Positions 1-64,000 of a stretch of DNA of 64,000 nucleotides are shown here, piece after piece. How positions within the stretch are numbered: the first letter of the stretch is position 1; every line of letters begins with the position of its first letter. The notes under the pieces were generated by a model. The model searched no databases. It worked only from the letters and a program-made list of their open reading frames with translations, and had not been told where the DNA came from. The position numbers were made by a program, and so were the translations under genes. This stretch comes from Cephalotus follicularis (lineage: Eukaryota > Streptophyta > Magnoliopsida > Oxalidales > Cephalotaceae), in the NCBI GenBank assembly GCA_001972305.1, contig BDDD01000911.1, forward strand, positions 443,441 to 507,440. The letters are read 5' to 3'.

Positions 1-804
1 CGGATATACAATTGAGCAAGCTTCTCGATAGAATACGTCATGTTCATCAGAAGGAAGTGAGCAGACTTAGTGAGTTTGTCCACTACAACCCACACTGCTT
101 CATGCTGATTCCGTGACCTCGGAAATCCTGATACGAAGTCCATGGTCACATGCTCCCATTTCCATTCAACCACTGGTAGCGATTGTAGCAGTCCTACAGG
201 TTTCTGATGTTCAGCCTTCACTCTCTGACAGGTCTAACATCTTGCTACGTATTCGGCAATCTCTCTTTTCATACCGTTCCACCAGTAGTTCTTTTTCATG
301 TCATGCCACAAATTGGAACTTCAAGGGTGAACACTGTATTTTGACTTGTGAGCTTGTTGCAGTAGTTCATTTCTGATGCCCTCGTCATTCGGAACACATA
401 TCCTCCCTTGGAACCTCAGTATGTCATCAGTATGAATGAAGAATTCATAATCAGTGTCTAGGTTCTCACGAATACTCCATAGCTCAGAATCACTATACTG
501 AGCAGTCAGAATACGCTCCAGAAGTTCCGGTTGTGCTCTCAGACTCGCCACAATTACTCCACGGGAAACCATGAACGGATTCCATCTCTGAAATTCCTCC
601 AATAGCTTCCACTATGAAACCATTGCTCCAGCAATCATAGCCTTGCGACTCAGCGCATCCACCACTACATTCGCCTTTCGTGGGTGGTATTGAATGTTGT
701 AGTTGTAATCATTAAAGAATTCCACCCATCGTCTCTGACTCATGTTGAGCTCCTTGTGGGAAAATAAATACTTTAAACTTTTATGGTCAGTAGAGATCTC
801 AAAT
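1..804 (-). pseudogene. E1 pol, RNase H tail and integrase N-terminal part
   Basis: From 804 downward the minus strand encodes the RNase H end ([10 protein letters not shown], then [18 protein letters not shown] and ADALSRK-like DALSRKAM), then the integrase zinc-binding region (YWWNGMKREIAEY) and the start of the catalytic core (VTMDFVSGFPRSRNQ). Breaks include a TAG near 613 where E2 has CAG (VS-stop-WK versus VSQWK), a stop after SKYSVHP near 320, and a stop inside the Cys-Cys pair of the zinc finger. In an active element this protein would process the RNA/DNA hybrid and insert the cDNA. The copy continues beyond the window. Confidence 0.88.
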
Positions 805-1989
805 TGTCACGCCACCGTTTTCCAAATTTAAGACAACTTATAAAGTAGTAAGGCAATCAACATAAAATAGTTCAGCTCATGCAGTTTTACCAATAAATAA
901 AAACCTTCGATAGCGGAAGCAATTACGTAAATGAGCCAAATTTAAACATGCATCACGCGTCCCATACTACGTGACGCCCAGCAAGTTTATAATAAAACCC
1001 AACATAGCGTCGATCGCCCATAAACGGGGCGTGAAATAATACAGTACGAGAATAACAATAATAACCCAAGTTACAATAATCCAAATTACATAATCATTGT
1101 TCCATAAACTCAATACATAAAATAAGAGAAACTACACAGTCTTCTCTTTAAGTCTCCAAGCAAGCTCCATCTCACTCCATCAATCTGTTACAGTAGGGGT
1201 TAGCCTTTGTCCTCACTCGGCTAAGTAGAAAAGTTTATGAATACAATTTAAGGCTAAGGTAATGCGTATCATGAATGAATGCATAGTGATGCAGCATGTC
1301 ATGTAATTTTCACAATAAATATTTCTCCGTATATACATATAAAAATATATGCATGTTCACCGTACAAGAATAACTCCGTAAGTTGTATCAACACAAGCAA
1401 TAAGTATGTCCCAAAAGGAACCAGACAAACAATTCGTCCTGACCGTCGCCACCTCCTGGCCCCAACGTCAAGTACTCTTACCCCATCTCGTTTGCGAACG
1501 GTTGGGGGCAAGTCCTCCGTATGTTGTTTAGCACGACGGCCAAACCAACAGCAAGTCACCAGCACAACGGCTAAGTAAACAATAGGCACAAGTATTGCAC
1601 AGCACAATTCAAGCAATAAAGTGTAATTACTTGATCAAATATATTTGTTTAAAATATATTACTCCGTTCACAAGTTGAAATAAGTTATAAAACTTAAAAC
1701 AATACATTTGGATTGCGTAGTGAATCCTTTAAAACAGTTCTCCGTATTTGGGGATACTTCCCCAGCCATTTCGAAAATATATAAAATCATATATTTGAGA
1801 AATATACATTTTCATACAATAATGATTATAATAATCATGCAAGCCTTTCAAAATGGTTAACATTTTTTAGAAATCAACCATAATGCAATTCACAGTAATA
1901 ATGCAAACATATGCTCAGAATGCACCTAGGGTTGTTGGTAATTAACCTAGGCTTATCTCCTTCTCTAAAAATACCATTTCTGCTGTAAC

Positions 1990-2175
1990 AGTCGACTTTT
2001 TTTCCATAACAGTCGGCTGGATCCTTGAGTCAGTCGACTGCTCTTCCCAAGCAGTCGACTGCCTTCCTTCGACAGTCGACTATTCTGGGTAACATTGCAT
2101 GCGCAGTCGACTGGTATTACATGCCAGTGGACTGGATGTTTGAGTAGTCGACTGCTTTAGTTGAGCAGTCGGCTG
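1990..2175. repeat. Phased AGTCGACTG array (LTR1, array a)
   Basis: Nine copies of AGTCGACTG or close variants (AGTCGGCTG, AGTGGACTG) start at 1990, 2011, 2032, 2053, 2074, 2105, 2126, 2146 and 2167. Steps are 21, 21, 21, 21, 31, 21, 20 and 21 bp, that is two or three DNA helical turns. Sequence between the words is not conserved, so this is not an ordinary tandem repeat. The core GTCGAC is self-complementary, so the word reads nearly the same on both strands. Function unknown. Confidence 0.9.
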
Positions 2176-2849
2176 TTCTGGGTTGGACAGTAACAACTCA
2201 CTGTTAATTCATCCAATCAAGCAACTGAACTTATTCACATGTATTCAAACCTCAAAATATCATCCATAATCATACATTAGTCTAAAACACAACTCAATTT
2301 ATGCATTATTCATTGTTTTTATCATAATTCAAATGACACCCAAATATGGCATTGCATGAAAACCATTCAATTCTCCATTCAAAATTCAGTAAGCATGTTA
2401 GGTTATCTATCAACAATAACCACAACAACCATACTGTAATCCTCATCCAAAACAACTGTACCATTCCTTTATAACACCATTACTTTTAAACTTAAAAAGC
2501 ATGCATAAAATCCTCTACACTACCCCTGCCTTTGATTTCAAGTTAGAAATCGAAAGTCCACCTCTTTGTGTCTCCTTTCCAGAATCCTTGAGTTTCCCAG
2601 TAACTCCAAGAACCGTCCAGCAGCTTCAATCCAAGCTCCAAGCTTTAACAATGGAGGATCCTCTCACTTCCTCACTATTTCTCACTCAAATTCTCACTGT
2701 CTTTGCTCTCAATCTCTCTGGTTCATTATTATCAGGTTGTAGGGTCAGAGAGACGAAGGGCAGAAAGCATATATGAAGTCTCCTCTCCTTCAACCCCTTT
2801 GCATGGCATAAAAGCCCATTCCTCTCACAATCACTTGCAAGCACACCCA

Positions 2850-2886
2850 CATGTCCCCCTTTCTCTTTCTCTCTGTCGTTGCAGGT
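2850..2886. other. Pyrimidine tract ending TTGCAGGT in LTR1
   Basis: A C/T-rich tract (ccccctttctctttctctct) ends in gttgcaggt on the plus strand, like a plant 3' splice acceptor. Equivalent tracts ending TGCAGGT occur in LTR2 (about 28480-28518) and LTR3 (about 7330-7384), each 120-175 bp before array b. If the LTRs are minus-strand, the tract is antisense to transcription and would be a purine-rich stretch in the RNA. Role unknown. Confidence 0.45.
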
Positions 2887-3003
2887 CCTGACGTGATGGT
2901 GCATGCCCAACACATCCTATTTATGATCAGATGGCGCCTGTAAGTTATCTTATCAAGGGCTGCATGTGATCTCGTCACATGCAGAGAAAACAGGGCACGA
3001 TCC

Positions 3004-3152
3004 AGTCGGCTGCCTTTCCCTGGCAGTCAGCTGCTTCGCCTGGCAGCCTGTTGCCAAGTGTCACGCAGTTGGCCAGTCAACTGGTTCCTCACGCCAGTCG
3101 ACTGCCTCTCCCTTTAGTCCAACAGTCGGCTGGTATATCTCACCAGTCGGCT
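3004..3152. repeat. Phased AGTCGACTG array (LTR1, array b)
   Basis: Words at 3004 (AGTCGGCT), 3025 (AGTCAGCT), 3045 (decayed), 3075 (AGTCAACT), 3096 (AGTCGACT), 3124 and 3145 (AGTCGGCT) are spaced 21, 20, 30, 21, 28 and 21 bp. It is the same word class as array a, about 900 bp away. It lies about 165-315 bp from the inferred 5' end of the LTR. Confidence 0.85.
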
Positions 3153-3318
3153 GTCCAGGCACAAATCCCCACAATTATACTTAGAATCACACTTCTAAAT
3201 GCTCTAATTTAATCTTGAATGCAAGATATCAACCAGGAAATTCGCCTTTTATTAATTCAAGGTAAAGATTAGATCAAGGATTACAACAATACATGAAATT
3301 GAATTTCCGGGCGTTACA

Positions 3319-4560
3319 CAAATTGAGTACCATAGAGGTAGTGCCTCCATTTATGCAAAGCGAACACTATGGCTGCAAACTCAAGATTATGTAAGGGATA
3401 GTTTTCCTCGTACGGCTTTAACTTCCTCGACGCGTATGCAATCACCCTACCATGTTGCATAAGTACGCAGCCTAAACCTTTCCCAAAAGCATCAGTATAG
3501 ACAGTAAAACCCTCATTTCCTTCCGGTAACGCCAACACTAGAGCCAAAATCAACCGACTCATCAACTCTTGGAAACTTGACTCACAAGCATCATCCCAAA
3601 CAAAACTTGACTTCTTCTGAGTCAACTGTGTCAACGGTGTGGCGAGTTTCGAGAAGCCCTTGATGAACCTTCGGTAGTAGCCAGCCAATCCCAAGAAACT
3701 ACAAACCTCAGTAACGTTTCTCGGTTGGGACCAATCAACAATACTCTCTATCTTCGAAGGATCCACTGACAATCCTTCACTCGACACAGTGTGACCTTGG
3801 AAAGTCACATGATCCAGCCAAAATTCTCACTTACTGAATTTGGCGTATAGCTATTCCTTCCGTAGTGTCTGCAATACAATTCTCAAGTGCTGCATGTGTT
3901 CCTCAATGCTCTTCGAATAAATCAGGATGTCGTCTAGGAATATAACGACAAACTGGTCAAGATAGGGTTGGAACACTTTGTTCATCAGACACATAAAGGC
4001 TGCAGGAGCATTTGTTAAACCAAACGGTAGTATCAGGAATTCGTAATGCCCATATCTGGTTCGAAATGCGGTCTTCTCCACATCACCCTCTCTGATCCTC
4101 AACTGATGATAACCTTTTCTCAGGTCAAGCTTGGAGAATACAGTAGAGCCTTGCAATTGGTCGAACAACTCCTCAATATGTGGCAGAGGATACTTTTTCT
4201 TCACCGTTACTTGATTTAGCAGCCTGTAGTCAATGCATAACCGCATTGATCCATCCTTCTTTTTCAGAAACAAGACCCTTGCTCCCCATGGTGATACACT
4301 TGGTCTGATAAAGCCCTTATCAAGATAATCCTGCAACTAAATCTTAAACTCCTTCAGTTCGGCAGGAGCCATTCGGTACGGTGCTTTGGATATAGGAGCA
4401 GTTCCAGGCAATAGTTCAATACTGAACTCTATATCCCTCTGCGGTGGCAACGAAGTGAGTTCATCTGGGAATACATCAGGAAGTTCACATACAACAGGCA
4501 CTTGTTAATTACTAGGCGTACCTTTCTTATGATCAATCACATACGCCAAATAGCCTTCGC
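3319..4560 (-). pseudogene. E1 pol, reverse transcriptase and RNase H
   Basis: The RT part (4336-3851) reads [18 protein letters not shown], then [13 protein letters not shown], then PFGLTNAP and the catalytic FLDDILIYS, the gypsy form of the polymerase YxDD motif. RNase H (3808-3324) follows with [25 protein letters not shown]-type sequence and the TDA motif of the catalytic domain ([11 protein letters not shown]). The N-terminal linker ([17 protein letters not shown]) lies at 4345-4500. Breaks: TAG at 4337-4339 (KI-stop-LQD), and stops near 3810-3850 where a Cys and a Gln codon are lost. LTR1 interrupts its end at 3318. E2 is a close relative over the whole length. Confidence 0.9.
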
Positions 4561-4564
4561 ATCC

Positions 4565-4987
4565 TTACTTGAGATACTTCTGTGCTCGAGTATATGAAAT
4601 GATCGGAGCAAAAACATTCTTCTCCCCGATAAACTTGCACTCAGTCCCATCTTGAAGGTAAAAAGTCATCATCTTGTTATAGCAATCAACACAAGCATGA
4701 TGAGTATATAGCCAATCCATCCCCAAGATTACATCAAAATCCCAGATAGGTAATACTATCAAGTCAGCAGATAACTGAATCCCAGCTACCACGATCTCAC
4801 AATCTTTCATTATGGTGGCAGATAGAAGACAATTACCAGTGGGAGTACTCACCTCCAATACATAAGGTAGTGTAGAAGTAATACCATGCAAATTGCGAGC
4901 AAATTCAGATGCAATAAATGAATGTGTCGCACCAGGGTCAATCAATACATGAGCTAATATGCCAGATATATAAATAGTACCTCCCAC
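4565..4987 (-). pseudogene. E1 retropepsin-like aspartic protease
   Basis: This open stretch of 140 codons carries VLIDPGATHSFIA, the flap-to-active-site block of plant gypsy proteases, and later LPIWDFDVILGMDWL, the conserved C-terminal ILGMDWL motif. The active-site triplet is DPG instead of the usual DSG/DTG, so catalysis is doubtful. In an active element it would cleave the Gag-Pol polyprotein. It sits between the gag zinc knuckle and RT, the normal position. Confidence 0.9.
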
Positions 4988-6067
4988 AACAATAGTAGAT
5001 TATGGCACATCATCTTTAGATAAGGTGTAGAGCCTACCTTTCACAATCCCTTTCCCGGTATCCTTCCGCAGTTGAGTAGCCGCAACACTACCACTTGCAC
5101 CAGCACTTCCTTGTTAGCCGCATGCTTGATCCCTCATCATTGGACAACTGTTCAGCATATGTTCGTGTGAACCACATCTCAAGCACTTTCCCATCTTCTT
5201 CCAGCATTCAGTCTCATCATGATTCTGACGACCACAAAAAGTACATCCACATGAATTCTGTTGACCGCTTCGGTTAGGAGTCCTTGATCATGAATTTCTG
5301 CGTCGAGAACCTCCTTGACCTTTGTTGTCAGACTTTGTTGACTTAGCAGGATTATTACTCCTCTGCCCCTGTGATTTTGTGGCCCTCGATTGATTAGTAC
5401 GAGTCCGTTCCGCCCTTCTCTCATTCGTATCTGCTTCCAGAACCATTGCCCTCTCAGCAACATCTACAAAAGAGGTTAGCTACAACATCAAAAGTTTAGA
5501 TCTGATGTCAGGTCGAAGGCCTTTTAGGAACCTTCGGATCATCCGTGCTTCACCTTCCCCAAGATAAGGTGTATGTCTCACCAACTCCACGAATCTAGTC
5601 TGATACTAAGCTACCGTCATGTCCCCTTGACGTAACTCCATTAGTTCGGTCTCCCTCCGGTCACGCTCGATCTATGGCACATAAGTTTCAAGGAACTCAG
5701 ACTGAAATCTGTCCCAAGTTCTGTCAAATCCACGAGATTCCCATTTTGCTTCAGTCCTTTCCCACCAATAAGTAGCCTCGCCCCATAAGCGGTATACAAC
5801 AAAGTTGAGTTTCTGCTCATCAGTACATTTCGGGGCAGCAAGTATTTTCTCCAAGTCTCTAATCCACTGCTCGGCCACAGTGGCATTCAGCTCACCATTA
5901 AATGTCGGAGGATTCTGTCTCATGAATCGCTCAAGATCTAGGCCAAATCCACAGGTATGACAAGCTTCAGGAGCCTGATGATAGGCTCAGTTAGCGTTGT
6001 ACATTTGCCAAATCTGTTCCATGTTCGCCGTATTAGCTTGCATCTGTTGTTGAAAGAGGTCAGCCAT
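4988..6067 (-). pseudogene. E1 gag (retrotrans_gag domain and CCHC knuckle)
   Basis: The start is taken at the ATG at 6065-6067 (MADLFQQQMQ). A TGA follows in frame about 26 codons on, after MYNAN. The open part at 5923-5672 holds the retrotrans_gag core: NPPTFNGELNATVAEQWI, LWGEATYWWER and FLETYVP. After a stop at 5672 the same frame carries GDMTVA, RRFLKGLRPDIRSKL and AERAM, then a basic region and a knuckle of form CX2CX4HX4C (CLRCGSHEHMLNSC) near 5150-5190. It would form the particle and bind the RNA. Several stops show it is dead. Confidence 0.85.
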
Positions 6068-6495
6068 GCGGTCAAAGTTACTCTGCAGCCAGTGACGTCT
6101 CCTATCACTCGACTAACGGCAATAGCATAGACAATCAATTCAGTAACAATATTACATATATCTATAATATGTAATATTTTAATATTTTTCATTTTTAGAA
6201 AACCTAATAGTTCAGTCAGTGGTTCTCTTGTGGGAACTAAATAGTAACAGTGCCTCTATTAAGAGGAAAATAGCAGTTGTATACGATAGGATTTTCTATT
6301 AGAAATCCGTTGTTGAAAATCATTAATCATGCTTTAAGCATTAAGTTGGTAAAATCCTTGAATATGTATATATAACAGTAGTAATTTCATTAAATAACAG
6401 TAATAATAGTTACAATATAGCAGATCAAGGATAATTGCAATCACAAACAATTTAATCGATCAGTTTACACATTTCTACATTTACTGTTCTAAAGT

Positions 6496-6630
6496 GTCGA
6501 TAGATTCTATGTGAGCGTCGACGGTTTATGACTAAGCGTCGACACTACACAACTTAAGCGTCGACATTCTAAGCCTTAATATGCCATTTTTGCACCAAAG
6601 CGTCGACTGTCTGAACTAAAGCGTCAGCGC
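6496..6630. repeat. Phased GCGTCGACGG array (LTR3, array a)
   Basis: Cores of GTCGAC or near variants start at 6496, 6517, 6538, 6560, 6602 and 6623, with steps of 21, 21, 22, 42 and 21 bp. Words are of type GCGTCGACGG/AC, with one GCGTCAGCGC. The intervening sequence is not conserved. It lies at the position where homologous LTR2 has AGTCGACTG words. Confidence 0.9.
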
Positions 6631-7554
6631 TTCTGGCGTTTTTTTGAATTTTAGGAGCAATATCAAAACAGGGGATGCACAAAATCAACCCAAACTCAGT
6701 TCAATTTAACATGCAATCAAGTATTAACCATCACTACACATCATACATGTTATATGTTCAAAAACATGTCAAAACCCCTACCTCAATTGCTATCCCGAAG
6801 TCAAATTGAATTGACCTCTCTCTTTATGTCCAATGTTTTTTAACAACTCAACTCTCAATTTCAGCAGAAATTAGCCTGAACAATTGCATGTTTACAGGTC
6901 TATAAATCAATACCAACAATTTTATTCAGTTATCTAATCATGATAACATCAAGGAATCAAATCAGAAGCTATAATCAAATTCTTATGTTTCGCTTCTCCA
7001 TTTTTTGATTAACTCTTACGATCGAACTACTGATTTACATGTTCAACAGTAGGTATATCATTGACATCAACATGTTTACATAACCATCTTAACCACAGTA
7101 AGTGAGCTTCGAATTGTAACTTACCTGGAATCAAAGCTTCAACCTCTTGAACTCTTCAAACTTTAACATGTAGCCTCTAGCACTTCCCAGCAACTGTCCA
7201 GCTAGTCCTCCTCTTCCTCAGTGTTTTTCAACTCTCAAATAACTCAAGTATCAGCTGATATAAGTGCTCAATTCCATGTCTTTCATTCCTCAGTTGGTTT
7301 AACTTTTAATGCACATTTCTCTCTCCCTCATGCATGCATTCTCTCTTTGTTTTCTCTTACCCTTTTCTGCTGTGTTTTGCAGGTTGGAGGTCAAAAGAGA
7401 CATGCAAAGCTCCTTGGTTTGGCATTATCAACAATTGGTAACGTTTCCTTGCATGATTGACACGTCGCCGGACACTTAGCTTGCAAGGAAAACCATTTGG
7501 CGCCACTGCTCTGTTCTAACAGGCGTGTGTCACATTCTTGACACCGCGTAAAGC

Positions 7555-7670
7555 CTCGACGGTTTTCTCTCTGGCGTCGACGGTTTGTGCCTTATAACTC
7601 AGCCTTCAACTGCGCGTTTGTACACGTGTCAGGGCTCAAAGCGTCGACGGTAAAACGTTAGGCGTCGACG
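7555..7670. repeat. Phased GCGTCGACGG array (LTR3, array b)
   Basis: Clear words at 7576, 7643 and 7664 (GCGTCGACGGTT), plus decayed ones at 7555 (CTCGAC) and around 7605-7628. The steps 7555-7576 and 7643-7664 are 21 bp. The word class is the same as array a of this LTR. It lies about 150-270 bp from the LTR 5' end. Confidence 0.8.
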
Positions 7671-7822
7671 GTTTGGCACCAGAAATTATTTCTTTAGTTT
7701 CTCATCTAAGAATTTTATAATAACATTGTTCAATTAAAAAAGGTAACCAACATATCATCTCAAAAAGTATATTTATTCATCGTTGGGTACAAAATACATG
7801 AATTGAAATTGAGGTTATTACA

Positions 7823-7839
7823 TTCCCCCCTCCTTAAAG
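7823..7839 (-). other. Polypurine tract of E2
   Basis: On the minus strand this reads CTTTAAGGAGGGGGGAA directly before the LTR start TGTAATAACC. A polypurine tract at this place primes plus-strand cDNA synthesis in LTR retrotransposons, and it fixes the LTR boundary and element orientation. Confidence 0.85.
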
Positions 7840-7863
7840 AAAATTCGTCCTCGAATTTAGCCT

Positions 7864-9429
7864 TTACATTCCGAACAAGTGGGGAAATGTCTCCATCATT
7901 TCATCCTCACGCTACCATGTAGCTTCCTCTGCTCCGTGAAAACACCACAGCACTTTTACCATGGGAATAGTCTTCTTCCTTAGCACCTTTTCCATTCAAT
8001 CCACTATCCTCGTCTGTCTTTCTTCATAAGACAATCTAGGACTGATGAATCCAGGGTCGTAGGTCAATATGTGAGATGGGTCGGGTATGTATTTCCGTAA
8101 CATGGAGACATGAAATACGTTACGCACATCCGAAAAACTAGGCGATAGTGCAATCTGATATGCTACATCCCCCACTCTTTCCAGTATCTCATAAGGCCCT
8201 ATATACCTCGGTGCCAACTTCCCCTTGAGGCCGAAACGGTGTATCCCTTTCGAAGGCAAGATCTTCAGGAAAACATGATCCCCGTTCTCAAACTCTAGCT
8301 TTCTTCTCTTGCTATTGGAGTAACTCTTCTGCCGACTTTGTGCAGCTAGCAGTCACTTCTTGATTATTTCCACCTTATCAGTAGTCTTTTTTACCAAATC
8401 TGGTCCTATCACTTGTCTCTCACCTACCTCGTCCCAGCAAATAGGTGATCTGCACTTTCTCCCATACAAAGCTTCATAAGGAGCCATTCCAATGCTGGTG
8501 TGAAAACTATTGTTGTAGGAGAACTCAATCAATGCCAGATTATCCTCCCAACTCCCAGAAAAATCAATCATGCAAGCCCTTAGCATATCCTCCAGAGTCT
8601 GAATGGTACACTCAAACTGTCCGTCGGTCTGTGGGTGGAATGCAGTGCTAAAGTTCAAGGTTGTTCCCATAACTGCTTGGAATTTCTTCCAAAACCTTGA
8701 AGTAAATCTAGCATCTCGGTCACAAACAATATTTATTGGCACCCCGTGTAATCTCACTATCTCCTGGATATACAGTCGAGCAAGCTTCTGGATAGAATAC
8801 GTCATGTTCATCAGAAGGAAGTGAGCAGACTTAGTGAGTCTGTCCACTACTACCCACACTGCTTCATGCTGATTCCGTGACCTCGGAAATCCTGATACGA
8901 AGTCCATGGTCACATGCTCCCATTTCCATTTAACCACTAGTAGCGATTGTAGCAGTCCCGCAGGTTTTAGATTTTCACCCTTCACTCTCTGATAGGTCAA
9001 ACATCTTGCTACGTATTCAGCAATCTCTCTTTTCATACCATTCCACCAGTAGTTCTTTTTCATGTCATGCCACATCTTGAAACTTCCAGGGTGAACACTG
9101 TATTTTGACTTGTGATCTTGTTGCAGTAGTTCATATTTGATGCCCTCATCATTCGGAACATATATCCTCCCTTGGAACCTCAGTAAGCCATCAGTATGGA
9201 TGGAGAATTCAGAATCAGTGTCTAGGTTCTCACGAATACTCCATAGCTGAAAATCACTATACTGAGGAGTCAGAATATGCTCCAGAAGTTCCGGTTGTGC
9301 TCTCAGACTTGCCACAATAACTCCACGGGAAACCATGAACGGATTCCATCTCTGAAATTCCTCAAATAGCTTCCACTGTGAAACCATTGCTCCAGCAATC
9401 ATAGCCTTGCGACTCAGTGCATCCGCCAC
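7864..9429 (-). pseudogene. E2 pol, integrase with C-terminal chromodomain
   Basis: The long open stretch 9429-8353 begins with the RNase H tail ([10 protein letters not shown]). It then has the zinc-binding region (YWWNGMKREIAEYVARC), whose last Cys is changed (CLTY instead of CLTC), and the catalytic core: MDFVSGF (Asp), CDRDARFTSRFW (Asp), then TDGQFECTIQTLEDML (Glu). After a stop near 8350, GIHRFGLKGKLAPRYIGPYE and VFHVSMLRKY follow (8259-7996). A chromodomain-like tail then reads PMVKVLWCFHGAEEATW with two stops, ending HLFGM at 7864. Chromodomains steer chromoviruses to marked chromatin. This is the best-preserved integrase in the window, but broken. Confidence 0.9.
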
Positions 9430-9450
9430 TACACTCGACTTTCCTGGGTG

Positions 9451-10789
9451 TTATTGAATGTTGTAGTTGTAATCATTAAAGAATTCCACCCATCGACTTT
9501 GTCTCATGTTGAGCTCCGTCAGGAAAAATAAATACTTTAAACTTTTATGGTCAGTAAAGATCTCAAATTGAGTACCATAGAGGTAGTGCCTCCATTTCTG
9601 CAAAGCGAACACTATGGCTGCCAACTCGAGATCATGTACGGGATAGTTTTCCTCGTACGGCTTTAACTTCTGTGACACGTATGCAATCACCCTACCATGT
9701 TGCATAAGTACGTATCCTAAACCTTTCCCAGAAGCATCAGTATAGACAGTAAAACCCTCATTGCCTTCTGGTAACTCCAACACTGGAGCCGAAATCAATT
9801 GACTCTTCAACTCTTGGAAACTTGCCTCACAAGCATCATCCCACAGAAAACTTGACTTTTTCTGAGTCAACTGTGTCAATGTTGTGGCGAGTTTCGAGAA
9901 CCCCTTGATGAACCTTCGGTAGTAGCCAGCCAATCCCAAGAAACTACGAACCTCAGTAACGTTTCTCGGTTGGGGCCAATCAATAATACTCTCTATCTTT
10001 GAAGGATCCACTGACAATCCTTCACTCGACACAATGTGACCTAGGAAAGTCACATGATCCAGCCAAAATTCGCACTTACTGAATTTGGCGTATAGCTGTT
10101 CCTTCCGTAGTGTCTACAATACAATTCTCAAGTGCTGCATGTGTTCCTCAATGCTCTTCGAATAAATCAGGATGTCGTCTAGGAATATAAGGACAAACTG
10201 GTCAAGATGGGGTTGGAACACTTGGTTCATCAGATACATAAAGGCTGCAGGAGCATTTGTTAAACCAAACGGCAGTATCAGGAATTCGTAATGCCCATAT
10301 ATGGTTCGAAATGCAGTCTTCTCCACATCACCCTCTCTGATCCTCAACTAATGATAACCTGTTCTCAGGTCAAGCTTGGAGAATACAGTAGAGCCTTGCA
10401 ATTGGTCGAACAACTCCGCAATATGCGGCAGAGGATAATTGTTCTTCACTCTTACTTGATTTAACAGCCTGTAGTCAATGCATAACCGCATTGATCCATC
10501 CTTCTTTTTCACAAATAGGACTGGTGCTCCCCATGGTGATACACTTGGTCTGATAAAGCCCTTATCAAGATGATCCTGCAACTAAATCTTCAACTCCTTC
10601 AGTTCGACAAGAGCCATTTGGTATGGTGCTTTGGATATAGGAGCAGTCCAAGGCAATAGTTCAATATTGAACTCTATATCCCTCTCCGGTGGAAACGAAG
10701 TGAGTTCATCTGGGAATACATCAGGAAATTCACATACAAAAGGCACTTGTTCAATACTAGGCCTAACTTTCATATGATCAATCACATAA
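9451..10789 (-). pseudogene. E2 pol, reverse transcriptase and RNase H
   Basis: The linker ([28 protein letters not shown]), RT ([36 protein letters not shown]) and RNase H (10053-9451; [29 protein letters not shown]) are all recognisable. Stops lie at 10582-10584 (TAG, same codon as in E1), 10348 (YH-stop-LRI, CAG to TAG) and about 10114. There is also a TAG/TAA-type break between RNase H and integrase near 9450. The reading ends at 10789 where copia LTR sequence takes over. Confidence 0.9.
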
Positions 10790-10794
10790 AGCAT

Positions 10795-11345
10795 TGACGC
10801 TCTGGCTTTAAAATATGGAAAATTGTTTTCTTCAATTACCCAATCAATTGTCTATATTTTTAGAAATATATCTATCAAGTTTATTTGTTGATTCAATGAG
10901 ATTGAATATACATGATGATATGGCTATGTAGTTGACCTAGTTTGTCTTATTTTATTCAAGTGTTGAATGTATGTTTTTATTTTTCATTATTCTTGGGTTG
11001 TAATTTTGAGACTTGCATGTCTCTCTTCTCTCTCCTAATTTGTATCTATAATTCTTATTCACCTCCTTTTAATTCCCCTTGATTTATGTCAAGGTTTCTG
11101 TAGTTTATAGTTGGTTTATGTGAAAGAAGAGCGAGTATCGCAGCGGAAGCAAGTTGGAGGAGAACGAAGATATTACAAGACCCTTGCATGTATGAGAGCG
11201 AATATATGATTGCAATAACATACCTAGGAATGAGACCAGCAGCTTATTTGAGAGTCAAACAAGTTGCAGTAGTAAAATTCCATAACCTGCCATTAGTTTA
11301 TAGTTTGTATGTTATGCATGTCTAAATTCTGTTCTTGAGGTTCCA
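10795..11345 (+). mobile_element. 5' LTR remnant of copia A
   Basis: The last 50 bases (gttatgcatgtctaaattct through gaggttccaac) match the end of the 3' LTR of A at 19120-19169 (ttttatgcatctagatattt through aggttccaaca). The matching LTR is about 1.85 kb, so only the 3' third is left, and the exact left edge against E2 is unclear. The final A of the LTR is changed (ccaacg). 10795-11100 is otherwise AT-rich with no feature I recognise. Confidence 0.6.
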
Positions 11346-11399
11346 ACGGCCTCACCATATTATGCCACGTACTTGTAATTTGATTAATAAAGGTTTGGC

Positions 11400-11400
<1 letters not shown>

Positions 11401-11433
<33 letters not shown>
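11401..11433 (+). repeat. AAT microsatellite
   Basis: Eleven perfect AAT units in the leader of copia A, just after the 5' LTR remnant. Confidence 0.97.
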
Positions 11434-11436
<3 letters not shown>

Positions 11437-11556
11437 ATTTATCCTATTATTCCTCAATTATACCATGATATCAAGTTACAGCGAAACAGGCACAAGAGAG
11501 TGTTCGGTCGTTGCCTTCTGCCATTACAACTGATATAGATGCTCTCGGAAATTGTG

Positions 11557-11865
11557 AGTGTTTTTGCCCCTGTCAAAGCTTACCTTTTCTAGGAACATCT
11601 ATATGAGTTGAACATGAGATGTACATACAAATGAATTATGCATATGAATGTTTTGGCCCCCGTCAAGATTCACATTGATTGATTCATTGTGTGTTGGATG
11701 GTAGGACAAACATGACTAGAATACATATACGTTTTGGCCCCCGTTAAGGTCATATGTACACTAGAGGCAAAACCGATGATCGGGAATCATACTATTGTAT
11801 GGTTGGCAAGAGTTTGCCTAACTACAAGATGTAGTATAGTGTTTTGGCCCCCACCAAGGTTATAC
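11557..11865 (+). repeat. Four-copy TTTTGGCCCCCGTCAAGG leader repeat, copia A
   Basis: Copies start near 11557 (decayed: tttttgcccctgtcaaagct), 11649, 11730 and 11840. Each is about 25 bp (GTTTTGGCCCCCGTCAAGG plus an A/T-rich tail such as TTATA or TCATATG), separated by 80-110 bp of unrelated sequence. They lie in the untranslated leader before gag, where packaging or translation signals would be expected. Function not known to me. Confidence 0.8.
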
Positions 11866-12043
11866 TGAATATGTTGTAGGACACTGATCCCTACTTGGAA
11901 ATGAGATCCATGATATTTTGATTGTCATTTCTCATCTCCCATAATATTTGAGGGTTATGGGATTCACGTAAAACAATGGGAGCCTGAGAGGAAAAACACC
12001 TAAAAGATTAAAGACCAAATATTTATAGTTATAAACATTTAAA

Positions 12044-13096
12044 TTGAATTTATCTAACTATTGTCTTTATTTTATATCTGCAGAAATCGTAATTACAAAC
12101 CCCCTTACTGTAATTCTTGAGAAGAATCAGTTGATAGGTCCAAATTATGTGGACTCACTCCGGAATGTCAAAATAGTTTTGAATTCTGAAGACATAGATT
12201 ATGTCTTAGAGGCCCCTATGCCAGCACTGCCTACTGAAGATGCCTCAACTGAAGATCATGACATTTACAATAAATGGGTAGCTGATGAAAAGAAAGTCAG
12301 AAGCTACTTAATGGCATCGACGAGCAATTCCCTACAAGTCCAGCATGAATCGATGCCAGACTCTAGGGAAATTCTCCTACATCTCCGCGAGCTATACGGA
12401 GAGACTAGTAGGAATGCTCGGTTCCAGCTCACTGCTGAGCTATATGGCACTAAAATGGTTGAAGGATCTTCTGTTAATGATCATGTGCTTAAGATGATCA
12501 ATGCGATTGAACATCTTACTGCTCTTGACATCATTCAGGATGCTGAATTAAGCACTGATCTGATCCTTCATTCGCTTCCACCTTCCTTCTCTGGTTTCAT
12601 CACAAATTCTAACATGAATAGGATATTAGCTACTTTGCATGATCTTCTAAACATGTTGAGGGAAGCTGAAGTGAACATGAATAAGGGCAACGCGCTAGTC
12701 ATGATGGTAGGATCATCCTGTAGGCCCAAGAGGAAGGGCAAGTCCAACCTTGAGAAGGGGAAGACTAAAAGTGGGACAATACTACCACAACCGGCATCTT
12801 TCAAACCAGCAAAAGCCAGACCACATAATCAGACAAACCAGCAAGCTGTTGCTGTGTCAGACACTGTCGCAAGAGTTGCACCTGCTGACGCGTCTACCTC
12901 AGAACCTCCTGCTAAGGGACCGTGCTTCCACTGTGGGAGGCCAGGACATTGGAAAAGGAATTGTGTGACATTCCTTAGAACAATTGGAAAAGGTATACCC
13001 TATTTGTCTTATATAGAGGTGAATATGAATATTACTGATTCATCTTCCTGGATATTAGATAGCGGATGTGGTACTCACATATGTTCTAATTTATAG
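12044..13096 (+). pseudogene. Copia A gag and start of protease
   Basis: Open for 350 codons. The conserved part begins at NPLTVILEKNQLIGPNYVDS, the N-terminal signature of plant copia Gag. The usual Met is not visible there, so the start at 12044 is only the first upstream ATG. Downstream are LYGETSRNARFQLTAELY and a CX2CX4HX4C knuckle (CFHCGRPGHWKRNC, about 12922-12964). The protease active site is in WILDSGCGTHIC. A stop after CSNL at 13096 ends the frame inside protease. A tract ending tatatctgcag stands just before the conserved start and resembles a splice acceptor. Confidence 0.88.
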
Positions 13097-14416
13097 GCCC
13101 TCACGGATAGAAAAAACCTTGAGAAGGGTGAGGGGATCTACGGCATGCGGATGGTTCCGTTGTTGAAGCCATAGCTATAGGATCAGTTTATATTTTGTTG
13201 CCTTCAGGCCAGAGTTTAGAACTCAAACATTGTGTTTATTTGCCTTGCATTTTGCATAATATTATTTCTATTCCAGGATTAGATGCTAAAGGTTTTCATA
13301 TTATTTTTAAAGACAAGTGTTGTTCTATTTTATTTAATAATATGATTTATGCAAAATGTGTCCTTCATGATGGATTATATATATTTAGTAAACATGAGAC
13401 TGTTTTCAATATGCAAAAAGACAATAAAAGAAAGAGAGATAAAGTTAATCAATCCTACCTATGGCATTACAGACTTGGTCATATAAGTGAGAAAAGAGAC
13501 CGCAGGTTGATCTCGGATGGATACTTTGATTTTTCAACATATCAACTGCCTCAAACTTGTGATCCCTGTCTTAAAGGTAAAATGACCAAATCTCCCTTCA
13601 CAGCGAAAGGGGAAAGGACCCCAGAACTACTAGGTCTAGTACATACTGATGTATGTGGACCAATGACAGTTGATGCTAGAGGTGGATATTCCTACTTCAT
13701 AATCTTTACGGATGATCATTCTCGTTTTGGTTATTTGTACCTTATGCGACACAAATTTGAAACCTTTGAAAAGTTCAAAGAATTCAGACATGAAGTAGAG
13801 AAATAGACTGGTAAAAGTCTAAAAAGTCTTCGATCAGATCGAGGTGGTGAGTATCTCTCCATCGATTTTTTAACTTATCTGAAATATAATGAGATTATTT
13901 CTCAGTGGACCCCTCCGGGAACACCACACAATATTGGTGTGTCCAAAAGGAGAAATCGTACCTTGTTTGACATGTACGTAGCATGATGAGTGATGCTGGA
14001 CTTCCATTGTCTTTCTGTAGTTATGCTTTAGAGACTGTTGTTCTCTTATTGAACACGACTCCAATGAAATCTTCTCTCAAGACCCCATATGAGATATGGA
14101 ATGGGAAGAAACCCAATCTTAGTTACCTAAGGATATGGGGTTGCCCTGCATATGTTAAGCAGGCAGCATCAGTTAAATTGGAATATAGGTCCATAAAATG
14201 TAAACTTGTGTGATATCCTAAAGAGACACGAGGATACACAAGGATATTACTTCTATTACCCACCTGACAACAAAGTGTTTTTAGCCTAGCATGCTACTTT
14301 TCTTGAGAAGGACTTCCTGTTGGAAGACAATAGTGGGAGTATGATAGAATTAGATGACTGATCTAAAGAACCACAAGTTAAGGGCCTATACAATCCTATT
14401 CAAATTGATGTTCCTG
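13097..14416 (+). pseudogene. Copia A protease end, GAG-pre-integrase and integrase
   Basis: The open part 13195-13806 holds the protease C-terminus (GLDAKGFHIIF), the zinc-binding GAG-pre-integrase region (LWHYRLGHISEKR, CDPCLKGKMTKSPF) and the first catalytic Asp in HTDVCGPM. After a TAG at 13804, SDRGGEY gives the second Asp (about 13835). The catalytic Glu block reads GVSKRRNRT (about 13934), with Lys for the required Glu, so integration activity is lost. More integrase C-terminal sequence (WNGKKPNLSYLRIWGC) follows in a shifted frame at 13983-14213. 14214-14416 is a linker with stops. Confidence 0.87.
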
Positions 14417-15809
14417 AAATGATAGCTACCACAGATACACCACCTCTGCGTAGAACTGCCAGATTACCCAGGGAACCTGCGAGATACTATGGTAGTTTTC
14501 TCATTGAAGGTACCCAAGAGGTAAATTTCATGAATGATGATCCGGTAAGCTACAAAGAATCCATTTGCGATATGAACTTAGAGAAATGGCTTAAAGCCAT
14601 GAATTCCGAAATGGAATCCATGTACTCCAATAAAGTTTGGGATCTAGTGGATACACCTGAAGGGGTTAAACCCTTAGGTTGAAAATGGATTTTCAAAAGG
14701 AAACTTGGGGATGATGGAAAGGTGAAGACCTTCAAAGCTAGGCTCGTAGGCAAAGGTTACAACCAATGAGAAGGGATTGATTATGAGGAAATTTTCTCTC
14801 CCGTAGCCATTCGTAAATACATTCGGATTTTACTTGCTATAGCTGCACATTTTGACTATGAGATATGGCAAATGGATGTGAAATCTACTTTTCTCAATGG
14901 AAACATTGATGAAGACATTTATATGACTCAACCTGAGGGTTTCATATCCACTGGTGAGTACCAGAAAGTGTGCAAGCTTCAAATGTGCATTTATGGACTA
15001 AAGCAAGCTTCGAGAAGTTGGAACATCCGATTCGACGAGACAATCAAAGAGTTTGATTTCATTAAGAATTGAGATGAACCATGTGTGTATAAAAAGGTTA
15101 GTGGGAGCTCCGTGACTTTCCTGGTCTTGTACATTGATGACATACTCCTTATAGGAAATGATGTGATCATGTTGTCAAATGTAAAGGCCTGCTTATCTAT
15201 AGTTTTCTCCAAGAAAGACTTCGGAGAAGCTTCCTACATCCTCGGGATAAAGGTCTATAGTGATAGATCTAGAAGGATGATAGGGTTGTCCCAGTCTTTG
15301 TACATTGATAGAGTGCTTAAGCAGTTTAGCATGGAAAATTCCAAGAGAGGTTATCTACCTCTATGTCATGGAATTTCACTTTCTAAACAGATGTCTCCCA
15401 AGACAGCTGAAGAAAGACAAAGGATGATGCACATTCCATATGCTTCAGCAATTGGAAGCGTCATGTATGCTATGCTTTCCACTAGACCAGATATCGCCTA
15501 TGATGTAAGTGTTACAAGCAGATATTAATCAGATCCATGTGAGAGTCAGTGGAAGGCTGTCAAAGATATCCTCAAGTACCTTAACATGACTAAGGATTTA
15601 TTCTTGATGTATGGAGGAAAAGGTTTGAAGATTGAGGGTTTTACTGACTCTTATTTTTAGACATATGTGGATGATTCAAAATCGACATCGGGGTTTGTGT
15701 TCACCTTAAATGGTGGAGCTGTGAGCTGGAAGAGTTCCAAGCAGCCTACCACTACGGATTTAGTGACTGAAGCTAAATACATTGCGACATCGGAAGCTGC
15801 AAAGGAAGG
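14417..15809 (+). pseudogene. Copia A reverse transcriptase and RNase H
   Basis: RT is readable in pieces: MNSEMESMYSNKVWDLVDTP, then QMDVKSTFLNGNIDEDIYM, then CIYGLKQASRSWN, then the catalytic LYIDDILLIGND (about 15127-15160) and SAIGSVMYAMLSTRPDI. RNase H follows (KIEGFTDS, then [18 protein letters not shown] and [14 protein letters not shown]). Stops at about 14680, 14767, 15070, 15526 and 15658 break it. It is cut at 15809 by the solo LTR and resumes at 16997. Confidence 0.88.
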
Positions 15810-16996
15810 TGTTGAGTCATAATCATGGAGAGATTGTTAAATCTCAATTATATGTTTTAATGATTACAAATTTGCATTTAACATGTTTGTTTAATGTGCA
15901 AGACATTAGAAAGTTTGCTGTCAAGACAAAAATCTTCTGCAGGACAAAAGACATTGATCTTCCAGAAAAGAAGTCGACGTCCGTACCGAAGAAGTCGACT
16001 CCTATAAGAAAGACATCGACGTCTTTCTTGCCGAAAGTTACAGGACAAATTCTGGTGAAGACATCGATCCATACCAGCAAAGAAGTCGACGTCCGTACTA
16101 AAGACATCGACGCCTTTCAATGAACATCGACGCCTTCCTAGAGAAACCTGGATTTCCCAGAAAACACATCGACGTCCACAGAAGAAGTTGACGAGATGTT
16201 CAAAGTGTCTATACCTGAAGATTACCTAGAAAAGACATTGACGCCTTATGAAAAGAAGTCCACGCCTTTTTGAATGAACAAGACCCTGGAAACATGGAAC
16301 GACTATTTCAAGCACTACAACGGCTATCAGCTACAAAGACATCGACGCCTTTATGAAAGAAGTCGATGTCTTTATGCCAGCAGAGACAAAAACAAGGCTG
16401 CATCAACACATTGTTATATCCAATAAGCCCAAGATCTTTGCAACGGCTATAATCTGAAGAATGCTATAAATACAAGCCAACAAACAAGATTTCAGAGACT
16501 TGAACACAACATTTGAAAATCCAATCTCAATATCTCAACTTGCACATTTACAAAGAGAAAGAACATCAAGCTTTTGCTTATGACTTTCATATCCAAAGCT
16601 GATATCTAGATTACACTTTCACATCCAACCTTCAAGAGGTTATTGTAAACACAAAACAAATCTTTCTATCATTCATTGTATTTGAGGGGAGTGAACCCTT
16701 GTAAGGTGTTTATTGATTTGCACCCGGAACCCAAAATCAATTGTAAGGTGGTTTGTTTGATTTGCACCCGTAAGCCGAAAATCAAAGGTTGCTAGGGGAT
16801 TCTAGTGGAAACTCAAGAGGTCTTGAGAAAGTGGACGTAGGCACAGTTATTGCCGAACCACTATAAATTTTGTTTGCACTCTCTATCCCTTAACTCCTTA
16901 TTTATTTTTTATTGTGTGATTGTTTCTGTTCATAGCTTAATTTGTTATTTCCGCGAACAATTTGCATTAGTTAAAGGTTGCCATACGTTACCTTCA
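15810..16996 (+). mobile_element. Solo LTR, copia type, 1187 bp, TSD gaagg
   Basis: The block starts TGTTGAGTC and ends TTACCTTCA. The 5 bp gaagg at 15805-15809 recurs at 16997-17001, and removing it rejoins copia A RNase H in frame (AAKEG|VWMKKF). Near its end are the pieces 'aagtggacgtaggcacag' and 'gccgaaccactataaa', a combination familiar from SIRE/Maximus-type copia LTRs; that lineage is a memory-based guess. Strand is from that resemblance. The first 90 bp are homologous to the mini-insertion at 22981-23089. It contains a phased GTCGAC array. Confidence 0.9.
15973..16367. repeat. Phased AGTCGACGTC/CATCGACGCC array in copia-type solo LTR
   Basis: Cores (GTCGAC, ATCGAC, GTTGAC, GTCCAC) start at 15973, 15994, 16015, 16063, 16085, 16106, 16126, 16168, 16187, 16237, 16258, 16341 and 16362. 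Most steps are 19-22 bp; larger ones are 42, 48, 50 and 83. Because 21 bp is seven codons, one frame shows a fortuitous KKSTSVP-like heptad. This is the longest array in the window and it sits in a different retrotransposon superfamily from the gypsy arrays. Confidence 0.87.
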
Positions 16997-17323
16997 GAAG
17001 GTGTATGGATGAAGAAGTTCATCAAAGATCTGGGTGTTGTTCCTGACATTGAAGATCTAGTATCTTTGTACTGTGATAATAATGGAGCGATAGCGCAGTC
17101 CAAGGAGCCTGGATCACACTAAAAGTCTAAGCACATTCTCAGGTGCTTTCACCTTATATGTGAGATTGTTGATCGTGGAGATATAAAAGTGGAATGAGTT
17201 CCAAGTGAAGACAATATTGTAGACCTGCTTACTAAGGCACCACCAAAGGCGGTCTTTGACAGACACCTTCATGCTATGGGTGTGAGACACTATCGCAATT
17301 GGCTTTAGCACTTAGTGGGAGAT
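16997..17323 (+). pseudogene. Copia A RNase H, C-terminal part
   Basis: The sequence resumes after the solo LTR with VWMKKFIKDLGVVPDIEDL, then LYCDNNGAIAQSKEP, the final catalytic block of copia RNase H. A TAA after GSH near 17120 and further changes end it. The pol end 'cttagtgggagatcgttaga' runs into the 3' LTR. Confidence 0.88.
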
Positions 17324-18542
17324 CGTTAGAGATGAAGTGCTGCGAGCCAGTGTTGAGCTTGTATTTACTTTATCTTGTATAAATGATTTATAAATTCAAT
17401 AAAGATGTTTATGTTTTATCAATGGCTATGAGTTCGTTTCATTAATACATGCTTTATTAATTGTAAATGAATGTCTTGAAATAAAGTTAGAGAACCAAGT
17501 TCATGATGAGATCATGATGTGAGAGTTTGAATATTGGTGTACTTTATTTCGAATCTTCCTGGTCATAGAATTGACATTCATGGCATGATCAATCAGGATA
17601 GACCAGCACGTACTGTCAGATCGGTAAGCAGAGGGTGACTAATCTCACACTCACTCAAATGGATGATGCTATGACAACTACGTGGGTGCTCATTTAATGA
17701 GTTCACTAAAGGTGACTGTTGATAGAATATCTGTATGGAGTTTTACTTACATGTCAGACATAATTCTAGTTTTACAGCAGTGCATGTGGTCTTTGGACAT
17801 GAGCCGTCACTGGATGTCTTGTGCATAGGGCGCTGTGTTTTGATGATACTTAAATACATATTCTATGAAATGTATACAGGGATTACTTTGACATAGTATG
17901 CTTATGTATGGAAGCATGTGAACTGGCAACAATGAATCCATTGCTTATAGTAAAAGAAGATTATGCTCAGGATGATTTTCATTAGAGATTAAACGCCTTA
18001 CGAGGCTAGCCACGATATCAAGAGTGTGATATCATTGGTTGAATATTAGAGGGGCACCTCTAATATTATTAAGGCTAATGAAAGATAGTCACGAGGCTAA
18101 AGAATAAATTATTGGGGTCTGACATAATCCGTACCCTAGATCTAATTAGAGCATTGTCAATGGAAGGACTATACATGCATGTACCTGTAAATAGTTATTC
18201 GCAAATGATTCATATTACCTGGGGGTTGTTATGCATTGCTAGATGTCGATGTCGACCAGTAGGATGCCCGAGATTAATTTGATAAATTAATTTTGGAAGA
18301 AAAAGAATTAAAAGAGTTTTAAATTCGATATATTCAAGAGAATATTTTTTATGAGATAATAAATATTTAATTAGATAAATTGTGAGCGTCACAATTTAAT
18401 CCTACGGCCAACGTAATAGTTAACCCATATGGTCACACACAATACGGGAAGAAATTTCCAACACGTGATGAGAGAAAAATAATTGGGATGTTATTTCCTA
18501 ATTATATTTAATGAGATTAAATATATAAATATATTTAATGAG

Positions 18543-18588
<46 letters not shown>

Positions 18589-19169
18589 GGGATTAATTAT
18601 CATTAATGAGATTTAGGAAAGTAGAAGTAAAAAAAGGAGAGAAAGACTATCTAAGGAAGAATCCTGAATGCATTAGGAAACCATAAGCATGATAGGATAA
18701 TAGTTTGTATTCTAATATGATTGTCTAACAGCAAGTACATATAAAACACACCCCCTTCGTATTGAGGGTTGTTGGACGCTTTTGTGCTCTCTCTTGGTGT
18801 CTTATCTCCTCTCTCTCATATACAATCAAGAGTTAAAGGTTTGAGAAACCTGGTGTTAGAAATAAAAACTTGGTGTCAATACCTTGGAGGCTTTCTATAC
18901 TTGGAAGCTAGAACCGTTTAATACGTTCAACAAATAGCTGTGCTTTTGGAAGCAAGAAGACTCATTGGAAGGAGGAAGGAGCCACTCCATTCATGTGAGT
19001 AATTCCGCCTGCTCCTCCCTATTGTTTTATATCTAACTATATATGTATGCTCAAAAGATACTGGAAACAAACCATATGGCTTGATATTCATGAGATGATC
19101 ACACAATATATATATTAGGGTTTTATGCATCTAGATATTTTATTGCTAAATCTCCATAAGGTTCCAACA
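17324..19169 (+). mobile_element. 3' LTR of copia A, 1846 bp
   Basis: It follows the usual 'gtgggagat' pol/LTR junction. The first base is changed so that TGTTAGAGATG reads CGTTAGAGATG. The end is taken at GGTTCCAACA (19169), where similarity to the gypsy LTR of G begins (block 'gctgtccataattgacaa' near 19188 versus 58200). Its 3' end matches the 5' LTR remnant at 11295-11345. No phased GTCGAC array is present, only an isolated 'gatgtcgatgtcgacc' near 18243. Confidence 0.82.
18547..18580. repeat. TA microsatellite
   Basis: About 17 TA units inside the 3' LTR of copia A. Confidence 0.95.
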
Positions 19170-19673
19170 GGTTGGCATACCAAAGCTGTCCATAATTGAC
19201 AATCATGCACGTAACATGTCTATATATATATGTTGTGTCATTTGCATGCATAGCATATGTGTAGCCTACACAGCCTTTGGTTGCTGATCATTCTTGTAAT
19301 GTGTCAGGTTCAGGTCAAGGTACAGGTGGTGCACCGTGATGATGTAGCTTGAGGCGGATCGGGCTTTCCAGGCAAATCTTGGTCGATGGTTGGATTTCTT
19401 TTTCTACCTTGTATATAAGAGTGGATGTATAAGAGACATTTGTATTTCAGCTTTTGACCTGCCGGCTTGTGACAGCGCTTAAGATGTGTATGTTGTTGTT
19501 ATGGATATGTTTGGGTCTGTCCTTTCATATTGATGTTATCTTCCATATGCATATGGTATTTTAAAGTTTTAAATTTATGGCCCTTTTGAGAGTATGATAT
19601 GTATGTTTGGATTGAATGTATTGTTTATCATGTGTTGGGTCGTGAGGTTTCCCCCACGGGTCGGGGCGTGACA
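19170..19673 (+). mobile_element. 5' LTR remnant of gypsy E (3' end of LTR)
   Basis: It ends GGGGCGTGACA just before a primer-binding site. It aligns with the end of LTR G: 'gtataagagacatttgtatt' at 19427 versus 'gtataagacttttgtatttt' at 58464, and 'ggcttgtgacagcgcttaag' at 19463 versus 'ggcttgtggcagcgcttaag' at 58493. The 5' two thirds are missing, cut at the copia A boundary. Confidence 0.8.
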
Positions 19674-19676
19674 GTT

Positions 19677-19688
19677 TGGTATTAGAGC
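19677..19688 (+). other. Primer-binding site of gypsy E (tRNA-iMet)
   Basis: TGGTATTAGAGC, three bases after the LTR end, is one mismatch from TGGTATCAGAGC, the complement of the plant initiator-methionine tRNA 3' end. Such a site primes minus-strand cDNA synthesis and fixes the plus orientation of E. Confidence 0.85.
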
Positions 19689-19857
19689 GCATGCTATGTT
19701 GGCAATGCCAGGATAGGGTCCTTGGATGTGGGAATGATATGGATAAGATTGTTGTTTTGGACTTGAGTGATATTGATAAGTTGTTGGCTGCTTTATCTGT
19801 TTTTGAATTACGGATATAAATTGGATAGGTGACTTTTGTCTCTTATACAAGGTAGAT

Positions 19858-20799
19858 ATGGAAGGTCAAAGATGAGCTAAAGGAAAAGCTAAGGCAGGGC
19901 CGTCGACCCGACGTACCCGAGCCAGTAGAGATGTGGAAGAACAAGAGGAACAGAATGTGAGCCAAGAAGCAGATTTTGATGCTTCTGGCCAAAGGGAACC
20001 CAAAGGTTGTATGAGAAATATGTATAACATGATGAGCCGGATGAATGAGTTTATGCAACGGCAAGCACCTACAATTGAACAGCCCCCATCTGCGAGACCA
20101 GTTAGGGCTGCAGCAGAGGAACCCGAGCATACCCCGGTTGTAAGGTTAGCTAGGCATGCTAAAACAACAAGGAGATCAGTTGACCTACCTGCTACCAGGG
20201 AGGACCCTTTAGTCAAATTTATGAGGTTGAATCCTCCAGCTTTTACAGGAGATCTTGATGCATTTACCGCTGAGAGATGGCTGATACAAATGGAAAAGAT
20301 CTTCCGAGTCTTGAGATGTTCAAATTCTGAGAAGGTTGTCTTTACCACATATATGCTCCAGGGCGAAGCAGAACATTGGTGGAACATGGTTACTGCATCT
20401 TGGGATGAAAATGGGATACCGAATTCTTGGGATATGTTCAGGATAGAGTTCAATGAATAGTATTAGCCAGAGGCTAAGGTTGATAAGTGGGAGGCTGAAT
20501 TTCTTCCCTTAACCCAAGGCAGTATGACGGTAGCACAATATGAAGCCAAATTTGTTGAATTGTCAAGGATAGCTCTGTATATGGTTGGTACAAAAACAAG
20601 AAGGGCTAAGAGATTTCTTGGTGGCCTTAGACTAGATATCAGACAGAGGCTAGCGCCGCTCAGATTGAGATCTTTCGTGGAGTTGGCTGGTAGAGCCAGA
20701 GATTATGAGGCGTTAGCAGAGGTGTTGCATAAATTACGGATTCAGAATGATCATAATAGACAGACCTGCTTCTTCGGGATGGCAGTCAGGGAGGAGTTT
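19858..20799 (+). pseudogene. Gypsy E gag, interrupted by LTR F
   Basis: It starts MEGQR at 19858; codon 6 is TGA (probably CGA originally), then the frame continues with AGPSTRRTRASRDVEEQEEQ. The same start and RRTRASR region occur in G at 58877, so the two belong to one family. The retrotrans_gag core follows: FMRLNPPAFTGDLDAFTAER, MLQGEAEHWWNMV, a stop at 20458, then GSMTVAQYEAKFVELSRIA and GLRLDIRQRLAPL. It breaks off at 20799 where TGTCACACCCCG begins. No protease or pol follows. Confidence 0.88.
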
Positions 20800-21227
20800 T
20801 GTCACACCCCGTTTTCCCCTTTATATATATAACACACATGGTTATCAATTAATAATTCAGCATTTACTAATAATTGAAAATTTCTTGATAATTGAGGAAG
20901 AATTCAATATACTCGATTATTCAAATAGTAATCGCATGCAGCCCATACTACATGCTTAATTCATTACAATACCAGTTATATTGTACATATTGGAAATGTA
21001 AATACAACCCAACGGAGCATGATTATTACAGTACAACTAAACAAGCTTCAGAAAAGAAGCTTCCAACACATCTTCAGCAGCACTTGTCCGATTGCCTCTG
21101 TCAATCTGAAATTGTAAGGGTAGTCTTTGTCCTCACTCGGCTAAGTAGGGAAAATATAAATACCTTTCGGGGACAATGATAATGAATGTCAAGTAATGGA
21201 TGCATTATGATGTAATACATAATTAAT

Positions 21228-21253
21228 ACACACACACACATATATATATATAT
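21228..21253. repeat. CA/TA microsatellite
   Basis: A short run of AC dinucleotides followed directly by TA dinucleotides in LTR F. Confidence 0.93.
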
Positions 21254-21803
21254 CTCAGTCAATAGGTAAGCAACCATGCCAAGCGGCTACAACCATCAAT
21301 CCATCAATCATGTCTCAAAGGACCAATAAATACAATCCAGGGATGAGTACACTATATGTTTAACACCCGTTTACATTACACTCTATGAGTGGTAACCAAC
21401 AATCAATTCAATCAAGGGGTGCGTACACTCTATATTTAGCACCCGGTTACATTACACTCTATGATTTGTAACCAACAATCATGGGAGTTCCTAGCTACTT
21501 CCACTCAATGTTTAGTAACTATGTGAAATTCCCATTACAATCAATCAATCAATTCAATCAATATTTTAAGTACTTTATAGATATAAAATACTTGAACAAT
21601 ACATTTTTAAAATGTATAACAATAACTTTCAACCCTTCGAAAATATACATTTTCGTGTAAAATAATGCTTTCATTTTAAAATCATGAATGCACTTCCAAC
21701 ATGGTGAACATTTTATAAATCCTATACAATCCAATCATCAGCTCAATCCATAACAATTATGCAATGCAAACATGTGCTCAAAGCCATCAAAACTTATTTC
21801 GGA

Positions 21804-22186
21804 GTCAACGTACCCCATTTAAGTGAAATCGTCCAAAACAGTAGCTTAAACGTCAACGTTTAACTTATAGGCGTCGATGCTTATCTCCCTTAAGTGTCGA
21901 CGCTCCCATCGTTAGCGTCAGCGCTTACTTCATAACCTGTACACGTCAATACTTGTGTTTGGCGTCGACGCTTCAAGGTAAGAATGCTTGAGCAACAACG
22001 CCTTAATCCTTAGCGTCGTCTCTTTGAGGTAGGAACCCACGTGTCAACGTTCACAATCATTCGTTCCCTTGTTCAAAGCTCCAAGGTGTCAGCGCTTTTC
22101 CATTGAGCGTCAACAGTTTTCGTCGAACCAGTATTCGTTTCCTGTGTCACAATCCATAGCGTCGACGCTTTCCATTAAGTGTCAAC
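21804..22186. repeat. Phased GCGTCGACGC array (LTR F)
   Basis: Cores at 21804, 21831, 21852, 21873, 21896, 21917, 21945, 21964, 21994 (decayed), 22015, 22043, 22088, 22109, 22161 and 22181 are mostly 19-23 or 27-30 bp apart. Many show CG to CA changes (GCGTCAACG), as expected from CpG decay; GTCGAC is intact at 21964 and 22161. It occupies the position of array a in LTR1 but uses the other word. Confidence 0.82.
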
Positions 22187-22980
22187 AATTAAAAAAGACC
22201 AGGTTCATCGTCTTCCTCAACACCAGAAAATCAACATGAAAAGCACATACAATCCAGTCCGTTTTTAGCCCAATTTATGACATGCATGGCAGGTTTACAA
22301 AAAGCAACAACCATAATAACAATCCAACAATCCACAGTCCACATACTCAAGCATTTCATCATTGAACAATCACTATTTTTGAAATCAAATTTGCATGTAT
22401 AAATCCCCTACCTTTGATTCCAAGTTAGGAACCGAAAGTCCATGTAACACCCCCGAAGGTGGGAGCGTTTACAGGACATACATACATAACTGAACAGATC
22501 AAAATATAAAACTTAACTTTATTCATACCGTGGTGGTCTAAAACATAATCTAATGTCAAAAAAAAAATCAAAATCTGAAAATCATAAACTGAGAGTCATA
22601 ACAAAATCCGAAACCAAAATATTGTTTATAAAACTGGCCTAAACATGCCCATAAAACAACATAAATATAATAAGTCCAACTCCTAGATGATCCTCACACA
22701 TAGGGTACCTTCTTATCACACATTTCCCTGATGCTCCTGATAACCTGCCGCATGGAAACAAAAACGCTACTAAGCAAACCTTAGTGCGGATATAGAATGT
22801 AAAAGCAGTAAACGATAATTTTAGAAGACAATAAGATTTCTAAATAAGCTCAAAGATATAAATCTTAAACAATAATCAGTTTAAACATTCTTTTATAAAT
22901 TACCTTATTAATTTTAGTATAAACCAAATTCATAACTTTCAAAACATAAAGCATACCTTTCAAAACATTAAGTTCCATAC

Positions 22981-23089
22981 TGTTGACGTTTAAGTCTCAA
23001 TCCTTGTTTTGATGATAACATATTTGCATCTAACTAAGTTGATTTATGTGCAAGGAATTACAAGTTGACCCCCCCTTGTAGTTTATTCA
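22981..23089 (+). mobile_element. 109 bp mini solo LTR, TSD catac
   Basis: It starts TGTTGACGTT and ends TTTATTCA, with catac at 22976-22980 and again at 23090-23094. Its first 90 bp align with the start of the copia-type solo LTR at 15810 (both have a GATGATAACA-like stretch, ATTTGCAT and ATGTGCAAG). It is therefore a deletion derivative of that LTR family, keeping both ends, or a very small non-autonomous LTR element. Confidence 0.8.
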
Positions 23090-23894
23090 CATACTGAGCA
23101 TCATAACATATCACATAACAGAACACATATAAGCAAGGGATTCGCGACATCCACATGCCACATAGAAATGACGTGTACGACACTACACAATCAATTCTTA
23201 AAACATATCATATCACATATTTCTAGGATCGATCCATACGCTTCTATCATAAATAACGGATCCATAATCCTCCACAAAGCAAATCATAACATAGAGAGAC
23301 GCCATGGACTAATCACACCACCACGGAAAGTGTGATGCCTCTATGCCAAAGGACATGGATATGGTACGCCCCATAGGTGGGTACAAAAACTGAGTACTTC
23401 ACCATTTCAAAAATATTGATTTCAAAAATCAATTTAAAATACATATCAAAAGGTTTTCCGAACATATCCAAATCGTTATCAAACAATAGAATTTCATATT
23501 ACACATATTTTCATAATCGGAAATCAGCTCATTTAATTTCACAATAAAAGAGATCACAGCTGAATTTATAAAGTCTGAAATATTTAATTTCATAAAAATA
23601 TTAAAGCTGACTTAATTTCCAAAACATATCAAAATCCGTTGCATAACAAAATTCATAAAACTGAAGGAATATCGAAGAACGAAAAATCCGTACACAATCA
23701 TAAATTAAAACCCATAGGAATATATCAAGGAACGAACATCCGTACCTTAGCTGTCCAAGTCTAAACAGCCCAAAAACGAATCAAAAGCACACTTGGGACA
23801 CCCTAACCTCCACCACAGAATTTATTGAAACCTAGACAGATCAACAAAACCGGATACACAATTAAACAGACGTTAAAACACAAGCTACAAAAAC

Positions 23895-24121
23895 GTCAAC
23901 GTATATGTCCAAAAGCGTCGACGGTTTAATACAAAGCGTTGGCGCTTTTAGCCTAAACGTTAATAGAAGGCGCCGCACAAAGCGTCGAAGCAATTCATTG
24001 CAAAACACTACTAAAGTGTCATCGTTAACATGACAACACACAGCTAAGCGTCGACGGTATGCATGACAAAACACTATGAAAGCGTCGACGCATACATATA
24101 ACACACAACCAAAGCATCGAC
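23895..24121. repeat. Phased GCGTCGACGG array (D LTR, array a)
   Basis: Cores at 23895, 23917, 23938, 23959, 23984, 24018, 24050, 24084 and 24116. The first half steps by 21-25 bp and the second half by 32-34 bp. Intact words GCGTCGACGG/CA stand at 23917, 24050 and 24084; GTCAAC, GTTGGC and ATCGAC are variants. Confidence 0.82.
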
Positions 24122-24912
24122 AGTTAAGCCTTAAAATTTGACAAAAATGAAATAGAGACGACGCTTAGCAAATGCAACACAGTTTTCTATATGCATAGGG
24201 GTCATCATTTTGGATTGTAAAACGTGTACAAAAACCAGTTTCCTCAACATGAAGCAGTAAAACAATGATATACATGCAGCAAGACACGATTTTCTGATTA
24301 AAACTAGCTGTAGGAAACTTTTCAATATACGTTTATAAATTAGTTGTAAAAAAACTTAGTTTTTCTTCAACATGCATCCATAAAACAGTAGTATTCAAGT
24401 TGTAAACCATGTTTTCGATGCTTTGGAAAGTACCAGTATAACATTTCTATGCATAAACATACTTATATATAGGTTACACGAAGTAATAACGATTGTTAAA
24501 ACATATTTTCTGGCGTTTACACAATTTAAAACAGTTTTCTGGTATGGCATTTCTAAGGCAATTTTCATGACTAAACAACAAGGTTTGCATAATCTAATGA
24601 TCAATAACAGTAGTATATAATGAAAACTAAAACTTATGTTCAGAATATACCTTCAGACGATACCAAGAACGATGAAAAATGATGAACAATAGTGCAAGAA
24701 AATGGCTGCTTCTTCTGGTTTGCAAAATGTGCAGGCGATGGTTTTTGAAACAATGCAGTGATTTGTTTTTTTTGAAGAGGTAAAAACATGTGATTTCAAA
24801 TGGAAAAATGTGTGGCTTAATGACATTTCCTTTCATGCAGATACGAGTCCAATCACAGATGGAAAGAAGACAATCAGATTAATGGCAAAAATCCTTTTTC
24901 CAAAAATAAACC

Positions 24913-25061
24913 GTCGTCCAAAAAAAATAAGGAAGACGACATAAGCGTCGCCGGTTAATCAAAGGCATCAGCGTTTAACTCTTAAAGCATCGACGGTTAA
25001 TCAAAGGAGTCAGCGCTTAACCTAAGTATCAAAGCATCGATGCTAAAGCAATGGTTTCGAC
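24913..25061. repeat. Phased GCGTCGACGG array (D LTR, array b)
   Basis: Decayed words at 24913, 24947, 24967, 24989, 25009, 25036 and 25056, with steps of 34, 20, 22, 20, 27 and 20 bp. ATCGACGG and GTCAGCGC forms dominate. It lies 135-285 bp from the LTR 5' end, as in LTR1, LTR2 and LTR3. Confidence 0.75.
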
Positions 25062-25197
25062 GCTTTTGACGCCCAAGAAATAAAGGAAATAATAAGAGTT
25101 TTCAAAAACAATTTCGAACATTCCGAAAAACACATATCATAAACCGAACATAACATATGACACGTCAAACATATAGGCATGAAATCGGGATATTATA

Positions 25198-25216
25198 TCC
25201 ACCCCCCTTAAAAAAA
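25198..25216 (-). other. Polypurine tract of chromovirus D
   Basis: The minus strand reads a run of A then AAGGGGGGTGGA directly before the LTR. It marks the 3' LTR boundary and the minus orientation. Confidence 0.85.
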
Positions 25217-25252
25217 AGGATTTTGTCCCAAAATCATACATAACCACATACC

Positions 25253-26176
25253 TCAATCAAACAAGCGAGGGTATTCCTCCCAAATTTGTTCTTCCAATTC
25301 CCATGTAGCCTCACTCTCCAGATGATTCTTCCACAAGACCTTAACAAAATGAATGGTCTTGCTTCTCGTAACCCGCTCCTGTCGATCCAGAATAGCTTCC
25401 ACCTCCTCCTCACAAGATAAATCCTCTCGAATCCTATCCAAAGGATAGTGGACCACATGAAGGGGATGATACTGATAACCCCTCAACATAGACACATGGA
25501 ACATATTATAGACATGTGCTAACTGTGGAGGCAAAGCTAATCGATAAGCAACTGCTCCAACCTTTTCCAAAACTTCAAATGGTCCTATAAACTGAGGACT
25601 CAACTTCGCTTTCAACCCAAATCGATGGACTCCTTTCCACGGTGAAACCTTCAGAAATACAGGTTCACCTGCTTTAAACTCCAAGTCCCTTCGATTTTTA
25701 TCTGCATAACTATTCTGCCAGGATTGAACTACCTTCAATCTTTCCCTAGCTATAGTCACTTTATCAGTAGTGATCTGAACTACCTTGGGTCCTTCAATAA
25801 CTCTTTCTCCTACTTCATACCAACATGTCAGAGCTTGACACCTCCTCCCATACAAAGCCTCAAAAGGCACCATCCGAATGGTAGCATGCCAACTGTTGTT
25901 GTAGGCAAACTCCACCAAGATCAAATACTCATCCCAGTTTCCAGTCCACTCTAAGGAACAAGACCTCAACATGTCCTCTAAAGTATGGATAGTCCTCTCA
26001 GACTGCCCATCTGTGTGTGGGTGGAAAGCTGTACTGTAATTGAGTCGTGAGCCCCATGCTTTCTGAAACCCTTTCCAAAACCACGAAGTGAAACGGGGAT
26101 CCCTCTCTGAAACAATGAATACCGGTGTCCCATGAAGTCTCACTATCTCCTGCTAGAAAACCTCCGCCAAACGGTC
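25253..26176 (-). pseudogene. D pol, integrase core and chromodomain
   Basis: Open for 296 codons. It starts within the integrase core at [20 protein letters not shown], where the usual SDRD is SERD (catalytic Asp to Glu). It then has [20 protein letters not shown] with the catalytic Glu, the [20 protein letters not shown] region, VFHVSMLR-like [11 protein letters not shown], and a chromodomain at the end ([20 protein letters not shown], then EEYPRLFD). The chromodomain makes D a chromovirus. The upstream part is beyond LTR2 at 28926. Confidence 0.92.
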
Positions 26177-27510
26177 TGTCACACCCCGTTCTTCCCAAGT
26201 TACGTTTAGACAAGCATACATGGTGATATCAGAAATAAGCATAATAATATTCCAGCAACAATTCATAAATAAATTTACGGAGGCATTCGATAAGTCGGAA
26301 TATAAATACAAGTAATCCGCACGCATCCCATACTACGTGCGGGTAAAACCAACAAATATCCTTAACAAAGGAAAAAATACAACACCAACATGGGATGTGA
26401 TCCGTTCGATACAAAACTAAATACAGTACATCATAAAGAAATAACAACCTTAAAACGAAAGTAGAAGCTCTCCAAGCTTCAGCAGCAAGCCTCAAACGTC
26501 TCCACTTAATCTGAAATTGTAGGGGTTAGTCGTTGTCCTCGGCTAAGTAGGAAGAGAAAGTATGCTAAGGATTATATGAATGCAACATGTATGACAATTT
26601 ATATTTAAAATATCATTTAAATGTGCCAATATATAAGCAATCATGCCAAGTGGCCATAAAAGATCCATATGCAAGAATATCGCACAAGGGTACAATCAAT
26701 TCATCCATGGTTTGGGTGTCACATGCCGCTATCTCCTAGCTCCGACTGTGCACTACCCATCTATCTCATGAGTTTCGAGGATGATAGAACAGGTAACATT
26801 TACTACCGGCGTTGGCGGGTAGTTTAACAAATAAGGTCTGCAATGCAGACAAGTTTGGGTGATACTCTGGCCAACTCCTGGCACCCAGGATCACTTCCAT
26901 AGCCAGTGATATCCTCCATCACTCAACTACGGTAATAAGCATAGACAAACAATTCAAGCATTTCATTAATAATATTACATATATCAATAATATGCAATAT
27001 AAAAGTTGTTTTCTTTAGAAACATATAACAGTTCATTTATCGTACATCTCATAGGAGGGAAACTTGTCAATACAATAATGGTTCTCGATTTGGAGAACAA
27101 ACAGGTAGTATCTCTCATAGGAGGAAAATCAATAATTTCTTAAACAATAGGTTTTCATTGTAAATGATAGTTGATATCATAATTTGGGTACATAGCCCAT
27201 AGTTGGTTTCAATCATTGCAATATAAGTAGTAATAGTGTTGAATAGCACCAAAACAGTATATACTAATGTAAGGTAGCATAAACAGAAAAAATATCACAA
27301 ATCAGTAGCAATGCAAGGATTCACAAAGAATAGCATTACATAGTCAATTCATATGCAACTCTCACAAGGAGTGCGTACATTGTTTAGTTTTGGAATGTAA
27401 TGGTATATGAGGCCATGATTGACTGTTCTAATCATCCATATGGAGGCCAAGATAATTCCATTCAAAATTGAGGTCCAAACAGACCTATATTAGCATTTTT
27501 TACCCAGGAC

Positions 27511-27622
27511 AGTCGGCTGCCTTCAAGAGTAGCCGGCTGCTTTGGTTGAGTAGTCGACTACTTTGCCTTAGCAGTCGACTGGATAGGGTTGAGCAGTCGA
27601 CTGCCATGAAGAATAGTCGACT
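27511..27622. repeat. Phased AGTCGACTG array (LTR2, array a)
   Basis: Six words at 27511, 27531, 27552, 27573, 27595 and 27615, stepping 20, 21, 21, 22 and 20 bp. Four are AGTCGACT(G/A); the first two are AGTCGGCTG and AGCCGGCTG. This is the cleanest short example. Confidence 0.9.
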
Positions 27623-28671
27623 GCTCCTGCCCAGAAAATGCAGGCAGTTGCAGTTTGCAATTTTCAATCTCTAATACAAAGCCAATCAAACATACAACAA
27701 TGCAGAAAAATAAACATACATGATATGCATGCTCATATCCTCCAACACATATCGTTACCCCTACCTCAATAGCTTATCCCAAGATCAATTGGAGTGATCT
27801 TTCTCTTTGAGTTTCCAAAGCCTTTTCACCAATAATCTTTTATTTCTAGCAGGTTCAATCTATGTATGCATGTTGTTCAGTTATTAACCAGTAGGTATGA
27901 CTAAATATTAGCTACGATTACTACTTCATCAGTAGCCTATTATCAATTCCTTAAGTCTTAACTTCCATGTTACCACTTTCTCTTTGGAACTCTAAGTCAA
28001 GTATCTTTAAATTTCGGATTCATTGATCTTAACTTATTGATAGAAGGTATATACATACTTAAGGAAACTAGTAAGCATATATTCTGACATTAACAACAAC
28101 TATATTACAATTTAGAGGTATAATCTCCATTTTCTTGAACCATATGCTACCTCCTATTTCAATTATAGGAGTTGTTGATTCTTAACCATTAACAGGACAT
28201 ATTAACATTTCTAGCCACATTAGCATCATAACAACAGAGAGTTCGGATTGAGAACTTACCAAGAGAAACCAAAGCTTCAAAGGCTCCTTCTTTGAGCTCT
28301 CTAAATCCTTCCAAAGCAAGCCTTCACCAATTCCAGCAATTCTCCTCAATTCGGTGTTTTCTAACACTCACATTCATCTCTTGGAAAACTGATTTAAAGC
28401 TCAGGGACCTTGAATTCGCCAGAGTCCTTTAACTCATCCTTCTCTCATCACATGCACTTCTTTTCCTCTATTCTTTCTATCTCTTCCTCACCGTTTCTCT
28501 CTTTTGTTCCTGCAGGTTATAGGTCTGCAACTTGCAGAGGGAATAGAGGGCATGCAAGCACTCTAATTTGCATGCTCTAGCAGCTCCTGTCATGCGGGAC
28601 ACCTGCCCTCCATGCATTCCCTTTGGTTTCAGTCACACAGGCATGCACAAACACCTGTTCTGTACCGATCC

Positions 28672-28748
28672 AGTCGACTGTCTTCACTGGGCAGTCGGCT
28701 GCCCTACCACGCATTAGACAGTCAACTGCCCCCCTGTGGCAGTCGGCT
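28672..28748. repeat. Phased AGTCGACTG array (LTR2, array b)
   Basis: Four words at 28672 (AGTCGACTG), 28693 (AGTCGGCTG), 28720 (AGTCAACTG) and 28741 (AGTCGGCTG), stepping 21, 27 and 21 bp. The word class is the same as array a. Confidence 0.87.
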
Positions 28749-28925
28749 GTCAATGGTTGTTTTAGGGTTTCTTAAGTTTGATACTTCACCAAATGTTCAT
28801 CCATTCATCCCAAGCAATTACCAATCACAATCTTATAATAATTGGACATTAAATTCAAATGAGTGCACATTTTATTAATCAATTTTACAATGTACACGAA
28901 TTGAATTTGTGGTTATTACACGGTC

Positions 28926-30321
28926 CACAGAGAAATCCTCTTAAATAGCCAAGAAGTGAGCCGGTTTGGTCAATCGATCCACCACTACCTAAATAACATT
29001 ATTCCTCATGAAAGTCCTTGGTAACCTGTAACAAAATCCATGGATATGCTCTCCAATTTCCACACTGGAATCTCCAAGGGTTGCAATAATCCACTAGGTC
29101 ACTGATGTTCGATCTTGACCTGCTGACAGACCAAACACCTTCCAACAATCTCCGCTACATCCCTCTTCATCCCATTCCACCAGAAATTCTTCTTCAAGTC
29201 TCTATACATTTTCGTAGAACCAGGATATATAGAGAATGGAGAGTTGTGTGCCTCAGACAAAACGGCCTCTCGGATTTCAGGATCAGCCGGCACACAAAAT
29301 CGACTACCCAACCATATAACACCATGCTCATCCACACGAAACTTGGACTGCTTACCCTCATCAACATACTGGACTAAGGCCCATAACTCACCATCATCAC
29401 TCTGAGTTGCCTTAATCTGAGATATAAGGGTAGGTTCTACTCTCATCCACCAACAAAACCTCCAGAACCCTGAACAAACAAATTCAAATCTAGCTGCTCC
29501 ATATCCAAAATCAAATGCGGTTGAGTAAGCAAAGCCGCTACACTCCCAGAACTCTTCCTACTAAGAGAATTGTCTACCACATTCGCCTTACCTGGGTTGT
29601 ACTAAATGTTAACATCATAATCTTTCAGAAGCTCCAACCACCGCCTCTGCCGCATATTCAACTCCTTCTGAGTGAAAATGTACTTGAGACTCTTGTGATC
29701 GGTGAAAATGTCACAAGTTTCTCCGTACAAATAGTGCCTCCAGATCTTCAATGCAAAAACAACTGCTGCCAACTCCAGATCATGTGTAGGGTAGTTCACT
29801 TCATAAGGCTTAAGCTGTCTTGAAGCGTAAGCTATGACATGACCGTCCTGCATCAGAACACAACCCAAACCCTTCTTGGAAGCATCATTGTATATCTTGT
29901 ATCCACCTAACCCAGACGGCAAATGAAGAATTGGTGCAGACACAAGACCATTCTTCAACTTCTTGAAGCTTGCCTCCCATTCTTCACTCCACTCGAATTT
30001 GACTCACTTTCTCATAAGCTGAGTCAAAGGCAAGGCTATCGAGGAAAAGCCTTCCACAAACTGCCTATAGTAACCAGCCAAACCCAGAAAACTCCTAACC
30101 TCTGTCACTGTGGTAAGTCTCGGCCATTTAGTAATAGCCTTAACCTTAGCAGGATCAACACTAATACCTTCTGCTATAGCTACGTGGCCCAAGAATGCCA
30201 CATGTTCCAACCAGAATGCACATTTCAAAAACTTCTCATATTGCCGATTCTTCCTCATGATCCCCAGCACTATACGAAGATATTCCTCGTGTTCCCCCTT
30301 TGTCTTGGAATACACCAGGAT
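28926..30321 (-). pseudogene. D pol, RT end, RNase H and integrase N-terminus
   Basis: RT survives only from ILVYSK onward (30321; the DD residues are lost at the junction). RNase H follows (30300-29602: [46 protein letters not shown] with the TDA Thr changed, [11 protein letters not shown]). The integrase zinc region (29446-29099) has FWWNGMKRDVAEIVGRCLVC with both Cys intact. Stops occur near 30004, 29600, 29450 and 29098, then DFVTGYQG and DRLTKPAHFL lead to LTR2. Gag, protease and most of RT are missing. Confidence 0.88.
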
Positions 30322-30376
30322 TGATGGAATCGGATTAACCAATTCCAATGCCATAAATGGACTAAGGTGCATAGGG

Positions 30377-32553
30377 TGTAGAACAAAATTTTATATAACA
30401 AAATATGCAGCGGAAGAACACCCAACAAAAGCAAAAACAGTCCATTATGGCTTGACCACAGGCCACATGGATCACCACATCAACACAAGAGTTGAATTGG
30501 TGTCACCATAGCAAGTTATGGTGACAAACAAACTTGGGAACTAGATAGGGAGACAAGGATATATACCTACAAATGTTGGCTCCTTCGTCTTTGCCGCTAC
30601 TAGCTTGCGAAGGCTCCTTCTTTACTGCCCTCCAAGACGTTCAGCTACTGCTCCCAGCTGATGCACACCAGAAGGAAGAAAAAAAATAGTTTCCTTATGC
30701 ACTATCTCTTTCTCTCTCAAAACTTATAAAAAGGAAAATTGAGTTTGATTAATGCAATAAAAAGCAATATGCCCGAGATAAGTAACTTGCTTGGTGTTTG
30801 TAGGTGAAGGAAAACTCTAAGTGTAGAGAGAATACTCTTCTCGTTTTGCCCAGCAAAAAAAAAAAACCAACCAAACTGAAACATTTTCTGCACAAATAGC
30901 TTCTCACCAGCCCACATTCCCTCTCTCCCACTCTCCCACAAACATGGGATCATGGTCCTCACTCCCAGGGAGTATGTAGCCATGTTCCCCACGTTTCCAT
31001 AACGTGCATTGATGGGAGAAAACTGCTGGAGATGTGAGAGAAAACGTGCCCATGAAGTGAGATCGTGCACAGGCTGCACAACCCGAGCTAAGCGTCGACG
31101 CTTTCAACAATAGCGTCGACGCCTATGGATTACATGGCACTAAACGTCAACGTCTTTCTAAAAGTCATCAACGCTATATAAGCCTTAAGCTTTGATGCTT
31201 CCCTGAATGCGTCGACGCTTTGTCTAAAGGAAAACGCCGACACTTTCCCAAAAGGCATCGACGCTTTGACTGGTATATAAAGCATTTTGAGTATAAGTCC
31301 AACTTATTTAATCCCTTCTAATATTGATTAAGTAAAATAAAAAAAATGTGTTTCCACAAAATGTAAAATCCACATAACCGATATTTGACACCAAAACTTA
31401 ATATGTCCAACATATTAAAGAACTAATCATTATTGGGCAGGGACCCTATAAAATCTTGGTTAAGACCAGAGGTGTTCATAAATTACCGAAATACCCCTAG
31501 GGTTCGGTTTAGCCATTCTAAATGGTCCTAGACCAATTTAAATGCTCTCGGAATAATATCTAATATTATCCAGATGGAAAAATCAATCTAATTAATCTTT
31601 TCATAATTTATTACACAACTCATTAACCCTAGATTTTCTAAGTTATCGGTTCACATGTACTAAAATCCCTTGTCATACTTGGCCCCGATTGAGGTCTAGG
31701 GTAAGGATGTGTGTCAACCCTGGATCATACCTCAATGGCTAAAATATTTGATCATTACTAGGACCTTTGGTAAACTCTCCAGGAATCTAATTTCCAGTCT
31801 ACCTCAACCTTGGCCAAGGATTTCATAAGTCCAAAGTATAATCAGATCATAATAGAGCCGATCACCTTCGCTCAGGTGTGATAATCCCTTATTGCGCACT
31901 CACTTATATTTGTATAGATTCGATCATACCCAAAGACCACCCGATTGTCAGTCCTGAGCAAGGACTGGGTAAGGTGGAGATCAAAGCATAACCGTCTCCA
32001 TACAATATAGAGCAATCGCTCAGGTCTAAGGATCAGACGAGGTTGAGAACTCACTAAGTGATCATCACTTATACACAACCACAACAAGTAGGAGTCAATA
32101 CTGACACGAGAATAGTGACTATCCAAACAGTGTCTCCTATGCGGGTCCTGTTCAGTGCACACGCTCCCAGCACGCACCCCGTATTTGCCCTAGTGTCCAA
32201 CACAGATGGTAGTGAGATAAACCATCCTCCAATTCCATGAGCAGGCAACATACGCACAAGTCTATCCGGTTCACTAATGCCCAGAAATTGAACCTATGAC
32301 TTGGAACTAATTCGACATAAGGAATAAGGTAACCAATCTCATAGCCTCCATGCTAGGCATCCAACCTTATGTCAGGGAATCACAAGTGTAAGCAGGTAAA
32401 TAATAAACTACTACAATTAAGTGATAAAATACAAGTTATATAGCCATAACAAAATTAGCCCACATCATATATACAAGGAATAAGATTGTTCATACAAGAT
32501 AAGATATAATATGGCAACCCATCTAATGGCTTGTCGGGTCACTATATCTAACA
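30377..32553 (-). mobile_element. 3' LTR of copia C, about 2177 bp
   Basis: On the minus strand it starts TGTTAGATATAGTG (32553) after the pol end. The low edge is placed at 30377 because the minus strand there ends TTGTTCTACA, an imperfect match to the inverted start, shortly after a CTTCCGCTGC block that also stands near the end of the copia B LTR. Between 30322 and 30376 lie 55 bases of unassigned filler next to the truncated D RT. It contains a phased GCGTCGACGC array. The left boundary is uncertain. Confidence 0.72.
31094..31262. repeat. Phased GCGTCGACGC array (copia C LTR)
   Basis: Cores at 31094, 31115, 31146, 31167, 31211, 31236 and 31257, with steps of 21, 31, 21, 44, 25 and 21 bp. 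Words are AGCGTCGACGC at 31094, 31115 and 31211, plus GTCAAC, GCCGAC and ATCGAC variants. This is the gypsy word in a copia LTR. Confidence 0.87.
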
Positions 32554-33765
32554 ATCTCCTACTTGACCCTCAAGCCATGAACTCCTATAGCCTCGACCCA
32601 TCGTCCCACGATGATGCTCTAGAGCCTTGGTGCCCATTGCCTTGGAGAGTGGATCTGCTGTGTTCTCCTTTGAGGAGACCCTCTCTAGATGTATATCTCC
32701 CCTACTAATAATCTCACGGATCAAATGATAGCGCCGCTTGATGTGTTTGGATCGCTCGTGAGACCGCGGTTCCTTGGCTTGTGCTACAACCCCATTATTA
32801 TCACAGTATATTACAACTGGACTAATAATGGATGGAACAACTCCTAGTTCAGTAATGAACATGCGCATCCATACACCCTCCGTGGCCGCATCTGAGGCTG
32901 CTATGTACTCGGCTTCTGTGGTAGAATCTGCAATGGTCCCTTGCTTTCAACTGTGCCAGCTCACAGCTCCACCATTAATTACAAAAACGTACCCAGAGAC
33001 AGATTTGTGATCATCCGGATCACTATCAAAACTGGAGTCTGTAAAGCCCTCCAATTTTAGCTCACTATCTTTTCCATAGATCAAGAACATATCCTGAGTC
33101 CTCCTAAGGTACTTCAGGATTCCCTTGATAACTTCCCAGTGCTTCTTACCAGGATTAGACTGAAAACGACTTGCCATACCCAGGGCCAGTGCGACATCAG
33201 GCCTAGTACATAACATGGCATACATGATCGGCCCTACTGCCAAAGCATAGGGTATCCGACTCATGCGTGCTCTCTCTTCAGATGTTTGAGGAGACATCTT
33301 TCGAGAAAGATGAATTCCTTCACTTATTGGAAATAGGCCTCTCTTGGAATTCTCCATGCTAAACCTCTTCAGCACATTGCTGATGTACTGTCTTTGGGAA
33401 ATCCCAAGCAACCGATTGGATCTATCCCTGTAGATCCTAATACACAGTATATAGGTGGTTTCTCCCAAATATTTCATGGAAATATTCTTAGTTAGCCATA
33501 TCTTTGCAGACTGTAACATCTCTACATCATTCCCAATGAGTAGGATGTCATCTACATATTGCACTAAGAAAGTGATACTAGGTCCTTCTTGCTTTCGATA
33601 AACACAGGGCTCATCTACATTTTTAACGAAGTCAAAAGCTTTGACTGCTTCATCATCACGTAGATTCCAGCTTGGACCGTTCGAGCTTACACACCATGTG
33701 TGGGTACTCGGAAGATGTAAACCCCTCGGGTTGGGACATATAAATATCCTCTTCAAGACGCCCAT
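32548..33765 (-). pseudogene. Copia C RT C-terminal part and RNase H
   Basis: 33765-32947 is open: FLVQYVDDILLIGND holds the intact catalytic YVDD. KYLGETTYIL, FSMENSKRG, PIMYAMLCTRPDVALALG and GYVFVINGGAVSWHS follow. A stop near 32945, then 32868-32548 carries the RNase H end (VWMRMFITELGVV, VIYCDNNGVVAQAKEP, DPLSKAM, WLEGQVGDC), its stop reaching into the LTR by a few bases. This is the best-preserved copia RT in the window. Confidence 0.92.
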
Positions 33766-34822
33766 TTAAGAATGTCGTCTTAACATCCATTTGCCATATC
33801 TCATAATCATAATGAGCGGCTATAGCAAGAAAAATCCTAATGGATTTAAGCATGGAAACAGGTGAGAAAGTTTCAGTATAGTCGACTCCATGTCGTTGCC
33901 TATACCCTTTTGCCACTGATCGAGCTTTATAAGTCTCGATTTTTCCATCTGCATTCATCTTGCTCTTGAAGATCCATTGGCAGCCAATAGGCACTATGCC
34001 TTCGGGTGGTTCAACCAAATTCCAAACTTTGTTGGAATACATGGAATCCATTTCGGATTTCATGGCTCCTAGCCATGCTTCAGATTCAGTGCCTTGCACT
34101 GCCTCTAGATAGCTGGCAGGCTCGTCATCTTCAGTGTCGTTTATCGCATTAGTACCATCAATGAGGAAACCATACCTCTCAGGTGCTAAAGGGATTCTGC
34201 CTGATCTCCTCAAAAGAGGTTTGCCTAACTGTGAACCATTCTCAGCCTGAGATCCAATCTCAGCTGTGTCTATTGAAGGTCTAACCTCCAACTCATCCAT
34301 CTCCTGTGTGGTGTCTACCTGTGGCAACTCCTTGAGTTCCACCTTACTCCCGCTGTTTCCTTCAAGAAGATATTCCTTCTCTAGGAACATAGCATTTCGC
34401 GAAACAAATATCTTTTGTTCGCTAGGGTGGTAGAAATAGTATCCTTTAGTTTCTTTAGGATACCCTGCAAACCTGCAATGGTCCGATCGTGCTTCTAGCT
34501 TATCTGAGTCAAGCCTCTTGACATAAGTCGGACAGCCACAAACCTTCAAATGGCTTAGGCTGGGTTTCCTCCCTAACCATACCTGGTATGGAGTAGAAGG
34601 CACAGATTTTGAAGGAATTTGATTCAAGATATAAGCAGCTGTATCTAGGGCATAACCCCAGAGATAGGTAGGAAGGTCAGTAAAAGACATCATCGATCGA
34701 ACCATGTCTAACAAAGTCCGATTCCTCCGTTCGGATACACCATTATGCTGTGGTGTTCCAGGAGGAGTCCACTGAGATAGAATTCTGTTATCTCTAAGAT
34801 AACCTAGGAATTCAGCTGACAA
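33656..34822 (-). pseudogene. Copia C integrase C-terminal half and RT N-terminal half
   Basis: Open for 388 codons. It holds WTPPGTPQHNGVSERRNRTL with the catalytic Glu intact, YQVWLGRKPSLSHLKVCGCP (the C-terminal integrase region), KGYYFYHPSEQKIFVSRNAM, then RT: MDSMYSNKVWNLVEPPEGI, TFSPVSMLKSIRIFLAIAAH, QMDVKTTFLNG and MSQPEGF. A small deletion removes the IYGLKQAS block near 33680 and shifts frame into the downstream RT piece, so the product would end early. Confidence 0.92.
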
Positions 34823-35613
34823 GTACTCACCACCTTAGTTTGCCTGAAGTATTTTAATCGATTTACCTGTTTGTTTTTGTACTTCAAGTCTAAATTCCTT
34901 AAATTTCTCAAAGGATTCTGACTTGTGTTTCATCAGATACATATAACCATACCTAGATAAATCGTGGGTAAATGTTATAAAGTAGATATAACCACCTCGC
35001 GCACTGACTGACATAGGACCATATACATTAGTATGGACTAAGCCCAGTAAGTCCATGGCCCTTTCTTCTTGACCAGAGAAAGGTGATTTGGTCATCTTTC
35101 CCAATAAACAGGATTCACAAGTTGGATAGGACTCTAAGTCCTGGATATCAAGGAGATCATCCTTAACCAACTGTGATAGCCTAGCATCACTAAGATGACC
35201 AAGTCTACAATGCCAAGTATAGGTTTTATTTAGCTCAGTTTCTCTTTGTCTTTTTTTATTATTACTTTGCTCAATGGACAAGATACTTGATTATGAAGTA
35301 TTTAAGACATATAATCCATTGTTGATAACACCATTACCAACACAAACATTGTTTGAATATATATAACATCCAATGTCTTGGAATTTAAGCTCTAAGCCCA
35401 TACCACATAATTGAGAAACACTTATAATATTCCATACAATATTCATAACAAAATAACAAGGATCCAATGTCAATACATACCCATTACATAAATTCACATC
35501 ACAAATTCCAACAGCTTGAGCAATGATCCTAGATCCATCACCAAGCCTCAAGTCTAGATCTCTAACTCCAAGCTTTCTAAATTTTCTTAGTCCCTGCAAT
35601 GAATTGAAAAGGT
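34823..35613 (-). pseudogene. Copia C protease end, GAG-pre-integrase and integrase start
   Basis: 35599-35291 gives the protease C-terminal part (LDLRLGDGSRI, NIISVSQL). 35281-34835 gives TWHCRLGHLSDARLSQLV and CESCLLGKMTKSPF. The first catalytic Asp is lost (HTNVYGPM for HTDVCGPM) and the second block reads QAN-stop-GGEY for SDRGGEY, so integrase is dead at two of three catalytic positions. Upstream at 35600-35613 (FNSLQGL) the frame stops at copia B LTR sequence: gag, the protease active site and the 5' LTR are missing. Confidence 0.9.
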
Positions 35614-35614
35614 T

Positions 35615-37327
35615 GTAATTCCATGGATCCGAGGAATGATAGGAATAATACCGGGGTGATTCTGATAGTGGATCCGAGGGATGATAGGAATAATACTGGG
35701 GTCATTTTGATAGTCGAGGACTATTAGAGTGGTCGTACCAAAACTGCTGGGATGTTCTAAGAAACTTATAGTCGTACCGGATTCCAACCAGGCTTTCAGG
35801 TCCCATCATGTTTTGGAATCAGTTGACGTGTGTGGGACACATGTCATTTAGTGAAGGAATGACACCTCGGTGGTGTTACTTGGCCAAAGAATATCTATTT
35901 TGTTGGGCTTTATTCATTTCTTAGGAAGTGAAAGCAAGCTGCACCATAAATAAATCACTCCAGGCCGAGGGGTATTTTGATCATTTATGAATTAATAGAA
36001 AATTCATTGAGAGAGTGTGCATTTGAGCATTTAGGTCTAGCCCTAGCTTTTGGTTAGCTTGGCTGAACCCTAATGCCCCATGTGCCTTGTGTAACTAAGT
36101 TACATATTGTTTGGATGCTAAGGAAATTGGTTGGTTGCCAATGTTGGCTTTGTCAACTTACTTAGCCTTTAAGAAACCTAAAACTTGCTTGGGAAGCTCC
36201 ATATGGCCAGCCACTTTTGAAGATAGATGAGTGTGTGTGTATGTGTTATTCTCTCATTGGTTGAAAGAATAAAGTGTGTGGGGAATTTTTTTACTCTTCA
36301 CACAAGCACATGGCATGCACACAAAAGTAAGACAAGTGAATTCATTTTAATTCAACTCAACACATCAAGTCTTCTCTCAACTTCTGTCATCTTCTTGGAT
36401 GACTCTCTCTTTCACTCTTTTTCTTCCATATCCGTGAGCTTCATGTTCATTCTAGGAGTGCAAGAACTTGGTGGTTCTTGAAGAAAGAAGCCAAAGATAT
36501 TCTCCTTTCACCCTTCTGAACAACTTTGATAGTGGAGATACCTCCATATCTCTACCTTCATTGTTTAGAATTTTCTAGGATCTTTGAACCAACAAAAATA
36601 CATTCTTATTAAGCCTTAGACATGCCTATGGGAGAATTATTTGTGAAGGTGGATTTCTTGGAACTCAAAGGAAGGAATTGCCAAAAGTATGGAGGAGTAA
36701 GGCTTTAGGTAAGCAACTTTCCATTTCATCTTTTTACTTCTTGGTGAAGTGGTGTGTGTGTTGGTGCTAGGGCTTTGACAAGCCCTAAACCTTGTGAATT
36801 ATTGCAGGTTGTTATGTTATTGATGTGTGGCCGAAACCATAGCTCATTCCAAGTGGGAATGATATCTTTAGGGTTAGGGTATATGATATGTGTTAAGGTG
36901 GAGCTTGAATTTTGGTTTGTGTTGAATGCTAATTCCTTTTAGCAATATGGACGAATTTGAAGAGGAATTTCTCATGCTCCAATACTATCCTAGCATTTTT
37001 AATGTGTTTTTAAACCCTTATGGTTAGGCCTCTAGGGTTAGAGTCATGGTGGAAATGAATGAGGGTATTGTGTGCACCCTAATTCCAATTTTGGTCGCTA
37101 GCCGATTTTAGGGTTTGTGTAACCCTACTCCACCTGCACTTTCCCTTGCTTGGAACCTGCCTTGGTGACTTTTAATAGTCCAATTAGTGATACTTGGACT
37201 TAATTGGGACATTTTATGGCATAGGTTATGGGTGATTCCTTTGCAGAAATCAAAAATTTAAAATTACTCACCCTAAACCCTAAATGCTTGAAATGCATTT
37301 CTTCCACTGCCTTCTCAATTTCCAACA
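35615..37327 (+). mobile_element. 5' LTR of copia B, left-truncated
   Basis: It matches 51766-53433 throughout, for example 'ggtgttacttggccaaagaa' in both, and ends TTTCCAACA before the primer site. It has an extra tandem copy of a 45 bp unit at the left. Open frames inside it (such as around 36227) are shared by both LTR copies but recognised as nothing. Confidence 0.9.
35626..35716 (+). repeat. 45 bp tandem duplication in copia B 5' LTR
   Basis: The unit GGATCCGAGGAATGATAGGA... (about 45 bp) occurs twice in a row; the 3' LTR has it once (51777-51825). It therefore arose after insertion. Confidence 0.85.
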
Positions 37328-37329
37328 AG

Positions 37330-37341
37330 TGGTATCAGAGA
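37330..37341 (+). other. Primer-binding site of copia B (tRNA-iMet)
   Basis: TGGTATCAGAGA two bases after the LTR end matches the initiator-Met tRNA complement at 11 of 12 bases (TGGTATCAGAGC). It fixes the LTR end at 37327. Confidence 0.93.
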
Positions 37342-39560
37342 CTATAATTGGCATTAATTGTTCCATATTTATATGTCTACTGCATGGCAAGGGGAATTTT
37401 TCCCTTGGCCAAAAATTGACCCCAAACCCTAAAGTGAACAGTTGAGAAATTGGAGATTCAGGATGATGGCATTCCGAATTGAATTTTTCTGTTTATGTTG
37501 AACTTGTGTGGTAGGACTAGTTCAATGGACTGTATGATGAACATAAGAAAACTAGATTGAGTGTTTATGATGCAATGGAGCATTCAAGCATCCCAGTGTA
37601 GTGCTCAGGATTTCAAACGGACCTAAATTAGTCATCGAACGAGAGGTTCAAAGTGCCCTAAAATCTATTTTTAAACAGCTGGAATGTGCTGATTTCCGCA
37701 CAGATTTTCTGCACTTATTTGAGTGCAGTGTATCTGACGGTGATCATAATAGTTTATTATAATGGTTAGTGGAAGTTTGAGTGTCAGAATTCTATGATGA
37801 GTGTCCGGCATTGTATGCTATGACACTTGCAGTTTCTGCAGCACCTTATTGAAAATTTCCAAAATAATGAATTATATTATTAATATAATTTTCCGGAAAG
37901 CTTATGGAAAGCTTATGATAGTTTTTTCGGTGCGGTTTTCGCACTGTAAACTAATGGAACTAATATTTAAGGGATAGGCACTGATCAGATGGTTTAGACA
38001 TAGATTTGGAAACGATACAATGTAATGTGTCACCAAAATATTGCATTAATATATTGATTAAAAATATTCATTATTTTTTTTTCAATGCATTATTTCTCAC
38101 TTTAAATTCATGGTCGGTCCACGAATTTGATGTAGTTGGAAACTACATATGGGTATACCATATTTTCATTTATCTAGTGGGAGTCGGGTTTTAAAATTGG
38201 TGTTAATTACCAAAATGCCACTAAGCATTTATTTTGTAACGTGATTATTCATTAAATGTAACGTGTATATTTTTTGAATTTCTTATGCATGCTGGTAGAC
38301 TAGGGACTAGACCTAGCTTCTAAATTTCTTCTGTGGATGGAATTTAAATGCTTTATCGTCATGGATATTCATTTGGTCTTTAATAAGGTTGCCTACGCGC
38401 GCCATAATTTTTCTTGTTCAGTATTCTTAGTGTGTAAAATAATTTACTTCTTCCGCATTTATTGTATTCTTATTTTTATAGATACCAAGGTTGTATTTTT
38501 TTTTAATTTGAATTCAATGGAGCATGAAGAAGAGATCAAGAAAGAGTCAAGACCAAGGGAAGATCATGCATGGTGTAATGTGTAATAAACTAGAGTTTAA
38601 ATTTCGTATCACATGGGAGACCTGGTGGTCACGTTTGGCACACGTGATCACATAGATAAGTTAAGTCCCCAGTCAAGCCATTTTCTAGGCTGCATGAGAT
38701 GGATGAAATTTTATTTTTTCCAATCACGACCAAGCATAAATAATCCATTTTCAAATGGGTTTTGAAGATAAAAATTATCTAATAACGGTTATGGCTAATT
38801 AACAAAATGTGAGACTTAAAATTCCTCCAAACTTGAAATAATAAGTCCATAAGCGATGTGAGCACTTGGGTGCTCCGCCGTTGGCCTTCCACCCATTCAT
38901 TTACTAGAATGGATATATTGGGGATAGCACTACCCCAGCAGAGGTCCCCCGTATGACCATTGCTACTAAATTTCAGTACTAGGGTAGCATTGGGAGGAAA
39001 TAACTAAGTTTTGGCATTCTGCCCAGCCTCCTGGTGGATATCAAAACTAGTTTATTTCTTTGAGGGCTGTGGCTATGGACTTATACTGAGTTCATACTAT
39101 TAGCACTGCCAAAGTGGTGGATTGTTTGGGTTGGGAGGCCGAATGATGTATCGGATCTTACATTTCAAGGGCGACGCCCAAATGAAAATCGGCCTTTAAA
39201 GCCCACCTATTTGGTATTACGGTTTGTCTAACCCCAGCGGAGACCATAATATGCGAAATAGATTTCGATCCCTACTAGGAAGCGGGGCTTCCGAATTCCA
39301 CATCTGGAGGTGTGGCATACGATTAAAATAGTGGGATGAGCCATAATTACTGAAGACCAAGAGTTATGGTAATAACATAGAATTGAATAATCTGCTAAAT
39401 AAACTCTTTTGTTTCCTCTTATAGATTGCTAGAATCATATATCTGTGATTTCAAACAATAGCAGTTCGCACGACTATTGCACAAATTCTTGAAATAAATC
39501 AAGCTCGATGATCCAAATTTTCTTGACAGGCAGCGTAATTTACTATAAAAACTTACGAGC
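37342..39560 (+). other. Leader of copia B, non-coding
   Basis: 2.2 kb between the primer site and gag without a recognisable gene. Two related C-rich pieces, 'accccagcagaggtcccc' near 38932 and 'accccagcggagaccata' near 39230, may correspond to the repeated C-rich leader motif of copia A. Short open frames at 38006 and 38337 have no recognisable motif. Confidence 0.6.
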
Positions 39561-39685
39561 ATGAAACTCGGTCATGTGATGACTGAGACTACCCCAATAC
39601 TGGGAGCACATCCAGTAGAGATAAACAAGGCCAATATGGCCGAGTGTTTAGACGATGACCATAAAACGTTTTGCTTAGCGATTAC
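39561..39685 (+). pseudogene. Copia B gag, N-terminal piece
   Basis: It starts MKLGHVMTETTPILGAHPVE and reaches FCLAIT at the insertion point. Removing the nested element makes the frame continue GMVPQL at 47905, so this is the gag split by the insertion. The start ATG is plausible but the usual copia signature (LEKNQLIG) is not present here. Confidence 0.7.
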
Positions 39686-41397
39686 TAATAAGCATAAAAA
39701 TGTGTTATTTTAATGATTTATTTATTATATTTTTATGCTTGGAATAGTCTACTGTGGTGGTGTTTATTTTATTTTCAGGTATTTTTTCATTATTGCGGAA
39801 TAAAAGAAAATGGAGCTAAAACACAACTTTTTGAGTTAAAGTGGTTTGAAGACAACGATCGGTTAAAGAGTGCACCCACTTAAGTGAGAGAAGTCAAAAT
39901 TTAAGGTTTAGAAGATGTTGAATATTGGACTCATTTTGTTCATAAAATTATTTAGAGCACTTTTAGTTCTTGGACCGATTTATTCTGAAGATCCGATGAA
40001 GAGATATCACAAGAAAATCAACGTTTAACCATTTGAATCATAGCCACATGTTGCCATCTGCTTTGCCCAAGCTTCCACGCGTTGTCATCGGTAGAATAAG
40101 CCCAGCATCCATGAGTACAAGAGGACCATGCAATGCAACCAGCCGCAATTCACCTGCCATGCATGCAAGGAATTAGCAATCCATGCGCACCATGCATTTC
40201 AACATTAGCAGCCCATGAAGCCATCCATTCCAATCAACCCACCATGCACATCATGCAACCATCAAGCCGCAATTCAATATGATGATACAAGCCCAACAGC
40301 AACACGCCAGCAGCCATACGCCCAACCCATGCATCACCCATCCATGCGCCAAAGACCCATGTAGCGCCATATACATTCAGCGCCTGTGTCAAATAAGGAA
40401 AAAAATTCATGCAAGCGCCACACGTTTTAATTTATGCTTTAGGTTAGATTGGTTATGCATATATATCATAAAGAGGTAGACAATTGAGAGTAGACAGTAC
40501 GAAAACGCAAGAAGATTTCTGCTGTGTGGAGAGGCTTTGGCCGAAGGAGAAAGAAAAGAGGAAGGCGACTGATCATGGAGAATTTATTGAAGATTATTGC
40601 AGCTGTTATCATTGTCATGCTCGACTAAGTTTCTCTAATCTCTAGATGTAGATGAACCCATGTTATATATATATATTTCAGTTTTTGTATCAAGTTTTAT
40701 TGCATGTTTATGAGACAGTTTTTCTTGTTAATGTAGTGACAACATTGATGAGAAGAATTTTTAATATATAAAATCTGTTTTGATGATTTATTGTTAGTAG
40801 ATTTATTTCATCTATATCATGCAATACTTTTTTATGTGATTGAACCAATGACATCCTTTAACCAATCAATATTTTGAGAGTATCAAGGTGTGACAGGATA
40901 GGTTGTATCTAGGCTAAATCACTAGTTTGCTGTGTTAATCAAAGACAACCTTTAACCAATCAACCTTTTGAGAGTATCAAGGTTTGATAGGATAGGTTGT
41001 ACCTAGGTTAATTCGGTAATTTTCTGTGCTAAACTGAAACTTGTGCCATGAATTTGAATATATAAATCCATGCGGGGATTCTCACACTACGGGATTGCTG
41101 TTTCATATTATTTTTCTTATTTATTTATTTTGTTAGTTCACGTTAGATATTTAATTTGAATTGTTTAGTTTTTTTTCGTTAAATTAGTTTAATCCAAAAC
41201 CAATCCTTTTTTCAATTCATTTTATTTGCATTATTAACTTAGATTAAATTAATTTCGTATTCGTTATTTTTGTTTAGTTGCATCCAAAGTTTATTTTTAT
41301 AGCATCTCCTTTCAGCTCTTCATGGGAACGATCCCTACTTCCACTTGCTAAATTGTTAGATTAGGGTAATTTTGATTCGGCCTAACGACACCCATCA
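39686..41397 (+). repeat. 5' LTR of the Athila-like element, 1712 bp
   Basis: It begins TAATAAGCAT (TG changed to TA; the 3' LTR has TGATAAGCAT) and ends ACACCCATCA. A TATA-like stretch (catatatatcataaag near 40456) may be the promoter. A 94 bp-period direct repeat lies at 40855-41020 ('cctttaaccaatcaa' at 40855 and 40949); in the 3' LTR the first unit has lost about 25 bp near 47377. Confidence 0.93.
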
Positions 41398-41403
41398 AAA
41401 TTT

Positions 41404-41421
41404 TGGCGCCATTGCCGGGGA
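41404..41421 (+). other. Primer-binding site of the Athila-like element (tRNA-Asp)
   Basis: TGGCGCCATTGCCGGGGA, six bases after the LTR, is one mismatch from the complement of the plant Asp tRNA 3' end (TGGCGCCGTTGCCGGGGA), the usual primer site of Athila/Tat elements. Confidence 0.92.
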
Positions 41422-41514
41422 GCGTAGTGAGTGTCATAAAAATAGCTTAGGGACCTTAGTTATTCAAAAAAAAAAAACCTTAAGAAAATTTCTTTTTTCA
41501 CTGTAGATAGATGC

Positions 41515-42840
41515 ATGCTAGGTCGCCGATCATTAGATGCCGAAGTAGTTACTTGTGACCTAGAGATTGAAAGAACTTTAGCTGCCACTAGAGCAAACAC
41601 CAGAATGGGTGAAAATCATGACGCACAACCAAGACGACCCTTAATCGAACATTTTACCCCACGTGCATATACCACTGCTTCATGCATTAGGGTGCCTGTT
41701 GTCCAAGCCGCTCAATATGAGATTAAGTCCAGTATTATTCAGATGATACCATACTTTTATGGACTTGCCAATGAGGAGCCGTACAAGCATTTGGTTGAAT
41801 TTATTGAGATTTGCTCCACGTTTAAAATTCAGAATTTGTCGGAGGATGCCCTTAAGTTAATCTTATTTCCATTCTCATTGAAAGATAGGGCTAAACAATG
41901 GTTACATTTCTTAGACTCTGTAATCATCACCACGTGAGCACAATTACAACAAGAGTTCCTCAAGAAATATTTTCCCATAGGCTAAACCAACCAGATAAGA
42001 CGAGCTCTCACTTGCTTTTCGCAACAAGATAGTGAGCAGTTCCATGAATCATGGGAAAGATTAAAGGATCTCATCAGAAAATGTCCCCATCATGCCGTTC
42101 CTAAATGCAGTTAGTCCAATGCTTCTATGATGGACTGACCGCACAAAATAGACAGATGGTGGATGCTTCTTGTGGAGGTGCATTCATGAATAAAAGTGAG
42201 GACGAGGCTTGGAAATTATTTGAGTCCCTCAGCGAGAACTCTTTGCAACATTTATCATTCAGAGTAAAGTCTTCAGCAACGGGTATTCAAAAGAAAAGAG
42301 GTATATACGAAGTGAGCCAATTTGATGTTATCAAGGCTAAGGTGGACATCCTATCTCAGAAATTAGATAAAGTGCTAACTATAGGAACGCTTCCTAAGCA
42401 ATCCACTCATAATTCCATGGCACAAGAGTCTTGCACTTTATGTGCCAGCCCAACACATTACATGAGTGATTGCTCGCTTGCTGTGCATTATCCGGATTGT
42501 ATTCAAGAACAACCACAAGCAATACAAGGATTCCAATGACCGAAAAATGATCCATATTCCAACACGTATAACCCGGGATGGAGGAATCACCCCAATTTCA
42601 GTTGGAAGGAACCCAATACCAGCCAAAATACCCCGTATAGGCAAAATAATTCTTTTCCTTATCAGAATGCCTATCGGGATATACCGCAATCTAATTTTCC
42701 ACCACATCAAACACCAATGGCAAATGAAGATCAAATGGATATTTGCGTTAGATGGGATCAATAAGAATAGCCAAAAATATGATCAGATCATTCACTCCCA
42801 TACCCAATCCATCTGCAAATTGGAAACAGAAATAGGATAG
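41515..42840 (+). pseudogene. Athila-like gag
   Basis: 41515-41937 reads NEEPYKHLVEFIEICSTFK and LKDRAKQWLHFLDS, the conserved Gag core. A TGA (probably TGG) ends it. QEFLKKYFPIG and SWERLKDLIRKCPHH follow, then a frameshift near 42105. 42105-42539 carries CFYDGLTAQNRQMVDASCGG, a CX2CX4HX4C knuckle (CTLCASPTHYMSDC) and, after a stop, YNPGWRNHPNFSW, a hallmark of this family. It would package the element RNA. Confidence 0.92.
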
Positions 42841-42849
42841 CTAGCCGAT

Positions 42850-43777
42850 ATGATGAGGAAGAAAGAAGAAGGCTACATGCCCAGTCAAGTGGTAGGCAGT
42901 CCGAGAAATCAGGCTGGACAGTGTTCCTACGTAGAACAAGCCCAAGCAATTACTACCTTGAGAAGTGGTCGAGCAATCGAAGGAACGCAAGAAACTATCT
43001 CAAATCCTAATCCTATTCATGAAAAGAATCCTGAAGAGAGTGTATCCTCCAAGAGTGATGAGAAAGAGACCGTTGGCCAATCTGAAATGGAAGTCACTAA
43101 AGCATCCACGTCTAAAGAAAGTGAACAAAAGGGGAAGGAAAAAGACATTTCCTTTGCAACACCTAAAGCACCTTTCCCCGAGTGTTTGCGATCTCCGTCT
43201 TTAGTTCCTCCGTTTGGTAAAAAGTTAGCAAGAATGGACGAGATGGTGGAACTGTTCAACCAAGTCCAAATCAACCTTCCTCTCTTAGATGCGATACTCC
43301 AAGTTCCAACTTATGCCAAGTTCTTAAAGGACTTATGCACCACGAAGCGTAAGCTAAAAACGTACCTTCCAAAAGTGTTCCATCTCACAGAGCAGGTGAG
43401 CACAGTGCTTTCCAACAAGTTGCCACCTAAACTAAAAGATCCTGGAGCTCCTCTGATATCGTGTAAGATTGGAAATGTACTCATAGATAGAGCACTTTTG
43501 GATTTAGGGGTCAGCGTTAACATCCTCCCAACTCAGTTTACGATCATTTCGGATTTGGAGAATTGAAACCCGCTGAGTTAACCCTTCAACTTGCTGATAG
43601 ATCTTTGAAAATTCTGAAGAGATTCATTGAGGACGTTTTGGTGAAAGTGGATGAGCTTTATTTTCCAGTGGATTTCCTTGTGCTTGATATGGAAACACAT
43701 GCGAATGGGAAGGCACAATCAATTATCTTAGGTCGTCCTTTCTTAGCAACAACAAATGCATGCATAAATTGTTGATC
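42850..43777 (+). pseudogene. Athila-like linker and protease
   Basis: The 238-codon frame holds AITTLRSGRAIEG, a charged Ser/Glu/Lys-rich linker, FNQVQINLPLLDAILQVPTY, AKFLKDLCTTKRKLK and the protease start LPPKLKDPGAPLISCKIGN, with ALLDLGVSVNILP as active-site block (DLG form). A one-base shift near 43545 leads into 43563-43775: GELKPAELTLQLADRSLK, IEDVLVKVDELYFPVDFLVL and IILGRPFLATTNA. The family order is normal up to here. Confidence 0.92.
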
Positions 43778-43784
43778 TGGAGCC

Positions 43785-44342
43785 ATGGACATATCGTTTG
43801 GTAATAAGAAGTTAAGACTGAACATCTTCATTGCAGCCCTAGGACCTCAAGGTGAGGACATTTGTTTGGCCATAGATAGTATAAATAGGACATATCCTTG
43901 GAGTTTTGTTGACCATGATTGTGAGGCAGACTATGACACTGTTGAGATTAAGGCCCTATTGGATTCTCCTTTGATACCCTCGACTCCTGATAGGATTGAC
44001 ACACAGTAGTTGAAAAATGAAGCAGAGTTAGCATGGCTAGAAAATAAGCTCAATGAGCCAACATCAGATAGCGAATGGGATCATCAATCCCACTACACTC
44101 ATAAAATTGCCACACCTGACCAAACGTCCTTTGACATAGAGTTTTATAGCAACTTCATTGAATGCTTGAAGGAAATAGAGGTTGAGGAAGCAATTCAACA
44201 GGAATTTTTGAAGTGGCTAGATAATGGGTTTATTGAATCCATCTCGGATAGGGAATGCAAATTTGATGAAATCATCAGTGACTGTATGAGGGAATTTGAG
44301 GAGATTGAAAAAGGAGATTTCTTTGAGGTGTTAGGACCATAA
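43785..44342 (+). pseudogene. Athila-like post-protease acidic region
   Basis: 43785-44009 begins MDISFGNKKLRLNIFIAALG, the block after protease in Athila/Tat pol. A TAG at 44007 separates it from a same-frame stretch rich in Glu, Asp and Ile (NEAELAWLENKLNEP, FLKWLDNGFIESI) ending at 44342. In autonomous relatives this spacer leads to RT; here no RT motif follows. Confidence 0.75.
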
Positions 44343-44363
44343 CCATTAGAATCAGAGGGTCCA

Positions 44364-44831
44364 TTGCCCACATCTTGGCATAAACCATTCATAGAAAAGT
44401 CTCCAAAATTTGAATTAAAAGAATTTCCTTGTAATTCATTCATGGGTCATTGTTCCACCTCATTTGAAACTGTGAATGTTCTTTGGGATTGGGAGACTAG
44501 TAATTTGGTAGATTGCATTTCTGATAGTTTTTACTGGTGGAATTCTTGTTGGTATGGTTCTTATATTGTAAAAGTTGTTTTCTCCCATTGTGTTGATGCA
44601 CTTAAATGTTATGGTTCTATTGATGGTTTTTATTGGTGGAAATATTTTTGGGATGCTATTTACATTATTCAAATTGTGCTTTCACTTGGTATTTTTGAGT
44701 TTGCTTGGACAGGTTTTAAAGACACATTTAACATCCATGGGCCACGTTTGAAACCATATGTGGATGGAATTAATGATGGACAGATCATTGTGTCTGTTGA
44801 CTTGATTGATCTTGTCTACACTCCTTTTTGA
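44364..44831 (+). CDS. Trp/Tyr-rich ORF ending in an integrase-like RLKPY tail
   Basis: 155 codons, uninterrupted, unlike its neighbours. Residues 50-115 contain two related hydrophobic units, SDSFYWWNSCWYGSYIVKVV and IDGFYWWKYFWDAIYIIQIV, about 35 residues apart, followed by a hydrophobic stretch (LSLGIFEFAW). The units could be membrane segments but Trp content is high. The end (FNIHGPRLKPYVDG) resembles the VNGxRLKPY end of Athila/Tat integrase, so it may be a residue of deleted pol. I do not recognise the repeat part. It is followed by the family-typical 'gtgggaggcaacccac' block at 44879. Confidence 0.55.
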   Translation: MPTSWHKPFIEKSPKFELKEFPCNSFMGHCSTSFETVNVLWDWETSNLVDCISDSFYWWNSCWYGSYIVKVVFSHCVDALKCYGSIDGFYWWKYFWDAIYIIQIVLSLGIFEFAWTGFKDTFNIHGPRLKPYVDGINDGQIIVSVDLIDLVYTPF

Positions 44832-46211
44832 TATCCACACCAGCAGCGTCTAGCCAAAGACGTTAAAGCAAAGCGCTTAGTGGGAGGCAACCCACTATTT
44901 TTGTTTTATTTATGTATCTAGTTTCTTTTACGTTTTTGTTTTTGTTTTTGTAGGTAATTTAAGTGCGGATTGATAATCTTCAAAATTTTTAGCTGCACCG
45001 ATAGAATATTTAGAGCTCTACGATCATATCCGGTAAATCCTACGCCATTGTTCTTTTATTTATTTGCATTGTTTGATTATTTTTGCTCATTTATTGTTAT
45101 TTATATATTTGTGTTTCATTGCGTTGAGGACAATGCAACGTTTAAGTATGGGGGGTTTGGTACTGTTGTTCATTTTAATTTTGAAAGTAGGAATAAATGT
45201 TGATATGCTTAGAAATAATAGAAAAACCCATCGGTGAAATAATAATTTTTTTGTTTTCGAGGAAAAGAAAAGAAATATATCTCAAGGTAGGAGTTTATGC
45301 GAATAATAAATGAAAATAATTAATAAAAGACCGTCTTGTATGTTTTCAAAGTTTCATAAATTTTAGTGAGGAGAAGGATGATGAATGGATGTTTTTACAT
45401 ATATATATGTAAAAAAAGGAAAGAAAGAAAGAAAAAGAAAAAAAAGAATGTTTATTTTACCTTTTTGAATTCAGTCTTGGTCTGTAGCCTATTTGATTCG
45501 AGTAATTAAATCCGAGGGGTGTTTTACACCTAGTTCCTTAAAGCCAACTGGTTTGAGAGTAACTGGTCGAAAGCTCACTATGTGGGTCTTATAGAAAGCT
45601 TAAGAGATCAAGACATTGCACGAATTTAAGTTGGTAAAAAAAAATCTGAAGCTACTTAGTACTTTGAGTGTCTGGTGTTTACTCCATCCATGACATTTCA
45701 GATGGAAAAGTGTGGAAGAATGAAAAAAAAGAAAAAAGAAAGAAAGAAAATGTGTGTAAGTGCTAAAGTTCTGTGTCGGACTCCGAACTTGATTTTATGT
45801 TGCTAAGAATGCATATTTTGATTGGTTTATATATTTGGAATAATATAAATATATATGAATGATCCTTAATTGAGATGTGTTTTGATTCTAGAACTTGGAA
45901 CGAGATAATAAGATTCAAGTATGGGGGTGTTCTATGAATTTTTAAGTAGAGATACATTTTGCCTATTTTCAGAATTTTGATGAACTGAATTTTGTCTGTT
46001 TATTCACTTGGAAAACACTCACGAGACAAAACTCGTCCACTAGGGCCACCTAGGGGTTTAAAGGCTTGTTGCATCCGCTAAATGCAATTGTGATTCCTAC
46101 GAAAGTGAGTTAGGTTTTTGTTTGTGTTTGCTATTTATGTTTTTGTTTTCATGTTCTTAGTTTTCCATTTTGTTTGCTTGAGGACAAGCAAAGTGTAAGT
46201 ATGGGGGTATT
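44832..46211 (+). other. 3' non-coding region of the Athila-like element with three polypurine-like motifs
   Basis: No gene. AAGTATGGGGG occurs at 45144, 45917 and 46197. The first and last are each preceded by a GAGGACAA(T)GCAA block, and the last abuts the 3' LTR and is the likely functional polypurine tract. A/G-rich runs (gaaagaaagaaa) lie near 45410-45450 and 45721-45750. Confidence 0.85.
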
Positions 46212-47899
46212 TGATAAGCATAAAAATGTGTGATTTTAATGATTTATTTATTATATTTTTATGCTTAGAATAGTCTATTGTGGTGGTGTTTATTTGATTT
46301 TCAGGTATTATTTCATTATTGCGGAATAAGAGAAAATGGAGCTAAAACGCAACTTTTCGAGTTAAAGTGGTTTGAAGACAACGATCGGTTAAAGAGTGCA
46401 CCCACTTAAGCGAGAGAAGTCAAAATTTAAGGTTCAGAAGATATTGAATATTGGACTCATTTTGTTCATAAAATTATTTAGAGCACTTTTAGTTCTTGGA
46501 CCGATTTATTCTGAAGATCCGATGAAGAGATATCACAAGAAAATCAACGTTGAACCATTTGAATCATATCCACGTGTCGCCATCTGCTTTGCCCAAGCTT
46601 CCACGCATTGTCATCGGCAAAATCAGCCCAGCATCCATGAGCACAAGAGGACCATGCAATGCAACCAGCCGCAATTCACCTGCCATGCATGCAAGGAATC
46701 AGCAATCCATGCGCACCATGCATTTCAACATTAGCAGCCCATGAAGCCATCCATTCCAATCAGCCCACCATGCGCATCATGCAACCATCAAGCCGCAATT
46801 CAATATGATGATACAATCCCAATAGCAACACGCCAGCAGCCATACCCCCAACCTATGCATCACCAATCCATGCGCCAAAGACCCATGTAGCGCCATATAC
46901 AATCAGCACTTGTGTCAAATAAGGAAAAAAAATCATGCAAGCGCCACACGTTTTAATTTATGCTTTAGGTTAGATTGGTTAAGCATATATATCATAAAGT
47001 GGCAGACAATTGAGAGTAGATGGTACGAAAACGCAAGAAGATTTCTGCTGTGTGGAGAGGCTTCGCCGAAGGAGGAAGAAAAGAGGAAGGCGGCTGATCA
47101 TGGAGAATTTATTGAAGATTATTGCAGCTGTTATCATCGTCATGCTCGGCTAAGTTTCTGTATTCCCTAGATGTAGATGAACCCATGTTATATATATATT
47201 TTAGTTTTTGTTTCAAGTTCAATTGCATGTTTATGAGACACTTTTTCTCGTTAATTTAGTGACAACATTGATGAGAAGAATTTTTAATATATAAAATATG
47301 TTTTGATGATTTATTGTTAGTAGCTTTATTTCATCTATATCATGCAATACTTTTTTTATGTGATTGAACCAATGACAGAAGAGTATCAAGGTGTGACATG
47401 ATAGGTTGTTCCTAGGCTAAATCACTAGTTTGTTGTGTTAATCAAAGACACCCTTTAACCAATCAATATTTTGAGAGTATCAAGGTTTGACAGGATAGGT
47501 TGTACCTAGGTTAATTCGGTAATTTTATGCGCTAAACTGAAACTTGTGCCATGAATTTGAATATATATATATGTACGGGGATTCTCACATCTACGGGATT
47601 GTTGTTTCATATTATTTTCTTATTTATTTATTTTGTTAGTTCACGTTCGATATTTAATTTGAATTGTTTAGTTTTTTTCGTTAAATTAGTTTAATCCAAA
47701 ACCAATCCTTTTTTCAATTCATTTTATTTGCATTGTTAACTTAGGTTAAATTAATTTTGTATTCGTTATTTTTGTTTAGTTGCATCCTAAGTTTATTTTT
47801 ATAGCATCTCCTTTCAGCTCTTTGTTGGAACGATCCCTACTTCCACTTGCTAAATTGTTAGAGTAGGGTAATTTTGATTCGGCCTAACGACAACCATCA
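46212..47899 (+). repeat. 3' LTR of the Athila-like element, 1688 bp
   Basis: It begins TGATAAGCAT and ends ACAACCATCA. It matches the 5' LTR along its full length with scattered substitutions, many of them transitions, and small indels. Confidence 0.93.
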
Positions 47900-47904
47900 A
47901 TTAC

Positions 47905-48502
47905 GGGTATGGTCCCGCAATTGTAATGACAGCATAAGCAGTTGGACACCTTGGGAGCCATACTTCTTCATGTGAAGGAGTTATATGGTGCAAGGTCGAC
48001 GATTAAGAGGTTTCACCTCTCTCGACATCTTTTCTGGATGAACATGGAAGAGGGTTCTTCAATCATGCTCATGGATTAAAGATGATAGATTTGATAGAGC
48101 ATTTGTCAAAGTTAGATCTAATCATGGACAGTGGTTTCTACACCAATCTTTTGATGTCCTCCCTCCCATGCTTATACTCCCATTTCATCACAAATTTCCA
48201 TACCAACTAGACAGATTGTGATCTACCCTAGTTATTGGAGATGCTTCGTATGGCTGAAGCTGACATGGACCATGGGAAGTCCAATTCTAACGTGATGATA
48301 ATACCATCCACTTCTTCCCGGACAAACCCTGACCGGGATTGACCTAAAAAGTCTAAGTCCAACGGTAAGGGCAAGGAGCCCATTGAGCCCATAAGGAGGA
48401 AAGGGAAGGAACCACACAGGGTGGTTGGGGATGCTATCCAGTCTAGGATTCATCGAATTTTTAATGATAATGCCTGCTTCTATTGAGTGAAGCAAAGGGC
48501 AT
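47905..48502 (+). pseudogene. Copia B gag, C-terminal piece
   Basis: After the insertion the frame gives GMVPQL, two stops, then HVKELYGARSTIKRFHLSR, the LxELYG block of copia Gag. Next come SSLPCLYSHFITNFHTN and LLEMLRMAEADM, then a Lys-rich tail (KKSKSNGKGKEPIEPIRRK). A knuckle is only hinted at (DNACFY). Several stops. Confidence 0.82.
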
Positions 48503-50802
48503 ATGAGATCACTTTGTGATAAGTTCCTGAAGTCCACATCAGGAGATGACTCAGTGTCAGGTACTCTCCTGATTGAGTCTTCTATAGCTTATAATGTTAA
48601 TTCAACTTGGGTTGTTAACTCAGGTTGTGAGATTAATGTTTATAACTCTTTGAAGGACCCAAGAGAGGCTAGACAGTTGGGAGCAGTATACGAGTTGGAC
48701 TTACGCCTTTGTGATGGATCGGTAATCCACACATTTCATATAGGCATTTTTTAATTTAAAGTTGTAAATGATTGTAATTTTGAACATGATCCAAGCTACT
48801 TTGTAGCGAACTTTATATGAAATGATTTTTCATTTCTTTAATGTATAAAAATTGCTGGAAGCTCATTTCTTTCTACGTTCACATGTAGTCTTATACATGA
48901 TAATGTTCAAATGTGTAAGGAGCACATAGACCATGGGATTAATGTTCTAGATAATAATCAACAAATTGCTTATCAATTCAAAACGGGAACTAATGGTAAA
49001 AGACAAGCAAAAAGGTAAACCCATTAAAGCATTATGCTCTGACTGGGGAAGTGAATACCTATTTAAAGAATTCCTTGGTTATTAGAATGATAATGAAATT
49101 CTCTCTCTATGGACCCCTCTAGGAACACCGCAGGAGATGGTGTGTCTGATATGGACGAACAGGACCATGATGTCATTTACGGATCTTCTGAACTCATTTT
49201 GGGGTTATGCACTGCATTTGGCAGCGCGCATCCTAAACCGGATTCCTTTGAAATCCGTCCCCTTCCTTTTCACAAGAGGTGATTTAAAAGGAGGAAACCC
49301 GACCTAAACCATTTAAGGATTGTCCAGCTTATGTGAGAAGGCGAAAGCCTTCTAAGCTGGAGGTGCGAGCGGATCGATGCCGGTTTTGTGGGGTATCCTT
49401 AGGAAACTAAGGAATACTACTTTTACCATCCCAGCGATCAAAAAGTGTTTGTATCGCATATTTTTGCATTCCTAGAAATAGGAATACCTGCTCACATGGT
49501 GCAATAGGAGCATGGTGGAACTGAGAGAGTTGCCACAAGGTAAAGACCACAGGAGGATAAGGAATTAAAGGTACAAACCTCTAGAAACATAGTTGGGGAA
49601 GGTTCCCAACCTGAGATGGAATCTCAGCAAAGCACTCCTCAAGGAGAGGAGGTCAAGCATGGTTTCTACAGCACTTGAGAAATATGGTTTTCTCTTTGAA
49701 GGCTCTAATGAACCCAATGACATCTACAATGTTTTGCCTTGTGTTTTCCAGTAACAGGATAACCCTACCTTGTGTTTTCCAGTAATAGGATAACCCTGGA
49801 CTCACGCTCTTTGCACTATACGAGGATGACATACTAATCATTGGATATGATGTAAGCATGTCATAGTATAGGAATCCAAGAACTTCTCCATTAAGGATTT
49901 GGGAGAAGCTTCCTACGTATTGTGTATAAAGATCAAGGAGATCTAGTAGGTTGTTTAAGCTCTTCAAAAGTCAGTACAGCAGTACGATGCTGAAATGGTA
50001 TGACCTAGAGAATTCCATGTTTTACCTATTACCAATTGGCCAAGGAATTCACCTCACCAAGAGGATGTCTTCACAGATAGCTAAGGAGAGATCATACATG
50101 GGCAGGAAGCCTTAAGCTTCGGCTCTTTGCTATGTCATGTATGCCATTATTAGTACTGGGCCGGATATCAAACTTGCCTAGTGAATGGTAAGTCATTTTT
50201 AGTCCAATCTCGGTGATAGGCACTGGGAAATTGTCAAGGTAATTTTATAAAGTGCCTAAGGAGGTCTCAGGATACTTTCTTGACATATGGAGGAGATTGT
50301 GTATTGAGACTAGAGAGTCATTCAGACTTTAGTTTTCACAGGTGATCAGGATGATCACAAGTCCGTTTTGAGTTATGTGCGTGTGATGTTAACTGAATGA
50401 GATCAAAACAAGAAACTACTACAAACTCCACGTTGAAAGCAGAATATGTAGTGGCCTTAGATGATGTCTAGGTAGCTGTTTGGTGGTGGAAGTTCATTAC
50501 AAAACTTTATGTGGTTCTAACCATCGCACGTCGAGTGGTGGTGTACTAAGACAACGATGGGGCTTTTGCAGAAAGCCAAAGAACCCAAGTCTTAGCACCG
50601 CTCCATGTATATACAACGACGATATCACTTGATCAAGGAGATTATACTTACAGGAGACGTTACTTTGTAGAGAGAGTTGCCATGGAGGAAAATCTAGTAG
50701 ACCCATTGACCAAAACCCTTAGAACCGTAGTACTCGAGCGACAGCCAAAGTACAATGGGCTTAGGCTATAGGTCTTTGTGGCTTGAGGGCCAAGTGGGAG
50801 AT
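48503..50802 (+). pseudogene. Copia B pol, heavily decayed
   Basis: Protease remnant STWVVNSGCEINVYNSL and ELDLRLCDGSVI (48600-48735). Integrase pieces CSDWGSEYLFKEFLGY and WTPLGTPQ, RTMMSFTDLLNSFWGYALH (49020-49240). RT motif LYEDDILIIGYD near 49818-49850, a changed YVDD. RNase H remnants run to the 'caagtgggagat' end. Frameshifts and stops are frequent and short deletions are likely. About 2.3 kb against roughly 3.3 kb expected. Confidence 0.8.
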
Positions 50803-53433
50803 TGTTAGAGTGAGGGTGTCCCTGCATGCCACGAGATGGTTTTATGCTTGTAAATACACTCTCCATTTATACAATCTAAATTCTTTTCATGTTTCTGTGC
50901 ATATTTCTTTAGTAGATGCAACCCGCTATATGTATATCCCAAACCATCTCAAATGGATCGGGTGATAACCATGTCATCCGAGTACACATATAGTGCCCTG
51001 TCGATAGAAGGGTTGGATCTCATGCCTGAGAGGTTATGAGAATGAGATCCTTACTCCCTTACTACAAAATGTTCGAAGTCATAGGTTCACTTTATTAGGG
51101 CTATTGATGAGTTATAAAGACGTGCCGTATTATGCTTGCTCCCAGGTTTAGTGGAGGATGGATTCTCTCATTGCCATTTGGGTTTACCCTAAAGCTACTG
51201 TGGGGTTCATGCTAGGTAGCATGAGACTGAATAGACCCACCATAGGAAACCTATTTGGAAAGTCATACCTATGTCAATAGGATTCCTATAGTCTATGGTG
51301 ACTAGTAGATCATTCGTGAAGCTATGTTGTATTGTTAGACCTGAGCGGTTGGCATGCATTGTGCTGTAAATGATTGGCTTTGATTTCCGTCTTCCCCAGC
51401 ACTAGCCACGTGCTGGAAAAAGGGTTGTGTTTGGACCTTGTGGGAGCTTCATTGAGATGTATGGGCGAGTACGCAATAAGGGATCGTTGCACATGTATCC
51501 AGGGTGATCGACTCTATATTATTTATGTCCATTACGACTCATAAAATCCTGATTAGGTATAGGCAGACTGGAAATGGGGTTTCCAGGGAAGTCTGTCAAA
51601 AGTCTAAATGCGTACATGAATTTACAGTTATCGTGGCTTTACCTAAGGGTGACATGATTCTGACCCTAGGTCGCGGTCGGAGCAAAGGATGACGTAGAAT
51701 ACATGACACATATGACGTTGACTGGTTACAGTACCGGCTAACCGGATGTCGACTTATAGACATGGGTAATTCCATGGATCCGGGGGATGATAGGAATCAT
51801 ACCGGGGTCATTCTTATAGTTGGGGACCATTAGAGTGGTCGTACCAAAACTCCTGGGATGTTCTGAGAAACTTATAGTCGTACCAGGTTCCAACCGGGCT
51901 TTCGGGTCCCATCATGTTTTGGAATCAGTTGATGTGTGTGGGACACATGTCATTTAGTGAAAGGATGACACCTCGGTGGTGTTACTTGGCCAAAGAATAT
52001 CTATTTTGCTGGGCTTTCTTCATTTCTTAGGAAGTGAAAGCAAGCAGCACCATGAATAGATCATTCTAGACCGAGGGGTATTTTGGTCATTTATGAATTA
52101 ACGAAAAATTCATTGAGAGAGAGTGCATTTGATCATTTAGGTCCAGCCCTAGCTTTTGGTTAGCTTAGCCGAACCCTAATGCCCCATGTGCCTTGTGTAA
52201 CTAAGTTACATATTGGTTGGATGCTATGGAAATTGGTTTGTTGCCAATGTTGACTTTGTCAACTTACTTACCCTTTAAAAAACCTAAAACATGCTTGGGA
52301 ATCTCCATATGGCCGGCCACTTTTGAAGAGAGATGAGTATGTGTGTATGTGTTATTCTTTCATTGGTTGAAAGAATGTGTGGGGAATTTTGTTACTCTTC
52401 ACACAAGCACACGACATGCAGACAAAAGTAAGACAAGTGAATTCATTTTAATTCAACTCAACACATCAAGTCTTCTCTCAACTTCTCTCTTCTTCTTGGC
52501 CGACTCTCTCTTTCTCACTTTTTCTTCCATAGCCGTGATCTTCATTTGTTCATGGCGGTAGTGCAATAACTTTGTGGTTCTTGAAGAGAGAAGCCAAAGA
52601 TATTCGCCTTTCACCCTCCTGAACAACTTTGATGGTGGAGATACCTCCATATCTCTACCTTCATTGTTTAGAATTTTCTAGGATCTTTGAACCAACAATA
52701 ATACCTTCCTATTAAGCCTTAGCCATGGCTATGGGAGCATTATTTGTGAAGGTGGATTGCTTGCAACTCAAAGGAAGGAATTGCCAAAAGTATGGAGGAG
52801 TAAAGGCTTTAGGTAAGCAACTTTCAACTTCATCTTTTTACTTCATGGTGAAGTGGTGTATGTGTTGGTGATATGGCATTGCCAAGCCCTAGACTTTGTC
52901 AATTATTGCAGGTTTTTATGTTATTGATGTGTAGCCAAAACCCTAGCTCATTCCAAGTAGGAATGATACCCTAAGGGTTAGGGTATAGGATATGTGTTAA
53001 GGTGGAGCTTGAATTTAGGTTTGTGTTGAACCGTAATTCCTTTTAGCATTGTGGCCGAATTTTAAGATGAATTTATCATGCTCCAATACTATCCTAGAAT
53101 GTTTTTAATGTGTTGTTAAACCCTTAGGGTTAGGCCTCTAGGGTTAGAGTCATGGTGGAAATGAATTATGGTATTGTGTGCACCCTTATTCAAATTTTGG
53201 TCGCTAGCCGATTTTAGGGTTTGTGTAACCCTACTCGACCTGTACTTTCCCTTGCTTGGAACCTACCATGGTGACTTTTAATAGTCCAATTAGTCATCCT
53301 TGGACTTAATTGGGACATTTAATGTCATAGGTTATGAGTGATTCCTTTGCAGGAATCAAAATTTTAAAATTAGTCACCCTAAACCCTATATGCCTAAAAT
53401 GCATTTCTTCCGCTGCCTTCCCAATTTCTAACA
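50803..53433 (+). mobile_element. 3' LTR of copia B, 2631 bp
   Basis: It starts TGTTAGAGTG after the pol end and stops at TTTCTAACA, inverted at the ends (TGTTAGA/TCTAACA). The second two thirds match the 5' LTR remnant. No phased GTCGAC array. A target duplication cannot be checked because the left LTR end is lost. Confidence 0.9.
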
Positions 53434-54480
53434 AGCCCACATTGTGGGTTAGCCATAGTCAAAATAAATACCCCATCTCGAATGATGGGTTAGCCACAAG
53501 GCCAAGCAAACATATACCCATGCGTGGATTATGCTATGTACAGGTACGCACTATCGATGTCATCGTGTATGTTGCTGCTCGGATCATCCAACAACGAATT
53601 TGTGTTAACCCTTCCCTGAGGTTGAACTAAGTCCAAGTGAGTAATGGTCCATCGCTACAGAGGTTGACCTAAAATAAGAAGAAGATAGTCAAAAGATAGC
53701 TCTAGAGTGGTCTCTGAGACTACCCTTTGACGTTCAAGTCAGAGTTCACGTGATTTAGTGTATTAGGTGCTTTAAGTGGGACAGTTAAGGTGTTTTATGC
53801 ATGTGCTTAGATGGTTTAATGTATTATAGAGTGAGAAAATGTCCAACCCTGATAAACATGATGGTTGGGGGGATTTATGGGGATATTAATGACCCTCGGA
53901 TGACCTATTTGCCCTTGCTGGCTATCTTCTGTCTAGGGTATCTCCATAATTCTCTTATATTAAATGTTGATTGCCCTTATTGCTTCTCCCAAAATCCTGC
54001 CGAATTCCTTTCAGTTTAATCTTCATTAATGTGGTGTCGAGTCTCATAATGGCGAACAACCTGAGGAATGTATTGAACAAGCTATCCAAAAGGTCCTACT
54101 AAGAAGGTTCTCGGGCTCTTATTCTCATCTCAAAGCCTTAGCTTCACGTTGGTTGGCCAAGATGGAATGATTCCCTTCAGGTCTTTGTCAGCAAATGCAC
54201 GTGGCCTTTCCCTATAGGGTCCAGCGATCCTCAACAAGTCCCCAATTTCATAAGTTTGTAGTCTTCAGGCACGGCTTGGGAAGTCTTTTTCAGTTTTTTT
54301 GCTTCGAATACCTTGGTTTCTATGCTTTCAGGGAGATTTTGGAATGGATATCGTGAGGCATTTTTATGAGGGAACCAACTCGGATTTTTTTGAGCCTGAG
54401 ATATGCCCAACCTGCAGAGAAACTAGGCTATGGCCGAGATGGTTGGCCAAGCTCTATAGGCCAAGTCCAAGAAGCACCAT
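53434..54480. other. No recognised feature
   Basis: Intergenic sequence after copia B. Nothing with domain motifs; the open frames at 53334, 53801 and 54299 have no recognisable residues. It may be older repeat DNA. Confidence 0.5.
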
Positions 54481-54868
54481 ACCTGCAAGGCAACTCAGTT
54501 GTATCCAAGATTTTTTATTCATTTTGAGACCCACAATAGTAGCAAGGAAACTAGGTTGTAGTCTAGTTGTTTCTTCTATCCAAGACCTCCCATAGTACAA
54601 GGGGAACCCAGACTTGACCAAGGACTTCCTTTTATCCAAGACTCGCCATAGTAGAAAGGGAACTTGGATTTGACCTAGCACTTCCTTCAAAAAGTGTTGT
54701 CTGAGACCCACGATAGTAGCAAGGGAACCCAGTTGTAGTCGAGTTGTTTATTCTATCCGAGACCTGTCATAGTATCGAGGGAACTCAGTTGCAATTGAGT
54801 AGTTTCTTCTATCCGAGACCTGCCACCATAGCAAGGTAAGTTGGATTTGACCGAGGTCCTACTAGGTG
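54481..54868 (+). repeat. Tandem repeat, about 56 bp unit, six copies or more
   Basis: The landmark GAGACC(C/T)...CATAGTAGCAAGGG recurs at 54526, 54582, 54638, 54703, 54759 and 54815, steps 56, 56, 65, 56 and 56 bp, with a partial unit from 54481. Units also share 'TTCTTCTATCC' and 'AACCCAGTTGTAGT'. Copies are diverged, so the array is old. Confidence 0.87.
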
Positions 54869-55008
54869 TAAGAGGAAGGTGAAGAGTCTCATGCCTTTTA
54901 TTTCTGGAATATCCCTTTTTGGAGGGAAACTTTTTGGTGGGAAATTCCTTTAATGCATTTGAGGTTTTCAAGGCGTCTGTTGTGCTTCTTGAGTTTCTTC
55001 AGGAGTTG

Positions 55009-55268
55009 TATATAAATCTCTCCCATTTCATTTTTCACTTCATAATTTTCATTTATTAACTTCACTTTCTCTCACTAGGTTTAGAGCTCTTCCTTCTTTC
55101 TAGGATTCTTAAACTGTCTCCTTGTTCGTACATCTTTACTTCTGTTCTGCAACTTGTTCTTCAGCCTCTCCATTTTCAATTTTTATTTTTACCTTATGAA
55201 GCTTTTGATTATGTTTTTGATTGATCTATTCCACGACCTCTTTTTAGGAACCTCTTATTTTTTACGAA
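55009..55268 (+). promoter_or_regulatory. TATA box and pyrimidine-rich leader
   Basis: TATATAAA at 55009-55016 is followed by about 250 bp of C/T-rich sequence (ctttctctcac, cttccttctttc) up to an ATG at 55275, in frame with the decayed gene below. The arrangement is that of a plant promoter and 5' UTR. Activity is not shown. Confidence 0.5.
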
Positions 55269-56413
55269 GTGAGTATGGCTTCTCCTTCCACATCATCTGA
55301 GGAATCTTTTGATAGAGCGATTCGAGCTAGGGACCAGAGGGTTAGGTTTGTAGAGCATGATGTTAGATCAAAGGTGACCCTATCTGACAAGAAGGAGGAA
55401 GTCATCACTTCTCGCTTTGCCAGTCGAGAGTTTGGTTCTGTTGGGGGTCCGAGCCATTTGAGAGGGGCTAAGATCGAGGACAGGGGTTATTACATGTCAG
55501 CAAAACAACTATATGTTCAAGACATTGTCTCGAAGGTGAAAAATGTGGATCTCATTGAATTGAGATCCAAGTACAATATACCAGACTCGATCGAGTTGTC
55601 ACTTCCTCTGGAGAACTATGATGCACTGAACTAGCATGGGGGATCTTCCTATGTTATGTTGATGCGTTGAAGTCGGGACTTTGATTCCCCCATTATCCAT
55701 TTGTTTTCCAAGTTTCAGAGTTTGACCAAATTCATCCCGGTCAACTTGCTCCCAACTCTTGGAGGATCATCACAAGCTTCTTGTGTTTCTGTAAGATGCT
55801 TGATATAGCTCCCAAGATGGCTGTTTTTCATTTTTTTTCTTCCACCTCGCTAAGCATCCAAATAAATATGGGGGATGGTGGTATTTGAAGAAGAGCTTGA
55901 AGTTGGCTTTTCTGCAATCTTCCCGACTCCACAAAAGGGTGGAAACATTACTACGCAAAGAAGGTGGAGTGGTGGACCCAAACTGTTGTGTGGAAGAAAT
56001 ATTCATCCCTGGAAGACTAGAGTCAACCACTCTCGCAGGAGTGTCCTAAGGGGAGCATCGAAAAGATCTCAGCTCTGGTCAATCCACCCACCGACATCAT
56101 GCTCTTAGTCGAAGAGGCCAACCTCTCCCTACTCGGTATGAGTTCGGTTCCAAACATTCCCAGGCATAATGGTAATTGTCTCTCCTTTTTGTCTTTATTT
56201 TGCTTAGAGTTCAAATATTTATCTTATTTCTTTCTTTTATAGTTATGAAGGTGATGGACTCGGAGAGGTTGAAGGCAATAAACCAAAATAAGTTGACTTC
56301 TCGGAAGCGAAAAAAGAAGCAGCCACCCATCCCTGAAATTCAGAAAGAGATGCCTCATGTTGAGGCAACTACACTAGTCTCGGGGACCGATCTTGGCCCT
56401 CCTACTGTTGGCT
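55269..56413 (+). pseudogene. Decayed 'putative gypsy type transposon' (PF04195-like) gene with intron
   Basis: Open from ATG 55275 (MASPSTSSEES) to 55634, ending LRSKYNIPDSIELSLP, the N-terminal signature of this plant family as I know it. After a frameshift at about 55634 the next frame reads WGIFLCYVDALKSGL, FVFQVSEFDQIHPGQLAPNS, WRIITSFLCFCKMLDIAPKM, LFCNLPDSTKGWKHYY and LVNPPTDIMLLVEEANLSLL, with stops near 55679, 55886, 55898 and 56018. A 71 bp intron then joins it in frame to MKVMDSERLKAINQ. The gene is cut at 56413 by LTR G, whose first bases supply a stop. Function unknown; often linked to retrotransposons. Confidence 0.72.
56172..56242 (+). other. Predicted 71 bp intron
   Basis: It starts GTAATTG after CATAATG and ends TTCTTTTATAG in a T-rich context. 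Splicing keeps phase: ...PNIPRHN joins VMKVMDSERLKA without a stop. Length is at the short end for plant introns. Confidence 0.6.
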
Positions 56414-58711
56414 TGTAAGCCCCGAGCATAGATGTCCATACTTGATTGTATTTATATGGTATTGTACGATACTGTATTTACAGATGGTATGGATTGTATA
56501 TATATTATGATATTTTCCACTTTTATGATTCTTTATGGGTTGTGGGGGGTTCAACCGAACCTAGGCCATGTTTTCCAAGTTATCGCCTAAAAGAGTCTAT
56601 ATAGACGAGTTGATTCTTTCTATTCTCATTTTAATTTCTCTTCTCCTGTTCTAGAGAGAGTGTGAGTTAGAAAGAGAGTGGGCAGAATTCAATAAGGAAG
56701 GAGTTGTTGGGTTCGTGACGGAGATTGGAACTTGAAGGAAGGATCAAAACTAGGATCCAACATCGAATCAAGCTTGTTCTTCGTTCTAAATAGTTTTGAA
56801 GTAGGTTCTACGTATATGCTTTGGAACTTGCATATTGTATGGATTTGTATGCTTATATGGTTATGGATGGATAGATGCATGTTAGATGGATGAGTTAGGG
56901 TGATTGTTATGCTTGATTATGGATTAGAATGGAAATCAGAGAGAGATTTGAGTGTTTTAAGTCTTTAGGCGTAACTTCCTCTCTCTCTTCATTATCGGTA
57001 TATGGGTACGGATTTCAAGGTTTTTAACTTGTTTTTAAGCTACAATCTACCATTGGGGCTTATAGCTTCCTTTGGATCAGGTTTTAAACGGTTTTAAATG
57101 GAATTTGACTTCGTTTTGGCTGTTAAAAATTAACTAGCGTATGAAATCGTCAACCCTTTCGTTTTAACCGTCAACACTTTTAATGTAAAATTATAAACTA
57201 CCGACACTTTTGGATGCGATCCTAAATCGTCGACGCTATACACAAACCGGCGACGCTTTGCTTAAACCTTAAACTGTCAACGCTTTGCTCAAACTGGCTA
57301 CGCTTTGGCCTAGAACCATAACTGTCGATGCCTTGAGTAAGGGTTGGCGCTTTGTACACTGTTTTTACACAAAACAACATGTTTTCAACATATTTTCATC
57401 TCCAAACTCTTTTATCTTCAAATGGGTTCCATAAAAAGCCTCCTTACGGCCATGTAACCTATGCGAACCCTTCTTTAAACAATCAAGCTTCAAATCAATC
57501 TTCAAAATGGATTTTAAAGAGGTTTTCAATAAATGGTTAGGTTAGTTCAATTGGGATGTTTGGAAGCAAATATCCTAGTTGGACCTCCTTTTCATTGTTT
57601 TATTAACTCCGATAGGGACTGAGAAAATGGTTATGGAAAATGGCTATGAAAAAATGGTTTTGGGAATGGTTTTGATGGATGGACCCGACATGATCCTTTA
57701 CGGTTAGGTCCCTATCCTTTAAATGGTTATATGGTTATGGGTGATGAGTCTTATATGGTTATGGTTTGTTATTGTTTGAGACTTGATGAGATAACCCATT
57801 CATAATCTTCATTTCTCTCATGAACGTTATGGGTGTTAGACCATATTATATGGAGGGAAATGGGACACCACTTGAGGGGTGGACTTACAATGGACACCGC
57901 ATTGTGGATGGACCAACGAAAATATGGTATGGGCTATGACTTATAAAGGACTAACAATATGGAATCGTTGATGTGGTCAGTCTTATCTTGACCTCGCTCA
58001 GCTATGACCCCGAAAAGGTAGGTAGTTGGTGGCAGTGCTATCTTGAGCCAGAGGGGCAGAGTGATATTCAGACCTTATGGATATTTTGTACCCATGGATG
58101 GTTATGGATTGACTTATGGAGTGTGTGTAGACCTATGGTCTTTTCTATGATTAGGACTCGTTAAGTATGCCACCGCTTAGGGACGGTTAGCGTTCTTACG
58201 CTGTCCACAATTGGCATTCATGTATATCACATGCCATGCATATATCTGTATATATTTGTTCACTTCATTGCATATAGTATTGCCTACAAAGCCCTATTTG
58301 GCTGACCCATTCTCGAAATGGGCACAACAATTTAAAGAAGAGTGCTAAGGATGCCTCGACGCCAGATGGGACTGTTTGCAGAGCAGGATTTCTAGTTGCA
58401 TTGCAGTTTCCTTTATCTACCTTACTGTATAAGAGACCTTTTGTATGAGACTGGTTGTATAAGACTTTTGTATTTTAGTTGTATTCAACTGTCGGCTTGT
58501 GGCAGCGCTTAAGACGCATATGATATGATGTGTATTATCTTTGGGTGCATCTATACAAGTATTTCAATGGTTGTTTCCGCATGCATAATTGTGTATTAAA
58601 GTTTTAATTTATAGCGTAATTTGGGTATTATGCTATGTATAAAGATGGATCGTATGGACGGACCTGGCACGTGTCAGGCCATGGGGTTCTCTCGTGGTTC
58701 AGGGTGTTACA
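56414..58711 (+). mobile_element. 5' LTR of gypsy G, about 2298 bp
   Basis: It ends AGGGTGTTACA seven bases before an initiator-tRNA primer site, so orientation is plus. The start is placed at TGTAAGCCCCGAG because it mirrors the end and coincides with the break of the gene upstream. Its last 500 bp match the E LTR remnant. It carries one phased array. 56640-57130 has no feature I recognise. Confidence 0.78.
57149..57349. repeat. Phased, decayed GTCGACGCT array (LTR G)
   Basis: Cores at 57149, 57170, 57200, 57229, 57250, 57276, 57296, 57324 and 57343, steps 21, 30, 29, 21, 26, 20, 28 and 19 bp. Words such as CGTCGACGCT, TGTCAACGCT and CCGACACTTT are of the GCGTCGACGC class with a changed leading base. 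Confidence 0.75.
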
Positions 58712-58718
58712 ACTTTAG

Positions 58719-58730
58719 TGGTATCAGAGC
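58719..58730 (+). other. Primer-binding site of gypsy G (tRNA-iMet)
   Basis: TGGTATCAGAGC, the exact complement of the plant initiator-Met tRNA 3' end, seven bases after the LTR. Confidence 0.95.
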
Positions 58731-58876
58731 ACCTACTTTATGTTGGCTATGCCAAGATAGGATCATTGGCTATTGCAATTAAGTGTTATGGATAAGACTT
58801 TCATTGCTTCAGTTTGTTTTGGAATTATGGTTGAGATAAGTGGATTTCTGACCTTTTTCTCTTATACAAGGTATAT

Positions 58877-58994
58877 ATGGAAGGTCGTCAGAGAGGAACT
58901 GCTAGAGGAGCCAGAGGTAGACAGCCAAGTAGGCGTACCAGGGCTAGTAGGGGTGTTGAGGAGCAAGAAGGAAGTAATGTAGTACTAGATGTTG
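58877..58994 (+). pseudogene. Gypsy G gag N-terminus, cut by LTR I
   Basis: Starts MEGRQRGTARGARGRQPSRR, then TRASRGVEEQEGSN, matching the gag start of E (MEGQR, RRTRASRDVEEQEEQN). Open for 39 codons without a stop and then broken by TGTAATACCCCG. The rest of element G is not in the window. Confidence 0.85.
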
Positions 58995-60442
58995 TGTAAT
59001 ACCCCGTTTGTTCCTGTGCATATGTTCGGGCTTTTTATTTGTTTTGTTATATGTTGGACTTTTTTTTTATTTATGGGCTCTTGTGTTTTGGGCTATATGA
59101 TATGTTCTTTGGGCTTTTGTATATAGGATGTTAGAATGTTGTTTTGGATTCTTGCCATATTGTTCTCCTTAATGTTTCTGAGTGTGTTAGGAAGTCCCGA
59201 GATGTCTTGTTTTGGTTGTAAACTGGTTTTGAAAAGAACCGTTGGTATTTGACAATTAATTTGGCTATTTTTATATGTTAGCAACCGATTAGAATTTTGG
59301 TCTCACTCATTTAAGTAGCCTCTGCCAGAAATCTATCCCATGATTCAGTGTTCTTTTACTGTTTTAATGCCATATAGAGTCTTGTTTAAATGATTATGAT
59401 CCTCTGGTAATGTGGTAAATTGATTTTGGACGACTAAGTATGCAATGAATTGGAATTTGCTTCTCCTTAAAGTAAGATCACCATTGCATGATTCTTTGTG
59501 TTTAAATGCAACTGTTATGTCACATAAGTCTTATTTAAGTGTTTATAATCTTCTAGTATTGTAACATTGGAGTTTTGACAGCAAAATTGCATCGAACTAC
59601 CATACTTTGTCTTTCTGTCGCCCAGAACAGTCAGCTGTCAATGTAAATAGTAGACTGTTAGGCTTTGAGTAGTCAACTGCCTTGTAAAACAGTCGGTTGT
59701 TTTGCCTTGCACAGTCGACTGGACCCTTGTCACAGTCGACTGGCTGCAGCCCAGTTTGTGTAGTCGGCTGCCTATGCTATACAGTCAACTGCCACCCTTT
59801 GAATAGTCGACTGGACTTTGTTACAGTCGGCTGGTTTTGTCTAGTAAAATTATGGTTTCAAGTTTTATTATTCGTTTGTTCTTCTAATGATTTGGAGTCT
59901 GTTTTATACACTGTTAAATTGATGTTTGATGTTCGGAAGTGGTTTTGAATCCTTATATGAATGATATTGCATATTTTAGATTTTTGTGCTACGAGGGGCA
60001 TTTAGAAATCGTTGAACAATTCATAAGTCACTTTTGTGTTCACTTAAGTTACAGATTCTTCGTTCTTGGCTTATTCCTTCCGTTTAACTGAAATGAATTC
60101 AGTTTTGTTTTAGGAACATGATTCCTTTGGTTTTATGAACTCCGTTATGCTCTGAATTTTGATATGTTAAGAAATGAAGTCGGTATGATATTTTTGTGAA
60201 AATGAATATTTTCTGGCCTTATAATTCGATTCTGAATTGTTTACGAAATGTTATCCAATCGTCTCTTTATTTTGAAAATAAATAAGATGATATTCCGTAT
60301 ATGAAAGTATAATGATTTTGATATGGAACATGACTTCTACTATCGAAGTATGTGAAACGAACATGACTTTCACTTTAGGAAGTATGTTAACATTGAATAA
60401 GGATATACAGAGATATTTCCCACCTATGGGGCGTACCATAGG
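58995..60442 (+). mobile_element. Truncated LTR I, gypsy type, inserted in G gag
   Basis: Starts TGTAATACCCCGTTTG in the G gag. It contains 'cccacctatggggcgtacc' at 60419, whose reverse complement is in the D LTR at 23358. As D is a minus-strand LTR, this one is probably plus-strand. Array-to-block distance also agrees (about 590 versus 520 bp). It stops at 60442 where the H LTR begins. Confidence 0.7.
59629..59832. repeat. Phased AGTCGACTG array (LTR I)
   Basis: Ten words at 59629, 59649, 59671, 59691, 59713, 59734, 59762, 59783, 59805 and 59825, steps 20, 22, 20, 22, 21, 28, 21, 22 and 20 bp. AGTCGACT at 59713, 59734 and 59805; AGTCGGCT, AGTCAACT and AGTCAGCT elsewhere. Confidence 0.9.
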
Positions 60443-61174
60443 TGTAGCGCCCCCGACCCGAGTCCACTTTAAGCTCAAAGCGAGCTCCGAAGATCGGTGC
60501 GTTACGTGGGGTGAGACCTTAATCATCAAATCGTTTAAAGGCTAAGCTTGGATGGTGTCATCCATGACCTCACCCATGTGAGCTTGTCTCCATGTGATGA
60601 AATTAAACCAATTCAGCTGATGCCACCTGCCCTATAGTAGCAAAATATCATAATTCATCCATTCCTTGCTTGACACGTGCCCTACAATTCATTGAAATCC
60701 TCCAAAATGGGATAAAAGCTAGAATTATGCATCTGACACAGGGCAAAGCGTCGACTCTTTACCTCTAAGCGTCGGCGCCTAAGGGTTTTACCTGAGTTTT
60801 TCACCTCTATCCCGACTAAAGCGCTGACGCTTTCTTTCAAAGCGTCAACGCTTTAAGTCTCCTCCAGGTCAATCCTCAACATTTGACCTCGAAGCGTCGA
60901 CTTTTACATTTAAATCATCGACCGTTACTACCAAAGCGTCGACGCTTTAAGTGGGACTGTCGGCGCTTAAGACAGTTTTCCTCCTCATCACTTAGCCAAA
61001 AATTTTCTTCTGGGGGCGCTGCCCCCTGAACCCCCGTCTGCTCACCGGGGAGCGGAACCCCCGTACTCCCCGAGCGTAGGGTCATACTACGGGTCCCTTG
61101 AAATATTTGCCAACTACACAATAGCAATCATCTTTCCATATTTAATATCTTTACTGGAAATTCGGGTCATTACA
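60443..61174 (-). mobile_element. 3' LTR of chromovirus H, 732 bp
   Basis: On the minus strand it starts TGTAATGACCCG after the polypurine-like AAGGAGGGTAGATTG and ends GGGGGCGCTACA at 60443. The flank is atagg, but the far copy is outside. It contains a GC-rich block with a GGGGGC-GCT-GCCCCC hairpin at 61012-61026 and a phased array. I first took 58995-61174 as one LTR; the inverted block, the mixed words and the second TGTAGCGCCCCC end favour two. Confidence 0.72.
60750..60965. repeat. Phased GCGTCGACGC array (LTR H)
   Basis: Cores at 60750, 60771, 60823, 60844, 60896, 60917, 60938 and 60959. Steps 21, 52, 21, 52, 21, 21 and 21 bp. Every 52 bp gap is five helical turns (52.5), so all eight remain in phase. 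Confidence 0.88.
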
Positions 61175-61222
61175 ATCTACCCTCCTTACAAAAATTTTGT
61201 CCTCAAAATTTGTTATACCTTA

Positions 61223-62163
61223 TTCTCAAAAAGACGAGGGTATTCATGTCTCATTACTTCCTCCAATATCCAAGTGACTTCGTAGACTTCATTATTCCTT
61301 CAAACACTTCCGCCAATGGAATCATCTTGGTTCACAGAACTTGTTCTTTAGAATCCCATAATCTCCAATAGTCCAAAGTATTATGGAACAAGCTTTCCCT
61401 TTTTGTCAAAACTCTTTATTCGTTTCCAATGCAATACCTTTAAGAGAATCAAAATCTTCTTTCTAAGGCAAAACCTTTAACAAAAACAAGATCTCTCACT
61501 TTCAATTGTAGCTCTTTTTGTCTCTTATCCGCATAACTCTTTTATTCACTTTGGGCTGCTAGAAGATGCTTCCTTACTTACCTTTTATGTTTCCAACAAT
61601 TTCCTTCCTCCTTCTTCTTCCCATACATAAGCGTTCAACATCTCCGTCCGCTATCTCCTTGAGCATTCGAATTATCAACTTGATGCAGCTTAACTCTTCT
61701 CACTAAAAATGGTTGGGATATGACTTGACATAATTAATCTTCTTCTCTTTTCCTTTTAAGTTCCAAACTCAACCTTTTGAAATACCTTGATAACTCCTCT
61801 TGTGTGGAACTCATCGTTGCCAACTTTCCCATGCTCTTGCGACTTAAAACAGCTGTCACGACGTTCGTTTTCTCCCGATATATAGACATTTAACATCTCT
61901 GCCCGTTATCTTGTTTAAACTTTGGATCATCAAACTAACACTACTTGATTCATTAGTTCAACTAAAGACAGTCGAATCATAACTTGAGATAAGAAAGCTA
62001 TTTCTCCTTGCTTTCTAACTTCCAAGTTCAAACTTTGGAAATCCCTTAATAACTTCTCTTGTGTGATAATCATTACTGTCAAAACCTTTATGCTCCTATG
62101 GCTCAAAATATCCGCCAAGACATTCTCTTTTCCTATATGGTACACTCATAATCCTTAAGACTC
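61223..62163 (-). pseudogene. H pol, chromodomain-like end and RNase H tail
   Basis: At 61223-61306 the minus strand reads EVTWILEEVMRHEYPRLFEN, the last part of a chromovirus chromodomain. At 62145-62110 it reads YHIGKENVLADILSHRS, the RNase H tail (GKANVVADALSRK type). Between them I could not place integrase motifs; this part is deleted or scrambled. Confidence 0.65.
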
Positions 62164-62289
62164 CAAGAAACTCTCTTCGCATTGATCAGACCATTTGAAT
62201 TTAAACATTCTTCCGTGTCACCCTTCCAAGAGGGTTAGCAATGCGAGAGAAAAATTAAATAAACCTTTGGTAGTAACTTATCAATCCAA

Positions 62290-62960
62290 GAAAATGTCAT
62301 ATTCTGCTTCCAACATTGGTCTTTACCATCCTTTCATTGTCATAGTCTTATCAGGGACCAACAATTGTTGAACACTCTCTTCATCAACTCCGTAAAAGTA
62401 GTTGGAGTATTTGTCAATCCAAATGACATTACCAAAACTCGAGGTGTCCATATCTTGTCCGAGAAGCAGTTTTCGGTACATCCCACTTCTTGACCTTTAC
62501 TTAATGATAACCTGATCCAAGGTCAAACCTTAAGAAATATCGAGCCTTTTGAAACTGATCAAACAGATCATCGATCCTTGACAATGGATACAAAATCTCA
62601 TTGTCCCATCTTTCTTCCTTATAAACAACATCAGTGCATTGTACTATGTCAGAAAAATCCTTTATCCAAAAGCTCTTGCAATCGATTCTTTAATCCTTTT
62701 AACTTGGTCCGCACCACACGATAGGGACCCTTTGAAATCGGAGTCGTTCCGGTTACTATGTCCGTTGCAACCTTTGTCTTTCGATCAAGTGGTGTATCCT
62801 GTAGATCTCCAGGAAACATTTCCATAAGATCCTTACGAACATCCTTTATTTCCATCTTTTCTTCCTTGGTGTTCACCATATAAGCGAGGTAACCTTCGGA
62901 GCCGCTTTTCAACAATTATCCAGCTTGGATTGTTGACATGAAACTTAGGGGTTTACTGAC
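62290..62960 (-). pseudogene. H pol, reverse transcriptase, N-terminal and middle part
   Basis: 62915-62649 reads GSEGYLAYMVNTKEEKMEIK and GTTPISKGPYRVVRTKLKGL, ending LQELLDKGF, the gypsy RT entry. Further on near 62440-62365 is VLVMSFGLTNTPTTF, the FGLTNAP block. The catalytic DD motif expected next is not seen. Frameshifts separate the pieces. Confidence 0.78.
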
Positions 62961-63485
62961 TTTTGCGCTCTGGTAACCAAACTCCGATTGATTGGTTATC
63001 GAGACTTCTCCTTCTTCCTATACCAACAAAACATGATTCGTCGAAAGTCAATCCATGCTTGTTGCAACATCATTAGAATTCTTTCACATCTTTAGCTTTT
63101 ATGGCGTATGTACTAACTGATGCTCTGAGTTATAGAACTCCATTCTCTCTTTCTCCATTAGACCTCCCTTTTTTTTTTACTTCTGTAGCTAGAGGATTCA
63201 CCTACCTTCCTCTTTCCTTGTACTCGGTCCTTTCGCTTTTGCTGGTATTTTGGACTATTGCATCCATCAACACCGCTTCGTAGGTTTGCAGATCCTAAGC
63301 TATCAACAACCCTTGAACATTGGGTTCCAAACCCGTGTGAAACATATTCGTTCTTCTTTGCTCCGTTGACACCATGTGAGCCGCATATCGAGGCAACCTC
63401 TCAACTTTGCCTCGTATCGAGCTATCGATTCAGTCTTACCTTCTTCCAATCAAAGAAAGTCCTCTTCCATTTTATATTTCATCGG

Positions 63486-63720
63486 CTAAGGAAAATATTC
63501 GTCCATAAATATTTCCTTAAACTTTTCCCACGTCATCGTTGCTATCTCCCGACGTGTCTTCGTCATTTCGATCATGTCCCACCATCTATATACTTCTCCT
63601 TCTTTCTTGTCAAATAGAAACTCTTCCTTCTGAAGATCCACGCAATCCAAGGCTCTGAAGATCTCTTCCTTTCCTTGGATCCATACTTCGGTCTCCATAG
63701 CATCTGTCACTTCGAAAAGG
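63486..63720 (-). pseudogene. H gag core
   Basis: The open stretch reads GKEEIFRALDCVDLQKEEFL, EGEVYRWWDMIEMTK and MTWEKFKEIFMDEYFP, which matches the retrotrans_gag pattern (EKIF...C...EGEA..WW...W..F...F...YFP). 62960-63485 should hold the rest of gag and protease but only short fragments are readable. Confidence 0.8.
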
Positions 63721-64000
63721 CTTTTGGATGTTGTCTTGCAAACAGTTCTTCTTCGTTGACCGGCACGTTCCTTCTTTTATCGCGACTTCGTCATAAGTCG
63801 GTCATCTCGTTACTATTTGCGAGTTAGCCATTAACCTTAAAAGTTCTACTCAAGCCCTTACAAGGAACTAACATCTACTCTTCTTTACACATATCTTACT
63901 TCAGTATTCATTTCTTACATAAAACTTCTTCATAATCATTCTAGTGTTCATCGCTAGACTCGTCATCATCGGGTATCTCCTCTCAGATATTCCTTATCAT
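63721..64000. other. No recognised feature; probably H gag start and leader
   Basis: Continues upstream of the H gag core on the minus strand. No primer site or LTR end is seen before the window ends. Confidence 0.4.

Follow-up and report, generated by a model that had tools for sequence, protein, structure and literature searches.

Known palindromic repeats in transposable elements

The closest described system is represented by the RM boxes of Sireviruses, palindromic repeated motifs that precede the TATA box and lie in the upper LTR half (PMC2829016); CpG islands bounded by the boxes are a further trait of this system. Their words include CGGTCGACCG in grape and ACAATCGATTGT in Tnd-1; a CGG-CCG core is present in 12 of 13 elements, Tnd-1 being without this signature, and the boxes are termed Sirevirus-specific relative to other Ty1/copia elements (PMC2829016). 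Neither section 9 of that paper nor its passages on spacing, distance or helical arrangement contain an analysis of spacing or phasing. The original prediction, according to which no such feature had been described in plant LTRs, did not hold, as the RM boxes are a precedent. The arrays analysed here resemble the RM boxes by a palindromic repeated word in many copies per LTR and by the number of at least eight copies per element, which is reached by the Sirevirus LTRs and the solo LTR 805-3318 described below. Possible further likenesses are the TATA box downstream of the array in the two elements checked end to end and the additional words in the linker of one Sirevirus, RM boxes being repeated in the linker ahead of ENV. 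Unlike the RM boxes, they have the core GTCGAC, most of their words are without the CGG-CCG signature, and Ty3/gypsy chromoviruses are among the carriers. The Ty3/gypsy carriers, the helical phasing, the presence of one word in two superfamilies and the abundance are new with respect to the RM boxes.

LTR cis-regions of the Tnt1/Retrolyc1 type contain arrays of repeats, sometimes palindromic, and are in this respect similar to the arrays reported here. In the EBNA1/LANA latent origins of herpesviruses, palindromic sites for dimers have their neighbours at about 21-22 bp; the likeness concerns these two features, the function there being that of a viral episome, and no kinship is claimed. Tnt1 and Retrolyc1 LTRs are mentioned as carrying repeated cis-regulatory boxes in a study that also reports clusters of the palindrome CACCGGACNNNGTCCGGTG in the LTR cis-region of maize Sireviruses (PMC10760457). 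In maize Helitrons, the same palindrome is the most frequent motif of structured regions, which gives a precedent for the sharing of a word across kinds of elements, and the Ty3 elements of that study show no clear peak of such structure (PMC10760457). The maize word differs from ours and is treated, in the parts of the study devoted to it, as RNA structure and small-RNA target. Finally, the VANC motifs of VANDAL transposons are, as here, short repeated non-coding words varying among related elements, but they belong to DNA transposons, measure 8-9 bp and have an element-encoded binder; palindromy and phasing are absent from the passages on motifs (PMC5735166, PMC10398659).

Detection of the arrays

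The window (the whole 64-kb stretch of DNA that was analysed) was scanned for groups of at least three cores with at most one mismatch from GTCGAC and gaps of at most 75 bp. This rule gave 16 clusters, among which the thirteen arrays and the fourteenth of the original prediction were all recovered. The clusters at 5227 and 40476 have no exact core, look like chance and were rejected. The exact GTCGAC is found 43 times in the window (38 inside the 14 arrays), against a mean of 4.3 and a maximum of 13 in 20 first-order Markov sequences, and there are 17 close pairs of exact cores, against none in these 20 runs. Successive one-mismatch cores are separated by 21 bp in 28 cases and by 20 or 22 bp in six cases each, in agreement with the predicted clustering at 20-22 bp; steps of 31 and 52 bp are sparse in the window alone (three and one), and their excess is convincing only at the genome-wide scale. 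The identity of 54 spacers is 0.416 within arrays versus 0.321 between arrays, so that the spacers are mostly, though not fully, unrelated: the predicted absence of relationship is correct in the main and has to be softened for a slight likeness within arrays.

A sample of 194,534 bases (including 16,338 N; stretch L022 is entirely N) contained 50 arrays, counted after removal of clusters without exact core, which excludes the window array at 24913. After de-duplication, these arrays form 36 groups.

Words, symmetry and variants

Two nearly exclusive palindromic words were observed, CAG(T/C)CGACTG (CAG word) and RCGTCGACGY (RC class). In the whole genome, CAGTCGACTG is present 197,377 times (939 in the reversed-sequence control) and GCGTCGACGC 73,186 times (control 121), whereas the chimera counts 12,715 on both strands instead of the 114,416 expected under independent halves; the repeated motif is thus palindromic with dyad symmetry, which is clear in the flanks up to offset 3. 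The dominance of a single word class within arrays is 0.837 versus a null maximum of 0.607 in the 33 of 36 groups that could be classified, the other three having too few classified halves. The arrays of the original prediction are real, but separate words had been lumped and a permitted variant, GCCGAC, was not named. This variant, in the form CAGCCGACTG, counts 88,572 + 88,820 occurrences genome-wide (control 708/622). In the sample, GTCGAC is the commonest single core form and GCCGAC a major variant, while the doubly substituted CAGCCGGCTG accounts for two of 143 CA..TG words, a set with L032 included and all family copies kept. Half-site dependence has a p value of 0.005, but the one L025/L032 stretch supplies 22 of the 27 GCCGAC words in forward orientation, so that this value rests on non-independent words. 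A fixed sense orientation of GCCGAC was rejected, the orientation being uniform in most arrays and different from array to array.

In a screen of 6-mers with at least 20 occurrences, the best 40 for recurrence at 20-22 bp consist of fragments of these words and their near flanks, together with microsatellite-like and A-rich 6-mers. Identical positions between copies amount to 447/557 in cores, 1043/1362 in spacers and 4082/5585 in flanks (counted at the ungapped positions of 13 pairwise alignments that overlap; the totals include the pair of window 7450 and L027 9380, whose LTRs failed to align). This extra conservation of cores is weak and was not used as proof. In the Sirevirus LTR pair described below, post-insertion changes affect 12 of 200 positions in words and 27 of 774 in the remainder; the words change no more slowly than other LTR sequence after insertion.

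Spacing and helical phase

The genome (1.58 Gb) contains 849,481 GTCGAC cores, for about 0.1 million expected by extrapolation of the window Markov rate. Pairs of exact cores number 166,339 at 20-22 bp, 7,931 at 30-32 bp and 26,369 at 50-52 bp. The classes 35-37 and 55-57 bp have 964 and 1,424 pairs, the random expectation being 1,372 per spacing class; these counts take all family copies together, so that copy number weighs in them. A peak at 20-22 bp is present genome-wide, and the preference for whole turns is in line with the predicted placement of the words on one face of the helix. An exception is the class 25-27 bp (5,964 pairs, 4.3 times random), where 27 bp accounts for 35 of 50 places among the matches listed, many of them similar in sequence. 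In the de-duplicated sample, the best period is 10.25 bp, with a statistic of 121.5, whereas none of 500 jittered sets exceeded 64.9; the odd-turn peaks lie near 30, 51 and 71 bp instead of 31.5, 52.5 and 73.5 bp.

Elements carrying the arrays

The location in LTRs, as originally predicted, is established at both ends for two of the 14 arrays and is supported by partial evidence for four others. The two former, at 1991..2173 (CAG(T/C)CGACTG, 10 cores, 6 exact, steps 21/21/21/14/7/31/21/20/21) and 3005..3151 (same word, 5 cores, 1 exact), lie in a solo LTR of 2,514 bp (805..3318, TG...CA on either strand) inserted within a Ty3/gypsy pol. This LTR contains 15 cores with at most one mismatch and is bordered by a 5-bp target duplication, CAAAT (800-804 and 3319-3323); the region 8766-10788 is an uninterrupted duplicate, 93% identical, which supports the insertion. 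Two arrays are mapped at one end, by a polypurine tract at 7829 (minus strand) followed by an LTR start at 7822: 6496..6607 (GCGTCGACG, 5 cores, 4 exact, steps 21/21/22/42), placed by inference in this LTR, and 7555..7669 (GCGTCGACGGTT, 4 cores, 3 exact), which lies in it at about 150-270 bp from the start. For 27512..27621 (CAG(T/C)CGACTG, 5 cores, 4 exact), probably in the LTR starting at 28920, and 28673..28747 (same word, 4 cores, 1 exact), at about 170-250 bp from that start, the LTR evidence is an LTR start recognised by sequence match, next to pol, at 28920.

For seven of the other eight arrays, relatives occur at further places of the sample or window, and 24913..25061 (RC-like decayed word, 5 cores, none exact) is outside this comparison. 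The array 15973..16263 (words like AAAGACATCGACGTCTTT / AAGAAGTCGACGTC, 10 cores, 3 exact) is part of a roughly 1.2-kb insert (about 15812-16997) within a copia reverse transcriptase; a coding role was rejected, no frame being open across the whole array. The RC class is also found at 21804..22186 (11 cores, 3 exact), 23895..24162 (7 cores, 3 exact) and, decayed, at 57149..57329 (6 cores, 1 exact). A chromovirus integrase C-terminus with chromodomain (PF00385; 25253..26152, minus strand) indicates the kind of element of its stretch. At 31094..31262, the word is AAGCGTCGACGCTT (6 cores, 3 exact), and TATATAAA starts 11 bp beyond the last core on the plus strand. The last two arrays are 59617..59831 (CAG(T/C)CGACTG, 9 cores, 3 exact) and 60750..60964 (AAAGCGTCGACGCTTT, 7 cores, 3 exact, the final four at exact 21-bp steps). 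Two LTR pairs of the window, 35669-37329/51775-53435 and 39688-41398/46214-47900, contain no array; the arrays are therefore not universal among LTRs.

Arrays of the CAG word are carried by Ty3/gypsy chromoviruses and by a Ty1/copia Sirevirus. In stretch L019, the relative of array 59617 belongs to a chromovirus 3' LTR: the chromovirus pol is followed by a polypurine tract and the LTR start, the array comes about 1.1 kb into the LTR, and TATAAA stands directly after it. The joined stretch L032+L025 contains a Sirevirus LTR pair with arrays followed directly by TATAA. It has three polypurine tracts (about 13622, 13691 and 13962), the terminal one being followed by the LTR as AGGGGGAG AT TGTTGG, as in Ty1/copia Sireviruses, which have multiple tracts and a terminal tract, AT and TG; the chromoviruses are not elements of this kind. 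With at most two mismatches, 22 words are found in its 3' LTR, 20 in its 5' LTR and four in the linker (9722-9785), downstream of pol and upstream of a 417-aa ORF that matches Transposase_32, a nested insertion appearing to lie between. A duplicated unit of about 125 bp is the source of part of the word regularity in this LTR. Both elements could be checked end to end, and in both the array stops just ahead of the TATA box. In the Sirevirus LTR, the words extend from 167 to 794 of 1,018 positions with TATAA at 848, that is upstream of TATA yet beyond mid-LTR. Across the whole sample, proximity to TATA is modest: a TATAWA motif lies within 30 bp of 7 of the 36 arrays versus 2.6 by chance (P 0.015).

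The sequences at window 7555 and L027 9556 share a 309-bp end of pol and LTR start, 90.6% identical, followed by unrelated LTRs with different words. In the viral contigs, a scan for pairs of one word gave three matches (L009-L011, isolated pairs, no longer array) and a scan for pairs of the second word gave none.

Discussion

We consider it fairly probable that the arrays are promoter-proximal rows of same-face sites for a putative dimeric DNA-binding protein, and that they serve LTR retrotransposons as cis-regulatory platforms within U3. Each dyad-symmetric word would be a site, most simply for a dimeric sequence-specific protein, and such a protein, already proposed in the original prediction, is kept as the simplest cause of the arrays. 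As the word has at least 10 bp, a single-turn step is too short; steps of two turns (20-22 bp) or larger whole-turn steps would align the dimers on one face of B-form DNA and may allow cooperative binding. Beside the TATA box, the array would most likely recruit transcription, or counteract silencing, for its element. That the two words are nearly exclusive implies either a pair of related binders or two specificities, and the occurrence of the CAG word in both Ty3/gypsy chromoviruses and a Ty1/copia Sirevirus suggests a factor of the host, not a protein proper to one element. It is possible, though we hold it only tentatively, that the LTRs of both superfamilies have independently captured a single host protein family of two specificities, which would act as a genome-wide co-activation or anti-silencing switch.

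By analogy with VANC, the arrays could instead be targets of an element-encoded anti-silencing protein that coevolves with its word and whose binding removes methylation; we regard this as rather unlikely. The short word repeated in non-coding DNA and the different words of related elements (window 7555 and L027) are consistent with it, as the motifs recognised by VANC are short, lie in tandem repeats and differ among related elements (PMC5735166). The VANC6 motifs are present also in the unrelated AT9TSD1 (PMC5735166), so that word sharing alone does not exclude a VANC-like protein, and extra ORFs are present in Athila and Tekay elements of sunflower (PMC11728184). Against it, the word is common to two superfamilies and no common extra protein was found, short of a systematic search; the main text of the VANC paper contains neither "palindrom" nor "spacing" (PMC5735166).

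It is improbable that the arrays act through transcripts folding into hairpins that seed small RNAs for host recognition, as proposed for the maize Sirevirus palindrome clusters, on which small RNAs are concentrated (PMC10760457). The two of 14 arrays that were folded do so much more stably than shuffled sequence (z -6.87 and -5.10), but any repeated palindrome gives strong folding, which may be a side effect, and hairpins would leave unexplained the whole-turn spacing, the minima at 3.5 and 5.5 turns and the end before TATA.

An equally low probability is given to a stress-factor site, G(C/T)CGAC for AP2/ERF proteins of CBF/DREB type, through which cold or drought would induce the LTRs. Binding by AP2 proteins is usually monomeric, which would leave the symmetric flanks unexplained. 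The CRT/DRE core is (A/G)CCGAC; here GCCGAC is a major variant, GTCGAC being the commonest single form in the sample. Both GTCGAC and GCCGAC fit the barley HvCBF1 motif (G/a)(C/t)CGAC (PMC3602543), and the RM boxes match mainly stress factors (PMC2829016); Arabidopsis CBF3, however, is stated not to be recruited to GTCGAC elements, with data unshown in that source (PMC5209670).

Old, diverged 21-bp minisatellites without function are very improbable. Some arrays score partly as 20-21 bp tandem repeats, and the slight likeness of spacers and the duplicated blocks of the Sirevirus LTR agree with such an origin, but the word is mostly the sole part common within arrays, the enrichment at 30-32 and 50-52 bp is unexpected from a pure 21-bp satellite, and the similarity of the Sirevirus LTR to four other LTR stretches at E 1e-3 or better is confined to the arrays. 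Nucleosome positioning, another cause originally suggested, whereby phased words would fix the DNA on the histone octamer, agrees with the best-fit period, nucleosomal DNA having a period near 10.25 bp, but is most improbable for a long, specific word, as nucleosome signals are short dinucleotide patterns, unlike 10-bp words that come in two almost mutually exclusive versions.

Were the arrays read by a dimeric factor, they would form a very large putative set of sites (849,481 cores) common to unrelated types of elements, and the convergence of retrotransposons on one host regulator would become testable. Their naturally varied spacings would also lend themselves to the study of helically phased cooperative binding. 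Should the capture of one host protein family by both superfamilies be true, a large share of elements would be under one shared, helically phased cis-code.

Detection and spacing of the palindromic arrays

A cluster scan of the window (G000:C911:443441-507440, within the 1.58-Gb plant genome) located all 14 arrays of the original prediction, which are rows of short palindromic words with the core GTCGAC. The scan rule gave 16 clusters, and the two beyond these arrays have no exact core. The window contains 43 copies of GTCGAC, where 20 Markov runs gave a mean of 4.3 (maximum 13), and 17 close pairs of it, against none across these runs. No other of the 64 six-base palindromes has as many close pairs, the runner-up having 5.

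Genome-wide, GTCGAC is found 849,481 times and the reversed control CAGCTG 231,366 times. Pairs of exact cores were counted start to start in six distance windows only, with families uncollapsed and a uniform expectation of 1,372 per three distances (counts for the reversed sequence in brackets). There are 166,339 pairs (1,742) at 20-22 bp, 7,931 (146) at 30-32 bp and 26,369 (407) at 50-52 bp, which represents 121, 5.8 and 19 times the random value at two, three and five helical turns. The values are 0.7 times at 3.5 turns (35-37 bp, 964 pairs (153)) and 1.0 times at 5.5 turns (55-57 bp, 1,424 (88)). The helical phasing proposed for the window extends genome-wide to the two-, three- and five-turn classes, but the 2.5-turn class (25-27 bp, 5,964 pairs (241)), at 4.3 times random, falls outside the whole-turn pattern; 27 bp accounts for 35 of the 50 listed places of this class, many with similar sequence. 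The 50 arrays of our sample form 36 sequence groups (one sampled stretch, L022, G000:C4950:10001-20000, is N throughout). When each group is represented by a single array, a period of 10.25 bp fits best, scoring 121.5 against a maximum of 64.9 over 500 jittered sets; this test takes in the multiples of 21, and the separate support for odd turns comes from the 30-32 and 50-52 bp counts. The odd-turn peaks of the sample lie about one base below the multiples of 10.5, which was counted against the whole-turn model.

Two classes of palindromic words

Around 142 sites, the dyad match of the flanks is marked at offsets 1-3 (z 6.7, 6.9 and 3.5), weak at offsets 4-6 (z 2.0, 1.5 and 2.8) and absent farther out. 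The words belong to the CAG class, CAG(T/C)CGACTG, or to the RC class, RCGTCGACGY, in which GC and AC flanks were pooled because both mix within arrays. Genome-wide, CAGTCGACTG is present 197,377 times (reversed control 939) and GCGTCGACGC 73,186 times (control 121), whereas the chimera CAGTCGACGC (6,335 + 6,380) reaches 11% of the 114,416 predicted if the halves were independent. The arrays are nearly pure, the dominant flank type having a mean share of 0.837, a value that never exceeded 0.607 over 2,000 shuffles (33 of the 36 groups being classifiable); CA and RC flanks are mixed in a few arrays, such as that at 9831 of the sampled stretch L020.

The CAG class clearly allows one variant core, GCCGAC. 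The 143 CA..TG words (up to two mismatches), many from one element and therefore non-independent, include 41 GTCGAC, 48 GCCGAC in either orientation and 2 GCCGGC. Exact CAG words have 51 cores (up to one mismatch) at a distance of 20-22 bp: 24 are GTCGAC, 21 GCCGAC (either orientation) and 5 CpG-decay forms, which leaves 1 of another kind. CAGCCGACTG is counted 88,572 + 88,820 times genome-wide. When 6-mers were screened for those that recur at a distance of 20-22 bp, the first 40 in rank were fragments of these words with their near flanks, microsatellite-like 6-mers and A-rich 6-mers.

Elements carrying the arrays

The arrays had been assigned to LTRs. This holds for arrays 1991 and 3005, included in a solo LTR mapped at both ends (805-3318, CAAAT target duplication) that interrupts a Ty3/gypsy pol, which is also present as an uninterrupted duplicate at 8766-10788; most of the others are placed by an LTR start, by inference or by relatives. 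Array 7555 lies within an LTR that is next to a chromovirus-like pol and follows a polypurine tract at 7829 (minus strand); array 6496 is probably in this LTR too, its far end being unmapped. Beside a Ty3 pol, an LTR start was matched at 28920, and arrays 28673 and 27512 lie past it. For seven of the remaining eight, whose LTR ends are unmapped, the sample or the window contains relatives (24913 was left out of the comparison). Two LTR pairs of the window have no array.

The window contains further retroelement features. Two Ty3/gypsy pol regions that are 93% alike lie within 2-10788 and appear joined by one common LTR (pol-LTR-gag-pol, the gag start being judged by eye), an arrangement that resembles the sunflower elements with mutual LTRs described in passages of PMC11728184. 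The element at 39688-47900 has 1.7-kb LTRs, 94% alike; four scanned ORFs of those at 41446-44831 matched no Pfam family, and related ORFs (38-50% identity) occur in the sampled stretch L025 (8187-9740). At 19866-20462 both strands have long ORFs over the same stretch, that of the plus strand with a gag match under the Pfam cut-off.

Outside the window, in the stretch L019, a chromovirus pol is accompanied by a polypurine tract and by an LTR that starts near 5165; a CAG array (6293-6475) follows, with TATAAA 10 bp past it. The joined stretches L032 and L025 (C6450:3001-20000) contain a Ty1/copia element, a Sirevirus, with LTRs at 4061-5031 and 13974-14988 (92% identical) and three polypurine tracts ending in AT-TG. 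Its 3' LTR has 22 words, mainly in fours at 20-21 bp with groups 51-66 bp apart, followed by TATAA at 848; a duplicated unit of about 125 bp accounts for part of this regularity. The linker holds four words. Similarity of this LTR to L019 and to window 805-3318, 27000-28883 and 6200-7823 (E 1e-3 or better) is confined to the arrays. Upstream of the 3' LTR, a 417-aa ORF (L025 5118-6368) matches Transposase_32 (PF20167, 1.2e-19) and could be part of the Sirevirus or of a nested element; this domain is also reported in an extra ORF of a sunflower Athila (passages of PMC11728184).

Window 7762-8067 and the stretch L027 share 309 bp of pol end and LTR start, 90.6% identical, beyond which the LTRs are unrelated and have different words. 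These junctions (window 7450-7830, L027 9380-9760), where like pol ends are attached to unrelated LTRs with different words, suggest that LTRs may have been exchanged between lineages.

Comparison with Sirevirus repeats

No described plant LTR feature of this kind was known to the original prediction; the palindromic RM boxes of Sireviruses are a precedent. The passages seen of Bousios et al. 2010 (PMC2829016) describe them in 13 Sireviruses, each of which has 8 or more, located upstream of the TATA box and also in the linker before ENV, the classic Ty1/copia elements examined there being without them. The grape RM box reported there, CGGTCGACCG, has the same core as the present arrays. Our Sirevirus agrees with this description on most points, with the exception of the CGG-CCG core. 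The arrays of the chromoviruses would act as RM boxes do, but their host element is not a Sirevirus. Among the papers listed in the literature searched (mainly open-access, with Bousios 2016 through citing passages), such arrays were not found described in Ty3/gypsy elements, nor, in the same scope, was their helical phasing.

Possible function

The arrays probably represent a row of same-face sites for a putative dimeric DNA-binding protein, since the whole-turn spacing, the dyad symmetry and the mostly free spacers match this expectation. Dimers would sit in a row along one face of the DNA, one per word, and at whole-turn spacing a word of at least 10 bp can be packed no closer than every two turns. 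That the arrays are instead old diverged minisatellites is very improbable. Counting against the row of dimers, identity between copies (ungapped positions, 13 overlapping alignments) is only slightly higher in the core (80%) than in spacers (77%) and flanks (73%). RNA folding is strong in both arrays tried (z -6.87 and -5.10) because the palindromes are repeated.

Returning to the row of dimers, 7 of the 36 arrays have an outward-pointing TATAWA within 30 bp, where chance would give 2.6 (P 0.015). Where an array ends next to TATA, promoter activation is suggested. One word being common to both superfamilies favours a host factor as the putative binder; such sharing is no proof, as the passages seen on VANC6 (VANC being anti-silencing proteins of VANDAL transposons) and on a maize palindrome indicate that these motifs also occur in an unrelated element and in Helitrons, respectively. 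The G(C/T)CGAC core fits the barley HvCBF1 motif (G/a)(C/t)CGAC, as quoted in PMC3602543, which makes a CBF binder a lead only; according to the passage seen of PMC5209670, Arabidopsis CBF3 is not recruited by GTCGAC.

In a further result against this reading, comparison of the two Sirevirus LTRs shows that the words changed more (12 differences in 200 positions) than the remainder (27 in 774). Words that contain CpG and are under no constraint once inserted would be expected to behave in this way. Selection, if any, would therefore be exerted on lineages that replicate rather than on copies already in place.
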